DNA from: a virus
Length of the DNA stretch: 38,094 nucleotides
Virus record (IMG/VR): IMGVR_UViG_3300032287_003506
Span: 1-38,094 of that record
Reading direction: 5' to 3' (one strand)
Part shown: in pieces, positions 1-38,094 of the stretch
How the letters are laid out: each line of letters opens with the position of its first letter
How positions within the stretch are numbered: the stretch's first letter is position 1
Notes under the pieces: model-generated
What the model saw: only the letters and a program-made list of their open reading frames with translations
The model's database searches: none
What the model was told of the DNA's origin: nothing
Made by a program: the position numbers and the translations under genes

Positions 1-123
1 GGCCAGAGAGGTAGACATCACTTCCGGCGAGGAAACTATCGGGAGTGTTGTCAATCAGGATCGAGCCCGCAGCACCCGTCGAGCCGGTCTTGTCCCACGA
101 GATGTAGGGGTTCTTGAAGGCAA
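1..123. repeat. Terminal direct repeat (left copy), circular-closure overlap
   Basis: Bases 1-123 are identical to 37972-38094. The copy lies inside one long coding frame that continues across the joined ends. The simplest reading is an assembly overlap of a circular or circularly permuted molecule, so the unique genome is 37,971 bp. A true short terminal repeat of a linear virion DNA cannot be excluded, but it would have to cut a structural gene in half. Confidence 0.93.
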
Positions 124-2038
124 CGATTCGGGGGGCACTGCCTTTGTCTGTGTCGCCACCGAAGGCAAAGTCACCCGTGGCCCAGGAGACCAGGCATACC
201 AGGCGGCCCAGAGCGGTCTCTCCATTGGTCGGGATGTAGGAGCCACCGAAGCGATATAGCGCGAACAGCTCCGCCCCCGAGTTGGTTCGCGCGGGCAAGA
301 CCAGGCGGGCCATACGCGACGCCCGAGAGCCCTCGACGAGCTGGCCGTCTCCTGAGCCCTTGGAGCCATCGGAGTAGACCACATCGAGTAGGTTTGTGGC
401 GTCGCCCGCATCATCCACCTCGACGAGCTTGTACCAGACCGGGCGGCCTTCGGGGAGGTTGCCAGCATTGCGCAGCTCACCGAGGCGGAACAGAACCTGA
501 TCACCGCCCTCTTGCAGCCCTTCCAGGAGCACGTCCGAGAGAATCTCCACTCGAATATCGGTCACCGCCGTTAGGCTCGCCGCCACGCTCCGCAGCTCCG
601 CCACGCCCCAGACAGAGGCATCGGGCGACGACGACGAGGGGATGTCAAGAGGATCGGTATAGAACCAGTCAGAGCCCACCTTAAAGCCGAGGCGAAGGTT
701 CAAGCCAGAGAGCCCAGCAGCCGGAAGAATCTCCAGAGCCAGGGTTCGAGCGCCCGTCCAGTTTGCTGTCGCCGGAAGCGTCGAGTCAATCGTAAGGCCC
801 GCCGTGAGAAGACGCCCCGCACTTGCCAGAGAGGGATCGGATTGACCGCCCAGAGAGCCAGCAAGGGACGCCGTAGAGCCAAACCCCTGCCACACCTGGA
901 CAGTGCCCTGCCTGACCGCCAGGCGATTATCAGAGCTCGCCACGAGTCCGAGCTCCATCCGGGGGACGAAGAGACTGACACGGTTTACATCGGCCCCTTG
1001 GTTGGTACCCCGAATGATTGGCTGAGAGAACCCCACCTTAATCGAGCGGGGGGCAGTTGCAAGCCCGCGCAAGTCCACGAGCTGGCGAACCTGGAGAGAC
1101 TTATCGGGAAAGAGGAACGGCGACTGCCAGGATTTTACAGAGCCCGTAATAAGCGTAGAGCCACCCGTGTCGGAGTAGGCCGCGATGTCCAGATCCACCA
1201 CTTCCGAGTTTGTCGTGGAGTCCTCCGCCGCCGCCTCGTAGGAGACCACCGCCACGCGGGCGTACCCCGAGGTTTGAGCAGCATTGAGAAGGATCGCGTC
1301 CGACTGCACCGAGTCACCGACGCCCGTATCCGAGTCCAGCTCGACGGCGTTCCCCCCGTTACCGTCTTGGATGTTGGGCGAGTAGGAGGGAGCGCCCGCC
1401 CGAGTGTTCCAGAAGCCCGTCCCGGTCAGGTTCGAGGCGTTCCAAAAATCACTGTCAGGCTGCACAATCGAGTTCGCGGGAGCGATGGTACCGCCCGCCC
1501 CAGACGACGCGGGAGTCGCCGTGGTACCCGTGATAAAGTTCTGAGTCCAGGTCAGGCTGGAGAGACTCGTCAGTGTCTCGTGGTGAACCGTGGCCACGGG
1601 AGCGCCCGGCGTGTCTAGCTCCGTCAGAGCCGCCGCCGTGGTACCGTCTGTGCGTCGGAGCACCCCAGAGCCGTCCACGAGATACGCCACCGAGAGCGCC
1701 GTGGCGGTCTGGACAGAATCCGAGACCAGCGAGAGCGAGCTACCACCCTGGAGAATCTCCGTGGCGGACGCGCCCCCGAGCAGCCAGCGATACAGCTTTC
1801 CACCCGCGACAAAGACCGCCCCGCCATCGAACTCTACCGCCGCCCGGATCGGTGAGCCTAGAGCGGACGTGAGCTGACCCACGCGCCCAGGGCGAGACAG
1901 CAGATCATCCCCATCGAGCGTAAAGTTCGTCGCGACAGCAAGAGAACCCGGCCCGATGTCCTCGGAGCGCCGGGAAAGATCCAGCCCGCGCCAGCCGTCG
2001 TTCTGGCCGGGAGAGAGAGAGCCTTCAGCAAATACCAT
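1..2038 (-). CDS. Large tail protein, nozzle-like (N-terminal 679 codons; continues at 37971)
   Basis: This is the 5' part of a 1028-aa gene. It starts with ATG at 2038, which overlaps the upstream stop as TAATG, and begins MVFAEGSLSPGQNDGWRGLD. The frame is open to base 1 and joins the 36923-37971 segment in frame once the circle is closed. The sequence is rich in beta-strand-type residues (G, S, T, V, L) with repeated phrases such as AYLVDGSGVLRR and KLYRWLLGG, as in beta-propeller or nozzle proteins. Position after two adaptor-like genes and before the ejection proteins matches the tail tubular protein B (T7 gp12) slot of podoviruses. No specific catalytic motif was seen. The function is inferred from gene order and composition, not from a recognised family signature. 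Confidence 0.8.
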   Translation of the reverse strand, partial: MVFAEGSLSPGQNDGWRGLDLSRRSEDIGPGSLAVATNFTLDGDDLLSRPGRVGQLTSALGSPIRAAVEFDGGAVFVAGGKLYRWLLGGASATEILQGGSSLSLVSDSVQTATALSVAYLVDGSGVLRRTDGTTAAALTELDTPGAPVATVHHETLTSLSSLTWTQNFITGTTATPASSGAGGTIAPANSIVQPDSDFWNASNLTGTGFWNTRAGAPSYSPNIQDGNGGNAVELDSDTGVGDSVQSDAILLNAAQTSGYARVAVVSYEAAAEDSTTNSEVVDLDIAAYSDTGGSTLITGSVKSWQSPFLFPDKSLQVRQLVDLRGLATAPRSIKVGFSQPIIRGTNQGADVNRVSLFVPRMELGLVASSDNRLAVRQGTVQVWQGFGSTASLAGSLGGQSDPSLASAGRLLTAGLTIDSTLPATANWTGARTLALEILPAAGLSGLNLRLGFKVGSDWFYTDPLDIPSSSSPDASVWGVAELRSVAASLTAVTDIRVEILSDVLLEGLQEGGDQVLFRLGELRNAGNLPEGRPVWYKLVEVDDAGDATNLLDVVYSDGSKGSGDGQLVEGSRASRMARLVLPARTNSGAELFALYRFGGSYIPTNGETALGRLVCLVSWATGDFAFGGDTDKGSAPRIVAFKNPYISWDKTGSTGAAGSILIDNTPDSFLAGSDVYLSG

Positions 2039-2817
2039 TAGCACCGCCTCCTAGTTGCGGCAGGAGAGCAAAGGGGGGATCGAGTGGCCAGGGGAGAGCA
2101 CAAAGAAGCGCGGGCTCCAGCGGGAGAGCAGAGCGCCGCCCGTGTCCAGCCATCACACCCGCAGCTTCCAGAGTCTTCCCCACCGCCGCCTCCACCGCCA
2201 TCACCGTCGCCGCCTCCGTCAGTGTCGCAAGCGATCGCGGTATCTTCCACTGTGAGCCGCAAATCGGTAATATTTGTAGACGCGGTAATCACATTCAGAA
2301 CGCCCACCCACGTCTGAGAATGCGTAAACACGACTCGCCACCGACACGCCTGGGTACTTGTTACTGACCTCACGCCCGAGCTATTGGCCTGTGTTGTGGT
2401 AGCAGAGAACGCACCAGCTGGAACCGTCAGAGACCACGTATCAAGTAGCACCCACGCGCTACCTGTCCAGTAGTAAAGCGCAGCAGAACCACTACCCCCC
2501 GTAGAGGCGAACGGAGGCTCACCTTCCCCCGTCGTAGGGATCGAGCAGGCTGATTCCCCGTTTGCTATGTTGAGAGTCAGCGTCGCATTTCCGCGCCAGC
2601 TCGTGCAAATCTGGGCGGTCGTGTACCGGATCTCGACAACTTGAGAGACAAGAGGCGAGGCGACAAGACAGGGAACCGAGGAGCCGAGAGTGTCCGAATC
2701 GCTGGCAGAGACGCCCGTGGATGTGTCGCCAGGGGAGCCGTCTTGGAGTAGAGACGTAACCGACATATCCGCCCAGACGAGCCCGGCCAGTGTCCCGACG
2801 CCATAGCGGATTTCCAC
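2038..2817 (-). CDS. Virion-associated protein with Gly-rich linker and Cys-rich C-terminal repeats
   Basis: A 259-aa protein starting at GTG 2817, overlapping the previous stop as TAGTG. Residues 1-195 look like a beta-rich domain (SLTVPAGAF, WRVVFTHSQTWVGVLN). A linker of Asp and Gly follows at about 198-215, then a Cys-rich tail. The tail holds three 10-residue repeats, ALCSPAGARA, SLCSPLATRS and PLCSPAATRR, then Arg-Cys and stop. The gene sits between the adaptor-like gene and the large tail protein, so a role in the neck or tail is likely. The family is not recognised. The Cys repeats could form disulfides or bind metal, but this is a guess. Confidence 0.75.
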   Translation of the reverse strand: MEIRYGVGTLAGLVWADMSVTSLLQDGSPGDTSTGVSASDSDTLGSSVPCLVASPLVSQVVEIRYTTAQICTSWRGNATLTLNIANGESACSIPTTGEGEPPFASTGGSGSAALYYWTGSAWVLLDTWSLTVPAGAFSATTTQANSSGVRSVTSTQACRWRVVFTHSQTWVGVLNVITASTNITDLRLTVEDTAIACDTDGGGDGDGGGGGGGEDSGSCGCDGWTRAALCSPAGARASLCSPLATRSPLCSPAATRRRC

Positions 2818-3488
2818 TAGCTACCACCAAGCCCCAAGAACGGCCCGGCCCAGGGGGCGATCTCATCACGCCACCGGGGGAGCTGCGCCTCGAATGCTGG
2901 GTTGCCCGCCGCCGCTTGGCACACACGCCAGCAAGCGAACGCGTAAAGATGATGAAGCAGCACGTCCGGGCAGTCGTCAAAGTCTCCGCCCGTGGTCAGC
3001 ACCCGAGAGAGGCGACGCCCGCGAAGCAGAAGCGTACCATCGGCATTCGGGAACGGCCCGATCATCACATGGGAGCCACCGTCGAAGACGTGCTGAGGGA
3101 CGCCCGTCTCTGTGCCCAGTGGGTAGTAGTTTGGATACATAGAGATCCCGGCCCGGCGAACGCTCGTCACCGCGCCCGAGCTGGTGATCGTCCAGGTACC
3201 ACTCTCGCAGCTCCAGAGAGTTCCGTTTGTCGGAGTGCTCGTCATGGCGGCGTACTCCACGCGGCGAGTCCCCGAGCTGACCGCCAGAGTCGCCGACCCG
3301 CGAAGCTGGAGGAGATCGGAGCGGGAGAGGATCTGGTTTCCCTCAGAGAGAAACGTGGCGATCTGGTCGTCGCTTGCAATAGTATCCGTGTTGGGACCAG
3401 TTCCAGCGGGCAGGGACGCCACTCGGGAGTTGTTCTCTTCCCTTATGCGTGTCAGTACCTGATCTATTCCTGAAGCCACAGTAGCCAT
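2817..3488 (-). CDS. Head-tail adaptor-like protein (second of two)
   Basis: A 223-aa protein whose ATG at 3488 overlaps the upstream stop as TAATG. The N-terminus (MATVASGIDQVLTRIREENN) is helical, followed by a middle beta region and a helical C-terminus with FDDCPDVLLHHLYAFACWRV. This helix-sheet-helix plan, the length and its place downstream of the capsid match the gp11-like or gp4-like adaptor proteins that attach to the portal ring in podoviruses. The preceding gene has a similar plan, so the two may be related or may form successive rings. The assignment rests on order and general layout. No signature motif was seen. Confidence 0.68.
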   Translation of the reverse strand: MATVASGIDQVLTRIREENNSRVASLPAGTGPNTDTIASDDQIATFLSEGNQILSRSDLLQLRGSATLAVSSGTRRVEYAAMTSTPTNGTLWSCESGTWTITSSGAVTSVRRAGISMYPNYYPLGTETGVPQHVFDGGSHVMIGPFPNADGTLLLRGRRLSRVLTTGGDFDDCPDVLLHHLYAFACWRVCQAAAGNPAFEAQLPRWRDEIAPWAGPFLGLGGS

Positions 3489-4180
3489 TAAAGACTCGCC
3501 CTCCCGTATTCATTGGCCGCCAAAGCCTGGACACTCGGCAATAAATCATTATCGAAAAGATCCTTAAAGACTTGCATTCGCATCATGTTTTCTTTGCTGG
3601 GAAACTGAATGCAGCGTAGATACTTGGCGTAGGTCTCGACAGCAGGCGCGGCATAGTTGGGCAAGGGGAACACATCATCGTCGGAGATGGTCGTGGCCTC
3701 GGCGTCCCAGAGCCGCCCAGGAGTCCCAAAACCATAGACGCGCAGCCCCGCCGCCTGCGTGAACGTCGGGAGCGGGTAGAGAATGTAGTCCGGGCCAGCG
3801 ATCACCAGATAATCAGGAGTGTTTCCCGTGGCGGGAGTGTCGCGCCACTCGGGGACGTTCTTATCCATCCATGCCGCCGTGACGATGTTTCGCCCTTCGG
3901 CCAGAGAAATCTTCCCGCTGGGAGTCGTCACGCGCGCCGACTTGTTTTTGTAGAGCTCGCCAGAGTCCCCGCGTGGCTTACAGATCGAGGAGACCGGAGC
4001 TGATGTCGTGCCGTCTAGGTCGAAGTCAAAGTACGTCCAGAACCCGTCCGCCTCTTGCGCGACATGGTTTGTCGCGTCAATCAGGTTTTCATCGAGCATC
4101 AGTGGATCGTCAAAGCCCGGAGTCCCAGGCACCTCGACGAGCCCCAGGCGAATCCGGCGCTTCATCTCTCCTCGTGTCAT
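3488..4180 (-). CDS. Head-tail adaptor-like protein (first of two)
   Basis: A 230-aa protein beginning MTRGEMKRRIRLGLVEVPG. ATG 4180 was chosen because GAGG lies about 9 nt upstream, although the frame is open to a TTG at 4195. The early segment LMLDENLIDATNHVAQEADGF and the late helical segment APAVETYAKYLRCIQFPS suggest the mostly helical adaptor fold that docks on portal proteins (T7 gp11-type). The C-terminus overlaps the next gene as TAATG, which suggests coupled translation. A terminator hairpin lies just upstream of its ribosome binding site, so expression should be lower than that of the capsid and decoration genes. Function is inferred from position and layout. Confidence 0.7.
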   Translation of the reverse strand: MTRGEMKRRIRLGLVEVPGTPGFDDPLMLDENLIDATNHVAQEADGFWTYFDFDLDGTTSAPVSSICKPRGDSGELYKNKSARVTTPSGKISLAEGRNIVTAAWMDKNVPEWRDTPATGNTPDYLVIAGPDYILYPLPTFTQAAGLRVYGFGTPGRLWDAEATTISDDDVFPLPNYAAPAVETYAKYLRCIQFPSKENMMRMQVFKDLFDNDLLPSVQALAANEYGRASL

Positions 4181-4189
4181 ATTCTTAAA

Positions 4190-4233
4190 CCTCAAAAAAG
4201 AAACGGCAGGCAGGAAAGCCCTACCTGCCGTTT
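4190..4233 (-). terminator. Intra-operon terminator after the decoration gene
   Basis: Arms 4201-4214 and 4220-4233 pair over 14 positions with one G-U pair and a 5-nt loop. On the minus strand the stem is followed at once by a run of six T (4194-4199). The T run leads directly into the GAGG ribosome binding site of the adaptor gene. A leaky stop here would give much capsid and decoration mRNA and less mRNA for the tail genes. Confidence 0.85.
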
Positions 4234-4270
4234 AGAGCGTAGCTTGAGAGCTTCGCTTGTGGGGAGAAAA

Positions 4271-4657
4271 CTACCCGCCCGGCTTGGAGCTCACCAAAGC
4301 CGCAATGTACTTGATCGTCGCGCCCGTGCCCGTGAGATCGAGTCCTACTTTTGTAAAGTCGTCTTCGTGGCAAATCGGGATATAGAAAATCCCCGATTTT
4401 GGCGTGGTGGTGAGCGCGACCGTGGTCTTATTTCCGTCTACGTGCTCCACATAGCTACCGCCCAGAGTGGCGCAGCGCTTTGTGTTAAAGACTGCCGTGC
4501 CCGTGGACGAGCCGACCGCAGCACCCCAGTAGTAGATCTCGGCGTACATGGGAGTGTGGATATTGCCGCCCGGAATCTGCACCGCGTCGGAGTCTGCATC
4601 GGCAGTCACGGCGGTCTCGGAGTCCCGGAACATCTGAGTATTATCTTTAATTTGCAT
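4271..4657 (-). CDS. Capsid decoration or stabilising protein (predicted)
   Basis: A 128-aa protein that follows the major capsid gene by 11 bp and is followed by a terminator. It is beta-rich (MYAEIYYWGAAVGSSTG, GIFYIPICHEDDFTKVGLDL), has no membrane segment, and ends AALVSSKPGG. Its size, position and position before a terminator fit a small decoration or cement protein made in amounts like the capsid. No family motif was recognised, so the function is inferred from context. An alternative is a minor head protein. Confidence 0.65.
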   Translation of the reverse strand: MQIKDNTQMFRDSETAVTADADSDAVQIPGGNIHTPMYAEIYYWGAAVGSSTGTAVFNTKRCATLGGSYVEHVDGNKTTVALTTTPKSGIFYIPICHEDDFTKVGLDLTGTGATIKYIAALVSSKPGG

Positions 4658-4668
4658 CAGTTTTTCCT

Positions 4669-5688
4669 TTATGGCGAGTTGCGAACCTGGATGTTTTTAA
4701 TACGTCCAAGCCAGAAGTTCGAGGTCGGGAGGAAGCCAAAGAGCGCGTCTACCAGCTTCTCTTTATAGACTCCGTTTTGCGGAAGGTCTTGAGGCTCCAG
4801 CGATCCGCCCATCCAGTTCGCCATCTCGGCCATGTTCACGGCGAAGATCGAGCTATGGAGGTTCGTGCCATCCGTACCAATCGCGCCCGCCGTGGTCTCG
4901 TAGCCGGGCAGTACGTCGGTTTTGTCGGGGGCTAGGCCCGCAACATGGAACTGAGCATCATTCCACATCGGAATCGTGCGTCCAAAGGCGTCGGTGGTCG
5001 TCTTCAAAAGACCAGCGGTTTTTGTGGCGCTTTCGAGCTGCGCCATGAGCTCAATCCCGTTGATGAGCCGGATGTCCGACCCATTGGGCGAGCCCATTCG
5101 GTGGCAGAGGCGACGGATCAGGCCGTCCAGGGTATTGCCCGCGCTGGCAGAGACGCCATCGGGGGAGATGTCGAGCCCACCCGCGTCAATGTCGCACGAG
5201 GGGTCAATGTAATACTCAGACGGGTTGGAGAACATGTCTCGGAACCCCACGAACCCATCGGGATCAGCAGCGCCCGAGGCGAGCTTAGAGCCATTGATGA
5301 GATCATTGGAGAACTTGCGTCCCCACGATGTCGCAAAGCCCTTTGTCTGCACCGACCACGGCCCCGGCCCCTTGACCTTGCCTGCACTCCAAGCGCGAAG
5401 AAACGCAACGTCCGCTTGCATGGTGTGGCGAACAAGAGCAGCCCAGCCGGTTCGGGCTTTCGTCCGGGTCAGGATGGTATCGGCCTGCTTGTTGATCTTG
5501 CCCCAGCCAAGAGTCGGGAGTCCCTCTTCCTCGATACCGAACGCACTCGCAGAGAGCGAGTCGTCCTTCTCGAAGTCGAACAACTCAATCAGGTTGCCCG
5601 CTTTGTAGACCGCCTCGACAAACAGCTTATGGCGCTGGCTACCAGAGGCAATAGCAAGTTCACTTAGGGGAATTGGTTTATCAGCCAT
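4669..5688 (-). CDS. Major capsid protein
   Basis: A 339-aa protein starting MADKPIPLSELAIASGSQ, with AGGA about 9 nt before ATG 5688. Its length is typical for an HK97-fold capsid protein without a fused protease. It contains the segment DSLSASAFGIEEEGLPTLGW near the start, a long middle domain with YYIDPSCDIDAGG, and a C-terminal segment FGFLPTSNFWLGRIKNIQVR. It lies between a scaffold-like gene and a small decoration-like gene in the classic portal, scaffold, capsid order. The fold assignment is inferred from order, length and general look. The family was not recognised from a single motif. Confidence 0.85.
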   Translation of the reverse strand: MADKPIPLSELAIASGSQRHKLFVEAVYKAGNLIELFDFEKDDSLSASAFGIEEEGLPTLGWGKINKQADTILTRTKARTGWAALVRHTMQADVAFLRAWSAGKVKGPGPWSVQTKGFATSWGRKFSNDLINGSKLASGAADPDGFVGFRDMFSNPSEYYIDPSCDIDAGGLDISPDGVSASAGNTLDGLIRRLCHRMGSPNGSDIRLINGIELMAQLESATKTAGLLKTTTDAFGRTIPMWNDAQFHVAGLAPDKTDVLPGYETTAGAIGTDGTNLHSSIFAVNMAEMANWMGGSLEPQDLPQNGVYKEKLVDALFGFLPTSNFWLGRIKNIQVRNSP

Positions 5689-5723
5689 TTTTGTTTCCTT
5701 TCAAATTTCTAGAGCTTGTGGCC

Positions 5724-6491
5724 CTAGTCCATCGCCTCATCTAGCGACATGGTTTTACCAATCGCCGCCCCCGTAGGCAGAGATCGAGTAATGGTGGTGG
5801 CGGTCTTAGCCGCGCCGGTCTTAGCCGCAACGTGCCGGGCGACAGCATCCGCCTGAGCTTGCGCGAGCTTCTCCGACTGACGAGCCGCAAATTTTTGGAG
5901 ATCCGCAATCCCACGGCCCGCATCGGCCAGGGCGCGAACTGCCTCCTCATCGGTTCCGGGGAACTCCGCCAGGACTTTCGAGATTGCCGTTTCCTTCTCG
6001 ACGCCTGCCAGACGACCATCACGCTCCGCGATCTGGCTTTGGAGATGAGCCGCTTTCCACTCCGCCTGCCAGAGCGCCTCGGCAGCAGCAGGGGGGAGGT
6101 ACTGAGGGTCTAAGGGATCGAGCTGGGTTCGTGCCTGGATCGCCTGAGCCGTCGGGGTGAGCTCACCCATGAGACTCTCACGGCTTGCCTGCACCGCTTC
6201 GGCCTCGGCCTCGGCAGCAAGCGCAGCGCGGGCTTTCTCGACTTCCGCCAGCATTACTTCGTAGGAGACTCCCGAGGCAGTAGCCGCCGCCGCAATCTCG
6301 GCGTCCTGAGTCGCCACAACGACATCGGAGGCAGTGTCATCGGATTCGACAGGGACGACGGTATCGCTCTCGCCAGTATCGCCAGCGAGCGCCTCGGACT
6401 GGTCGGAACCCTCGACGATAGAAACACCTTCGTCAATCAGATCCGAAGAGCCCTCCAGCGACTCGTCCAAAGACATTTCGTTTTCTTCCAT
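5724..6491 (-). CDS. Scaffolding protein
   Basis: A 255-aa, acidic, Ala/Glu-rich protein. Residues 1-60 are very acidic and Ser-rich (MEENEMSLDESLEGSSDLID). The middle and C-terminal parts are predicted helical and coiled-coil (SYEVMLAEVEKARAALAAEA; AARQSEKLAQAQADAVAR), and it ends KTMSLDEAMD. This composition and the place between portal and capsid are typical of podovirus scaffolding proteins, which guide capsid assembly and then leave or are degraded. The ATG at 6491 lies 3 nt after a copy of the late promoter-like motif (6495-6521), so scaffold and capsid may have their own transcript. No protease motif was seen. Confidence 0.85.
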   Translation of the reverse strand: MEENEMSLDESLEGSSDLIDEGVSIVEGSDQSEALAGDTGESDTVVPVESDDTASDVVVATQDAEIAAAATASGVSYEVMLAEVEKARAALAAEAEAEAVQASRESLMGELTPTAQAIQARTQLDPLDPQYLPPAAAEALWQAEWKAAHLQSQIAERDGRLAGVEKETAISKVLAEFPGTDEEAVRALADAGRGIADLQKFAARQSEKLAQAQADAVARHVAAKTGAAKTATTITRSLPTGAAIGKTMSLDEAMD

Positions 6492-6494
6492 ATC

Positions 6495-6521
6495 TACCTA
6501 TACGCCAGCCATAGGCAGGGG
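6495..6521 (-). promoter_or_regulatory. Late promoter-like motif, copy C (scaffold and capsid)
   Basis: On the minus strand the site reads CCCCTGCC, then 4 variable bases, then CTGGCGTATAGGTA. The core is identical at 9440-9467 and 30250-30276. It ends 3 nt before the scaffold ATG. The TATAGG box (6497-6502) is 5 nt from the ATG, so a transcript starting at the usual distance would be leaderless. The copy overlaps the last codons and TAG stop of the portal gene. Promoter function is an inference from the repetition and the context. Confidence 0.65.
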
Positions 6522-8480
6522 AGATTGACCGCCACCGGCAAGGAACTCTTCAAGCGAAGGAGGAGTCTCCGGCATAGCGGAATCGCTGGGAGGCATGGGC
6601 ATTTCTGGAGACGCGCCCGCCACATCAGTCAAACCACTTCCCAGACTTGCTTCTAGCTCCGCCTCGATGGCTTGGGTCTCTAGTTTGGCCAGCTTGGCTT
6701 TTTCGAGTCCTTCGTGAGCGCGATAGGCCAGGGGCGAATGCAAGAGGCTCAAGACCAGCTCGCGGACGTCCGGGTCGGCAGGATCGCCCAGCAGCCCGCC
6801 GTTGTACATCTCCATGAGCTGCGCATCTTCCGCCTCGGGAGTGCGCGGCGTGGCGGAACCCTCGACGACCCGAACCGACGCCATTCCCATCTTAAGCGCT
6901 TCCAGACCGGAGTACACCAGCTCACGCTCCGACGGGTTGTTCTTATCGTCGAGCTCCCAGGCCCGCTTCTCCTCGACGTACTTGGAGACGATAATGCCGA
7001 TCCTGGTACCGCGTTGCTCCAGGAAGACTTCGACCTCGTGTGAGAACTCGGAGCCGCTTGTCTCATCGGCGTCTTTGAGGAGACGGATCGAGATACCAGA
7101 CGTGGCGTTTGGATCACCAGCGCCCGAGCTGACTCGGTGAACGCCGGACATTTCCGCCATCTCCTGCCGAAGATCGGACATGAAGCCGGTCACCTTGGCA
7201 AAGTCCAGCATGGGCGGCAAAGTGAACGATGGGGGCGAGAACCCGCGCTTATGCCAGATCTCACGGACGCGGGGAGTCTCGTCAATCCCAAACGACGGCG
7301 AGGAGAGCACGTCGGCCAGGTCTGCGCCCGCCTGATCGCCCTTCTCCCGAACCACGGTCAGCTTCTGATCACGAAGAGCGCCCAGGACGCGAGAGCGCAG
7401 GAGATTGTAATCCGACTGCGGGCCAAGCAGATCGGAGCCGGTACCGGAGTGATACGGCGTCCCGATCCCCTGAGTGCTACCCATCGGCAAGAGCGGGATC
7501 ATGGAGCACGGGAGCGCCTCGCGGTACTCTAGGCACTCGGAGCCACAGACGATAATCTCACGGCCTTCCGGGTAGCGCACAGAGGGAGCTTCGTACATGC
7601 GCTTAACGAGCTGCTGGTTGAGTGTCTTCCCGTCAGTCTGAGAGCCCCAGGGCGAGACGAACGAATCGAAGAGCGAGCCCATGTTCGTAGACTTGCGGGA
7701 GTCGCCAGGGGAGGCGGGAGCGCCCCACGTCGCCTCGATGTCCTCGTTCGTCATGCGCTGAACGTGAATCATCCACTGACACTCGTCCCAGCTTGTGCAG
7801 CGCGGATCAGCATAGACCTCATGGCCGGGTACGAACTGCTCGCGGTAGTTGCCCACGCGCCGAGCTTCGTACTTTGTCGGAGCGCCCTCTTCGTCCCACT
7901 CCACAGCGACATCGGCCATCGCGTTCGGGTCCCAGTATTGCCACAGGAACGCCGTGGTGGCCATCCAGGCATACGTCGCCATACGCTGGAGGATGAGGCG
8001 GAACTTATGGGTCGTGTTGTAGTGCTCAATGACCAGGCGCAGCTCTTTGGCCGCCGCCTCGTCCAGTTCACGGTCGGAGGATCTCGGCAGAACCTGCACA
8101 TCGGGTCGGTTGCTTGTGATTCGCGCCGTGGCGATCTTACAGAGCGGCTTGATGAGATTGACCGTCCGGTACCAGCGCTTGTCCGTCTTGTCCCGAACGT
8201 CCTGGAGACCTTTCTCGGGGTCCCAGTCTACCCACTGCCGCCCGTTGTAGTAGGACAGCGCCATCGCCCATTGACCCTCGAACTGGGAGCGCGACGACTG
8301 CGACAGCTCAAAGCGATCCGTGACCAGCTTGACCGCCTCTTCCCGCTTCTTCTCCCCCAGCTTCTTCGGCTCGCCCGAGTAGACAACCTCAGACGACGAC
8401 GGCCCCGACTCCAGCGACTCACGGCGCTTGAGAGGCAGAGGCTTCTTGGTAAACGGGTTACGAATAGCGGGCAGTGGCAC
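6498..8480 (-). CDS. Portal protein
   Basis: A 660-aa protein starting at GTG 8480 (MPLPAIRNPFTKKPLPLKRR). Typical podovirus-type portal features are visible. Early Trp/Tyr-rich text appears around residues 65-100 (QWAMALSYYNGRQWVDWDPE, DKRWYRTVNLIKPLCKI), and a core follows with YADPRCTSWDECQWMIHVQR. A later helical stem region includes SISIRLLKDADETSGSEF-type text, and a low-complexity Pro/Ser C-terminus ends LPMAGV. The portal forms the dodecameric DNA entry ring at one capsid vertex and binds terminase and adaptor. It is followed directly by scaffold and capsid. Its final codons double as part of a late promoter-like motif. Confidence 0.92.
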   Translation of the reverse strand: MPLPAIRNPFTKKPLPLKRRESLESGPSSSEVVYSGEPKKLGEKKREEAVKLVTDRFELSQSSRSQFEGQWAMALSYYNGRQWVDWDPEKGLQDVRDKTDKRWYRTVNLIKPLCKIATARITSNRPDVQVLPRSSDRELDEAAAKELRLVIEHYNTTHKFRLILQRMATYAWMATTAFLWQYWDPNAMADVAVEWDEEGAPTKYEARRVGNYREQFVPGHEVYADPRCTSWDECQWMIHVQRMTNEDIEATWGAPASPGDSRKSTNMGSLFDSFVSPWGSQTDGKTLNQQLVKRMYEAPSVRYPEGREIIVCGSECLEYREALPCSMIPLLPMGSTQGIGTPYHSGTGSDLLGPQSDYNLLRSRVLGALRDQKLTVVREKGDQAGADLADVLSSPSFGIDETPRVREIWHKRGFSPPSFTLPPMLDFAKVTGFMSDLRQEMAEMSGVHRVSSGAGDPNATSGISIRLLKDADETSGSEFSHEVEVFLEQRGTRIGIIVSKYVEEKRAWELDDKNNPSERELVYSGLEALKMGMASVRVVEGSATPRTPEAEDAQLMEMYNGGLLGDPADPDVRELVLSLLHSPLAYRAHEGLEKAKLAKLETQAIEAELEASLGSGLTDVAGASPEMPMPPSDSAMPETPPSLEEFLAGGGQSPLPMAGV

Positions 8481-8483
8481 GGA

Positions 8484-8789
8484 TTAGGCTCCGGTCTCGG
8501 GAACTTCGCTGGTCTCGACAGTCTCGGATACTTCACTCGCCTTGACTTGTTCGGCCAGCAGCTCCAGGAACTTGCCTAGCTCACGGACGAAGGCAGCTTG
8601 GCGGGGGGAGATGAACGGGAAGGTCTTCAGTCCATCGCGGACAATTCGCATCATGGGCTTAATGCCCGCAATCGCGCCGGGAGTCAGGAGGGACAAGGCA
8701 TCGAAGGCGGGCTCGGTCGGAGCGGACAGTTCGGCGATCTTTTCCGGCTCGGCATCTGGAGATTGTATGGGCTTGGTTCTGTTTGCCAT
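8484..8789 (-). CDS. Hypothetical protein upstream of portal
   Basis: A 101-aa protein, MANRTKPIQSPDAEPEKIAE. ATG 8789 was chosen because it lies 2 nt after the upstream gene's TAG; the open frame extends further but overlaps that gene. The N-terminus is polar. The middle (ALSLLTPGAIAGIKPMMRIV) is mildly hydrophobic, and the C-terminus is acidic (ASEVSETVETSEVPETGA). It lies 3 bp before the portal start, so the two are probably translated together. Family and function are not recognised. A small head-assembly factor is possible from its place only. Confidence 0.65.
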   Translation of the reverse strand: MANRTKPIQSPDAEPEKIAELSAPTEPAFDALSLLTPGAIAGIKPMMRIVRDGLKTFPFISPRQAAFVRELGKFLELLAEQVKASEVSETVETSEVPETGA

Positions 8790-8791
8790 GA

Positions 8792-9154
8792 CTACGCCAC
8801 CGGTTCCAAGTCTTGACGTTGAGCATGATCGTATCCACACATAATTGCGTTAGCAAACCATGTGTACATCAGCTCTTCATCGCTATCGGGGAACAGTCGC
8901 TTAAACTCTTCGGCCCATATTTTTGCATTGAACGTGCTTGTGAGGTCGCTACGTACCTGCCTGTCTCCTGTTTTGTCTGGTGGTACAGGCGGATGGCAGC
9001 AACGGCAAGTATCAACCAACCCACACCCAGCACAAGGCAAGACAGTTGATTGTTTATCAGCGGTCGCTGGGCAATTACCCTCTGCCGTTTTAGGCATCAT
9101 GGCGATCACTAGCCCGGTCAAGGCAAATCCTAAAAATTTAAATCGGTTCATCAT
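8792..9154 (-). CDS. Secreted Cys-rich small protein
   Basis: A 120-aa protein with a clear signal-like N-terminus: Met-Met-Asn-Arg-Phe-Lys, a hydrophobic stretch GFALTGLVIAMM, then KTAEGN. A likely cleavage site follows AEG or lies close to it. The mature part is rich in Cys (CPATADK, CAGCGLVDTCRCC) and then helical (WAEEFKRLFPDSDEELMYTW). Upstream GAGAGGA serves as ribosome binding site. A secreted protein at the start of the head operon is unusual. It could act in the envelope during lysis or superinfection exclusion, but no family is recognised. The second Met codon is an equal start candidate. Confidence 0.7.
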   Translation of the reverse strand: MMNRFKFLGFALTGLVIAMMPKTAEGNCPATADKQSTVLPCAGCGLVDTCRCCHPPVPPDKTGDRQVRSDLTSTFNAKIWAEEFKRLFPDSDEELMYTWFANAIMCGYDHAQRQDLEPVA

Positions 9155-9228
9155 GGTTAGTTATCCTCTCAGGTTCTCGTAGTTTTGGTTGTTTTTGACA
9201 TAGTTTTTCTCAGGAGATAGGAATCGGG

Positions 9229-9435
9229 TTAGGCGTAGTCTCGCATCGGTTCGCCGCCAGTGTGGAAGGTCTCCATGCGATCCAGTGGCGCGATTATCTT
9301 GAGGAGCCGGGGGGCAATCTTCCCGCAACGTGCGCAACGGATCTCTAGGGCAAGCCAGGCCACCGCCAGGGCGACGGCAGCCTGACCGACCACGAGGAGA
9401 GCAAAGAGCCAAATTAGCGAAGACGTAGCGGGCAT
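9229..9435 (-). CDS. Small membrane protein with CxxC motif
   Basis: A 68-aa protein, MPATSSLIWLFALLVVGQAA, with one transmembrane helix at about residues 7-29. A short basic or zinc-like segment CARCGKIAPRLLK follows, with the tail RDYA. It is the first gene after the early-operon terminator and the late promoter-like motif B, which ends 4 nt before the ATG. The membrane helix plus CxxC layout recalls the 110-aa early protein at 20709-21041 with its order reversed. Its function is unknown. Holin-like or envelope roles are possible, but the true holin candidate lies elsewhere. Confidence 0.65.
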   Translation of the reverse strand: MPATSSLIWLFALLVVGQAAVALAVAWLALEIRCARCGKIAPRLLKIIAPLDRMETFHTGGEPMRDYA

Positions 9436-9439
9436 ACGT

Positions 9440-9467
9440 TACCTATACGCCAGAGAGAGGGTAGGGG
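9440..9467 (-). promoter_or_regulatory. Late promoter-like motif, copy B (head operon)
   Basis: On the minus strand it reads CCCCTACC, five bases CTCTC then TCTGGCGTATAGGTA, and ends 4 nt before ATG 9435. It is one nucleotide longer than copies A and C. The site follows the early terminator at 9541-9575, as expected for a promoter that restarts transcription for the head genes. The TATAGG box is at 9442-9447, 6 nt before the start codon. Confidence 0.68.
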
Positions 9468-9534
9468 AAGTAGGGGCAGAATCCAATGTCGAAAAATTAA
9501 GACTAAGCCCAATTCCCCCAAAATCGAGGGAATT

Positions 9535-9575
9535 AAAAAAGCCCCAACTGTAAAGTATCGCTTTACAGTTGGGGC
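9535..9575 (-). terminator. Early operon terminator
   Basis: A perfect 15-bp stem (9541-9555 with 9561-9575) has a 5-nt loop and is followed on the minus strand by six T (9535-9540). It lies 25 bp after the stop at 9600 and marks the end of the early transcript. A second, weaker hairpin with 7-bp arms (9511-9517 and 9528-9534) follows. The rest of 9468-9534 holds no gene that I can support. Confidence 0.93.
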
Positions 9576-9599
9576 GAGTAGGGAGAACTGTCTGTGGGG

Positions 9600-10022
9600 T
9601 TAGGTGGGCTTGCCTTCTAGAAGTGCGGTCCATCCGCGCCCCGCTATCTGCGCGACGTGCTCCGCCGCGCTCTCTGCCATCGTGCGACCATCGGAGAGCA
9701 CCATGTGAGGCAGGAGGTAGCCCACCACGGGCTCACCAGACTGCTCCGACCACTCCAGAGCGGCCTTGATCGCTAGGAGCGCAGCTCGCCACCGCTGACG
9801 GCGTACTTGATCCGCTTTAGCGTCGTGCCCCGCTCGAATGGTGACGCGGTAGCCGACTCCCTCAATCTCCCAGGCGAGCGTCTGGAGATCCGCAGACAGA
9901 TCGCTCATCCGGGCGAAGCGCTGGCATCCGTAGCGGCGTAGCGTGGCCTCAATCTCCTCTATGGTGCGCTCTACGGGAACGTCGGTCTTCTTGGCATAGG
10001 TGCCGCGTGGTTCAGCCATCAC
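9600..10022 (-). CDS. Conserved phage protein of unknown function, terminase-distal
   Basis: A protein of 139-140 aa. Either GTG 10022 or ATG 10019 can serve as the start; both overlap the previous stop. It begins MAEPRGTYAKKTDVPVERTI and continues EEIEATLRRYGC. This N-terminal pattern (TYAKKTDVPVERTIEEIE, then LRRYG) is one I recall in many phage hypothetical proteins near terminase and ABA-sandwich genes. Later text is LLPHMVLSDGRTMAESAAEH. It is the last gene of the early operon, followed by the terminator. Its function is unknown; a DNA or nucleotide role would be only a guess. Confidence 0.78.
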   Translation of the reverse strand: MMAEPRGTYAKKTDVPVERTIEEIEATLRRYGCQRFARMSDLSADLQTLAWEIEGVGYRVTIRAGHDAKADQVRRQRWRAALLAIKAALEWSEQSGEPVVGYLLPHMVLSDGRTMAESAAEHVAQIAGRGWTALLEGKPT

Positions 10023-10447
10023 AATGCTCCCTCCGGGTCGTCTCCAGCCCTGTCGGTGTCGGTGGCCTCATGCGCCGCTAGAAAGGCGAGACATAAAGCG
10101 TGGTAAGGGGAACCTGCCCTCCTGTAAATCCCGTCGTATTCGTGCTCAGTACCCTCTAAGAACTTGCCGCCGATGGCACAAGCGTAGTTTGGTAGCGGTG
10201 CTCTCGATCCGTTCATATCTGCGTAGACTGAACGCCACCACCACCCCCTCCGCTCAATCTCAATCCTCACAAGGTCGGCGGCGGCAGGGTCGGTGCAGAA
10301 CATCCCGGATGAGTAAACAGGTTTATCGTCCCGTGTTCGCCACATGGCATCTATCCACCCACCGCCCCCGTCGTCCGTTGGTTCGCCCTCTTGCCACCGC
10401 CACCCCATAGCCAGCGCAACCCGCTTGTTTATCTCCTCGTTGGTCAT
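10019..10447 (-). CDS. Phage ABA-sandwich domain-like protein
   Basis: A 142-aa protein starting MTNEEINKRVALAMGWRWQE. The start, with repeated Trp, then a segment with AAADLVRIEIERRGWWWRSV and a C-terminal YHALCLAFLAAHEA, matches the layout of small phage ABA-sandwich proteins, in which A-G-W appears early and ALCLAFL late. Those proteins occur in many phages and their role is not established. The ATG overlaps the stop of the preceding 53-aa gene (ATGA), and the stop overlaps the next start, so all three are translationally coupled. Confidence 0.75.
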   Translation of the reverse strand: MTNEEINKRVALAMGWRWQEGEPTDDGGGGWIDAMWRTRDDKPVYSSGMFCTDPAAADLVRIEIERRGWWWRSVYADMNGSRAPLPNYACAIGGKFLEGTEHEYDGIYRRAGSPYHALCLAFLAAHEATDTDRAGDDPEGAL

Positions 10448-10605
10448 CTCGATTGTTGCCCTCCACCGCTTGCCTGATCCGCAGCACGATTTAGAGCCTG
10501 AGCAAGTCTATAAGCCGACTGTCGGCTAATTTCCAAGCTCGTACCATCGGAAAATTTGATCGCAATCGTACCAGTCACAACATTTACAAAAACGTCAATA
10601 CCCAT
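10444..10605 (-). CDS. Small protein after terminase (53 aa)
   Basis: A 53-aa gene that is easy to miss. It starts at ATG 10605 with GGAGG about 10 nt upstream and begins MGIDVFVNVVTGTIAIKFSD. It ends GGGQQSR, with a TGA that overlaps the next ATG. The N-terminal half looks like a small beta hairpin, with NVVTGTIAIKFSDGTSLEIS, and the C-terminal half like a helix, SAYRLAQALNRAAD. It fills the 178-bp gap between terminase and the ABA-like gene. The strong ribosome binding site and the coupled stop support it as real. Its function is unknown. Confidence 0.75.
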   Translation of the reverse strand: MGIDVFVNVVTGTIAIKFSDGTSLEISRQSAYRLAQALNRAADQASGGGQQSR

Positions 10606-10624
10606 GTTTTTTTCTTCCTCCACT

Positions 10625-12304
10625 TCAAGCGTAATCTGTACGCTTCTCCTGCTTTGCCCAGCTAGGCATCAGCTTCTCTTCACGCTCACGGACGGCGCGG
10701 GCTTCCGAACTCTCGCCAGCTTCATCGTCCCCGCCTCGCTGGTTGTACTGCTCGGCGTCCAGGGCGTGATCCTCGCAGCCCTCGTCAATGTCCTCCGGGC
10801 GCTTCTTGCAGCTCACGGCGTCGTCGAGCTGCTGGACGAGGTTGGGACACTTGCTCTCGACAATCCGCCACATCGGGCAGACGGGAGGCGCTTCGCCGGG
10901 CGCGACTTCGGCCAGGACATCGGGCACCGTGGCGTTCATGTTGCGCCTCATGCGGTTCCAGCCCGACACGCGGCCCTTCTTGCTCGGGATCAGGTTAAGG
11001 CCCGCCGAGAAAAAGTCGTCACACGGCCATGTACCCACTTTGGGCTCGCCAGCCGCCGGGAACATCGCGGAGTCGCCATAGATCGGGGTATCGAGCGGAA
11101 GACCCTCCTCGATGAGCAGAGCCCGCACGAGCGCAGCTTGCTGTTTGCTGTCTTTGCCCGCCTGGTAGATCTCGCGTGTGGTTACTCTTTCGCCACGCGG
11201 GCCGAACCGATCCAGAGTGAACGCGAACGGAGCGCGGGTACCGTAGTCCAGCCCACCCTGAGCGGGCCAGTGTTTGGGAATCTTGACAGGCCCAATGCAG
11301 TGCCACGGCTTGCCATCCTTGAGGCGCAGGAACTCGGGGAAGAAGACGGAGCCACCTTGGCGCATGACGTGCTGAGACTCAGAAAGGAACGCGGGCAAGG
11401 TATCGTCGTCAATCTTGGCTTGACATGCCGCCAGATCGAGCCCGGCCCAAGTCGGCGTCCCCTCGACGATGATGTCGCGCGTGTTCCCGTCCGCCCCACG
11501 TTGCTCCTGAGTCACGAGCCCCAGTATCGCGGGAACTTCCTGGTAGGGGAGGCGATCCGACAGAATACGAGTCCGCCCCGCTTTGAGGCGAGCCATTACC
11601 CCGCCCGAGTGGATCAGGTTCTGGATGAAGACCACGGAGCAGTCTGGAGCACGGGTACCAAGTACTGCGCGGGTCAGGCGATCCACTTTCCCCAGGACAG
11701 CTTTAGGACCGTCTGCTTCGTCGTCTATGTCGTCGAGGATGATCAGATCAGGCCGACGCCCGCCGACCTTGAGCCCGCGCACATTCTTATCAAGACCGAT
11801 CCCCATGACCGTCACATGGTTCTCGGTTCGGAGGTAGTTCTGCCGCCAGCCTTTGGAGATCCCATAGACCGACTCCTGCCGCCCGACCCCGAGGCTTTCC
11901 AGTGTCGCCTGGATGTCCTGGACGTGCTTATCGGCAGCGTCTTGCGTGGCGCACACGTAGAGGATGAACGAGCGCGACGCCCGGATGATCGCGCGCGCCG
12001 TGGCCAGCTCGACGGTCGTGGACTTCCCACCGCCACGAGGCCAGCACTCCACGAACGCCGCTTGGCGCTTGCCAACTTCCAGACCCTCAAACCACTCCCA
12101 AAGCCGTCGGTGGTGCGCAGCAAGAGGAGCCGAGGCAATGTCGGATAAGTGGCGAGTGAGCCAGTCTTCCCACTGTTGCTCGTGTCCGGGCAGGGGAGAG
12201 GCGTCCCCGAGGGTTTCGCCCCACTCCGAGGCGAGCAGCTCCAGCATCCCCGCCAGGAGATTCCCGGTCGTCAGGGGAGCGGTATCAAAGCCACGAGCAG
12301 ACAT
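10625..12304 (-). CDS. terL: Terminase large subunit (DNA packaging ATPase and nuclease)
   Basis: A 559-aa protein that packages phage DNA into the procapsid through the portal. The N-terminal ATPase shows Walker A, WPRGGGKST (about residues 88-96), Walker B, DLIILDDID (186-194), and the segment YVCAT (116-120). The C-terminal RNase H-like nuclease shows acidic residues in GGLDYGT (D353), IYGDSA (D411) and CEDHALDAEQY (D512, D516). Its length is normal. The ATG at 12304 overlaps the upstream stop as TAATG, with GGAGGAGAG as ribosome binding site. The gene is at the end of the early operon rather than beside the portal, with the early terminator and a late promoter-like motif between them. Confidence 0.95.
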   Translation of the reverse strand: MSARGFDTAPLTTGNLLAGMLELLASEWGETLGDASPLPGHEQQWEDWLTRHLSDIASAPLAAHHRRLWEWFEGLEVGKRQAAFVECWPRGGGKSTTVELATARAIIRASRSFILYVCATQDAADKHVQDIQATLESLGVGRQESVYGISKGWRQNYLRTENHVTVMGIGLDKNVRGLKVGGRRPDLIILDDIDDEADGPKAVLGKVDRLTRAVLGTRAPDCSVVFIQNLIHSGGVMARLKAGRTRILSDRLPYQEVPAILGLVTQEQRGADGNTRDIIVEGTPTWAGLDLAACQAKIDDDTLPAFLSESQHVMRQGGSVFFPEFLRLKDGKPWHCIGPVKIPKHWPAQGGLDYGTRAPFAFTLDRFGPRGERVTTREIYQAGKDSKQQAALVRALLIEEGLPLDTPIYGDSAMFPAAGEPKVGTWPCDDFFSAGLNLIPSKKGRVSGWNRMRRNMNATVPDVLAEVAPGEAPPVCPMWRIVESKCPNLVQQLDDAVSCKKRPEDIDEGCEDHALDAEQYNQRGGDDEAGESSEARAVREREEKLMPSWAKQEKRTDYA

Positions 12305-12319
12305 TACAGACTCTCCTCC
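12299..12319. repeat. 21-bp direct repeat, right junction of inserted gene
   Basis: A perfect copy of 12757-12777, 458 bp apart. It includes the ribosome binding site GGAGGAGAG, the stop TAA and the start ATG. Deleting one repeat plus the AT-rich gene would join the 90-aa gene directly to terL with the same TAATG junction. Confidence 0.9.
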
Positions 12320-12762
12320 GAGAACAAAGACAAGGGGCGCTTGCTATGAACCAGCAGATCAGCAAGGTACCGCCCTTCTCCCTCAAGCTGTCTTCGACGC
12401 GAACCTGACTTGACAGCATGCCATCTTTTCACATACGAAGCGCGACCGAAATACCAGCGGAGCCCAATCCTAGAATATGTTTCGGGAATGGTAGTACCCC
12501 TTGCCAGTAAATGCAGAATCATCTCCGGTATCTCGTCAATACTTCCTAATAACCAATGAACGCCATATGAACCACACGAACGACAAAAATCGGGATTTTC
12601 TAATGCTAAAAAATCTAACGAAGGATTATTGAAAAGGATTTTTATTGCATGCTCGCATTCAGACGATAGAACGAAAGCCGCTTCGCCACCAGTGATATTT
12701 GGATTAGCGGCAAGCGGGCAAAATCTTTCTTTCAGACTGAGGTTTGTATCAACGCGAGACAT
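12304..12762 (-). CDS. AT-rich accessory gene between repeats (moron candidate)
   Basis: A 152-aa protein, MSRVDTNLSLKERFCPLAAN. Its DNA is visibly richer in A and T than the genes on both sides, mainly at 12400-12750, and a perfect 21-bp repeat lies at each end. Both the upstream 90-aa protein and this protein end in EESL because the repeat encodes it. The protein contains CRSCGSYGVHWLLGSIDEIPEM, a CxxC pair, and a Trp/Arg-rich C-terminal part RWYFGRASYVKRWHAVK. No family is recognised. The layout suggests acquired cargo, such as an anti-defence or exclusion gene, carried inside the early operon without a promoter of its own. Confidence 0.75.
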   Translation of the reverse strand: MSRVDTNLSLKERFCPLAANPNITGGEAAFVLSSECEHAIKILFNNPSLDFLALENPDFCRSCGSYGVHWLLGSIDEIPEMILHLLARGTTIPETYSRIGLRWYFGRASYVKRWHAVKSGSRRRQLEGEGRYLADLLVHSKRPLSLFSEESL

Positions 12763-12777
12763 TACAGACTCTCCTCC
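12757..12777. repeat. 21-bp direct repeat, left junction of inserted gene
   Basis: A perfect copy of 12299-12319. It spans the stop of the 90-aa zinc-finger-like gene and the start of the 152-aa gene. The likely origin is insertion by recombination at a duplicated junction, or a duplication created to supply the new gene with a translation signal. Confidence 0.9.
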
Positions 12778-13034
12778 AGCGCTTGGCGTTTCTCCCAGTC
12801 ACGCGGGCGCTTGTTCCACGGCTTGCCAGCCGGACGCAAAAGCGCCCAGTGGCTTCCCGGCGCGTGTCCGAAGTGCCAGGATTTGCACTTCGGACAGTTG
12901 TACACCTCCATGAGATCGCGCCCAGGGGAAGAGCCGTAGACCATGACGAGCTGACGAGTCGCCGCCGCCCTGGTCCCGAAGGCCATCTTCCCCACACACT
13001 GAAATCTCGGGCTGGAGACTATGCGACGAGTCAC
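12762..13034 (-). CDS. Small zinc-finger-like protein
   Basis: A 90-aa protein starting at GTG 13034, coupled to the previous gene as TAGTG. It contains NCPKCKSWHFGHAPGSHW, a CxxC followed by His residues, which could bind zinc. The rest is basic (WNKRPRDWEKRQALEESL). A nucleic-acid-binding role is plausible from the charge and the zinc site. The exact family is not recognised. The stop lies in the 21-bp repeat that borders the inserted gene. Confidence 0.7.
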   Translation of the reverse strand: MTRRIVSSPRFQCVGKMAFGTRAAATRQLVMVYGSSPGRDLMEVYNCPKCKSWHFGHAPGSHWALLRPAGKPWNKRPRDWEKRQALEESL

Positions 13035-13318
13035 TAGAGATCAGCCTCGATAACGATCGGGCTGACGAAGGCAGCCCGATCTCCCGCGAGAAGGTTGGCG
13101 ATAGTTGCCGCCTGGACTCGAATGGTTTGGGCCTGGTTCTCGTTTAGTTTCTGGAGGCGATCTATCTCCGCCTCAAGCTCCTCGACGGCAGCGCCCTGGA
13201 CGCGAATGTCTGTCGGAGGTATTACACCTCTTTGGTTCTCCGCCCGGCCAACGTCCGATAGTGCTGTCCTTTTGGCTATGCGTTGGCGCATAAGCCGTGT
13301 AGCTTGGCTTGTGTTCAT
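13034..13318 (-). CDS. Coiled-coil protein of unknown function
   Basis: A 94-aa protein; ATG 13318 was chosen because it lies 4 nt after the preceding stop at 13323. It begins MNTSQATRLMRQRIAKRTAL. A helical, coiled-coil-like stretch follows, AAVEELEAEIDRLQKLNENQ and AQTIRVQAATIANLLAGDRA. It is small and has no membrane segment. It may oligomerise, but no function is recognised. It lies two genes before terL, or one gene away without the inserted gene. A small terminase subunit is possible but not supported by a motif. Confidence 0.65.
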   Translation of the reverse strand: MNTSQATRLMRQRIAKRTALSDVGRAENQRGVIPPTDIRVQGAAVEELEAEIDRLQKLNENQAQTIRVQAATIANLLAGDRAAFVSPIVIEADL

Positions 13319-13322
13319 GCCG

Positions 13323-13976
13323 TCACACTCCCACTTTCGGCCCGATAGAACCGTCGTTCTCGTACCAGACAAACTCCCCTTGCTCACCTACCGGGAGATG
13401 CTTCTGGCACTTGACACAGTAGGTAGCTCCATAGAACTTCGGGTCTCGTGCGTAGGTCTCGGCGATAGAGCGGCCCATGGTGGTAACCGTTCCGCAAGTC
13501 AAGTGCTTGTAGGCATCGCGCACCGGGCGCACAAATCCTTTCGCGCGTTCTTCCTCGGTGAGTACGACATAGCGTTCGTGCATCCCATCGGCCCGCGTCC
13601 CCCCATTGGGATTCAGTGGATCGTATGGAGTACCGTTGGTCGTAGTCTTAGCGGATCGGTCTACGGGCGGGGGCTCGGGAGTCGGGGCAACGGGGCAAGA
13701 CTCTTCAGCAGAGTAGCCCGCTTCCTTCAGTCCGGTAGCTACTTCCGGCCCGATGAGCGCCACCAGATCATTGCCTATCGCAGCTCCCGCAATAACGCCA
13801 AAGTTCACGACCTCGCCTTGCTCAAAAACGTAAGTCACCATCGCGTCAGGGTCGGCGGATTCCAGAGCCCTTCGAAGCGCCCGAACCGTAATCCCTGGAA
13901 CGTCCACCACACCATTAGCACTCGGCACCGGGCGAGAAACGTAGTTCACGCCATCAATTTTCTTGTAAGTATTCAT
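13323..13976 (-). CDS. Conserved phage protein with CxxC domain
   Basis: A 217-aa protein, MNTYKKIDGVNYVSRPVPSA. The N-terminal part resembles a small regulatory fold (ITVRALRRALESADPDAMVT). A Pro-rich linker follows at about residues 99-110. The C-terminal part, from about 145, contains HLTCGTVTTMGRSIAETYAR, then DPKFYGATYCVKCQKHLPVG and EFVWYENDGSIG. I recall this C-terminal pattern, with CGTVT, IAETYARDPKFYGATFC and CxxC, in many phage hypothetical proteins. Four Cys could form a zinc site. The role is unknown. It is part of the early operon. Confidence 0.78.
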   Translation of the reverse strand: MNTYKKIDGVNYVSRPVPSANGVVDVPGITVRALRRALESADPDAMVTYVFEQGEVVNFGVIAGAAIGNDLVALIGPEVATGLKEAGYSAEESCPVAPTPEPPPVDRSAKTTTNGTPYDPLNPNGGTRADGMHERYVVLTEEERAKGFVRPVRDAYKHLTCGTVTTMGRSIAETYARDPKFYGATYCVKCQKHLPVGEQGEFVWYENDGSIGPKVGV

Positions 13977-13981
13977 ACAAC

Positions 13982-14779
13982 CTAACCTCTGTCTTTCTTT
14001 CCTGCGATCTGATGAGCGGGCGCGACTTCTGCCGAGAGATACGTCAAGGCAGTCAGTACACGCTTCCGGTCTTGGGGGTCTTTGACGTTCGTACCGATCA
14101 GCTCCACGACGCGAGCGATTAGCGCCTGAGACTGCACCCGTGTAAACGAGTTGGCCCGAATGTCCATAACACGGGCGGAAGTGTCCACAAGCCCGCGCAG
14201 AGCCGCCACATGCGCGTGAATGGCCTTTGAGTCGCTGGTACGCACTTGCTGGCCTGTCAGAAGCTCGTAGGCCTCCCGAATCAGCCCGTGGACTTTCTCA
14301 AGCGCCTCACCCTCCAGGGTCTCGGCGGTCTTCCGGTTGTCTTCCTCGTCCCAGTCGTCCGCCGAGGCGATCCCCACGGCATCGAGAGCCACTTCCACAC
14401 GCCCACCACCGCCGCCCAGGACTTCCTCCATGATCTCGTCCGCTTGGTGGAGTATCCGGCGCAGGGAGTAGAGGTCAGGCCCGCACGAGATCTCCTGGGT
14501 GAGTAGGGTTCGCACCAAGGCCAGCTCGTCCACCAGGTCGAACGGATCGGGGGCTGCGAGCGCCTCGTGGAAGTCGTCTTGCTGATCCGCCGAGAGTCGG
14601 TGAGCATACCGGGATCGCTTCCCGTGGACAAAATTGGGGTGAGCGGGGCCAGCAAGAACATTCCCGCCATGCCGACGACACCGCCCAGTTCCGTTGTGAT
14701 TGGTTCCCCATCCCGCAGCCCGCCCACACGGGTTTTTAGTCTGAACAGAGATACCGCCAAAGTCGCCGCACGTTTTCAC
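13982..14779 (-). CDS. HGG-motif zinc-binding protein, candidate terminase small subunit
   Basis: A 265-aa protein starting at GTG 14779, coupled as GTGA. The N-terminus is Cys/His-rich: KTCGDFGG, NPCGRAAGWGTNHNGTGRC, RRHGG, and then PAHPNFVHGKRSRY. This CxxxxG, RCRRHGG, HG-RS pattern occurs in a group of phage proteins near packaging genes. The rest (about 60-265) is helical and acidic, with repeated Ala/Leu/Glu and a segment VELIGTNVKDPQDRKRVLTA. It could be the DNA-recognition subunit of terminase, but three or four genes separate it from terL. A general DNA-binding role is also possible. Confidence 0.7.
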   Translation of the reverse strand: MKTCGDFGGISVQTKNPCGRAAGWGTNHNGTGRCRRHGGNVLAGPAHPNFVHGKRSRYAHRLSADQQDDFHEALAAPDPFDLVDELALVRTLLTQEISCGPDLYSLRRILHQADEIMEEVLGGGGGRVEVALDAVGIASADDWDEEDNRKTAETLEGEALEKVHGLIREAYELLTGQQVRTSDSKAIHAHVAALRGLVDTSARVMDIRANSFTRVQSQALIARVVELIGTNVKDPQDRKRVLTALTYLSAEVAPAHQIAGKKDRG

Positions 14780-15495
14780 GAGACACCTCTCGCCTGTTGG
14801 GCTAGTTGCAGACCTATGAACTCCGTATAGGCAGGAGGAATCGCCTGAGAGAGCCCCTTCATCGGCATCCAGTTGATCCCCATTGCCTCCTGCGCGGCTT
14901 TCACGTCAAACGTTTCTCTCTCTTCGTTTCTGACTACGTTCTGCTGAGCGGTCGATCCCGTAACAGTTATGGTTTTCCTGCGATTCCACCGCGATGAGTC
15001 ACTCATCGCGGTGTGCCCTGTAACCGTGATGGCTCGTCGAGCCACTTTGCCATGACGGCACGTAAGGCCACAAAGAAGCAGCCAGTTGGTCTCAAATAAG
15101 CGGTGCCGTCGCAACTCCGCCCCGCACGTAGTACACAATCCGAACATCGTCCCGCAAAGCATTACGGGATTCTCCAGAGGAGCGCCGGGTACGTTCTCAA
15201 TCACGTAGGGTTTGCCGGTCGCTCTCAGAAGCGCACGGGTCTGGGGGATCAGGTTGGGGTGCTCTTTATAGTTGGGCATCCCCTTGAGCGCACAAAACGC
15301 CTGACAAGGCGGCGAAGCGTGTATGGCGTCGAACTCCCGCCAGTGTTTAGCTAGAAACTCCAGCGCGTCACACTGGACAAAAGCAAACGGGTATCGTGGC
15401 TGGGGATTAATGTCCACACCAATCACCTCGAAGCCCGCACGATGATAGCCCATGGCAGCGCCACCCTGGCAACAAAAGAGATCAAGAAGTTTCAT
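14776..15495 (-). CDS. C5-cytosine DNA methyltransferase
   Basis: A 239-aa protein; ATG 15495 overlaps the previous stop as ATGA, and the open frame upstream is not used. Motif I is LDLFCCQGGAAMGYHRAG (residues 4-21), and motif II-like text VIGVDINPQ follows. Motif IV SPPCQ (61-65) holds the catalytic Cys64, motif VI is YVIENVPG (97-104), motif VIII RRHRLFET (129-136) and a C-terminal motif X-like segment PAYTEFIGLQLA. It is short, so the target recognition region is small. It transfers a methyl group from S-adenosylmethionine to cytosine C5. No restriction partner is nearby, so protection of phage DNA from host restriction is likely. Confidence 0.92.
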   Translation of the reverse strand: MKLLDLFCCQGGAAMGYHRAGFEVIGVDINPQPRYPFAFVQCDALEFLAKHWREFDAIHASPPCQAFCALKGMPNYKEHPNLIPQTRALLRATGKPYVIENVPGAPLENPVMLCGTMFGLCTTCGAELRRHRLFETNWLLLCGLTCRHGKVARRAITVTGHTAMSDSSRWNRRKTITVTGSTAQQNVVRNEERETFDVKAAQEAMGINWMPMKGLSQAIPPAYTEFIGLQLAQQARGVS

Positions 15496-16040
15496 GTGGT
15501 AGTGTCGCCTCCATGAGTTTCTGAAGCCGTCTGACTCCGAATACTCTCCAGTGCTTTCTGGTAGATACTCCAAGCCCGCACCGCTGGGATAGACAGGTAC
15601 CGCCCAATCTCCCCGAAGTTCATCCCGTCCAGCGTGTGCAGCTCGAACACGCGCAGCTCCTCCTCTTTGCCCTCCAGCGCCCTCTGGTAGATACTCGCCA
15701 GCTCTGAGACATCACCGACGCCCACGGCCCCGGCGTTATCCCTCTCAACCTTGCAGATCATGGCCTGAGTGATAATCACGTCACGGGTCTCCTGCCGTTT
15801 GCTCGCTCGATAGTGATCCTTGATTCGGCTGCGCACGACCAGGCGGGCATAGGCCGACCAGGGGCCACGCGCAGAGTCCCACGAGACGACCGCCGAGAGA
15901 AGCGCCGTGTGCCCCACAGAGACCAATTCCTTGACCTCCTCGGGCTTGTGGCTGAACTCATAGGCGATCAGGCTCGCAATGCCCACGGACGACGCCACGA
16001 GCGCCCTCTGAGAGTCCGTGAGTGGCTGGACACTCGTCAC
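15492..16040 (-). CDS. Sigma-70-like RNA polymerase factor encoded by the phage
   Basis: A 182-aa protein; GTG 16040 was chosen because it overlaps the helicase stop as GTGA, with GGGGGTGGG just upstream. Region 2-like text runs at residues 32-72, with ELVSVGHTALLSAVVSWDSA, RGPWSAYARLVVRSRIKDHY and R, close to the conserved sigma pattern for core binding and -10 recognition. Region 4-like text is EEELRVFELHTLDGMNFGEI then GRYLSIPAVRAWSIYQKALE, a plausible helix-turn-helix for -35 contact. There is no region 1.1. It resembles small alternative sigma factors. In the early operon it could direct host RNA polymerase to the three late promoter-like motifs. That link is inferred. Confidence 0.82.
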   Translation of the reverse strand: MTSVQPLTDSQRALVASSVGIASLIAYEFSHKPEEVKELVSVGHTALLSAVVSWDSARGPWSAYARLVVRSRIKDHYRASKRQETRDVIITQAMICKVERDNAGAVGVGDVSELASIYQRALEGKEEELRVFELHTLDGMNFGEIGRYLSIPAVRAWSIYQKALESIRSQTASETHGGDTTT

Positions 16041-18934
16041 GACCCACCCCCAGACTTTGGCAGGGGACACGTTCGCCGCCACCAGGACGCCAGTGTAAAC
16101 ATCCGGGCTCTCAGCTCAGGCTCCGCCGCTTTGGCCTCCTCATACCGACCAGGCGTGTCGTGCAGAATGCGCAGCTCTTCCAGCTCGGCTTCCAGCTTGG
16201 CCCACACTGCCGCCTGAGAAACGCTTGAGGCAGCGATCTTGCCCGAGTTGAAGTCTCGACGTGTCCACTCGATGAGAGCCTTCTCATAGACTCTGACCGC
16301 CAGCGTGTCGGCGGGGTCATGGTCAGCCTTCGGTGGGGGATTCTCCGGGAAATCGGATATCGAGGGAGCAAGCCCCACCAAGGCAGGCTTTTTCTTAGTT
16401 TCTTCGTTACCGGTTACACCGGTTACACCAGTTACACCAGAATCTATATTTTGTGTATGTGTGCGCGTACGCGTACGTGTGTAATAGGGTTCCGGTGTAA
16501 CCGGTGTAACCCGTAGATGTAGAGGCGGATTTTCCGGTGTAACCTTTGCAGATTCTAAACCGACTTTTTGGGCTTTTTGGGGCTCTCCAGTCGGTTCAGC
16601 CATGTCCAGCTCGTCCGTTTCGTAGGCGATGGCGATCCCGTCCCAGCCCCGAACGGCCTTACCGGCGATCTTACGTACAGGCGACGGCGATCCGCCCGCC
16701 CGTCGAAGTCGCTCGCTGAACTGGTTAGGGGATGCGTGCCACTTCTCCCCATTGTCCTCGCACCAGGTATCGTAGGCGCTCCGGAGTTCCTTGGTCGAGC
16801 ACCAGACGCCAGGACGAGCCACGCAGCACTCCTTAAGAAACTTGCCGATCTGGTCTTGCTCCTCGCGGTAAGAGGCGGAGCTCTCCAGAACGGCCTCGGG
16901 GGTTCCCAGGCCGTGCTCCTGCCACGCCAAGCAGCCCGCCACCATCCAGGCGAAGATCCCGTCTACTTCGGCTTGGAGCTTCGTCAGAAGATGCTTATCG
17001 CGATCCTCTTGAGGAATTGTCACACTCCACTCGATAAGAGGTAGACGCCGCCAGATTCCCTCGTCTTGGTTGCGGATCTGGGGCTTGTGGTTGCCGTAGA
17101 GAGTCAGCTTGAACTTCGGGACAAACTCAAAAGGCGATGCGTGTAAGTGCCGTGCGATAATCACGTCGCCGCCAGTAAGGTCTTTGATCAGGCTCTCATT
17201 GAATCCACGCCCGCCGATGATCTCGGAGCCGATGACCATTCGACGGCCCGCCAGGCGCGCGATATCCGGGCTTGCCTGACCACCCCGAGGTTTATCATCC
17301 GTCAAGACAGCAAAGGGAACGCGAGTCGCATAGTCGCCCATGACGAACTCTTCCATCGAGGTATAGATACTCTTGCCGTTGCCGCCGTCGCCAAAGTGGA
17401 ACGCCACGACCTGCTCGCCGGTTTCCCCGGTCAGGTTGTAGCCGGAGAAGCGCTGGAGGTACCCGCGAATCTCGGTATCAGGCTGCCACGTCGTCAGACA
17501 CTTCTCCCAGAGCGGCGCTTTAGCGTCTTTGTTGTAGCTCGCCTTGCTGATGTACGTGCAGTAGGCTAGGGGATCATGATCCCGTAGGGTTCCCGTCCGA
17601 AGATCGAGGATACCGTTCTGGCAGTTGATCACCATCGTATCGGAATCCCATGTCGAAGCCGTGGCACGAATGCGAGGGTCAGACTTTGCCAGATCCAGAA
17701 ACGAGCGAATCTTTCCCGCCTGGTTGCTTGCCTTGACGAACTGCCGCCAGAGCTGGCACTGCTTCTCGTCCTTGGGCTCTTCCTCTTCATAGAGAGAGCG
17801 GGCCACCATCACCCCAAAGTGCAGCACGGTACCGCCATCCACGTCTTGCTCCCACCGCTTGCCATCCCAGACCATCCAGCCGCGAGTCGGGTCAAAGCGG
17901 ATCTGGTCTGCAAAGTGGGTCAAAAACCGCTCTTTGTTGCCAACGTCCGTCCACTTCTCCGTGATGTACGATTCACCAAGAACACTTCCTGAAACTGCGG
18001 GAACCGATCCCATGAAGTCATCATCTTCGACCTTAGCAAAGTTTCGAGAAGGCAGTCCGGTACTCTTTGGCCTCGGCTCAGTCCTGGTCCAAGGTTGCCG
18101 AGCTGCTCGATTGTTGGCCTGCTCCCAGATGTGCTCCATGTCGTCGTCAAAGTCGGATCCCATGGCGGCCTTAAAGTCAGCAAGGCAGGCAAGCGCTTCG
18201 CCCGCCGAGAAGGCATTGTCGCGGAGTTGGAGAGCCAAGTCAAAGGCGGTTCGATTCCGCCCGCCCGGCCTCGCCAGCCCGATATATTTCTCCAGAAGTT
18301 TCGCACTGGAGACATCGGAAGAAACTGAACCAGCAAGCGATCGCAAAGCCGCAGTAGTATCCTTTGGCTTGACAGGCTCAGGATCGGCAAAGATCGTGTG
18401 ATCCAGAAAGACATCCTCTTCGCCCCCGTGAGCATAAACAAAGGCGTCTTCCAGCCCAGTCTCGGGACACGACGGCCAGAAGTAGATCCGGCTCGGGTCT
18501 TTCGTGGCGGCGTCGCAGTGTCCGCCCATGATCTCTCGATTAAGCTTCGCCCACACAGACGCCCATGCCGAGGCAGGAACAGCCTTCCTCAAGGGAAACA
18601 CTGCCCGCCACTTGGGCTTCTCCGGAGTGGACGAGAAAGACGAGTGGAGAGCCCAGACCAAGCCCGACCAGTTGGGGAGTAGCTCACTCCAGTCGGTACC
18701 GTCATCCACATCGGCGACAAAGCACGTCACCAGCTCGACGCCCGCAGCCCCCCGAGTCTCACCCGGCGCGTAGACAGTCGGAGACCACAGAGAGCCCTTC
18801 GCCTGCTTGCCGTCAGCTTTGGCGGGCTGGACAGTGTGGCGAGCAAACCGGCGCGAGAAAATATCCCACGCCTCAATTTTGCCCACCGGCATCCGATCCA
18901 GAACGCCCGTAAATGTAGAGAAACGTATCAGCAT
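16037..18934 (-). CDS. Primase-helicase, archaeo-eukaryotic primase plus SF3 (D5-type) helicase
   Basis: A 965-aa replication protein, of the type seen in P4-like elements, that unwinds the origin and primes DNA synthesis. The N-terminal primase-like domain shows VADVDDG (about 74-79), LHSSFSSTPEKPKWRAVFPL (96-115) and DAATKDPSRIYFWPS (141-155). A D5-N-like middle is at about 325-500. The helicase shows Walker A GDGGNGKS (515-522), Walker B-like RRMVIGSEI (564-572), a sensor-like LYGNHKP (612-618) and an arginine pair IWRRLP (627-632). The C-terminal part (about 797-841) is a low-complexity linker with VTGVTGVTG and TRTRTRTHT, encoded by the candidate origin. The ATG overlaps the RuvC stop as TAATG. 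Confidence 0.92.
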   Translation of the reverse strand: MLIRFSTFTGVLDRMPVGKIEAWDIFSRRFARHTVQPAKADGKQAKGSLWSPTVYAPGETRGAAGVELVTCFVADVDDGTDWSELLPNWSGLVWALHSSFSSTPEKPKWRAVFPLRKAVPASAWASVWAKLNREIMGGHCDAATKDPSRIYFWPSCPETGLEDAFVYAHGGEEDVFLDHTIFADPEPVKPKDTTAALRSLAGSVSSDVSSAKLLEKYIGLARPGGRNRTAFDLALQLRDNAFSAGEALACLADFKAAMGSDFDDDMEHIWEQANNRAARQPWTRTEPRPKSTGLPSRNFAKVEDDDFMGSVPAVSGSVLGESYITEKWTDVGNKERFLTHFADQIRFDPTRGWMVWDGKRWEQDVDGGTVLHFGVMVARSLYEEEEPKDEKQCQLWRQFVKASNQAGKIRSFLDLAKSDPRIRATASTWDSDTMVINCQNGILDLRTGTLRDHDPLAYCTYISKASYNKDAKAPLWEKCLTTWQPDTEIRGYLQRFSGYNLTGETGEQVVAFHFGDGGNGKSIYTSMEEFVMGDYATRVPFAVLTDDKPRGGQASPDIARLAGRRMVIGSEIIGGRGFNESLIKDLTGGDVIIARHLHASPFEFVPKFKLTLYGNHKPQIRNQDEGIWRRLPLIEWSVTIPQEDRDKHLLTKLQAEVDGIFAWMVAGCLAWQEHGLGTPEAVLESSASYREEQDQIGKFLKECCVARPGVWCSTKELRSAYDTWCEDNGEKWHASPNQFSERLRRAGGSPSPVRKIAGKAVRGWDGIAIAYETDELDMAEPTGEPQKAQKVGLESAKVTPENPPLHLRVTPVTPEPYYTRTRTRTHTQNIDSGVTGVTGVTGNEETKKKPALVGLAPSISDFPENPPPKADHDPADTLAVRVYEKALIEWTRRDFNSGKIAASSVSQAAVWAKLEAELEELRILHDTPGRYEEAKAAEPELRARMFTLASWWRRTCPLPKSGGGS
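16405..16544. other. Candidate replication origin: iterons and alternating purine-pyrimidine tract
   Basis: Three tandem 9-bp repeats, GGTTACACC (16412-16420, 16421-16429) and AGTTACACC (16430-16438), face three copies in the opposite orientation, GGTGTAACC (16494-16502, 16503-16511, 16536-16544). A partial unit lies at 16405-16411. Between the groups is a 32-bp strictly alternating pyrimidine-purine tract (16452-16483) with a 12-bp palindrome CGTACGCGTACG (16466-16477) and an AT-rich stretch. The pattern resembles initiator binding iterons flanking an unwinding region. It lies inside the helicase coding frame. Function as an origin is inferred. Confidence 0.6.
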
Positions 18935-19542
18935 TACTTCTTCAATCTCGTCTTCTTCGTCGCTTTGGCCTTAGCCATAATCGCCATCTTCTTCGCAGCG
19001 GCCAGGCCGACAGCTATGGAGTCCGCCTCGGCGTCCTGGTCTGCCTGGAGACTGAGCCCCATTATTCGATTCACCCCGGCGATCACCGAGGCTTTAAGCC
19101 GTGCCCGCTTGGCGTCTCTCTCGGCGCTGGTCTTGCCCGCCGACTGTGAGTACACCCCCGACGCCCCGACGGCTGCACACCCCGCCGCCCGGTTGATCTC
19201 GATAGGCTCCAGCCCATCCAGGCGAGACAGGGTAATGTAGGCACCCACCGCCATCACCAGCGCCTCAGAGGAAGCGTGTCCCCGTCCGCTCTGGGTCTCA
19301 TAGGCCAGGGCGGTAGGAGTGTGGTCAAGTCCGCCGATCCAGGCGGCCAGGGCGGCCCGAGTCTGTCTCATACGCCCGATCCGGTCTTTGAGAGCCGTTC
19401 GTGATCGAGGCTGACACGCCAGCTCGAAAGCATCGAAGGAAGTCACGGCCAAGAGGCGGACACTCCCGTCTTCCAAAACTTCAAGGAATGCAGCTCCGGT
19501 AAAATCCGTGGAAGGGTCAAGCGCGAGGAGATACTCGGACAT
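18934..19542 (-). CDS. RuvC-like Holliday junction resolvase
   Basis: A 202-aa protein with the RuvC-family RNase H-like fold. The N-terminus, YLLALDPSTDFTGAAFLE, carries the first acidic residue (D9) and the DPxxxxTG pattern. The second acidic residue lies in ALAYETQSGRG (E82), and the last pair in QADQDAEADSIAVGLAA (D170 to D174). It probably cuts branched DNA during recombination or before packaging. Length is close to that of bacterial RuvC. The C-terminus is basic (AKATKKTRLKK). The ATG overlaps the preceding stop (TAATG) and the gene is followed directly by the primase-helicase, which suits a replication role. Confidence 0.85.
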   Translation of the reverse strand: MSEYLLALDPSTDFTGAAFLEVLEDGSVRLLAVTSFDAFELACQPRSRTALKDRIGRMRQTRAALAAWIGGLDHTPTALAYETQSGRGHASSEALVMAVGAYITLSRLDGLEPIEINRAAGCAAVGASGVYSQSAGKTSAERDAKRARLKASVIAGVNRIMGLSLQADQDAEADSIAVGLAAAKKMAIMAKAKATKKTRLKK

Positions 19543-19775
19543 TACAGACCCTCCACTTTCACGATAAGCTTTCGTCGAGGTTGATCCTCAACAATCGCCA
19601 CACTCTTCGGATGAACCCGCTTAAACTCGTCCCACCAGGCTTCCCCATTGACCGCCCGGAAGTATTTCTGCCAGTCGCCCGGAGTCGGGAGAAGCGCAGC
19701 ATCGGCAGCGCAGATCTTCCGCAGCTCCTCGGAGGAGAGAAAAACCTCGTGCGTTTGGGACGGGTTGGGGATCAC
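19542..19775 (-). CDS. Small protein of unknown function (77 aa)
   Basis: A 77-aa protein starting at GTG 19775, which overlaps the upstream stop as GTGA. It begins MIPNPSQTHEVFLSSEELRK. The open frame continues upstream, but that stretch is occupied by the 56-residue gene in another frame. It contains WQKYFRAVNGEAWWDEFKRV and ends KLIVKVEGL. The charged, Trp-rich core may bind nucleic acid or protein, but no family is recognised. The upstream and downstream couplings (GTGA, TAATG) support the start and the gene. Confidence 0.65.
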   Translation of the reverse strand: MIPNPSQTHEVFLSSEELRKICAADAALLPTPGDWQKYFRAVNGEAWWDEFKRVHPKSVAIVEDQPRRKLIVKVEGL

Positions 19776-19942
19776 TTGCTCACCTTGCTCTCGGTCGTGG
19801 TAGAGACCAATACGCCAGAGCCAACTCGGGGAGTCGTCAGGATGTCGTCGAGGAGTCGGTTCACCACCGTCAGGAGAGAGGCTTTCTCCCCGCCTGGAGT
19901 GAACTCGACGACTATCTCGACGGGTTTCTGGGTAGACTTCAC
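19772..19942 (-). CDS. Small protein overlapping ParB-like gene (56 aa)
   Basis: A 56-residue gene from GTG 19942 (overlapping the ParB-like stop as GTGA) to the TGA at 19772-19774, which overlaps the next GTG. It reads MKSTQKPVEIVVEFTPGGEK and ends TTTESKVSK. The neighbouring long frame in another phase is a shadow. The two coupled overlaps and the plausible short beta/helix layout support it as real. No family is recognised. It explains a 160-bp gap between two well-supported genes. Confidence 0.65.
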   Translation of the reverse strand: MKSTQKPVEIVVEFTPGGEKASLLTVVNRLLDDILTTPRVGSGVLVSTTTESKVSK

Positions 19943-20712
19943 TTCTTCTCACCCTCCAGCTCACGAAGACGCATAAGCGCCTTATCCACCGATCCGTACT
20001 TCGTGCGAGCCCACCAGTAAATCTCAATCTCAGCCGGAGGAGCCTGCCGCTCTGTCCCTGTCTTCTCCGCCCGGACTTTCTCACGAACGACGTACTCGGG
20101 AGCCTTCTCACGCGCGCACTCGTTGGCAATCGCAGTAATGCGCTTTGTCGGGGTTCCCGCCTGGACGAGCTCCACCAGGGGACGAGCCGCCTCTTTAGAC
20201 AGCTCTTTCGTCGTGATCTGGGTCTGCACCGAGGCGGGCAGGGTCAGAAAGCCCAGCTCGCGATGAACATGGGCATCCGTCACACCGACAGCCTTTGAAA
20301 TCTCTCTCTGGCTCATGCCCATTCGTCGCAGGCGATCAAAGGCCCGTGCCCTCTCCAGAGGATCAAGCGCTTTTCGGTGGAGGTTTTCGACAATCGCCGA
20401 CACCAGATCCCCGGCAGCTATCTCCGCCTCGGGACGCCACGGGAGGCACAGACAGAGGGTTTCCTTAATCCCGACATCGTTTCCCGCCATGACCCGACGA
20501 TGACCCGCCACGATGTAGAACTTCCCCGGTTCCTTGGCAGCTCGCACAAGAGGCGGCTGGAGAATCCCGGATTGCTTGACGGATTGAATGAGATCGAAGT
20601 CCGCCGAGTTATCCTTGATGGTTCTGGGATTGTGCCCAGGGCGAACCATGAGGGACTCCAGGGCGACGACCTTAGCCACGGCGACGTTCTCGGGTTTCGT
20701 GCTCGTGCTCAT
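19939..20712 (-). CDS. ParB/Spo0J-like DNA-binding protein
   Basis: A 257-aa protein; ATG 20712 overlaps the preceding stop as ATGA and starts MSTSTKPENVAVAKVVALES. The N-terminal ParB-like domain shows VRPGHNPRTIKDN (about 25-37), SGILQPPLVRA and VAGHRRVMAGNDVG (GHRR in place of the GERR box), and ENLHRKALDPLERARAFDRL. A helix-turn-helix is at RRMGMSQREISKAVGVTDAH then VHREL. It ends with a charged tail. No ParA partner is in the genome. Orphan ParB-like proteins in phages may act as regulators, nucleases or replication factors, so partition is not assured. It is the first larger gene of the early operon. Confidence 0.82.
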   Translation of the reverse strand: MSTSTKPENVAVAKVVALESLMVRPGHNPRTIKDNSADFDLIQSVKQSGILQPPLVRAAKEPGKFYIVAGHRRVMAGNDVGIKETLCLCLPWRPEAEIAAGDLVSAIVENLHRKALDPLERARAFDRLRRMGMSQREISKAVGVTDAHVHRELGFLTLPASVQTQITTKELSKEAARPLVELVQAGTPTKRITAIANECAREKAPEYVVREKVRAEKTGTERQAPPAEIEIYWWARTKYGSVDKALMRLRELEGEKK

Positions 20713-21041
20713 CGTGCCCCCCGTCGAGTCCAAGGACTAGGAGACACGGCCCAGGCGAGGAGCCAGAAGAAAGCCAGAGCGCCCAGGGCGAGACCCTTCC
20801 CGACAGAAGTCCCGTGGTCAAGAGTCGGAGCCACCGCCAGGATAAGCCAGGCAATGGAGAAGAGGCGGAGCCAGAGCGCCACATTGAAGCGAATCTCCCG
20901 CAGCTTCTCTTCCTTGCGCAACATCTGAGCAATGGTCGTCAAGAGGCGAAGAGAGCCAACCTCACACGCCGCACAGTAGGAATAATGAACAGGACAAGCA
21001 CCACCACACCGGGCGCACCGTCCGAAGCGAATCATACTCAT
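20709..21041 (-). CDS. Zinc-ribbon membrane protein
   Basis: A 110-aa protein, MSMIRFGRCARCGGACPVHY. The first 27 residues carry two CxxC pairs (CARC, CAAC), as in a small zinc ribbon. Two hydrophobic segments follow, at about 57-72 (LRLFSIAWLILAVAP) and 84-101 (GLALGALAFFWLLAWAV). The N-terminal domain is probably cytoplasmic. The start overlaps the preceding stop (ATGA) and its stop overlaps the ParB-like start. The role is unknown. The 68-aa late protein at 9229-9435 has a membrane helix followed by a CxxC, so the two may be loosely related. Confidence 0.68.
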   Translation of the reverse strand: MSMIRFGRCARCGGACPVHYSYCAACEVGSLRLLTTIAQMLRKEEKLREIRFNVALWLRLFSIAWLILAVAPTLDHGTSVGKGLALGALAFFWLLAWAVSPSPWTRRGAR

Positions 21042-21295
21042 GACGCTTCCTCTCTGATTATTCTGGACACGTCATAGCTAGATTTCTTGTACGGCGTTTG
21101 CTTGCTAGAAATCGCGTTAAAAGTCTGGAATGTCCAGAAGGCAAGCCTCTTGCTAACCATCCGAATGATGACTTCGGGATACAAACCGGCCTTAGCCTCT
21201 CGGTATTTTTTCGCCCAAGACGACGAAAATCGGCGACACATCGCGATCCTCTGACGGCGAACTTTGACCCAGCGAGTCTTTCGGTTTAACTTCAC
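21038..21295 (-). CDS. Small basic protein of unknown function (85 aa)
   Basis: An 85-aa protein starting at GTG 21295, which overlaps the SWIM gene's TGA (GTGA). The open frame extends upstream into the SWIM gene, but the coupled start is preferred. It is strongly basic (MKLNRKTRWVKVRRQRIAMC and RRFSSSWAKKYREAKAG) and ends SRIIREEAS. The basic N-terminal half suggests binding of DNA or RNA. No family is recognised. It lies between the SWIM gene and the zinc-ribbon membrane protein in the early operon. Confidence 0.6.
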   Translation of the reverse strand: MKLNRKTRWVKVRRQRIAMCRRFSSSWAKKYREAKAGLYPEVIIRMVSKRLAFWTFQTFNAISSKQTPYKKSSYDVSRIIREEAS

Positions 21296-21648
21296 TTGGC
21301 ACCGTCCTTCCCCAAGAGCAGCTCCAGCGCCTCGCACACGGCAGCTCGACAAGCCCGCTCGTGTTTGCAGTGTCCGTAGTACCGGAAGCCTTCACAGGAG
21401 CACACGCCGTCGTCTTGGCGGAGATCCACCACGTACGGATCGTGCTCGATAATCTCACCCGTGCGCTTGTTGATCGTCGCGGGCTTCTGGCAGTCCCAGA
21501 TCGAGGTACCAGGCCGACGAGTGAACTTGTAGCCGTCCGCCTGGAGAGTCTCGGCGCGCTGGCATGTCGTGGCGAGCGCCTTAGCAGCACGGGTGGGCAT
21601 ACCATCTACGACGAGGGAGGAAACGGGGGGAGGAGATGAGAGGGTCAT
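21292..21648 (-). CDS. SWIM zinc-finger protein
   Basis: A 118-aa protein with the SWIM signature CxCx(n)CxH: VCSCEGFRYYGHCKH, ligands C83, C85, C94 and H96. SWIM domains bind zinc and usually nucleic acid or protein. The N-terminal part (residues 1-60) is less ordered in look, with KFTRRPGTSIWDCQKPATIN. The start overlaps the preceding stop as ATGA. Host-gene regulation or a partner role in recombination is possible. SWIM proteins also occur in Rad51-partner complexes and SNF2 proteins, but no such partner is seen here. Confidence 0.82.
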   Translation of the reverse strand: MTLSSPPPVSSLVVDGMPTRAAKALATTCQRAETLQADGYKFTRRPGTSIWDCQKPATINKRTGEIIEHDPYVVDLRQDDGVCSCEGFRYYGHCKHERACRAAVCEALELLLGKDGAK

Positions 21649-21905
21649 TTCGCCACCACCTGAACGGCGTCGTAGTCTTCATCCCAGCGAAGAACCGAAC
21701 CAGCAGGACAGACCGACATCGTATAAGCAAACTGGAAAATGACATCACTGGCTTCGAGTGTCTCAGGAGTGCAGAGAACAGTCTCCCACATTGAAACACC
21801 GTTCGTATTGCCAATCACAACCGAGCCATTTTGAGTACAAAGCACAAGCCCAGGCCCAAAGGCCACAAGCGCGCCACCAGAAGTAAGAAGATAGATCGGA
21901 TTCAT
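21645..21905 (-). CDS. Small protein of unknown function (86 aa)
   Basis: An 86-aa protein from ATG 21905, which overlaps the previous TGA as ATGA. It begins MNPIYLLTSGGALVAFGPGL. The frame opens five codons earlier, but this start fits the coupling. The N-terminus is hydrophobic (LLTSGGALVAFGPGLVLC), and the rest is beta-like (SVCPAGSVLRWDEDYDAVQV). It may be membrane-associated or may form a small beta fold. No family is recognised. It is the second gene of the early operon. Confidence 0.65.
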   Translation of the reverse strand: MNPIYLLTSGGALVAFGPGLVLCTQNGSVVIGNTNGVSMWETVLCTPETLEASDVIFQFAYTMSVCPAGSVLRWDEDYDAVQVVAK

Positions 21906-22141
21906 GCCGCCACCCCACAAGCCAGGCTCGCCGCCCGTGCCGCCGCCTCTTCTGCCGCCATATGCTCGCCGCCCCAGTTGCAGGATCGGTCAGAGCACAC
22001 GCGCACGAGGCGACCGTCGCGAAGAGCAGAACGAGTAGAGCCACCACACTCAGGGCAGTGAGTAGCTCGCTTTGCTGCACGGTTCGCCAAGATGGTCTCC
22101 GCGATAATGCGGGAGGTGCTGGGTTTGAAGTCGTTTCTCAT
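21902..22141 (-). CDS. Small zinc-ribbon protein, first gene after early promoter
   Basis: A 79-aa protein, MRNDFKPSTSRIIAETILAN. It has a helical basic N-terminus, then HCPECGGSTRSALRDGRLVR and VCSDRSCNW, four Cys in two pairs that look like a zinc ribbon, then an Ala-rich end. It resembles the small zinc-binding proteins of phages that bind DNA or RNA polymerase. The start codon lies 6 nt after the -10 box of a strong promoter, so the mRNA is predicted to be leaderless. It is the first gene of the early operon, so it may act as an early regulator. Confidence 0.7.
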   Translation of the reverse strand: MRNDFKPSTSRIIAETILANRAAKRATHCPECGGSTRSALRDGRLVRVCSDRSCNWGGEHMAAEEAAARAASLACGVAA

Positions 22142-22147
22142 GCTTAT

Positions 22148-22176
22148 ATTTTATGCCATATCTGCATATTATGCAA
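22148..22176 (-). promoter_or_regulatory. Early leftward promoter with internal operator O2
   Basis: On the minus strand: -35 TTGCAT (22171-22176), a 17-bp spacer and -10 TAAAAT (22148-22153). The ATG at 22141 begins 6 nt after the -10 box, so the transcript should be leaderless. The operator-like dyad O2 (22156-22171, CCATAT-N4-ATATTA) fills the spacer. It also overlaps the end of the Cro-like gene. Confidence 0.78.
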
Positions 22177-22396
22177 GCAAAAAAGGGGCAAGTCTCTTGA
22201 TTATTTCTTCGCAAGAGAGCCCCGTCGCCTCAGAAAGTTTCGGAATATCGGTCAGCCGCAACGCTCTTTTTCCAGATAGCCAGCGAGAAATAGTAGGTTG
22301 GGTAACCCCCAATCGTGAGGCGATCTCTTTCTGGTTAAATCCGGTCTCCTTCAATGGACGACCTTTTTTAGTTGTGATCCGAGTCGTTTCAGTCAT
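22169..22396 (-). CDS. Cro-like XRE transcription regulator
   Basis: A 75-aa protein, MTETTRITTKKGRPLKETGF. The open frame extends upstream, but ATG 22396 was chosen because it sits 7 nt after a good -10 box. A helix-turn-helix is visible at residues 22-44: QKEIASRLGVTQPTISRWLS then GKRALRLTDIPKLSEATGLS. The protein ends LAPFLLA. It is the size of small phage Cro repressors and faces the CI-like repressor gene. It probably binds the CCATA-type dyads and favours lytic growth. Confidence 0.85.
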   Translation of the reverse strand: MTETTRITTKKGRPLKETGFNQKEIASRLGVTQPTISRWLSGKRALRLTDIPKLSEATGLSCEEIIKRLAPFLLA

Positions 22397-22403
22397 TGAA
22401 TAA

Positions 22404-22433
22404 TTTATACCATATGAGCATATGGAAGCGCAA
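22404..22433 (-). promoter_or_regulatory. Promoter of Cro-like gene with internal operator O1
   Basis: On the minus strand: -35 TTGCGC (22428-22433), an 18-bp spacer and -10 TATAAA (22404-22409). The Cro-like ATG at 22396 is 7 nt away, so the mRNA has no room for a ribosome binding site. The perfect dyad CCATATGAGCATATGG-like sequence O1 (22410-22425, 6-bp arms, 4-nt centre) lies in the spacer. Confidence 0.78.
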
Positions 22434-22450
22434 CTTTCATTAGAGTTGCG
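22429..22450. repeat. Inverted repeat between the divergent promoters
   Basis: CGCAACT (22429-22435) and AGTTGCG (22444-22450) are perfect inverted copies with an 8-nt gap. They hold the -35 box of the leftward promoter and a matching TTGCGT that could be the -35 of a rightward repressor promoter. The site could also bind a regulator. Confidence 0.6.
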
Positions 22451-22462
22451 TGTCTTTTTATG

Positions 22463-22478
22463 CCATAGGGGTATAGAA
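22463..22478. promoter_or_regulatory. Operator-like dyad O3 in front of the repressor gene
   Basis: CCATAG-N4-ATAGAA matches the consensus of O1 (22410-22425) and O2 (22156-22171) in the CCATA and ATA half-sites. It overlaps a -10-like TATAGA (22472-22477) that has a TTGCGT (22446-22451) 20 bp upstream, so the promoter itself is weak by eye. The position suits autoregulation of the repressor. Confidence 0.6.
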
Positions 22479-22492
22479 TGCACTTCGTAAAC

Positions 22493-22936
22493 ATGGCAAC
22501 GATAACTGATCAACCGTTCCACCGATGGCTAAAGAGTCGGCGACGGGAAAAAGATCTCACGCAAGGGGCACTCGGGCTTCTCGTGGGCATAGACCAATCC
22601 GGGATTTCTCGCCTGGAAAACGGCGTAGGTAACCTAGAAGTCGAAGTGGTGGCGGCGCTGGGAGAAGCGCTGGGGGATGTGGACGGCGCACTCGCCGCCG
22701 CGAAGAGGAGTGCGGAAGGGTCTCGTGGTGAGATCGAGCGAACCCCAAACGAGGAAGAACTCCAGCGGCAGCTCATGGCCTACACGGGTGACAATCCAGT
22801 TCTCTCCGCAGCGAAAGGGGCGGCTGTTGCTGTCGCGGGAGCAATGAGACGAGCGGGCGCTCCGCTCACGGGTGAGGAGCCTGACGAGGTAATTGTTCGC
22901 GGACGACGGAAAGGTATCACGGTTATAGACGAGTGA
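22493..22936 (+). CDS. XRE-family repressor, CI-like
   Basis: A 147-aa protein starting at ATG 22493 (MATITDQPFHRWLKSRRREK). ATG 22478 is possible, but it overlaps the -10-like box and operator O3. The helix-turn-helix is at about 24-46: TQGALGLLVGIDQSGISRLE. A helical linker and a basic end, VIVRGRRKGITVIDE, follow. It lacks a LexA-like Ser/Lys autocleavage motif that I can see. Inactivation by the nearby ImmA/IrrE-type peptidase, as in ImmR/ImmA systems, is the likely induction route. Neither start has a clear ribosome binding site. Confidence 0.82.
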   Translation: MATITDQPFHRWLKSRRREKDLTQGALGLLVGIDQSGISRLENGVGNLEVEVVAALGEALGDVDGALAAAKRSAEGSRGEIERTPNEEELQRQLMAYTGDNPVLSAAKGAAVAVAGAMRRAGAPLTGEEPDEVIVRGRRKGITVIDE

Positions 22937-23298
22937 ATAAGATTGGTGAAATAATAGCAGGCGGCTTCGTAGGCGGGTATTTGATTTTTGTGGGCATTCC
23001 GACCGCACTTGTTCTTTTTTTCGCAGGGACAGAATCAATAAGAAAAACAAAAGGATTCGCTATACCCGTAATCATTTCGGGAGTTTATCTTATATTTATA
23101 ACCGTCCAAAAAACGGATTGGGTTGTTACTTTAGAAAAAGAATCAATTCAATCACACATTTTAGTATATTTTTTAATAAGCCTCGTAGTCTCAATGTACT
23201 CTTTTAGTATGTGGAATTTAGAAAATCTAAAACTTAAATCCGACGCATCCATAAAAAAACTAAGAGACAATGGAATGGACATACTCGCCACAGACTGA
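22933..23298 (+). CDS. AT-rich membrane protein between repressor and peptidase
   Basis: A 121-aa protein starting at GTG 22933, overlapping the repressor stop as GTGA. It has three hydrophobic segments at about 7-32 (IIAGGFVGGYLIFVGIPTAL), 41-59 (GFAIPVIISGVYLIFITV) and 73-94 (SHILVYFLISLVVSMYSFSM). The DNA is very A/T-rich compared with its neighbours, a sign of recent transfer. It is co-transcribed with the repressor, so it would be expressed in the lysogen. A role in superinfection exclusion or defence is plausible. No family is recognised. Confidence 0.75.
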   Translation: MNKIGEIIAGGFVGGYLIFVGIPTALVLFFAGTESIRKTKGFAIPVIISGVYLIFITVQKTDWVVTLEKESIQSHILVYFLISLVVSMYSFSMWNLENLKLKSDASIKKLRDNGMDILATD

Positions 23299-23338
23299 AA
23301 CTTTTAAAAGAAGAAATAAAAATCACGGAGATAACGCA

Positions 23339-23809
23339 GTGGGTAAAAGTTTAGCGTATCTAAAGTTACTTTTTGGTAACGACAAAATCAAAGTGGCCCA
23401 GGCCTGGGGGAAGCCGGACGTGCAGGAGTATTCTCGGTGGGTTCGTCGGGCGATCCAGTCCGCCCTGGGGAAGAGGGACACCTCCAAGGCGTCTTCGTGG
23501 GTTGCCGCCGCGAAGGAGCTGGGGGCCAGTGTCCTGCCGCTTGCCGAGGAAGACCGAGACCAGGTGATGTACAACTGGACGACCCGAGAGATCTTCTACG
23601 ACCCCGACCAGGACGAGTGGACTATCTGCCGCCAGGTCTGCCACGAGCTCGCCCACCATCTCCTCTGCCACCATGACGGGGGACAGATCCGAAACGGGAT
23701 CGAGCGCTACGACGACAACCGAGAGAGCCTCCAGCACCGAATCGCCAAAGAAGTCGAGCTATATTTTTTTGGCAAGCGGGCAAACTTAAATAGCACCCCG
23801 AGCAAGTAA
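23339..23809 (+). CDS. ImmA/IrrE-family metallopeptidase
   Basis: A 156-aa protein. GTG 23339 was chosen because GGAG lies 8 nt upstream; the open frame extends to ATG 23270 but overlaps the membrane gene. The zinc motif HELAH is at residues 102-106, in VCHELAHHLLCHHDGG. A likely third ligand Glu lies in RIAKEVELYFFGKRANL. ImmA-type peptidases cleave XRE repressors and trigger excision of the element. It is in the same transcript as the repressor and lies before the integrase, so it probably controls prophage induction. A radiation-response (IrrE-like) role is also possible. Confidence 0.85.
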   Translation: MGKSLAYLKLLFGNDKIKVAQAWGKPDVQEYSRWVRRAIQSALGKRDTSKASSWVAAAKELGASVLPLAEEDRDQVMYNWTTREIFYDPDQDEWTICRQVCHELAHHLLCHHDGGQIRNGIERYDDNRESLQHRIAKEVELYFFGKRANLNSTPSK

Positions 23810-23815
23810 CCACCC

Positions 23816-25411
23816 ATGACAGTAGCACTCTATGCCCGTGTCTCCAGTGACGACCAGGCCGACCGGGAGACAATCAAAGATCAAATCCTACTCTATGAGA
23901 AGTGGATTGACCTACACGGCCACCAGGACGGCGGGCGGTACCTCGACGACGGCGTGACGGGAACCCTGCCCATGTCCGACCGGCCTGGGGGCTCGAAGCT
24001 CCTGGAGGCGATCAAGCGCCGGGAAGTGTCCGCCGTTGCCTTCAAAAACGTCAAACGCCTCGGGAGAAAAACCAGAGTCGTCCTGGACTTCATCGAGTCG
24101 TGCGACCAGGCGGGCGCAACCATCACCAGTATCACCGAACCCTTCAGCACCGCCGACGCCATTGGCCGTTTCATCGTGACCATTCTCGCCTCAATCTCCG
24201 AGCTGGACCGGGAGAACATCCTGGAGCAGACACGCGCCGGAATGAGGCGACGCGCGCGAGAGGGAGGCTGGCTTGGTGGCAAGTGCGCCTATGGGTATCG
24301 GATCGAGGGGAAACGCCATCAGGCCCACCTTGTCCTCGGCCCCGAGTCCGAGCAGCAGCTCGTCCGCGAGATCTTCCAGGAGCTCGCCAAAGGGGGATCA
24401 TGCGACGCTATGGCGATCCGGCTCACCGCCCAGGGCGTTCCCTCCTGGAGTGGGAAGTGCTGGAGTGCTGCCGTCGTCTCTCGTATGATCCAGAACCCCG
24501 TCTATCGCGGCCAGCACCGCCACGGCGACGCGGTAGGGGGCAGTGTCCTTCCCGTCACTTTCTCGCCAGCTCCCCGTATCGTCGAGGATGGGCTCTGGCA
24601 GAGAGCAAACGACCAGATCGAGAAGAACCGACGGCTCCGAGGAAGAGCAGCAAAGAGACTTTATCTTCTTCGCGGGCTCCTGTGGTGTGGCGAGTGTGGA
24701 CATGCCTACACGGGCCTGACGATGAACCCAGACCAGGCGGACGCCACCGACCACGCCAAAGGGATAATCTACCGATGCAACTGGAGAGCCGGAGGCCACC
24801 GCCAGCCAGAAGGGGAGAAGTGCAGCTCGCCCTCTATGCCCGGCTCAATCGAGGCGGATGTCTGGAGAGCCGTCTCTGGCATACTCCAGCGCCCCCAAGT
24901 GCTCGCAGAAGCCTTCCGTGAGCGAATACACGCCCCCACGCCCGTCCCAGACCTCACAAGGCTCCAGACGGCCCTAGCCGACCGAGAAGAGCAACGAGCC
25001 CGAATCCTCTCCCTGTATCGCCGAGGAACCATCACCGAGACCGAGCTGGACGAGCAGATAGACGATCTCATGGCGGAGACCGAAGCGCTACGAGGCCAGC
25101 TTGAAGCGCTGCGCATGGACGCCGAGAAGATCGCCCTCGCCGACAAAGAAGCCCAGATGGCGGTCTTAGAAGTCGAAACCCTTGCCGAGACCCTCCAGGG
25201 AAGACTGGAGAGCCTGACGAGGGAAGAGAGATCCGTGGTGATAAACGCCCTCGTCGAGAAGATCGTGGTGGAGAAAACCCAGGAGAGAGCCCGCCTCCGA
25301 ATACGCTTCCGCTTTGATAGACCGATCCAACATGAGGGACAGATTAACCTACTCCAGCAAATGGTTTCGGAATGGAACCTGCCCGAGCTGGAGAAACGGC
25401 TCAAAGGATAA
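23816..25411 (+). CDS. Large serine recombinase (phage integrase)
   Basis: A 531-aa protein of the large serine integrase family. The catalytic domain has YARVSSDDQ with Ser10 as nucleophile and the typical EPFSTADAIGRFIVTILASI then SELDRENILEQTRAGMRRRA. The recombinase domain has YGYRIEGKRHQ and RMIQNPVYRGQHRHG. The zinc ribbon shows LLWCGECGHAYTG and later RCNWRAGG, with C-terminal helices forming a coiled coil (LQTALADREEQRARILSLYR). It joins phage attP to host attB through a Ser-linked intermediate. The gene is 6 bp after the peptidase and ends at a terminator. No attP was identified. Confidence 0.95.
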   Translation: MTVALYARVSSDDQADRETIKDQILLYEKWIDLHGHQDGGRYLDDGVTGTLPMSDRPGGSKLLEAIKRREVSAVAFKNVKRLGRKTRVVLDFIESCDQAGATITSITEPFSTADAIGRFIVTILASISELDRENILEQTRAGMRRRAREGGWLGGKCAYGYRIEGKRHQAHLVLGPESEQQLVREIFQELAKGGSCDAMAIRLTAQGVPSWSGKCWSAAVVSRMIQNPVYRGQHRHGDAVGGSVLPVTFSPAPRIVEDGLWQRANDQIEKNRRLRGRAAKRLYLLRGLLWCGECGHAYTGLTMNPDQADATDHAKGIIYRCNWRAGGHRQPEGEKCSSPSMPGSIEADVWRAVSGILQRPQVLAEAFRERIHAPTPVPDLTRLQTALADREEQRARILSLYRRGTITETELDEQIDDLMAETEALRGQLEALRMDAEKIALADKEAQMAVLEVETLAETLQGRLESLTREERSVVINALVEKIVVEKTQERARLRIRFRFDRPIQHEGQINLLQQMVSEWNLPELEKRLKG

Positions 25412-25412
25412 G

Positions 25413-25449
25413 AAAAAGCCTCCTGCGTGATTCACGCAGGAGGCTTTTT
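25413..25449. terminator. Bidirectional terminator between integrase and virion gene
   Basis: A perfect 17-bp stem (25413-25429 with 25433-25449) with a 3-nt loop ATT and A/T runs on both sides. It ends the integrase transcript on plus and the fibre operon on minus. The gap 25412-25458 holds nothing else that I see. Confidence 0.93.
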
Positions 25450-25458
25450 TTCTAGTAA

Positions 25459-25713
25459 CTAGTAAAGCGCGACTATATCAGTAGCTGTCGTACCTGTCGC
25501 ATTGACGCGCGTGGTTTTACAATCCAGATACGACCCATTGGCTAAATTCTTGAAAGTGACGGCCGTCCCGTCCGAATTTAGTATGGTAACGTCTCCGCCG
25601 ACTCCAATAAACAGGGCCGAGCAGCGCCCGCCCGGAAATGGCGTCGAATTGCTAGGCGTAACCGCTTCGAATCGTAAAGCCGTGCGCCCGTTCTCAACTG
25701 TTGGCAATGGCAT
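25459..25713 (-). CDS. Small conserved virion-type protein
   Basis: An 84-aa protein, MPLPTVENGRTALRFEAVTP. It continues through GGRCSALFIGVGGDVTILNS and DGTAVTFKNLANGSYLDCKT and ends TRVNATGTTATDIVALY. The text GDVTVxxxDGTxVTFKN, then VTRVxATGTTATDIVALY is a pattern I recall in small phage structural proteins near tail or head genes. It is beta-rich. It lies 4 bp after the fibre gene and before the terminator. It may decorate the capsid or attach to the tail. The function is not certain. Confidence 0.75.
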   Translation of the reverse strand: MPLPTVENGRTALRFEAVTPSNSTPFPGGRCSALFIGVGGDVTILNSDGTAVTFKNLANGSYLDCKTTRVNATGTTATDIVALY

Positions 25714-25717
25714 AATA

Positions 25718-27805
25718 TTAAACTCCTATTCCTATGCCGACACCAAGCCGTCGGCGGGCTATAGATACTGGTATCGCTGGTAGTTCTGCCGCTACCGCAA
25801 TGTCAAACTGAGGTTGCAGCAGCACCCTCATTGCTTCAGCGTCAGCAGCAATCGGGTGGATCTGGTCAGAGATCGTCCCCGCCGACGCGACGATTTTTCC
25901 CGCCGTGACTACCGTGTTCCATGTGTTGTCATTGGCGAGGTGGTTTGTCTCGCAGACCGCCGCCGTATCTATGACGTACAAATCAAGAGGCCAGCCCGCC
26001 CCAGTGGAGCGAGCACCCGACGAGACGAACGCGCTACCGTTCCAGCGAAACACGAGGGTCGGCCTGCCCGTCAGCGCCCCGAGCTCGGCGTTCGTGCCGG
26101 AGCGCAGGAGTGTGTGCCAGCTCGCACGGGCGCTTGTCTGCCCAGCGTTGCCTGTCGCAATCGGGGTCAGCGTCGTGGCGATCAGCTTACGGACTTGACT
26201 CCCTGAGCCACACCAGCGCGTCCAGCACGTTGTTTTTGAAGCCAGGAGTGACGCATATCCCAAGTTGCCCCAGACATCATTTACGCCAAGCTGGTCTATG
26301 ACTTGCTCAGAGGCTTTGGTCAGCACCGTACCCGATAGGTCGTTTGCGACAATCGCCGTCGTCGCCGCTCTCATCCCCGCGACGCCTAGCTGAGTGGTCG
26401 GTATGCCATTGGTCGCCGCAAGGTTGTAGAGGTACGTCCCAGGCCCAGCGGCGATAGAGTCGCCACGGGCAACAAGCTCCCGGTCAGCAATCGCATTGCC
26501 GACCATCCGCCCACGAATGAACGAGGGGCCATAACCATACGACGTTCTATCGGTCGTGTAGTTGGCGGGGTCAATGTTGGTTGTCGTGTTCGTCCCTGTG
26601 CCACGCCGCCCCGATGTGCCTGTGAGCTGCATCGTGGTAGGCATGAAGAGAATCCCACCAGCAGCAGAGGCGTACGTGAGCACCCTGATATTCTGGTTTG
26701 GGAAGAAGACACGATTGATCGGGTCAGCATAAGCCACCTCACCCCATGCAAGAGTCTTGCTGCTGGCTCCGCCAAACGTCAGGGGGATCGAGGCGGTGTC
26801 ACCTTCCACGAAGTACGCCGCGCTGATTGTGATGGTGGCCTGTTTCGCAGGCTCCACGCCCTCACCCTCGGTAAAGCTCGTGCGAGCATTGACGAACCCG
26901 AGCTCTAGGTCTGTTGTGGGACGCGTGACATTGAGAGGGGGAGTAAGCCATGTATCTTGCCCCGTCGCCGCCCATGATTGCCCCATGCCCAGCACTTGCG
27001 GAGCCGTTACCACGCAGATCCGCGCTTTTGTCGTGAGGCCAGGGATAGCGCCCTCGCTAGGGTAGGCAGTGAACGGAGGGAGGAGTCCTTGCCCTAGGTT
27101 GTAGAGCGCCAGAAAGTTCTTATCGCTTAGGGCGCTGGGAGCATAAAACGCTCCCTGCACGGCGATAGCGGCATGGTGTGGCGACGCGTTGGCGGCGAGG
27201 CCATTGATTCGCAGGGGGAGGGTAGAGTCTACAATCGTGCCCGTGTAGGTTCGGCTCACCGCCCGAAGCGATCCTCCAGATTGCGCTTGCCCTAAGTAGA
27301 ACGTCAGCGTTTTGGTGGCGACAACGTGCCGGACACCAATCCACACCCAAGTGCTATGAGTGATGCTGTTATTGGCGTAGGCTTGCGGGTCAATCGGGTC
27401 AGCGTCAGAGAACGGAGGGACGGCAGGCGATGTTGTACCGTTGCCAAGATAGGCCGACACAGAACCAGATCCAGACCAGAGCACGAAGTCAAAGCGGTCG
27501 TACCAAGTACCACGGCCAAAAATCGAAACACTGCCAGGGTTCGGGTTAGGCATTCTGACGAACAGGCCCATTGAGAAATCGCCCGAGAAGTCCACGGCAG
27601 AAGCGCCCGTGGCTAGAAGTGCATCGCCGTAGGTTGCGCCGAACTGGTCGGCCTGCCCGCCTCCAGCAATCTGCCCGGCGATCTTGGTGATTGTGCCAGA
27701 TGGGACAAATGGGTTAGGTGCAGCACCTAGGGAGTTGATGCGGTTGCCTGATGTCTCATTAAGTGCCCAGAAGTGGGTCAGTACTGCAAGAAGTGGCGAA
27801 CTCAT
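25718..27805 (-). CDS. Tail fibre or receptor-binding protein with LamG-like and SGNH hydrolase domains
   Basis: A 695-aa protein. ATG 27805 overlaps the amidase stop as TAATG. Residues 1-240 look like a concanavalin/LamG-type beta sandwich (FSMGLFVRMPNPNPGSVSIF; WVWIGVRHVVATKTLTFYLG). The C-terminal part (about 444-676) is an SGNH hydrolase. Block I is ARGDSIAAG (Ser450), block III is QLGVNDVWG (507-513) and block V is SDQIHP (Asp647, His650). It probably removes acyl groups from a host surface polysaccharide during binding. It is the largest gene of the second late block and follows holin and amidase. Confidence 0.85.
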   Translation of the reverse strand: MSSPLLAVLTHFWALNETSGNRINSLGAAPNPFVPSGTITKIAGQIAGGGQADQFGATYGDALLATGASAVDFSGDFSMGLFVRMPNPNPGSVSIFGRGTWYDRFDFVLWSGSGSVSAYLGNGTTSPAVPPFSDADPIDPQAYANNSITHSTWVWIGVRHVVATKTLTFYLGQAQSGGSLRAVSRTYTGTIVDSTLPLRINGLAANASPHHAAIAVQGAFYAPSALSDKNFLALYNLGQGLLPPFTAYPSEGAIPGLTTKARICVVTAPQVLGMGQSWAATGQDTWLTPPLNVTRPTTDLELGFVNARTSFTEGEGVEPAKQATITISAAYFVEGDTASIPLTFGGASSKTLAWGEVAYADPINRVFFPNQNIRVLTYASAAGGILFMPTTMQLTGTSGRRGTGTNTTTNIDPANYTTDRTSYGYGPSFIRGRMVGNAIADRELVARGDSIAAGPGTYLYNLAATNGIPTTQLGVAGMRAATTAIVANDLSGTVLTKASEQVIDQLGVNDVWGNLGYASLLASKTTCWTRWCGSGSQVRKLIATTLTPIATGNAGQTSARASWHTLLRSGTNAELGALTGRPTLVFRWNGSAFVSSGARSTGAGWPLDLYVIDTAAVCETNHLANDNTWNTVVTAGKIVASAGTISDQIHPIAADAEAMRVLLQPQFDIAVAAELPAIPVSIARRRLGVGIGIGV

Positions 27806-28401
27806 TATTTACCCTCACGCTCTAAAATAGCGTCGAAAACATCGCTCCAAAATGCAATGCGTCCGTCTCGGTCGTCCTCGCCCCAGATAGAGGCCCGGTC
27901 ATTGGCATTCGTGATAAATCCAAACTCGCAAAGGCAAGCCGGGATAGAGATAGTGGATCCGCGTAGAATGGCGAGCGTCGCATGTTGGGAATCTTCCTCC
28001 GTCTTTAGTCCACGGTCGCGCAGTCCAAACGCCGAGAGAGCAGCTTTCTGCACAACTCCCGCCAGCCACTTATCGCCAGCGTCTCCAGAGCGGTAGAAAG
28101 TCTCTATGCCCGTGGCGGCAGGAGTGGCGCTGTTGAGGTGGCAGGAGATAAGGTACTGTGCTCCCTCGCGCATGGCCTCGGCGGTGCGCCCTCGGAGCGG
28201 AGCCGACTCGGTGAGGGTATCGCGGGTGAGGATGAACTGTATTCTCCCTGCGTAAAAGTTCTTGGCGACATACGCCCCAGCGACGACAATCGCCATCGTG
28301 AGGTCAGATTCGCGCAGCCCTGCCGCCGTCGCCCCAGGGTCAAACACTCCAGGGGTTCGGGAGTCCTGCCCGTGCCCTGCGTCTCCGCAAACAACAATCA
28401 C
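27805..28401 (-). CDS. N-acetylmuramoyl-L-alanine amidase, endolysin
   Basis: A 198-aa Amidase_3-type enzyme that cuts the bond between MurNAc and L-Ala in peptidoglycan. Zinc ligands and catalytic Glu are visible: DAGHGQD (H10), GLRESDL (E31), SCHLNSA (H88) and CEFGFITN (E159). There is no cell-wall-binding domain and no signal peptide. It starts at GTG 28401, coupled to the previous gene (GTGA), and is next to the holin. It is probably released through holin holes to lyse the host at the end of growth. Confidence 0.92.
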   Translation of the reverse strand: MIVVCGDAGHGQDSRTPGVFDPGATAAGLRESDLTMAIVVAGAYVAKNFYAGRIQFILTRDTLTESAPLRGRTAEAMREGAQYLISCHLNSATPAATGIETFYRSGDAGDKWLAGVVQKAALSAFGLRDRGLKTEEDSQHATLAILRGSTISIPACLCEFGFITNANDRASIWGEDDRDGRIAFWSDVFDAILEREGK

Positions 28402-28607
28402 TCTGCACCTCGCGACGGTATATCAATCGCGTCCCTGAGAGCGCCAAAAGCCTCATCGAGCCGCGAAAGTGCGTCAGATGCCCGGCCAGAGAGCGCCATG
28501 TCTATAATGGAGCCAATCGGCCCGGCCAGCATGGCGACAACCACGTCGCCGCGCTTGGAGCCAAGAGCCTGTCGAATAAGCCACCGAGAGACTTTACTTA
28601 GGTTCAT
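28398..28607 (-). CDS. Small protein between holin and amidase
   Basis: A 69-aa protein, MNLSKVSRWLIRQALGSKRG. ATG 28607 was chosen; the open frame upstream overlaps the holin gene more deeply. It overlaps the holin stop by 14 bp. The middle (DVVVAMLAGPIGSIIDMALS) is hydrophobic enough for a single membrane helix, and the rest is helical (LDEAFGALRDAIDIPS). It could be a second small holin or antiholin. This is inferred from place and the weak membrane stretch. Confidence 0.65.
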   Translation of the reverse strand: MNLSKVSRWLIRQALGSKRGDVVVAMLAGPIGSIIDMALSGRASDALSRLDEAFGALRDAIDIPSRGAE

Positions 28608-29184
28608 CGTCTTTATCTTTCTTCTCTTCTCTGGGGTTAGGCAGTGCGCTTTTTGCCGCTTCTCCCATGGCTTTCGCAAACAGCCCCAGCAGCTTCTCAG
28701 CAGGCCCGAACCTCTTCCCACCCTTGACGTGGAGACGGGTCAGGGTTTCCATGACCGAGGCGAGCTCGATGAGGGTCACGGCGTACCAGCATCCCGCGAT
28801 CATCCAATACGCCTGAAGTAGTGCCCCAAGCACGTAGGCGGTCAGGATAAACAAGCCGTAGTAGAGGAATTTGGAGACTAATCTCTCCCGTAGCAGGCGA
28901 GAGCGAAACTCCCGAAACATCGCGGCGGCAGCAACACCGAAGATTGTGTCAATGCCAATCAACAACGTAGCGCCAACCGCGCCAAGATTTACACTTTCCG
29001 GGGCTTTCGCCCAGAATGAGATAAACGAACCCAACCCTAGGGCCAGAAAATTAGTCAAAATGCGCCCCTTCGTCCAATATGCTGTACGCACGTTTGGTTT
29101 TTTGCACCAGAGAACCATGAGAAGACTGATGATAGAGATACCCGGAGTTCCTGTCATTGATATTGATGCAAGTACATGATCCAT
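28594..29184 (-). CDS. Phage holin-like membrane protein
   Basis: A 196-aa membrane protein with several hydrophobic segments (IISLLMVLWC; ILTNFLALGLGSFISFWA; VGATLLIGIDTIFGVAAAAM; FLYYGLFILTAYVLGALLQ). The layout DTIFGVAAAxxFREFRSRLL, then an IELASVMETLTRLHV end, matches toxin-secretion/phage-lysis holins of the TcdE type. The C-terminus is highly charged (REEKKDKDDEPK), as in holins that control timing. It is followed by a small membrane protein and the amidase, so the three form a lysis cassette. Confidence 0.8.
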   Translation of the reverse strand: MDHVLASISMTGTPGISIISLLMVLWCKKPNVRTAYWTKGRILTNFLALGLGSFISFWAKAPESVNLGAVGATLLIGIDTIFGVAAAAMFREFRSRLLRERLVSKFLYYGLFILTAYVLGALLQAYWMIAGCWYAVTLIELASVMETLTRLHVKGGKRFGPAEKLLGLFAKAMGEAAKSALPNPREEKKDKDDEPK

Positions 29185-29189
29185 TCAGG

Positions 29190-29567
29190 TTACTCTGCCC
29201 ACACATTTCCTAGTTCATTTTCAGCAGCATACTCTTCTACGGCGTCGGCAAAAGCCTCCGAGCTTTCGCAGTCGTCTTCGCGAGAATGCAACCAGTTATT
29301 AAGTCCTGTGATCCATGCCGCCGTTTGCTCGATGGCTCCCTCAAGAGGATTTAGCAGGGGAATAAGTACCGTCTCGATTCCGAGCTTCCCGGCCCCGAAG
29401 AGCATTTCATTCATGTAGGGCATAGGCCAGCCCCACGGCCCACTCTGCGCCCAGGGGGGCAGCACACTGGAGTAAGCCAGCGCAGCGGGAGAAGCGAGCC
29501 AGTCCAGACTATCGTCGAGGTTCTGGACAAACTGAGCCCGCGTGATCGGTAAAAGTGAACTAGGCAC
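29190..29567 (-). CDS. Virion-region protein of unknown function (125 aa)
   Basis: A 125-aa protein. GTG 29567 was chosen because GGGGGTGG lies about 9 nt upstream; an equal candidate is GTG 29576. It begins MPSSLLPITRAQFVQNLDDS and contains a Trp/Pro-rich segment LPPWAQSGPWGWPMPYMNEM and a later helical, acidic end (DAVEEYAAENELGNVWAE). It overlaps the previous gene by 8 bp. It sits between an ejection-like protein and the holin. No family is recognised. A small structural or ejection protein is a guess. Confidence 0.65.
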   Translation of the reverse strand: MPSSLLPITRAQFVQNLDDSLDWLASPAALAYSSVLPPWAQSGPWGWPMPYMNEMLFGAGKLGIETVLIPLLNPLEGAIEQTAAWITGLNNWLHSREDDCESSEAFADAVEEYAAENELGNVWAE

Positions 29568-30246
29568 CGGTTCCACCCCCTGCTCCTGCACCCATGGCGA
29601 TCTGACGCGCCAGCTCTTGCCACCCCTGGAGAGTCGCGGCGTCTTGGTTGAGTGCGTTGGCTTCCTGTCCGCCCCTAAGCTGGAGGAGCTGCGCGGCGAT
29701 CCCCTGACCACCGGAGAGCCCGGCCCCGAGCTGGCCCTGGCCCCGTGCGATCTGTTGGGCGAGTAGCTCTATCTGTGCCCGTTTCCTTTGCTCTTGGCGA
29801 AGGATGTTGTCCGAGGCGATCTTGGCGCGAGCGCCCGCCACGCCAGCAAGTCTCCGATCCTCAATCGAGGTCTGAGCCCCAATCAGAGCGCCGGAGCCCA
29901 CAGAGTCGGTTGGAGTCTGCCGGGCGATTCGTGCAGCAGCTCGTTGCGCGTCTTGGTTGATTCCCTCGGTCTGTGCGGCCAGCTCCGCCTGGTCGAGATC
30001 CGAGTTTCCGTAGTCGGTCTTGAGATAGTTGGAGTAGTCCGCCACGGCTTCGTCGAGTTGGGGAGAGTAGCCCTCCAGAGTCGCTTGACCCTGCCGAGTG
30101 AGGCCGTCCCACCCGCCACGATACCCATCGAGCGTAGTAGCAGCCGATTCGGTTGCCTTGCGAGCTTGACCCGATTTTGAGGGAGTCAGCCACGAGGCGA
30201 GCTTTCCAGCGCCGTAGGAGGCAGCAGCCGAGAGTAATGGAGCCAT
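29560..30246 (-). CDS. Predicted internal or ejection protein (228 aa)
   Basis: A 228-aa protein, MAPLLSAAASYGAGKLASWL. It has a short hydrophobic start, then Ala/Gln/Glu/Arg-rich helices (QDAQRAAARIARQT; ILRQEQRKRAQIELLAQQIA) and a Gly/Ala-rich end GAGAGGGTGA. This low-complexity helical type is common in podovirus internal proteins that enter the host with the DNA. It is the first gene behind the late promoter-like motif A. Function is inferred from composition and gene order. No domain is recognised. Confidence 0.72.
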   Translation of the reverse strand: MAPLLSAAASYGAGKLASWLTPSKSGQARKATESAATTLDGYRGGWDGLTRQGQATLEGYSPQLDEAVADYSNYLKTDYGNSDLDQAELAAQTEGINQDAQRAAARIARQTPTDSVGSGALIGAQTSIEDRRLAGVAGARAKIASDNILRQEQRKRAQIELLAQQIARGQGQLGAGLSGGQGIAAQLLQLRGGQEANALNQDAATLQGWQELARQIAMGAGAGGGTGA

Positions 30247-30249
30247 ATC

Positions 30250-30276
30250 TACCTATACGCCAGAGAGAGGCAGGGG
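30250..30276 (-). promoter_or_regulatory. Late promoter-like motif, copy A (ejection, lysis, fibre)
   Basis: On the minus strand CCCCTGCC, five bases (TCTCT), then CTGGCGTATAGGTA, ending 3 nt before ATG 30246. It directly follows a terminator (30281-30313) and precedes the block of ejection, lysis and fibre genes. It shares the core with copies at 6495-6521 and 9440-9467. The TATAGG box is at 30252-30257. Confidence 0.68.
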
Positions 30277-30280
30277 AAAG

Positions 30281-30313
30281 AAAAGACCCCGGACGCCGAG
30301 CACGTCCAGAGCC
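30281..30313 (-). terminator. Terminator after the large ejection protein
   Basis: Arms 30303-30313 and 30285-30295 pair in all 11 positions, with three G-U pairs and a 7-nt loop, followed on minus by TTTTCTTT. It closes the main head and tail operon. The rest of the gap up to 30377 holds nothing clear. Confidence 0.75.
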
Positions 30314-30377
30314 TTTTTATCTCCCTCTCACCCAACTTGGGCGGTAGTCATATAGACCAGGAGACTTTTCGGGGTAG

Positions 30378-33300
30378 TTATCCCCGACCCGAAGCTAGGG
30401 ATTCCCGTTTGGTCTGGAGCTTGGCTCGTAGTTTCTCCGCCGTGGCTCGTGCTCGCTTGAGATCCGTGAAGTCCCTCTCAGCGCTTCGCATCGAGTCCAG
30501 CTTCATCCGGTCTTGCTCATAACGGCTCTTTGAGGCATGGCGAGGGTTCATCATTAGCAGCTCGAAGTCCAGCCCGGCGATCTCTTTCTGGAGACCCTTG
30601 AGGAGATCCTTATCGGCGTAGGCTCCCGACTGTGCAGCAAGAGGCACCGCCAGACCTCGAAGCGCCATCTCCGAAAGAGTAGGCGGACGAGAGCCCTTCT
30701 TGTTGGCATCGTTTTTTGACACCATCACGTCTTTGTTTTTGCCCGTGATCATGTCCGAGATCGCCACGCCCTGCTTAACGTAAGGAGAGAAGCGGGCAGC
30801 GATATCAATCGGGTTCCGATCCTCTTCTTTCATCTTCATGAGGTTCGCAACAGACGAGATTGTCGGCCCCATGAGCCCACTCACGAGTTTATCGTTTGGG
30901 GTCTCTCCGAAAGGCTCTTCCAGAATCCCGACCGAGCTGGAGATGTCAGCACCCACTAGGGCGGGCAGTCCGAAGTAGACACCCTCCGCCGCTTTCTGCG
31001 CCTCTTCTTCGCTCATGCCCCGAGCTTTGAACATGTCGCGGGCATAGGCATAAGCGGCCAGGCCAACGGCACCAGCGGGCCACATGGCGAGCACCTTCAC
31101 GCCGCCCGTGGTTCCCTTCGCTGTGCCCCACTTCGCCAGGCGAGCAGCTCTTTGCACCCGAGTCCCCGGAGCCGTCGCCAAGTCTGCTAGGTTTTCGAGA
31201 GACTTGAGTGTAAATCCCTTGTACTGGAGAAGTAGCTTCGCCTGAGTAGAGCGGAGAATAGGGGGAGCGTTGTACGTGGAGTTGTCAAACTCGACAATCT
31301 CCGCCCAGGCCAGGCCGTTGCGGTGGATCTGGTCGGGGTCGGTGATCCCTTTTTTCTTGGCGTCCAGCTCCCCGTACAGGTACCCCATGATTCGGTTTTG
31401 GGCCGAGGCAGCAGTAAACGGCGAGGCAGCTTTCACGCGCTCCGCCAGAGTCTTCGGGATTCGCTTCGGTCCTTCCTTCTCGGGGATCTCCACGCCATCG
31501 AACTCTTTGACCGCCCAGTCTGCCTCCAGCTCGCTCACCAACTTCATGAAATCCTCGTCGAGTGAGATCTCATTGGCGAGTGCTCGATCCAGGGGAACAC
31601 GGGCGGATTCCTCCAGCTTTGTCGCACCATCCACCACGCCCAGCTCTTCGAGGCGCTTTCGTGTGGAAGGCTTGAGAGACTCCGCCGTGATTCGGGCATA
31701 GTCGGCAGTTGAGACACGCGGCCAGAGAGTCTCCAGAGGCTGGAGGAGGTTGATCGCCGAGCTCTTGATATTGTACTTGAGGCGGAGGATGTTGCCCAGA
31801 GCCGTAGCGCGATCCACTTGAGAGCGGAGCCAGAACCCTGCCTCGTTTGCCCCAATCTTATCGTCAGAGAGCCGAGTGATCAGAGAGCCGATCTGCTTCT
31901 CGGTGGTTCCCAGTGTCGGCTTCATGGCTTCGAGCTGGAGATTGGCCCGTGCGATAGCGTCCTCGTCTCCCGCTTTCGTGGCCTTTTGCTTTTTCTTGAG
32001 TGCGCCTTGATAATAGTCGTTCTCAATGGCGGCCAAGTGGCGCTGGAACTCCTCGACAAGCCCCGGTTTGTCCGCCAGAGATGTCGAGAGCATGTCAATA
32101 CGGCGCTTGGCTTTCTCCAGGGCAATATCCGGGCGGGATCCACTGTCTACTTGCTCCTGGAGATCACGGAAAATATCAGAGGCCTGCTTCCCCGCAGCTC
32201 CCCCGATTCGCTCATAAGTTCCGGCCCGCATAGAAGCGCCCGTGCCATCATTGATCGAGAGAGGCGAGCTTCCCGCGTGGGTGATATTAAAGTCTTGCTG
32301 GAGCCTGGAGAGGAACTCCCGCGTGGTGGCGAATAGCTTTGGGTCTAGGGCTCCGAGAGCTCCGACGCTGGAGCCGATGTCAAAGCCCCGCCCGAAGGAG
32401 GAAGGATTCCCAGATCCTCCAGCATTGTTCGCGAGTGGGTTTTGAGACCCACTATCTCCCTGATATTTTCCAGAGCCAGCCAGTCCGTCATTTGAGAATC
32501 GTCCAGCTCCTGGCGAGCTGAAATCATACGGGAGAGATCCGCCCAGCGCGTCTCCTGCTGCGGCGACCATTGGATTGAGATTCCCGTTTCGTTCTGCATC
32601 ATATAACTCCTTAATCGCCTGATCTAGTACCCCTGAGACAACAGGCTTTCTCTTTTCGGGAACGTACCACGGGCCGGATTTCCATAGATCGCCCCAGTCT
32701 TTAGGGGGATCACCAAGTATCGGACGACCATCTGAGTCCACTCCAATTCCTTTTCTAAACTCCCTCATGATCCCCTGAACCGGAAGCGCAACACCATACG
32801 GTAAGCGGCCAACAGGAGCCCCGAGGAAGTTTAACTCATAGCTGGCATTGCCTGCCACTCCGGCATTCCTGGCAGTAGTGGCGAGAGGGTTGTTCTCGTC
32901 AAAGAACCCGCCACCGACAAGCATTCCAGGAGTAGATCCATAAACAGAGCGGGGGAATGCGTTCTGTGAATCAAGGTAAGAGCCAAGGGGAAGAAAATTA
33001 GGATTTGCCTCGGCAATCGTCTTCATGTATGACTCTAGCCGCCACTTAAACTGCGCTTTGGGCAAGAAGTCTAAAGCGTTCTGGATGCCGCCACGCTCTA
33101 TAAATTTGTAGCTGGTCGGCGAGTCAATCGAGTCAAAAAGCTTTTGCCGGGTCGCTGCGGTGAGTCCGTCCAGATAGTCAGAGACAACGGTATCAACGAG
33201 TTTATTGGTAGTCTTTTCTTCAAGACCCAGCGCCCGCACTTTGGCGATAGAGTCTTGTACCTGGCGATTTCTCACGGGGGCATCACCACGCTCTAGGAGA

Positions 33301-35165
33301 GGCAAGACCCCATCACGCCGAACCCCTTCAAATAGGTTTTTGTTCACACCCGACACGATCTTTTGTAGCTGCGGCATCGTAAAGCCTGCACGACCACCCA
33401 GGGCTTGCTGTTGGAGCATCTGGAGGTATCGCCCTGCCGCCATAGGGTTGCCCGCCTCAGTACCTGGAGCCATAAGACCCACGACATTAAAGAGCCCTTT
33501 AGCGCCAGAGCTGACACCAGTTCCCGTGATTCGGTTCTGTGTTGCCTCGACGCCGCCCGGCCTGTTGGCGGTCAGGCTTGTCTCGTTGCCTGGAAGATAC
33601 GCGTGTCCAAGACCACCCTCAGAGAACGTCCCCGTCGCAAGATCCAGCCCCGCCTTTTGTCCGTCGTAGCCCTGGAAGTTGAGCCCCATGTCCTGCTCGA
33701 TTGCCCGCTGAAGCTGCGTGATAAATTCAATCGGGCTTCTCTCTCGCTGCCGTTGGCTCGCCACTAGATCCGATGGCGTATTGATCGCCAGCTTATCCGC
33801 AGCTCGCAGTCGTTTTTCTTTTGCCTCATTCGGAATCGTCGCCAGCTCGCGCAGGATATTGGCCGGAATGCGCCCAAAATCATCGACCGTTTTGACATAA
33901 TCGGGGATTATCAAGTCACCACGAACCGAAGCGGGCAGCTTTGAAACAGGAGGAACACCAAGAGGGACAGACTCGAATGGTCTCGGGAGCGTTTTCTGGT
34001 CGTTCGTGATCCCCTGCAAGACGTAGCCTTCCATCATGCTAGACAGGGGAGTCTTTTGTTGTTTCCCTTTCTTTGCATTCATGGCAGCGATCTGGCTAGG
34101 CGAGAATCTCATCCCACCACCACCAGCAGCTCCAAGGCCCGGCGTGTACTGCCAGTTGTTCATGTTCGTCAGCTCCGCCAGAGTGGGAATAGTCGGCATC
34201 TTAGGCGGAGTCATTGAGACGCGAGGAAGAGCTTCCCGAACCATGGGGGCGACCTGTGCTCCGACTCTCGCAAGCGTCGGACGCGCAGCACGAGCACTTA
34301 CCGCCAGAGTGGGGGCGACGTCCATGGCCAGCCCGACCGGATCACTCTTTGCCCGATCCACCACGGCAGTCCCGAAGCGCTTGGCGGCATTGATCACGGA
34401 GCCGTCTGGAGCTCCGCCATAGACAGCTTTCCCCAGCTCCTGACCAAACCCAAGAGGCGACGCCCCCAGAAGCGCCTTGCCTTCTTCTTTGTTGAGATCA
34501 CGACGGAGTTTCTCAGCTCCTTCGGCATCACCAGCGGCCAGGCGGCGACTGACTTCCCCACGACCGGCGATCATATCCCCCGCCGTCACAATCGCCTGAG
34601 CGGGCAGAGTCACGGGGGCAGTCACGAGCCCGCGCAGGGTATTGTAGGCGGATTCAGGCAGCACACGGGAAACAAAATCCGAAGTGCTTTTTGCGGGGGC
34701 GATCTCAGGAGGCGCGAACTGTTGGACAGTGTTTGAGGCACCCTCATAAAGACGACCGCCCAGCTCCCCAAACATAGACTGAAGAGACGGAGCACGAGCG
34801 GGCGAGATGGTCGGATAGTTCGGATCTTCGCGACGGCGTTTTGGGGGCAAAGTCGGCATGGTGGGCTTTGCAGGAATGGTGTACTGACTGATCGAGGGAG
34901 CACGAGCAACAACATCGGCTAGGGGAGGAGGATCGCCAAGGGAGAGCTTCGGCGTGGCGGATCGAGGAGCCCGCACGACCGAATCACCAGAGCCACCGAT
35001 AAAGGTCTGGACATCACCCGTCGTCGAGGATTCAATTCCCTGAGAAATCCGATCCCCGGTCAGCCCTAGCTCTCGGTCAATGTCGGCCTGAGTAAGTGGG
35101 CGAGAAGATCGGATGCGCACCAGGCGCTTTGTGACAGGATCGAGAATTACTTTTTCGTCGGCCAT
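30378..35165 (-). CDS. Large internal virion or ejection protein (1595 aa)
   Basis: The largest protein in the genome. ATG 35165 was chosen because GGAG lies 6 nt upstream (MADEKVILDPVTKRLVRIRS); the frame is open slightly further. Residues 1-400 are Pro/Ala-rich and include a Lys/Arg-rich PPKRRREDPNYP. A long helical part follows, with IGGAAGKQASDIFRDLQEQV and DKIGANEAGFWLRSQVDRAT. A hydrophobic stretch VLAMWPAGAVGLAAYAYA is near residue 1380. This is like podovirus internal proteins (T7 gp16 class) that form an envelope channel for DNA entry. No lytic transglycosylase motif was found. Function is inferred. Confidence 0.8.
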   Translation of the reverse strand: MADEKVILDPVTKRLVRIRSSRPLTQADIDRELGLTGDRISQGIESSTTGDVQTFIGGSGDSVVRAPRSATPKLSLGDPPPLADVVARAPSISQYTIPAKPTMPTLPPKRRREDPNYPTISPARAPSLQSMFGELGGRLYEGASNTVQQFAPPEIAPAKSTSDFVSRVLPESAYNTLRGLVTAPVTLPAQAIVTAGDMIAGRGEVSRRLAAGDAEGAEKLRRDLNKEEGKALLGASPLGFGQELGKAVYGGAPDGSVINAAKRFGTAVVDRAKSDPVGLAMDVAPTLAVSARAARPTLARVGAQVAPMVREALPRVSMTPPKMPTIPTLAELTNMNNWQYTPGLGAAGGGGMRFSPSQIAAMNAKKGKQQKTPLSSMMEGYVLQGITNDQKTLPRPFESVPLGVPPVSKLPASVRGDLIIPDYVKTVDDFGRIPANILRELATIPNEAKEKRLRAADKLAINTPSDLVASQRQRERSPIEFITQLQRAIEQDMGLNFQGYDGQKAGLDLATGTFSEGGLGHAYLPGNETSLTANRPGGVEATQNRITGTGVSSGAKGLFNVVGLMAPGTEAGNPMAAGRYLQMLQQQALGGRAGFTMPQLQKIVSGVNKNLFEGVRRDGVLPLLERGDAPVRNRQVQDSIAKVRALGLEEKTTNKLVDTVVSDYLDGLTAATRQKLFDSIDSPTSYKFIERGGIQNALDFLPKAQFKWRLESYMKTIAEANPNFLPLGSYLDSQNAFPRSVYGSTPGMLVGGGFFDENNPLATTARNAGVAGNASYELNFLGAPVGRLPYGVALPVQGIMREFRKGIGVDSDGRPILGDPPKDWGDLWKSGPWYVPEKRKPVVSGVLDQAIKELYDAERNGNLNPMVAAAGDALGGSLPYDFSSPGAGRFSNDGLAGSGKYQGDSGSQNPLANNAGGSGNPSSFGRGFDIGSSVGALGALDPKLFATTREFLSRLQQDFNITHAGSSPLSINDGTGASMRAGTYERIGGAAGKQASDIFRDLQEQVDSGSRPDIALEKAKRRIDMLSTSLADKPGLVEEFQRHLAAIENDYYQGALKKKQKATKAGDEDAIARANLQLEAMKPTLGTTEKQIGSLITRLSDDKIGANEAGFWLRSQVDRATALGNILRLKYNIKSSAINLLQPLETLWPRVSTADYARITAESLKPSTRKRLEELGVVDGATKLEESARVPLDRALANEISLDEDFMKLVSELEADWAVKEFDGVEIPEKEGPKRIPKTLAERVKAASPFTAASAQNRIMGYLYGELDAKKKGITDPDQIHRNGLAWAEIVEFDNSTYNAPPILRSTQAKLLLQYKGFTLKSLENLADLATAPGTRVQRAARLAKWGTAKGTTGGVKVLAMWPAGAVGLAAYAYARDMFKARGMSEEEAQKAAEGVYFGLPALVGADISSSVGILEEPFGETPNDKLVSGLMGPTISSVANLMKMKEEDRNPIDIAARFSPYVKQGVAISDMITGKNKDVMVSKNDANKKGSRPPTLSEMALRGLAVPLAAQSGAYADKDLLKGLQKEIAGLDFELLMMNPRHASKSRYEQDRMKLDSMRSAERDFTDLKRARATAEKLRAKLQTKRESLASGRG

Positions 35166-35175
35166 GATGGTCTCC

Positions 35176-36915
35176 TTACTTCTTGCCGGGAACATTAAAC
35201 AGCGACGGGCCAGGCGTGGTTAGACTGCCGCCACCTACCGAAATAGGCGGGAGAGTGATCGCCCCAGTCTTTCCACTGGTCGAGCCCAACTTCTTAGGCG
35301 GAGTCACCACCGTCTTCCCTGTGAGTGGCACAAAGCCTGGCCCCAAAGGATTCCGCTTGCGTCCGTGTCGTCCCGCGATGGCGTTCTGAATCTCCATCTT
35401 GTCATTCATGATCTTCACCAGCTCGTTTGCAGCGGCGATCTCGTCCAACGAGGGAGGAATAGGCGGAAGAGGATCACCGTATTTATCTATAACCGTTCGA
35501 CCCGTGCGGAGACGAGCTATCTCTTTGCGAAGAGAGGCGATGTCGGTATCAATCTCATTGATACTCTTGAGGCCTTTGTCCGCCCATTCACCTTTTTCTG
35601 TATCCAGGTATTTTTTAATCTCAAAATCCATTCTATATTTCGAGATGTCCAAACCCTGACGCTGGAGCTCCAGCCCGGCCTGACGAAACGCGGCATTACG
35701 ATCTAGCTCCGCCTGCCGTTGGTTGTAGTTCTTATCGAACTGCTCCGCCTGTTGCGTCCTTCGGGCAGTGCTCTCCCCCAATTGACCCTGTTGATAGGGA
35801 GACATGGGCATAAAGGCTTCCGCAGGCAATCCCGCCCCCGTGCCGACCCCGAGGCGTCTCTCCACGTCCGCCAGCTCCTGCGAGAGCTGCGCCCGGTACT
35901 CCACGGAGATATTCGAGCTTGGCTTGAGCAGCTCTTGGAGGCGCTTGGAGCGATCCCGAAGCGCAACAAACTGCGGGTCTTGCATGGGCGAGTAGTCTTT
36001 GGGAGTCTTGTTAAGCGTGAGACTCCACTGACCATCGGCCCCGCGCGTGAAGAACTCGGTCATCCCTAACCGATCCAGATCACCAGAGCGCTCCGCCGCA
36101 TCAAGAAGTCCCCGCTGGGACTCTGCATCGAGGCCGATCATGCGATCGAGAAAATCAGTTCGCTCTCTGGCTTTTACCTCTTGCTCACGACGAAAGGCCG
36201 AAGCGCTTGCCTCGTCTGCCCTGCCAGCTTCTCTCTCACGATTAAAGGCGAGCTGATCGGCATTCTCCGCCATCATCCGGGCGTTCATATTGTCGGTGTT
36301 CTCGTCTTGTGCGGCGATCTGGAACCCGCGAAGCTGCGCCTGGTACCGACTCTCCGCCTCACGCGCTTGTTGCTCCAAGAGATCGTTCTCCGCCCCCGTG
36401 ATTCGGGCGGCATTGACAAAGCGAGCATCGGCACCCTCACCCGCGCCACGACCCGCCGCCGCCGCCAGAGTGGGGGCAGCCGCCACACCACCGACACTGC
36501 CCAGGCCCAGGCCAAACAGCCCCGCCGTCAGCATGGCGTTCCCTGCCCGAGAGGCTTCTCGCGCAACATCACGCACGGGCGGCGCTTTATAGGCGGGAGA
36601 CATCTGGGAAGGGAGGGGAGATTGTTGGAACTGTTGAAGCTGATCACTCGCACTCGTTTTCGGAGTGAACTGAGCCACCCGCGACGGCTCGCCCCGTGGC
36701 TCCATAGCAGAAGGCAGGCGACCAGAAGCAGCTTCCGCCAGAGTGGGGGGAGTGGGGGCCATCACGGCGGGCACGGGGGCGACGACGCCAGATTCTTGAC
36801 CCCCAGAGCCTGCCAGTGCGGGCTCCGGGAAGCCTTTGGGGAATCCCGGACGTTTTGCCAGATTGGGATTTTTTGCGGTCATCTGCGCGATGATGTCGGT
36901 AAGTGATAGTGCCAT
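35176..36915 (-). CDS. Predicted ejection or internal protein (579 aa)
   Basis: A 579-aa protein, MALSLTDIIAQMTAKNPNLA. It has a Pro-rich N-terminal part (residues 30-115), an Ala/Gly stretch (LTAGLFGLGLGSVGGVAAAP) and a long Arg/Gln/Glu-rich helical region (ENDLLEQQAREAESRYQAQL; ERTDFLDRMIGLDAESQRGL). The C-terminal part is Pro/Gly-rich and ends SLFNVPGKK. It lies 8 bp after the large tail protein and just before the 1595-aa protein, as ejection proteins do in T7-like podoviruses. The family is not recognised. It shares the phrase PTLA with the next gene. Confidence 0.75.
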   Translation of the reverse strand: MALSLTDIIAQMTAKNPNLAKRPGFPKGFPEPALAGSGGQESGVVAPVPAVMAPTPPTLAEAASGRLPSAMEPRGEPSRVAQFTPKTSASDQLQQFQQSPLPSQMSPAYKAPPVRDVAREASRAGNAMLTAGLFGLGLGSVGGVAAAPTLAAAAGRGAGEGADARFVNAARITGAENDLLEQQAREAESRYQAQLRGFQIAAQDENTDNMNARMMAENADQLAFNREREAGRADEASASAFRREQEVKARERTDFLDRMIGLDAESQRGLLDAAERSGDLDRLGMTEFFTRGADGQWSLTLNKTPKDYSPMQDPQFVALRDRSKRLQELLKPSSNISVEYRAQLSQELADVERRLGVGTGAGLPAEAFMPMSPYQQGQLGESTARRTQQAEQFDKNYNQRQAELDRNAAFRQAGLELQRQGLDISKYRMDFEIKKYLDTEKGEWADKGLKSINEIDTDIASLRKEIARLRTGRTVIDKYGDPLPPIPPSLDEIAAANELVKIMNDKMEIQNAIAGRHGRKRNPLGPGFVPLTGKTVVTPPKKLGSTSGKTGAITLPPISVGGGSLTTPGPSLFNVPGKK

Positions 36916-36922
36916 GATGTTT

Positions 36923-38094
36923 CTAACTTCGCTTTCTTCGTGTCGCCTCTAGGCTCGTGCCACGGACACGCAGCCGCCCCGCCACGGAGCCCGAGAGACT
37001 CAGGGAGAGCCACCGCCCACGAGCGCCAGGCCCCGCTCTGAAACTCCAGTCATGCGCACCGGTCGGTACCGTCTGAGTCGCCGAGCTGGAGAGGTCGGAA
37101 GAATCTCCTGTAACCAATACGACAATGGAGGCCGAGGCACTCGTTTCTAGGTTGAGGCGGATTCGCTCCGGCAGAAGCCAGTAGGCTCCAGACTCTTCCA
37201 GATCGCCGCCATACTTGCGGGTTGTCATGGCCACCGCAATCGAGCCACTCGGGTCGGTATCACCCGACATCTTCCAGAGCTGACCCGACTCCCCGGCTAG
37301 GTGCAGCGACCCCGAGACATCCAACGCCGCCCGCGAGTCGCAACCCTGCCAGAGTGTCCACCCCGACTCGACAGACCGCCCAGAGCTATCTTCCCGGCCC
37401 AAGTGGTAGACATAGAGATCATCCCCCAGGCGGAGAAAGAGCTTCCGAGACGAGGGGCACGCCGAGAGTACCGCCGACTGGAGAGTGGCCAGAGCCCGAC
37501 TCACAATCCCCGCCCAGAGCTCTCCGGCCACGCGCTGGACACTTTGCCCATCCGTCACGCGCAGCCCATCGAGCGCAAGCCACCAGACACGCCCATCGAG
37601 CTCACAGGCGGCCAGGGGGGAGACGACCCCAGAGGCATCAGAGTCATAGAGGCGGGAGATCGAGTAAGCGGGCACGACGTCGCCAGAGCGCCGGACCACG
37701 AAAACCCGTGCCGTCGTGAGGATCACCAGAGAATCGGGCAGGGGGATCATACGCCGGATCGAGTCGCCAGGAGGAAGAAGCAGCCTCTCCCAGTGCCCCT
37801 TCCGGGCGGCGTCCGGGTCAGTGGACTCGGGGAGCTGGAGGCGCGACCAGTAGAGCCCCGCCGTCCTGCCTGCCTCAATCCGCCACGAGGCGAACACGTC
37901 GGCACCCGTGGCGAGCCAGAGGCGATTATCCCACGCCGCCACAGCCGAAGGAGCCGTCGGCGCTTTCTCACGGCCAGAGAGGTAGACATCACTTCCGGCG
38001 AGGAAACTATCGGGAGTGTTGTCAATCAGGATCGAGCCCGCAGCACCCGTCGAGCCGGTCTTGTCCCACGAGATGTAGGGGTTCTTGAAGGCAA
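36923..38094 (-). CDS. Large tail protein, nozzle-like (C-terminal part; continues from 1)
   Basis: This is the 3' part of the 1028-aa gene that begins at 2038; bases 37972-38094 repeat 1-123. The unique part adds 349 codons and ends RGTSLEATRRKRS with a stop at 36923. Text such as AAWDNRLWLATGADVFASWR, ICYHLGREDSSGR-like spacing and HLAGESGQLWKMSG suggests beta-propeller or beta-sheet repeats. A frame opening at 37942 would look like a 339-aa gene, but its GTG is internal and the upstream codons stay open through the junction. The tail-tube nozzle assignment is inferred from gene order. Confidence 0.8.
   Translation of the reverse strand, partial: AFKNPYISWDKTGSTGAAGSILIDNTPDSFLAGSDVYLSGREKAPTAPSAVAAWDNRLWLATGADVFASWRIEAGRTAGLYWSRLQLPESTDPDAARKGHWERLLLPPGDSIRRMIPLPDSLVILTTARVFVVRRSGDVVPAYSISRLYDSDASGVVSPLAACELDGRVWWLALDGLRVTDGQSVQRVAGELWAGIVSRALATLQSAVLSACPSSRKLFLRLGDDLYVYHLGREDSSGRSVESGWTLWQGCDSRAALDVSGSLHLAGESGQLWKMSGDTDPSGSIAVAMTTRKYGGDLEESGAYWLLPERIRLNLETSASASIVVLVTGDSSDLSSSATQTVPTGAHDWSFRAGPGARGRWLSLSLSGSVAGRLRVRGTSLEATRRKRS
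37972..38094. repeat. Terminal direct repeat (right copy)
   Basis: Identical to bases 1-123, with the flanking base on each side differing only because the sequence ends. Count it once when the genome is closed. Confidence 0.93.

Follow-up and report, generated by a model that had tools for sequence, protein, structure and literature searches.

The window that we analyzed, the complete 38,094-nt genome of a phage (IMGVR_UViG_3300032287_003506), contains three sites that are best explained as late promoters for the host RNA polymerase acting with a sigma factor encoded by the phage, a reading that we judge probable from the sequence. As the preliminary description had claimed, a 14-nt core, CTGGCGTATAGGTA, is identical before three start codons; we found exactly three copies, all on the minus strand and 3 to 4 nt from ATG 6491, 9435, and 30246 (Table 1). 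Late promoters read by the phage sigma fit the position of the motif, its terminator context, the distinct promoters of the early genes, and the presence of a genuine sigma gene, from which we infer sigma recognition, promoter activity, start point, and timing alike.

Table 1. Positions of the motif sites and associated features in the window
Feature	Position	Strand	Remark
Late promoter-like core CTGGCGTATAGGTA, site 1	6495..6508	-	3 nt, then ATG 6491; includes portal stop codon
Late promoter-like core CTGGCGTATAGGTA, site 2	9440..9453	-	4 nt, then ATG 9435
Late promoter-like core CTGGCGTATAGGTA, site 3	30250..30263	-	3 nt, then ATG 30246
Upstream element CCCCTGCC, site 1	6514..6521	-	5 nt from core
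Upstream element CCCCTACC, site 2	9460..9467	-	6 nt from core
Upstream element CCCCTGCC, site 3	30269..30276	-	5 nt from core
Sigma-70-family factor (region 2; region 4 probable)	15492..16082	-	start GTG 16082 or 16040
Early promoter-like TTGCAT-17-TAAAAT	22148..22176	-	6 nt before ATG 22141; heads operon including sigma gene
Early promoter-like TTGCGC-18-TATAAA	22404..22433	-	7 nt before ATG 22396 (HTH regulator)
Terminator-like stem-loop, 16-bp stem	30281..30317	-	4 nt before site 3; fold prediction, 5-bp part also seen separately
Terminator-like stem-loop, early operon end	9541..9575	-	~73 nt before site 2
Second stem-loop, between early-operon terminator and site 2	9508..9537	-	~40 nt before site 2
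Terminator-like stem-loop after capsid genes	4201..4233	-	motif does not come after it
Endolysin (Amidase_3), site 3 block	27805..28401	-	
Holin (Phage_holin_4_1), site 3 block	28594..29184	-	

The exact triple carries the weight of this observation; the site count at up to three mismatches proves little. At that threshold we observed one further site (19805-19818, two mismatches, within a gene), which we rejected as a fourth copy because it is intragenic and has no upstream element, while shuffled sequences gave a mean of 1.26 sites and 4 of 100 shuffles reached four. Any 14-mer with at least three copies appeared in 4 of 200 third-order Markov genomes before start-codon position was required, and the probability that a random site falls 3 to 4 nt before one of the 44 listed starts is ~0.001. 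The one other 14-mer family with at least three copies in the window lies within coding repeats (34174-36756). Identity among the three sites extends ~30 nt upstream, across the coding end of the portal gene.

CCCCTRCC had been described as lying a fixed distance upstream. The element is indeed present at all three sites, but its distance from the core is 5, 6, and 5 nt. Over both strands CCCCTRCC occurs nine times, three of them at the motif, and its chance of lying next to the core is ~0.0005 per site when four offsets are allowed. A two-block scan scored the three sites at 35.5 to 36.0 and the next best at 16.7, with no fourth site in the window. Only 13 to 14 nt, varying by 1 nt, separate CCCCTRCC from TATAGG. 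Because it lies so near the core, at a slightly variable spacing that is short for region 4 to read as a -35 element, CCCCTRCC makes a weak candidate for a -35.

The three sites amount to one conserved element repeated ahead of late transcription units. Consistent with the proposal that they lead into late genes, we identified a P22-like portal, a major head protein, an Amidase_3 endolysin, and a holin. The ATG after site 1 opens a gene at the scaffold position that is followed by the major head protein gene, the ATG after site 2 opens a 68-aa membrane-like ORF and then the portal block, and the ATG after site 3 opens a block containing the holin and endolysin genes. Site 1 is the copy said to lie at the end of the portal gene, and the two copies said to follow terminators are sites 2 and 3, each preceded by terminator-like stems; the stem-loop list contained none directly before site 1. 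Because the site 2 and site 3 blocks both follow such stems, they need a new transcription start. The tail genes past the stem that follows the capsid genes must be fed by read-through or something else.

The sigma-70-like gene reported at 15492-16040 proved genuine, with Pfam Sigma70_r2 above its cut-off (region 2, PF04542; 29.4 bits, cut-off 24). Region 4 (PF04545) scored 20.2 bits, just under its cut-off of 24.1, and the sigma70-ECF model TIGR02937 matched residues 39-184 at 39.0 bits, just under its cut-off of 42.9. The window sigma matched phrog_1740 weakly (E 5.6e-5, 22.8 bits, residues 59-183), and the experimentally proven sigmas phi32_gp36 and SaPh711_gp47 matched it strongly (E 1.9e-45 and 1.1e-38; 156 and 134 bits); pairwise BLASTP of the window sigma with gp36 and gp47 gave no significant alignment. 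Single-sequence AlphaFold2 returned a mean pLDDT of 41, a confidence at which the fold is uninformative. We did not detect another initiation factor or RNA polymerase, nor a T7-type single-subunit RNA polymerase, in the 39 of 47 listed ORFs scanned against PHROGs; PF00940 was silent, also in controls.

The early TTGCNN boxes that had been noted also exist, as TTGCAT-17-TAAAAT and TTGCGC-18-TATAAA, and both early heads carry TANNNT 5 to 6 nt before the ATG. Within 40 nt before the ATG, no TANNNT was found at site 1 or site 3, and the two at site 2, one within CCCCTACC and the other (TAACGT) directly against the ATG, are not common to the other sites, leaving no TANNNT -10 hexamer shared by all three. 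This absence, together with the importance of the T at -7 for the housekeeping sigma, argues against the sites being late promoters of the host holoenzyme that have a degenerate or extended -10 and are turned on by another phage activator in the way of the late activators Ogr of P2, C of Mu, and Lpa of P1. Although the motif occupies the position of a -10 region, CCCCTRCC could be an activator site, and the core also occurs in the Vibrio phage MAR10, where no sigma was detected, no activator family was found among the 39 scanned proteins, many of them unknown, and we consider host-holoenzyme promoters unlikely.

Phages phiEco32 and 7-11 are tested precedents for a phage sigma with known promoters. 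As proposed for the window, phiEco32 has a small number of strongly conserved promoter elements, in low copy, ahead of its late genes, and its gp36 (Kuravirus) is a phage-encoded, distant sigma-70 family factor for middle and late promoters that matches phrog_1740, as the window sigma does weakly. Its lytic 77.5-kb phage differs from the 38-kb, temperate-type phage of the window, and the gp36 promoters have been shown experimentally, whereas those of the window are predicted from sequence. Whereas the window sigma probably has region 4, gp36 gave no region 4 match in a domain search and is described without region 4 (PMC8948821). The published element consensus is tAATGTAtA, with the start 6 to 8 bp past the element (PMC8948821); by our own alignment, TGGCGTATA in the window agrees with it at six of nine letters, with GTATA in common. 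The gp47 protein of Salmonella phage 7-11, which likewise serves late genes and matches phrog_1740, resembles the window sigma in combining region 2 and region 4 matches in one short protein. The mapped 7-11 promoters, which are bipartite (GTAAtg-(16)-aCTA; PMC8948821), are unlike the window motif in sequence and spacing. The 7-11 promoters predicted from sequence in 2015 (PMC4331800) differ from those mapped in 2022 (PMC8948821).

We propose a model where the immunity region supplies host-type TTGCNN-17/18-TATAAT-like promoters, from which early genes including the sigma gene would be transcribed. The phage sigma would then join the host core RNA polymerase and direct it to CCCCTRCC-N5/6-CTGGCGTATAGGTA, and the portal, scaffold/capsid, and lysis blocks would be switched on by the sigma-bearing polymerase. 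The gp55 late promoter of T4 is similarly short and -10-only and is read by a phage sigma-like subunit, as proposed for the window, but its element is TATAAATA and T4 late transcription requires the sliding clamp and gp33. Considering TGGCGTATA as the recognized element with the phiEco32 and 7-11 spacing (6 to 9 bp), the start would lie at the ATG or within ~3 nt of it, and the late mRNAs would seem to be leaderless or nearly so. If the whole 14-mer were the element, starts 6 to 9 bp past it would fall inside genes.

Weak Shine-Dalgarno pairing agrees with such leaders. Pairing to the 16S tail was weak (-3.8 kcal/mol) at all three sites, and all five assigned unit heads had a weak Shine-Dalgarno sequence compared with 7 of 28 other starts (Fisher p 0.003), with the threshold and choice of unit heads set after seeing the data. 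The test set comprised 35 starts, 32 of the 44 listed (12 overlapping or uncertain ones were excluded) plus three alternatives, from which 22478 and 22493 were dropped before counting; 22478, a possible plus-strand head that is not weak (-6.6 kcal/mol), was left out as an uncertain start. The same weak pairing makes it improbable that the motif instead acts in translation or as an RNA element, whether as a standard ribosome-binding site or as a structured leader of the late genes. AGGT does lie 4 to 5 nt before each ATG, and CTRCC and GGTAR could pair, but the predicted folds differ among the three copies, which ruled out a conserved hairpin, the window had no Rfam match at gathering scores, and the identity of the sites runs across the portal coding end.

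The 9-nt core CGTATAGGT is also found in the unrelated Vibrio phages MAR10 and SSP002 (Mardecavirus), where it occupies three orthologous positions between genes, next to terminator-like hairpins, and MAR10 contains the full 14-mer once, exactly. These phages differ in that the genes at their clamp and gp083 sites have ordinary leaders, Shine-Dalgarno-like by eye, and in a genome that is otherwise unrelated to the window. Because the core occurs in MAR10, the one of the two in which we searched for a sigma and where neither PF04542 nor phrog_1740 detected one, the one-to-one link between sigma and motif is weakened. The three matches of the motif-pattern search that gave the MAR10 14-mer may be partly chance. 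The pattern TGGCGTATAGGTAN{2,5}ATG matched 35 stretches in viral_contigs, all 35 single-copy at up to one mismatch; the ATG opens 377 codons in two related contigs and at most 73 in 32, and the locus of the remaining one stops directly after it. We took these stretches as coding or chance matches. Literature searches, which do not prove absence from print, found neither the exact 14-mer in phages nor any work on MAR10 promoters; matches to the 10-mer GCGTATAGGT in the phage literature were apparently unrelated, and leaderless late promoters gave a mycobacterial match only.

The proposed promoters represent a type of phage gene control that is already known, here in a new lineage. They add a compact case to phiEco32 and 7-11, one whose only three near-identical sites make for a test that is both sharp and inexpensive. 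Should the late mRNAs prove leaderless, a single short element would tie the timing of late genes to their translation. That a Vibrio phage with no visible sigma shares the core points to an as yet unrecognized initiation factor. We regard as unlikely the broader view that TGGCGTATAGG would belong to a promoter class found across unrelated phages and read by small phage initiation factors, some of them, as in Mardecavirus, unrecognizably divergent, with late mRNAs here fully leaderless, so that one sigma would govern the timing of late genes as well as the way they are translated.

Among the window proteins compared, only the ParB-like protein (19939-20733) matched MAR10 at E ≤1e-3 (24%, E 8e-6). 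Since MAR10 also has the core, the sites might bind this or another phage DNA-binding protein for regulation or partition, but we find this highly improbable: many phages encode ParB-like proteins, parS sites are palindromic and the 14-nt core is not, and partition sites have no need to be tied to start codons in the way that all three of these sites are. An antitermination or other late-operon loading site, suggested by the two sites just past terminator-like stems, has very little probability, as those sites lie downstream rather than upstream of the stems, site 1 has no stem listed just before it, and no Q- or N-like protein was found among the 39 scanned.

The late promoters proposed here belong to a phage without known close relatives. 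Bases 1-25000 of the window gave no near match at the DNA level to the phage collection, and in viral_contigs the window sigma, head protein, and portal retrieved no close relatives and the terminase one distant match. By tblastn in the phage collection, the sigma and the 1605-aa protein had no match, the portal had one (22%), and the terminase and primase matched 117 and 1117 records, all distant. The window portal was found in none of 400 genomes from the phylum of the Viridilinea genome, a search run without a positive control. A check named beforehand, for relatives carrying both sigma and motif, found none; the searches for each part retrieved no relative with the motif and none with the sigma. 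PF04542 was found in 0 of the 50 terminase relatives examined (mainly longer contigs, out of 85, with controls positive), but sigmas could be missed because many of these contigs are fragments and phi32_gp36 itself falls below the PF04542 cut-off. A relative by head protein (G046; 40,000 of 40,197 bases) has two 12-mer families with at least three copies on either strand, neither positioned like the window motif relative to its ORF list. A two-sequence terminase alignment retrieved seven relatives in viral_contigs, and an eight-sequence alignment retrieved 168 there (best 80 kept) and two in genome_contigs. The window head protein was matched in 3 of the 85 terminase-relative loci, and three other window proteins were matched in 1, 3, and 2 of them.

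The 14-nt core presented in the preliminary description as a late promoter-like motif occurs in three copies, every one on the minus strand and 3 to 4 nt ahead of an ATG, and each heads a late block identified by family matches to capsid, portal, or lysis genes. CCCCTRCC lies upstream at all three sites, but its spacing, which had been called fixed, is 5, 6, and 5 nt. The block common to the sites is about 30 nt long and at site 1, which lies within the last portal codons as had been noticed, includes the portal stop codon. Two-block scoring gave 35.5 to 36.0 for the three sites and at most 16.7 elsewhere in the genome, and the sole additional 14-mer site at three or fewer mismatches in the whole window is within a gene. 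Only 4 of 200 Markov genomes contained any 14-mer with at least three copies (the window holds one other such family, located in coding repeats), and the probability of a random site falling 3 to 4 nt ahead of a listed start is about 0.001. The recurrence and placement of the motif are not due to chance, and the three sites are likely late promoters.

Two copies had also been described as directly following strong terminators. This holds for site 3, which has a 16-bp stem-loop immediately upstream, but site 2 lies about 73 nt from the terminator-like stem closing the early operon, with a second stem between. Another strong terminator-like stem, just past the capsid genes and ahead of the tail genes, has no motif behind it, so the tail genes depend on read-through or something else. 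This stem recalls a capsid attenuator.

Positions of features in the window and in other viral records
Feature	Position	Context
Site 1	6495-6508	ATG 6491; gene at scaffold position (no family match), then major head protein
Site 2	9440-9453	ATG 9435; small membrane-like ORF, then portal block
Site 3	30250-30263	ATG 30246; block containing holin and endolysin
Stem past capsid genes	4201-4233	
TATGSCATA-like repeats	22148-22176, 22404-22433, 22456-22482 (including the promoter-like sequences that they overlap)	immunity region
Terminal repeat	1-123, 37972-38094	123 nt, exact identity
1605-aa protein	30378-35195	late region
CCGCCAGAGTGGGGG-type stretches	34174-36756	two adjoining large late genes
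CGTATAGGT orthologous sites, MAR10 (L034/L035)	20909, 48972, 64955	Vibrio phage; record positions
CGTATAGGT orthologous sites, SSP002 (L036/L037)	19580, 47687, 63643	Vibrio phage; record positions
Motif in short viral contig L005	2188-2210	one exact copy
Motif in short viral contig L006	2602-2624	one exact copy

The hexamer TANNNT is the basic requirement of the housekeeping sigma factor. No TANNNT is common to the three sites and none occurs within 40 nt at sites 1 and 3; site 2 has two, one within CCCCTACC and one abutting the ATG. Each of the early heads at ATG 22141 and 22396 has a TANNNT 5 to 6 nt before the ATG, and the operon of the sigma gene is headed by the host-type promoter-like sequence TTGCAT-17-TAAAAT. 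The sigma-70-like gene itself is genuine, its protein scoring above the Pfam cut-off for sigma region 2 and slightly under those for region 4 and the full sigma70-ECF model; a structure model built from the single sequence was too low in confidence to be informative. Among the 39 of the 47 listed ORFs scanned against PHROGs, the only transcription factors recognized were this sigma and repressor-type HTH proteins; most small proteins had no recognized function, and the ParB-like protein is a further DNA-binding candidate. Because the sites share no TANNNT and only these factors were recognized, promoters read by the phage sigma are the best reading, toward which we lean overall.

Known phage systems resemble this arrangement in part. 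The element tAATGTAtA of phiEco32 agrees with the window motif at 6 of 9 letters. The family phrog_1740 has strong matches in the late sigmas of phiEco32 and 7-11 and a weak one in the window sigma, but pairwise BLASTP gave no significant alignment of the window sigma with either. A point against the sigma reading is that CCCCTRCC, if it were a -35 element, would lie unusually close to TATAGG, at 13 to 14 nt. What is new is a lineage without known close relatives; the type of control is already known.

Comparison with other phages weighs against a one-to-one link between motif and sigma. The preliminary description had proposed looking for relatives in which the core and a homologous sigma occur together, and none was found. 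None of the 50 loci examined for sigma region 2, out of 85 obtained by terminase alignment, had a match; phi32_gp36, the proven sigma of phiEco32, itself scores under the PF04542 cut-off, and therefore a divergent sigma could be overlooked. CCCTN{4,9} plus the core recovered three viral stretches, two of one type and one from Vibrio phage MAR10, and the stricter CCCCTRCCN{4,7} plus the core recovered no genome stretches. The 9-nt core CGTATAGGT has six copies in MAR10 and four in Vibrio phage SSP002, where permuted 9-mers average 0.6; none of these reached six copies in MAR10 and 0.85% reached four in SSP002. Three orthologous sites shared by the two phages are intergenic and adjoin terminator-like hairpins, and a fourth shared site and the remaining two of MAR10 are within genes. 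Neither PF04542 nor phrog_1740 detected a sigma in MAR10, with positive controls matched in both. Since MAR10 carries the core without a detected sigma, there is no obvious tie between the core and a sigma of the window type, although a divergent sigma may have escaped detection here too. In each of L005 and L006, short viral contigs belonging to a single type, the motif copy has CCCT upstream and looks intergenic.

In phiEco32 and 7-11, transcription starts 6 to 9 bp from the element (PMC8948821). Counted from TGGCGTATA, this rule would place the start at the ATG or within about 3 nt of it, giving late mRNAs with no leader or almost none; counted from the entire 14-mer, it would place the start within the coding sequences, and the leaderless reading thus hangs on the choice of element. 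We give nearly leaderless late mRNAs an even chance. Consistent with them, the three late heads (-3.8 kcal/mol) and early heads 22141 (-1.5 kcal/mol) and 22396 (-2.9 kcal/mol) all have weak Shine-Dalgarno pairing, so that 5 of 5 heads are weak compared with 7 of the remaining 28 starts (Fisher p 0.003). The threshold and head list were picked after the data were seen, and start 22478 on the plus strand, which may be a head and pairs more strongly (-6.6), was excluded as uncertain. TATGSCATA-like repeats of the immunity region, such as TATGGCATA and TATGCCATA, overlap its host-type promoter-like sequences, whose -10 boxes are 6 to 7 nt from ATG 22141 and 22396; the repeats are likely repressor operators, and the early mRNAs are likely leaderless.

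The exact end repeat and a reading frame that stays open for 1027 codons across the end-to-end joint show that the window holds an entire phage genome of about 37,971 bp, with either circular permutation or terminal redundancy, although the virus record gives no completeness. Family matches identified a P22-like portal (PF16510), terminase large subunit, major head protein, D5-type primase, serine recombinase, ParB-like protein, Amidase_3 endolysin, holin, and two divergent HTH regulators; from the recombinase and repressor-type genes, we infer a temperate phage. A search of 50,697 phage records with bases 1-25000 gave nothing close at the DNA level, and the sigma, head protein, and portal each had no close relative in viral_contigs, making this phage an orphan within the sets searched. 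The 1605-aa late-region protein had no match in Pfam (E <=0.001), PHROGs (E <=0.05), or the phage collection (E <=0.001). The repeated CCGCCAGAGTGGGGG-type stretches are probably coding repeats.

Follow-up and report, generated by a model that had tools for sequence, protein, structure and literature searches.

Replication origins made of inverted iterons beside P4-family helicases are known. In phage P4, crr lies directly 3′ of the α gene and consists of inverted arrays of TGTTCACC/GGTGAACA units, 8-bp iterons set at ~ 9-bp steps; the annotated origin has the same units and lies ~ 4.5 kb away from crr. As summarized in one account (PMC4234260), P4 α recognizes the iterons via its winged-helix/C-terminal domain and then unwinds the DNA. 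SaPI Rep recognizes iterons directly downstream of its own gene via its C-terminal domain, and the pattern described for SaPI Rep and Cch2 is that the winged-helix/C-terminal domain binds the iterons, perhaps with the protein in two hexamers, before the DNA is unwound (PMC7581432). The array 3′ of pri-rep in an E. coli PICI is part of a functional replicon and has been named as its ori (PMC6092414). Initiator genes that contain an origin are also known: the classic case is gene O of phage λ, and in the IncU plasmid RA3 oriV overlaps in part the 3′ end of repB, which encodes the initiator (PMC9455977).

Here we describe an inverted iteron array within the coding sequence of a P4-family helicase gene, found in an IMG/VR virus record of 38,094 nt (the window, i.e. 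the whole stretch of DNA that was analysed). As at P4 crr and PICI-type origins, the iterons are inverted, follow one another in 8–12 bp steps and lie close behind the helicase domain. The resemblance to P4 extends to the helicase family and to the unit (P4 GGTGAACA versus GGTGTAAC in the window). However, the P4 array is outside the α gene and P4 has a second site with these units, whereas the array in the window is single and lies in the helicase coding sequence. In the PICI/SaPI pri-rep-ori replicons (e.g. EcCICFT073) the array is past the gene, its unit is GTCTACC and its function has been shown, whereas we infer function for the array in the window. λ ori shares the placement of iterons within the initiator coding sequence, but O is not a helicase and its four 18-bp iterons are on the same strand, unlike the 3 + 3 inverted 9-bp iterons seen here. 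RA3 resembles the window in placement and differs from it in both initiator and repeats. The in-gene placement looks like a new variant for the P4/D5 family; the open papers that we searched contained nothing on this placement, on its repeated occurrence or on the position rule given below.

The helicase gene and its repeat array

The gene and the array have the following features.

16037–18934, minus strand: P4-family (D5_N/TIGR01613) helicase gene, 965 aa, profile cut-offs passed
16619–16840, minus strand: predicted winged-helix DNA-binding domain, residues ~ 699–772 (AlphaFold, Foldseek)
16349–16615, minus strand: predicted disordered linker holding the array, residues 774–862 (pLDDT < 50)
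16070–16306, minus strand: predicted C-terminal helical domain beyond the array, residues ~ 877–955 (AlphaFold)
16412–16438, unit on minus strand: first array, three GGTGTAACC-type iterons in 9-bp tandem steps, encoding GVTGVTGVT
16412–16420, minus strand: GGTGTAACC copy, exact
16421–16429, minus strand: GGTGTAACC copy, exact
16430–16438, minus strand: GGTGTAACC copy, one mismatch
16439–16493, no strand: spacer between the arrays, putative opening region, 55 bp, 44% GC
16452–16483, no strand: alternating purine-pyrimidine tract, 32 nt, perfect, longest in the window
16494–16511, unit on plus strand: second array, a tandem pair of exact GGTGTAACC iterons, encoding VTPVTP on the minus strand
16494–16502, plus strand: GGTGTAACC copy, exact
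16503–16511, plus strand: GGTGTAACC copy, exact
16536–16544, plus strand: outlying third plus-strand iteron, exact, encoding VTP in KVTPE

The protein belongs to the P4 family by both TIGR01613 (phage/plasmid primase, P4 family; 267.8 bits versus a curated cut-off of 108.7) and PF08706 (D5_N; 102.8 bits versus 22.4), and the gene matches PHROG DNA primase/helicase families. Two side models fall just under their cut-offs (PF19263, 27.5 versus 27.6; PF03288, 19 versus 21.4). The first-pass annotation had labelled the gene a helicase-primase; these profiles bear out the helicase, whereas a primase domain in residues 1–315 found no confirmation. In the AlphaFold model the winged-helix region has pLDDT values of mostly 74–90 in 10-residue blocks, and among small domains Foldseek matches it best to the winged-helix DNA-binding domain of RFX (1dp7; target-length TM 0.74, with a weak E of 0.02). 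pLDDT falls below 50 over model residues 115–143 and 145–203 (the linker) and is mostly 82–94, again in blocks, in the C-terminal helical domain. The C-terminal tail gave no tblastn match among phage records. The array corresponds to residues ~ 798–842 and ends ~ 380 bp ahead of the stop codon, whereas in P4 crr and PICI-type origins it follows the stop. Disorder of the linker would allow a constraint on the DNA of the array to be tolerated.

Six GGTGTAACC repeats, three on each strand, had been reported from the sequence, and all six were located, five exact and one with a single mismatch. The copy at 16536–16544 is 33 bp from its neighbour and outside the 9-bp tandem. Scanned against all 38 kb, GTGTAAC forms the densest 7-mer cluster, with six copies in ~ 130 bp (three in the next, unrelated cluster), and no second cluster of GGTGTAACC units was found across the window. 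The tract between the arms, said to be AT-rich and alternating, contains the perfectly alternating purine-pyrimidine run of 32 nt (the runner-up in the window is 13 nt) rather than pure A+T, and the spacer is only moderately AT-rich, at 44% GC versus ~ 58% in its surroundings. GC skew keeps its sign at 16.4 kb, so that this check of the proposed origin lends the array no support. A promoter/terminator scan yielded one weak promoter-like match inside the array and no terminator. Elsewhere in the window, 23816–25411 encodes a large serine recombinase; CcrB/CcrC, the curated models that fit it best, score below cut-off.

Selection on the repeats at the DNA level

On the coding strand one arm reads GTT ACA CCG (VTP), its partner GGT GTA AC(N) (GVT); the two arms thus encode the valine-threonine pair with different codons, in precisely the way that an inverted repeat in the DNA demands. 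Of the five GTA valine codons in the entire helicase gene, three are within the array, and the mirror arm uses GTT. When the gene was recoded synonymously 200,000 times, with protein sequence and codon usage held fixed, no more than three copies of the repeat ever appeared, compared with the six observed.

Two relatives (L004 and L126; ~ 61–63% protein identity) retain both arms, and most other codons and residues of the linker differ. The core-to-core gap of 59 bp is identical in L004/L009 and L126/L156, and an alternating purine-pyrimidine run occupies the same place (24 nt for L004, 22 nt for L126 and 32 nt for the window). The three genes together have nine VTG-arm copies, in which GTA AC is preceded by the codon GGT, GAT, GCT or ACT, such that the residue before the TGTAAC core varies (G/D/A/T) while the silent third base is T in all nine copies. 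Over the array segment as a whole, silent-codon identity is raised only mildly (14/19 and 14/20 identical codons versus a little over half elsewhere), since neither the ninth base nor the spacer is constrained and the signal sits in the core positions. The repeats are under selection at the DNA level. It had been suggested that the VTG/VTP text of the protein is probably a by-product of such selection, to be checked by asking whether relatives keep silent sites while residues vary; this check comes out in favour.

What is selected could in principle be a hairpin or cruciform signal formed by one strand, with the inverted arms serving as a stem rather than as protein-binding units. A single strand of the array does fold far better than its shuffles (−31.2 kcal/mol, z −5.0), but any inverted iteron array would pair likewise, and the copies that fall off the stem register (16536 in the window and two extra copies further 5′ in L004 and L126) are better explained as binding units. 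We regard the hairpin as a very unlikely explanation.

Position of arrays at D5 helicase loci

We examined 74 D5 loci chosen without regard to repeats. A set of 399 Pseudomonadota genomes supplied 29 of them, and another 29 came from 300 genomes in the same phylum as a Colidextribacter genome (G061); the other 16 are from plasmid or phage records picked by similarity to the helicase in the window. Strict criteria were at least two copies per orientation and at least two tandem steps of 8–12 bp, and 1,500 bp of upstream sequence was scanned too. Arrays were found by these criteria at 18 of the 74 loci, and all 18 are centred 0–500 bp past the helicase domain; relaxed criteria gave 30 arrays, again all within 0–500 bp, and left 44 loci with none (L313 and L324 share one array and may be redundant in the count). 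None of 370 shuffled sequences produced an array. Most D5 genes end within ~ 40 codons of the helicase domain, ahead of the array. The arrays are usually 3′ of the gene and have lineage-specific units; where the protein tail is long, they lie inside the gene. Known phages and plasmids with D5 helicases also have arrays shortly 3′ of the gene, with widely differing units, as in Listeria phage PSA (AACTATCCACC), phiEG37K (GTGAATAGT), mycobacteriophage Bryler (GGCACAGAT), Microcystis phage Mae-JY02 (GGGGAAGAT) and, 3′ of pri-rep, the E. coli CFT073 PICI (GTCTACC). The architecture of the array and its position next to the helicase domain are conserved. Two exceptions to the position were noted, both inverted: a GTTCACA array ~ 3 kb upstream of the end of the helicase domain in a Thermaerobacter plasmid (L242) and a TGTAACA array ~ 1.3 kb upstream in L154.

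This positional constancy bears on whether another protein might bind the array as a centromere-like site or operator. A ParB-like gene (19939–20733) lies 3.4 kb from the array and is a candidate, but its product gave no match in L009, L126 or L156, which are array-bearing stretches of two related, partial contigs, and in many unrelated lineages the array keeps its place with respect to the helicase domain. We give such a role little credence.

Arrays inside genes of other lineages

The coding tail of the helicase holds all or most of the array not only in the window and its two relatives but also in L268, L272, L288, L297 and L299, whose units are unrelated; in L246 and L243 the array straddles the stop codon. 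In L136 a single frame (L136:3–3851) runs from a D5-type helicase through the array into a region whose translation resembles a DNA polymerase, and the first arm is read in a different frame, giving GYSGYT. The L136 helicase also shows an apparent intein boundary. In-gene arrays have recurred in other lineages.

L272 and L288 are homologues with 78% identity, between which the unit has switched from TGAAACG to TGTTACG in every copy of both inverted arms. Within the coding sequence, the switch from L272 to L288 turns E into V in one arm and F into N in the other. A cause at the protein level cannot easily produce such a concerted change, whereas a shift in one shared DNA-binding specificity can. 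The pair offers a natural system for the co-evolution of initiator and iteron where the DNA site also codes for protein, and where selection on DNA and on protein can consequently be separated base by base. Genome G153 has three D5 helicase genes (L267, L288 and L291); the in-gene arrays of L288 and L291 are related yet different and form a natural set for comparing specificities.

These lineages also speak to the view that the repeats merely follow from a low-complexity VTG/VTP linker and have no role as DNA. Some phage genes (L142, L151) do carry VTP-type repeats that match the same DNA pattern. However, synonymous recoding never recovered more than half of the copies, similar arrays are intergenic elsewhere, L136 uses another frame, the L272/L288 switch is concerted, and the residue before the core varies while its silent base is constant. 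As the sole explanation, a protein-repeat linker is refuted by the recoding and comparative data, and overall we consider this view barely credible.

A model for the array

We consider it highly probable that the array is the initiator-binding iteron array of a phage replication origin or a cis-acting replication element like P4 crr. By analogy with the systems outlined above, the predicted winged helix (residues ~ 699–772) of the P4-family helicase would bind the GGTGTAAC units of each inverted arm, a pair of helicase rings would assemble face to face across the spacer, and the spacer would melt before bidirectional unwinding begins. The feature conserved in this model would be the distance from helicase domain to array; in this lineage no stop codon precedes the array, and the gene reads through it as a predicted disordered linker into the predicted C-terminal helical domain. 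The original suggestion of an iteron-type origin inside the helicase gene is supported by the conserved silent bases and by the location: the array occupies the site at which helicases of the P4 family have their origin or crr arrays, and arrays of this kind lie between genes in most relatives and within the gene in several. Binding by the helicase and origin activity we infer.

Within this model the helicase might instead bind the array as a cis element that is not the start point, with initiation at another site. P4 provides the precedent, in that the array 3′ of α is annotated as crr, and the annotated origin, which has these units too, is a separate site. In the window, by contrast, the lack of a second unit cluster favours the array as the start site (one end may be missing from the contig), and in the PICI the array at this position has been named as the ori (PMC6092414). 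Initiation elsewhere is in our judgement rather unlikely.

For the family as a whole, we lean slightly towards a rule in which the P4/D5 origin is tied to a position shortly behind the winged-helix domain, irrespective of whether the gene ends before it, so that reading frames would repeatedly run through origins, and in which turnover of the unit would be concerted in both arms and track the binding domain. Such a rule would allow origins to be located, and initiators to be paired with their sites, from sequence only in a replicon family that is very common; if it is true, sequence would suffice to tell where many uncultured phages and plasmids have their origins and what their initiators recognize.

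Inverted GTTACA repeats in other sequences

An exact search of a viral collection with GTTACA-N3-GTTACA-N(45–75)-TGTAAC-N3-TGTAAC returned 55 stretches in viral contigs, compared with one for the reversed control pattern. Most are intergenic, many with A+T-rich spacers. Replication genes near a number of them encode D5 helicases (L174, L192, L211, L234), VapE-like proteins (L127, L138, L143), DUF5906 (L153), DUF3987 (L145) and a primase family (L219). Some of the arrays are non-origins, being inside protein-repeat genes (the VTP-type repeats of L142 and L151) or next to terminases. A scan of 399 Pseudomonadota genomes for the exact pattern gave a match in the centre genome only, which indicates that the exact unit is rare in chromosomes.

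Several further repeat families were noted. Near-identical arrays in L015, L038, L098, L141 and L160 lie between genes of 296 and 354 aa that have no family match, and no recognized helicase was found beside them. A Limisphaerales MAG (L179, L190, L197, L198, L204–L206, L236) and a Prevotella MAG (L200–L202, L215, L229, L233, L237) each contain many dispersed inverted GTTACA repeats, apparently intergenic repeat families unrelated to phage origins. A ~ 97-bp element that carries GTTACA/TGTAAC copies in inverted orientation and whose core resembles CCTCTAGAGG occurs in L139, L146, L162, L220 and L224, contigs that include Thioclava and Porphyrobacter; in L139 and L224 it adjoins or overlaps a gene resembling that of a terminase large subunit.
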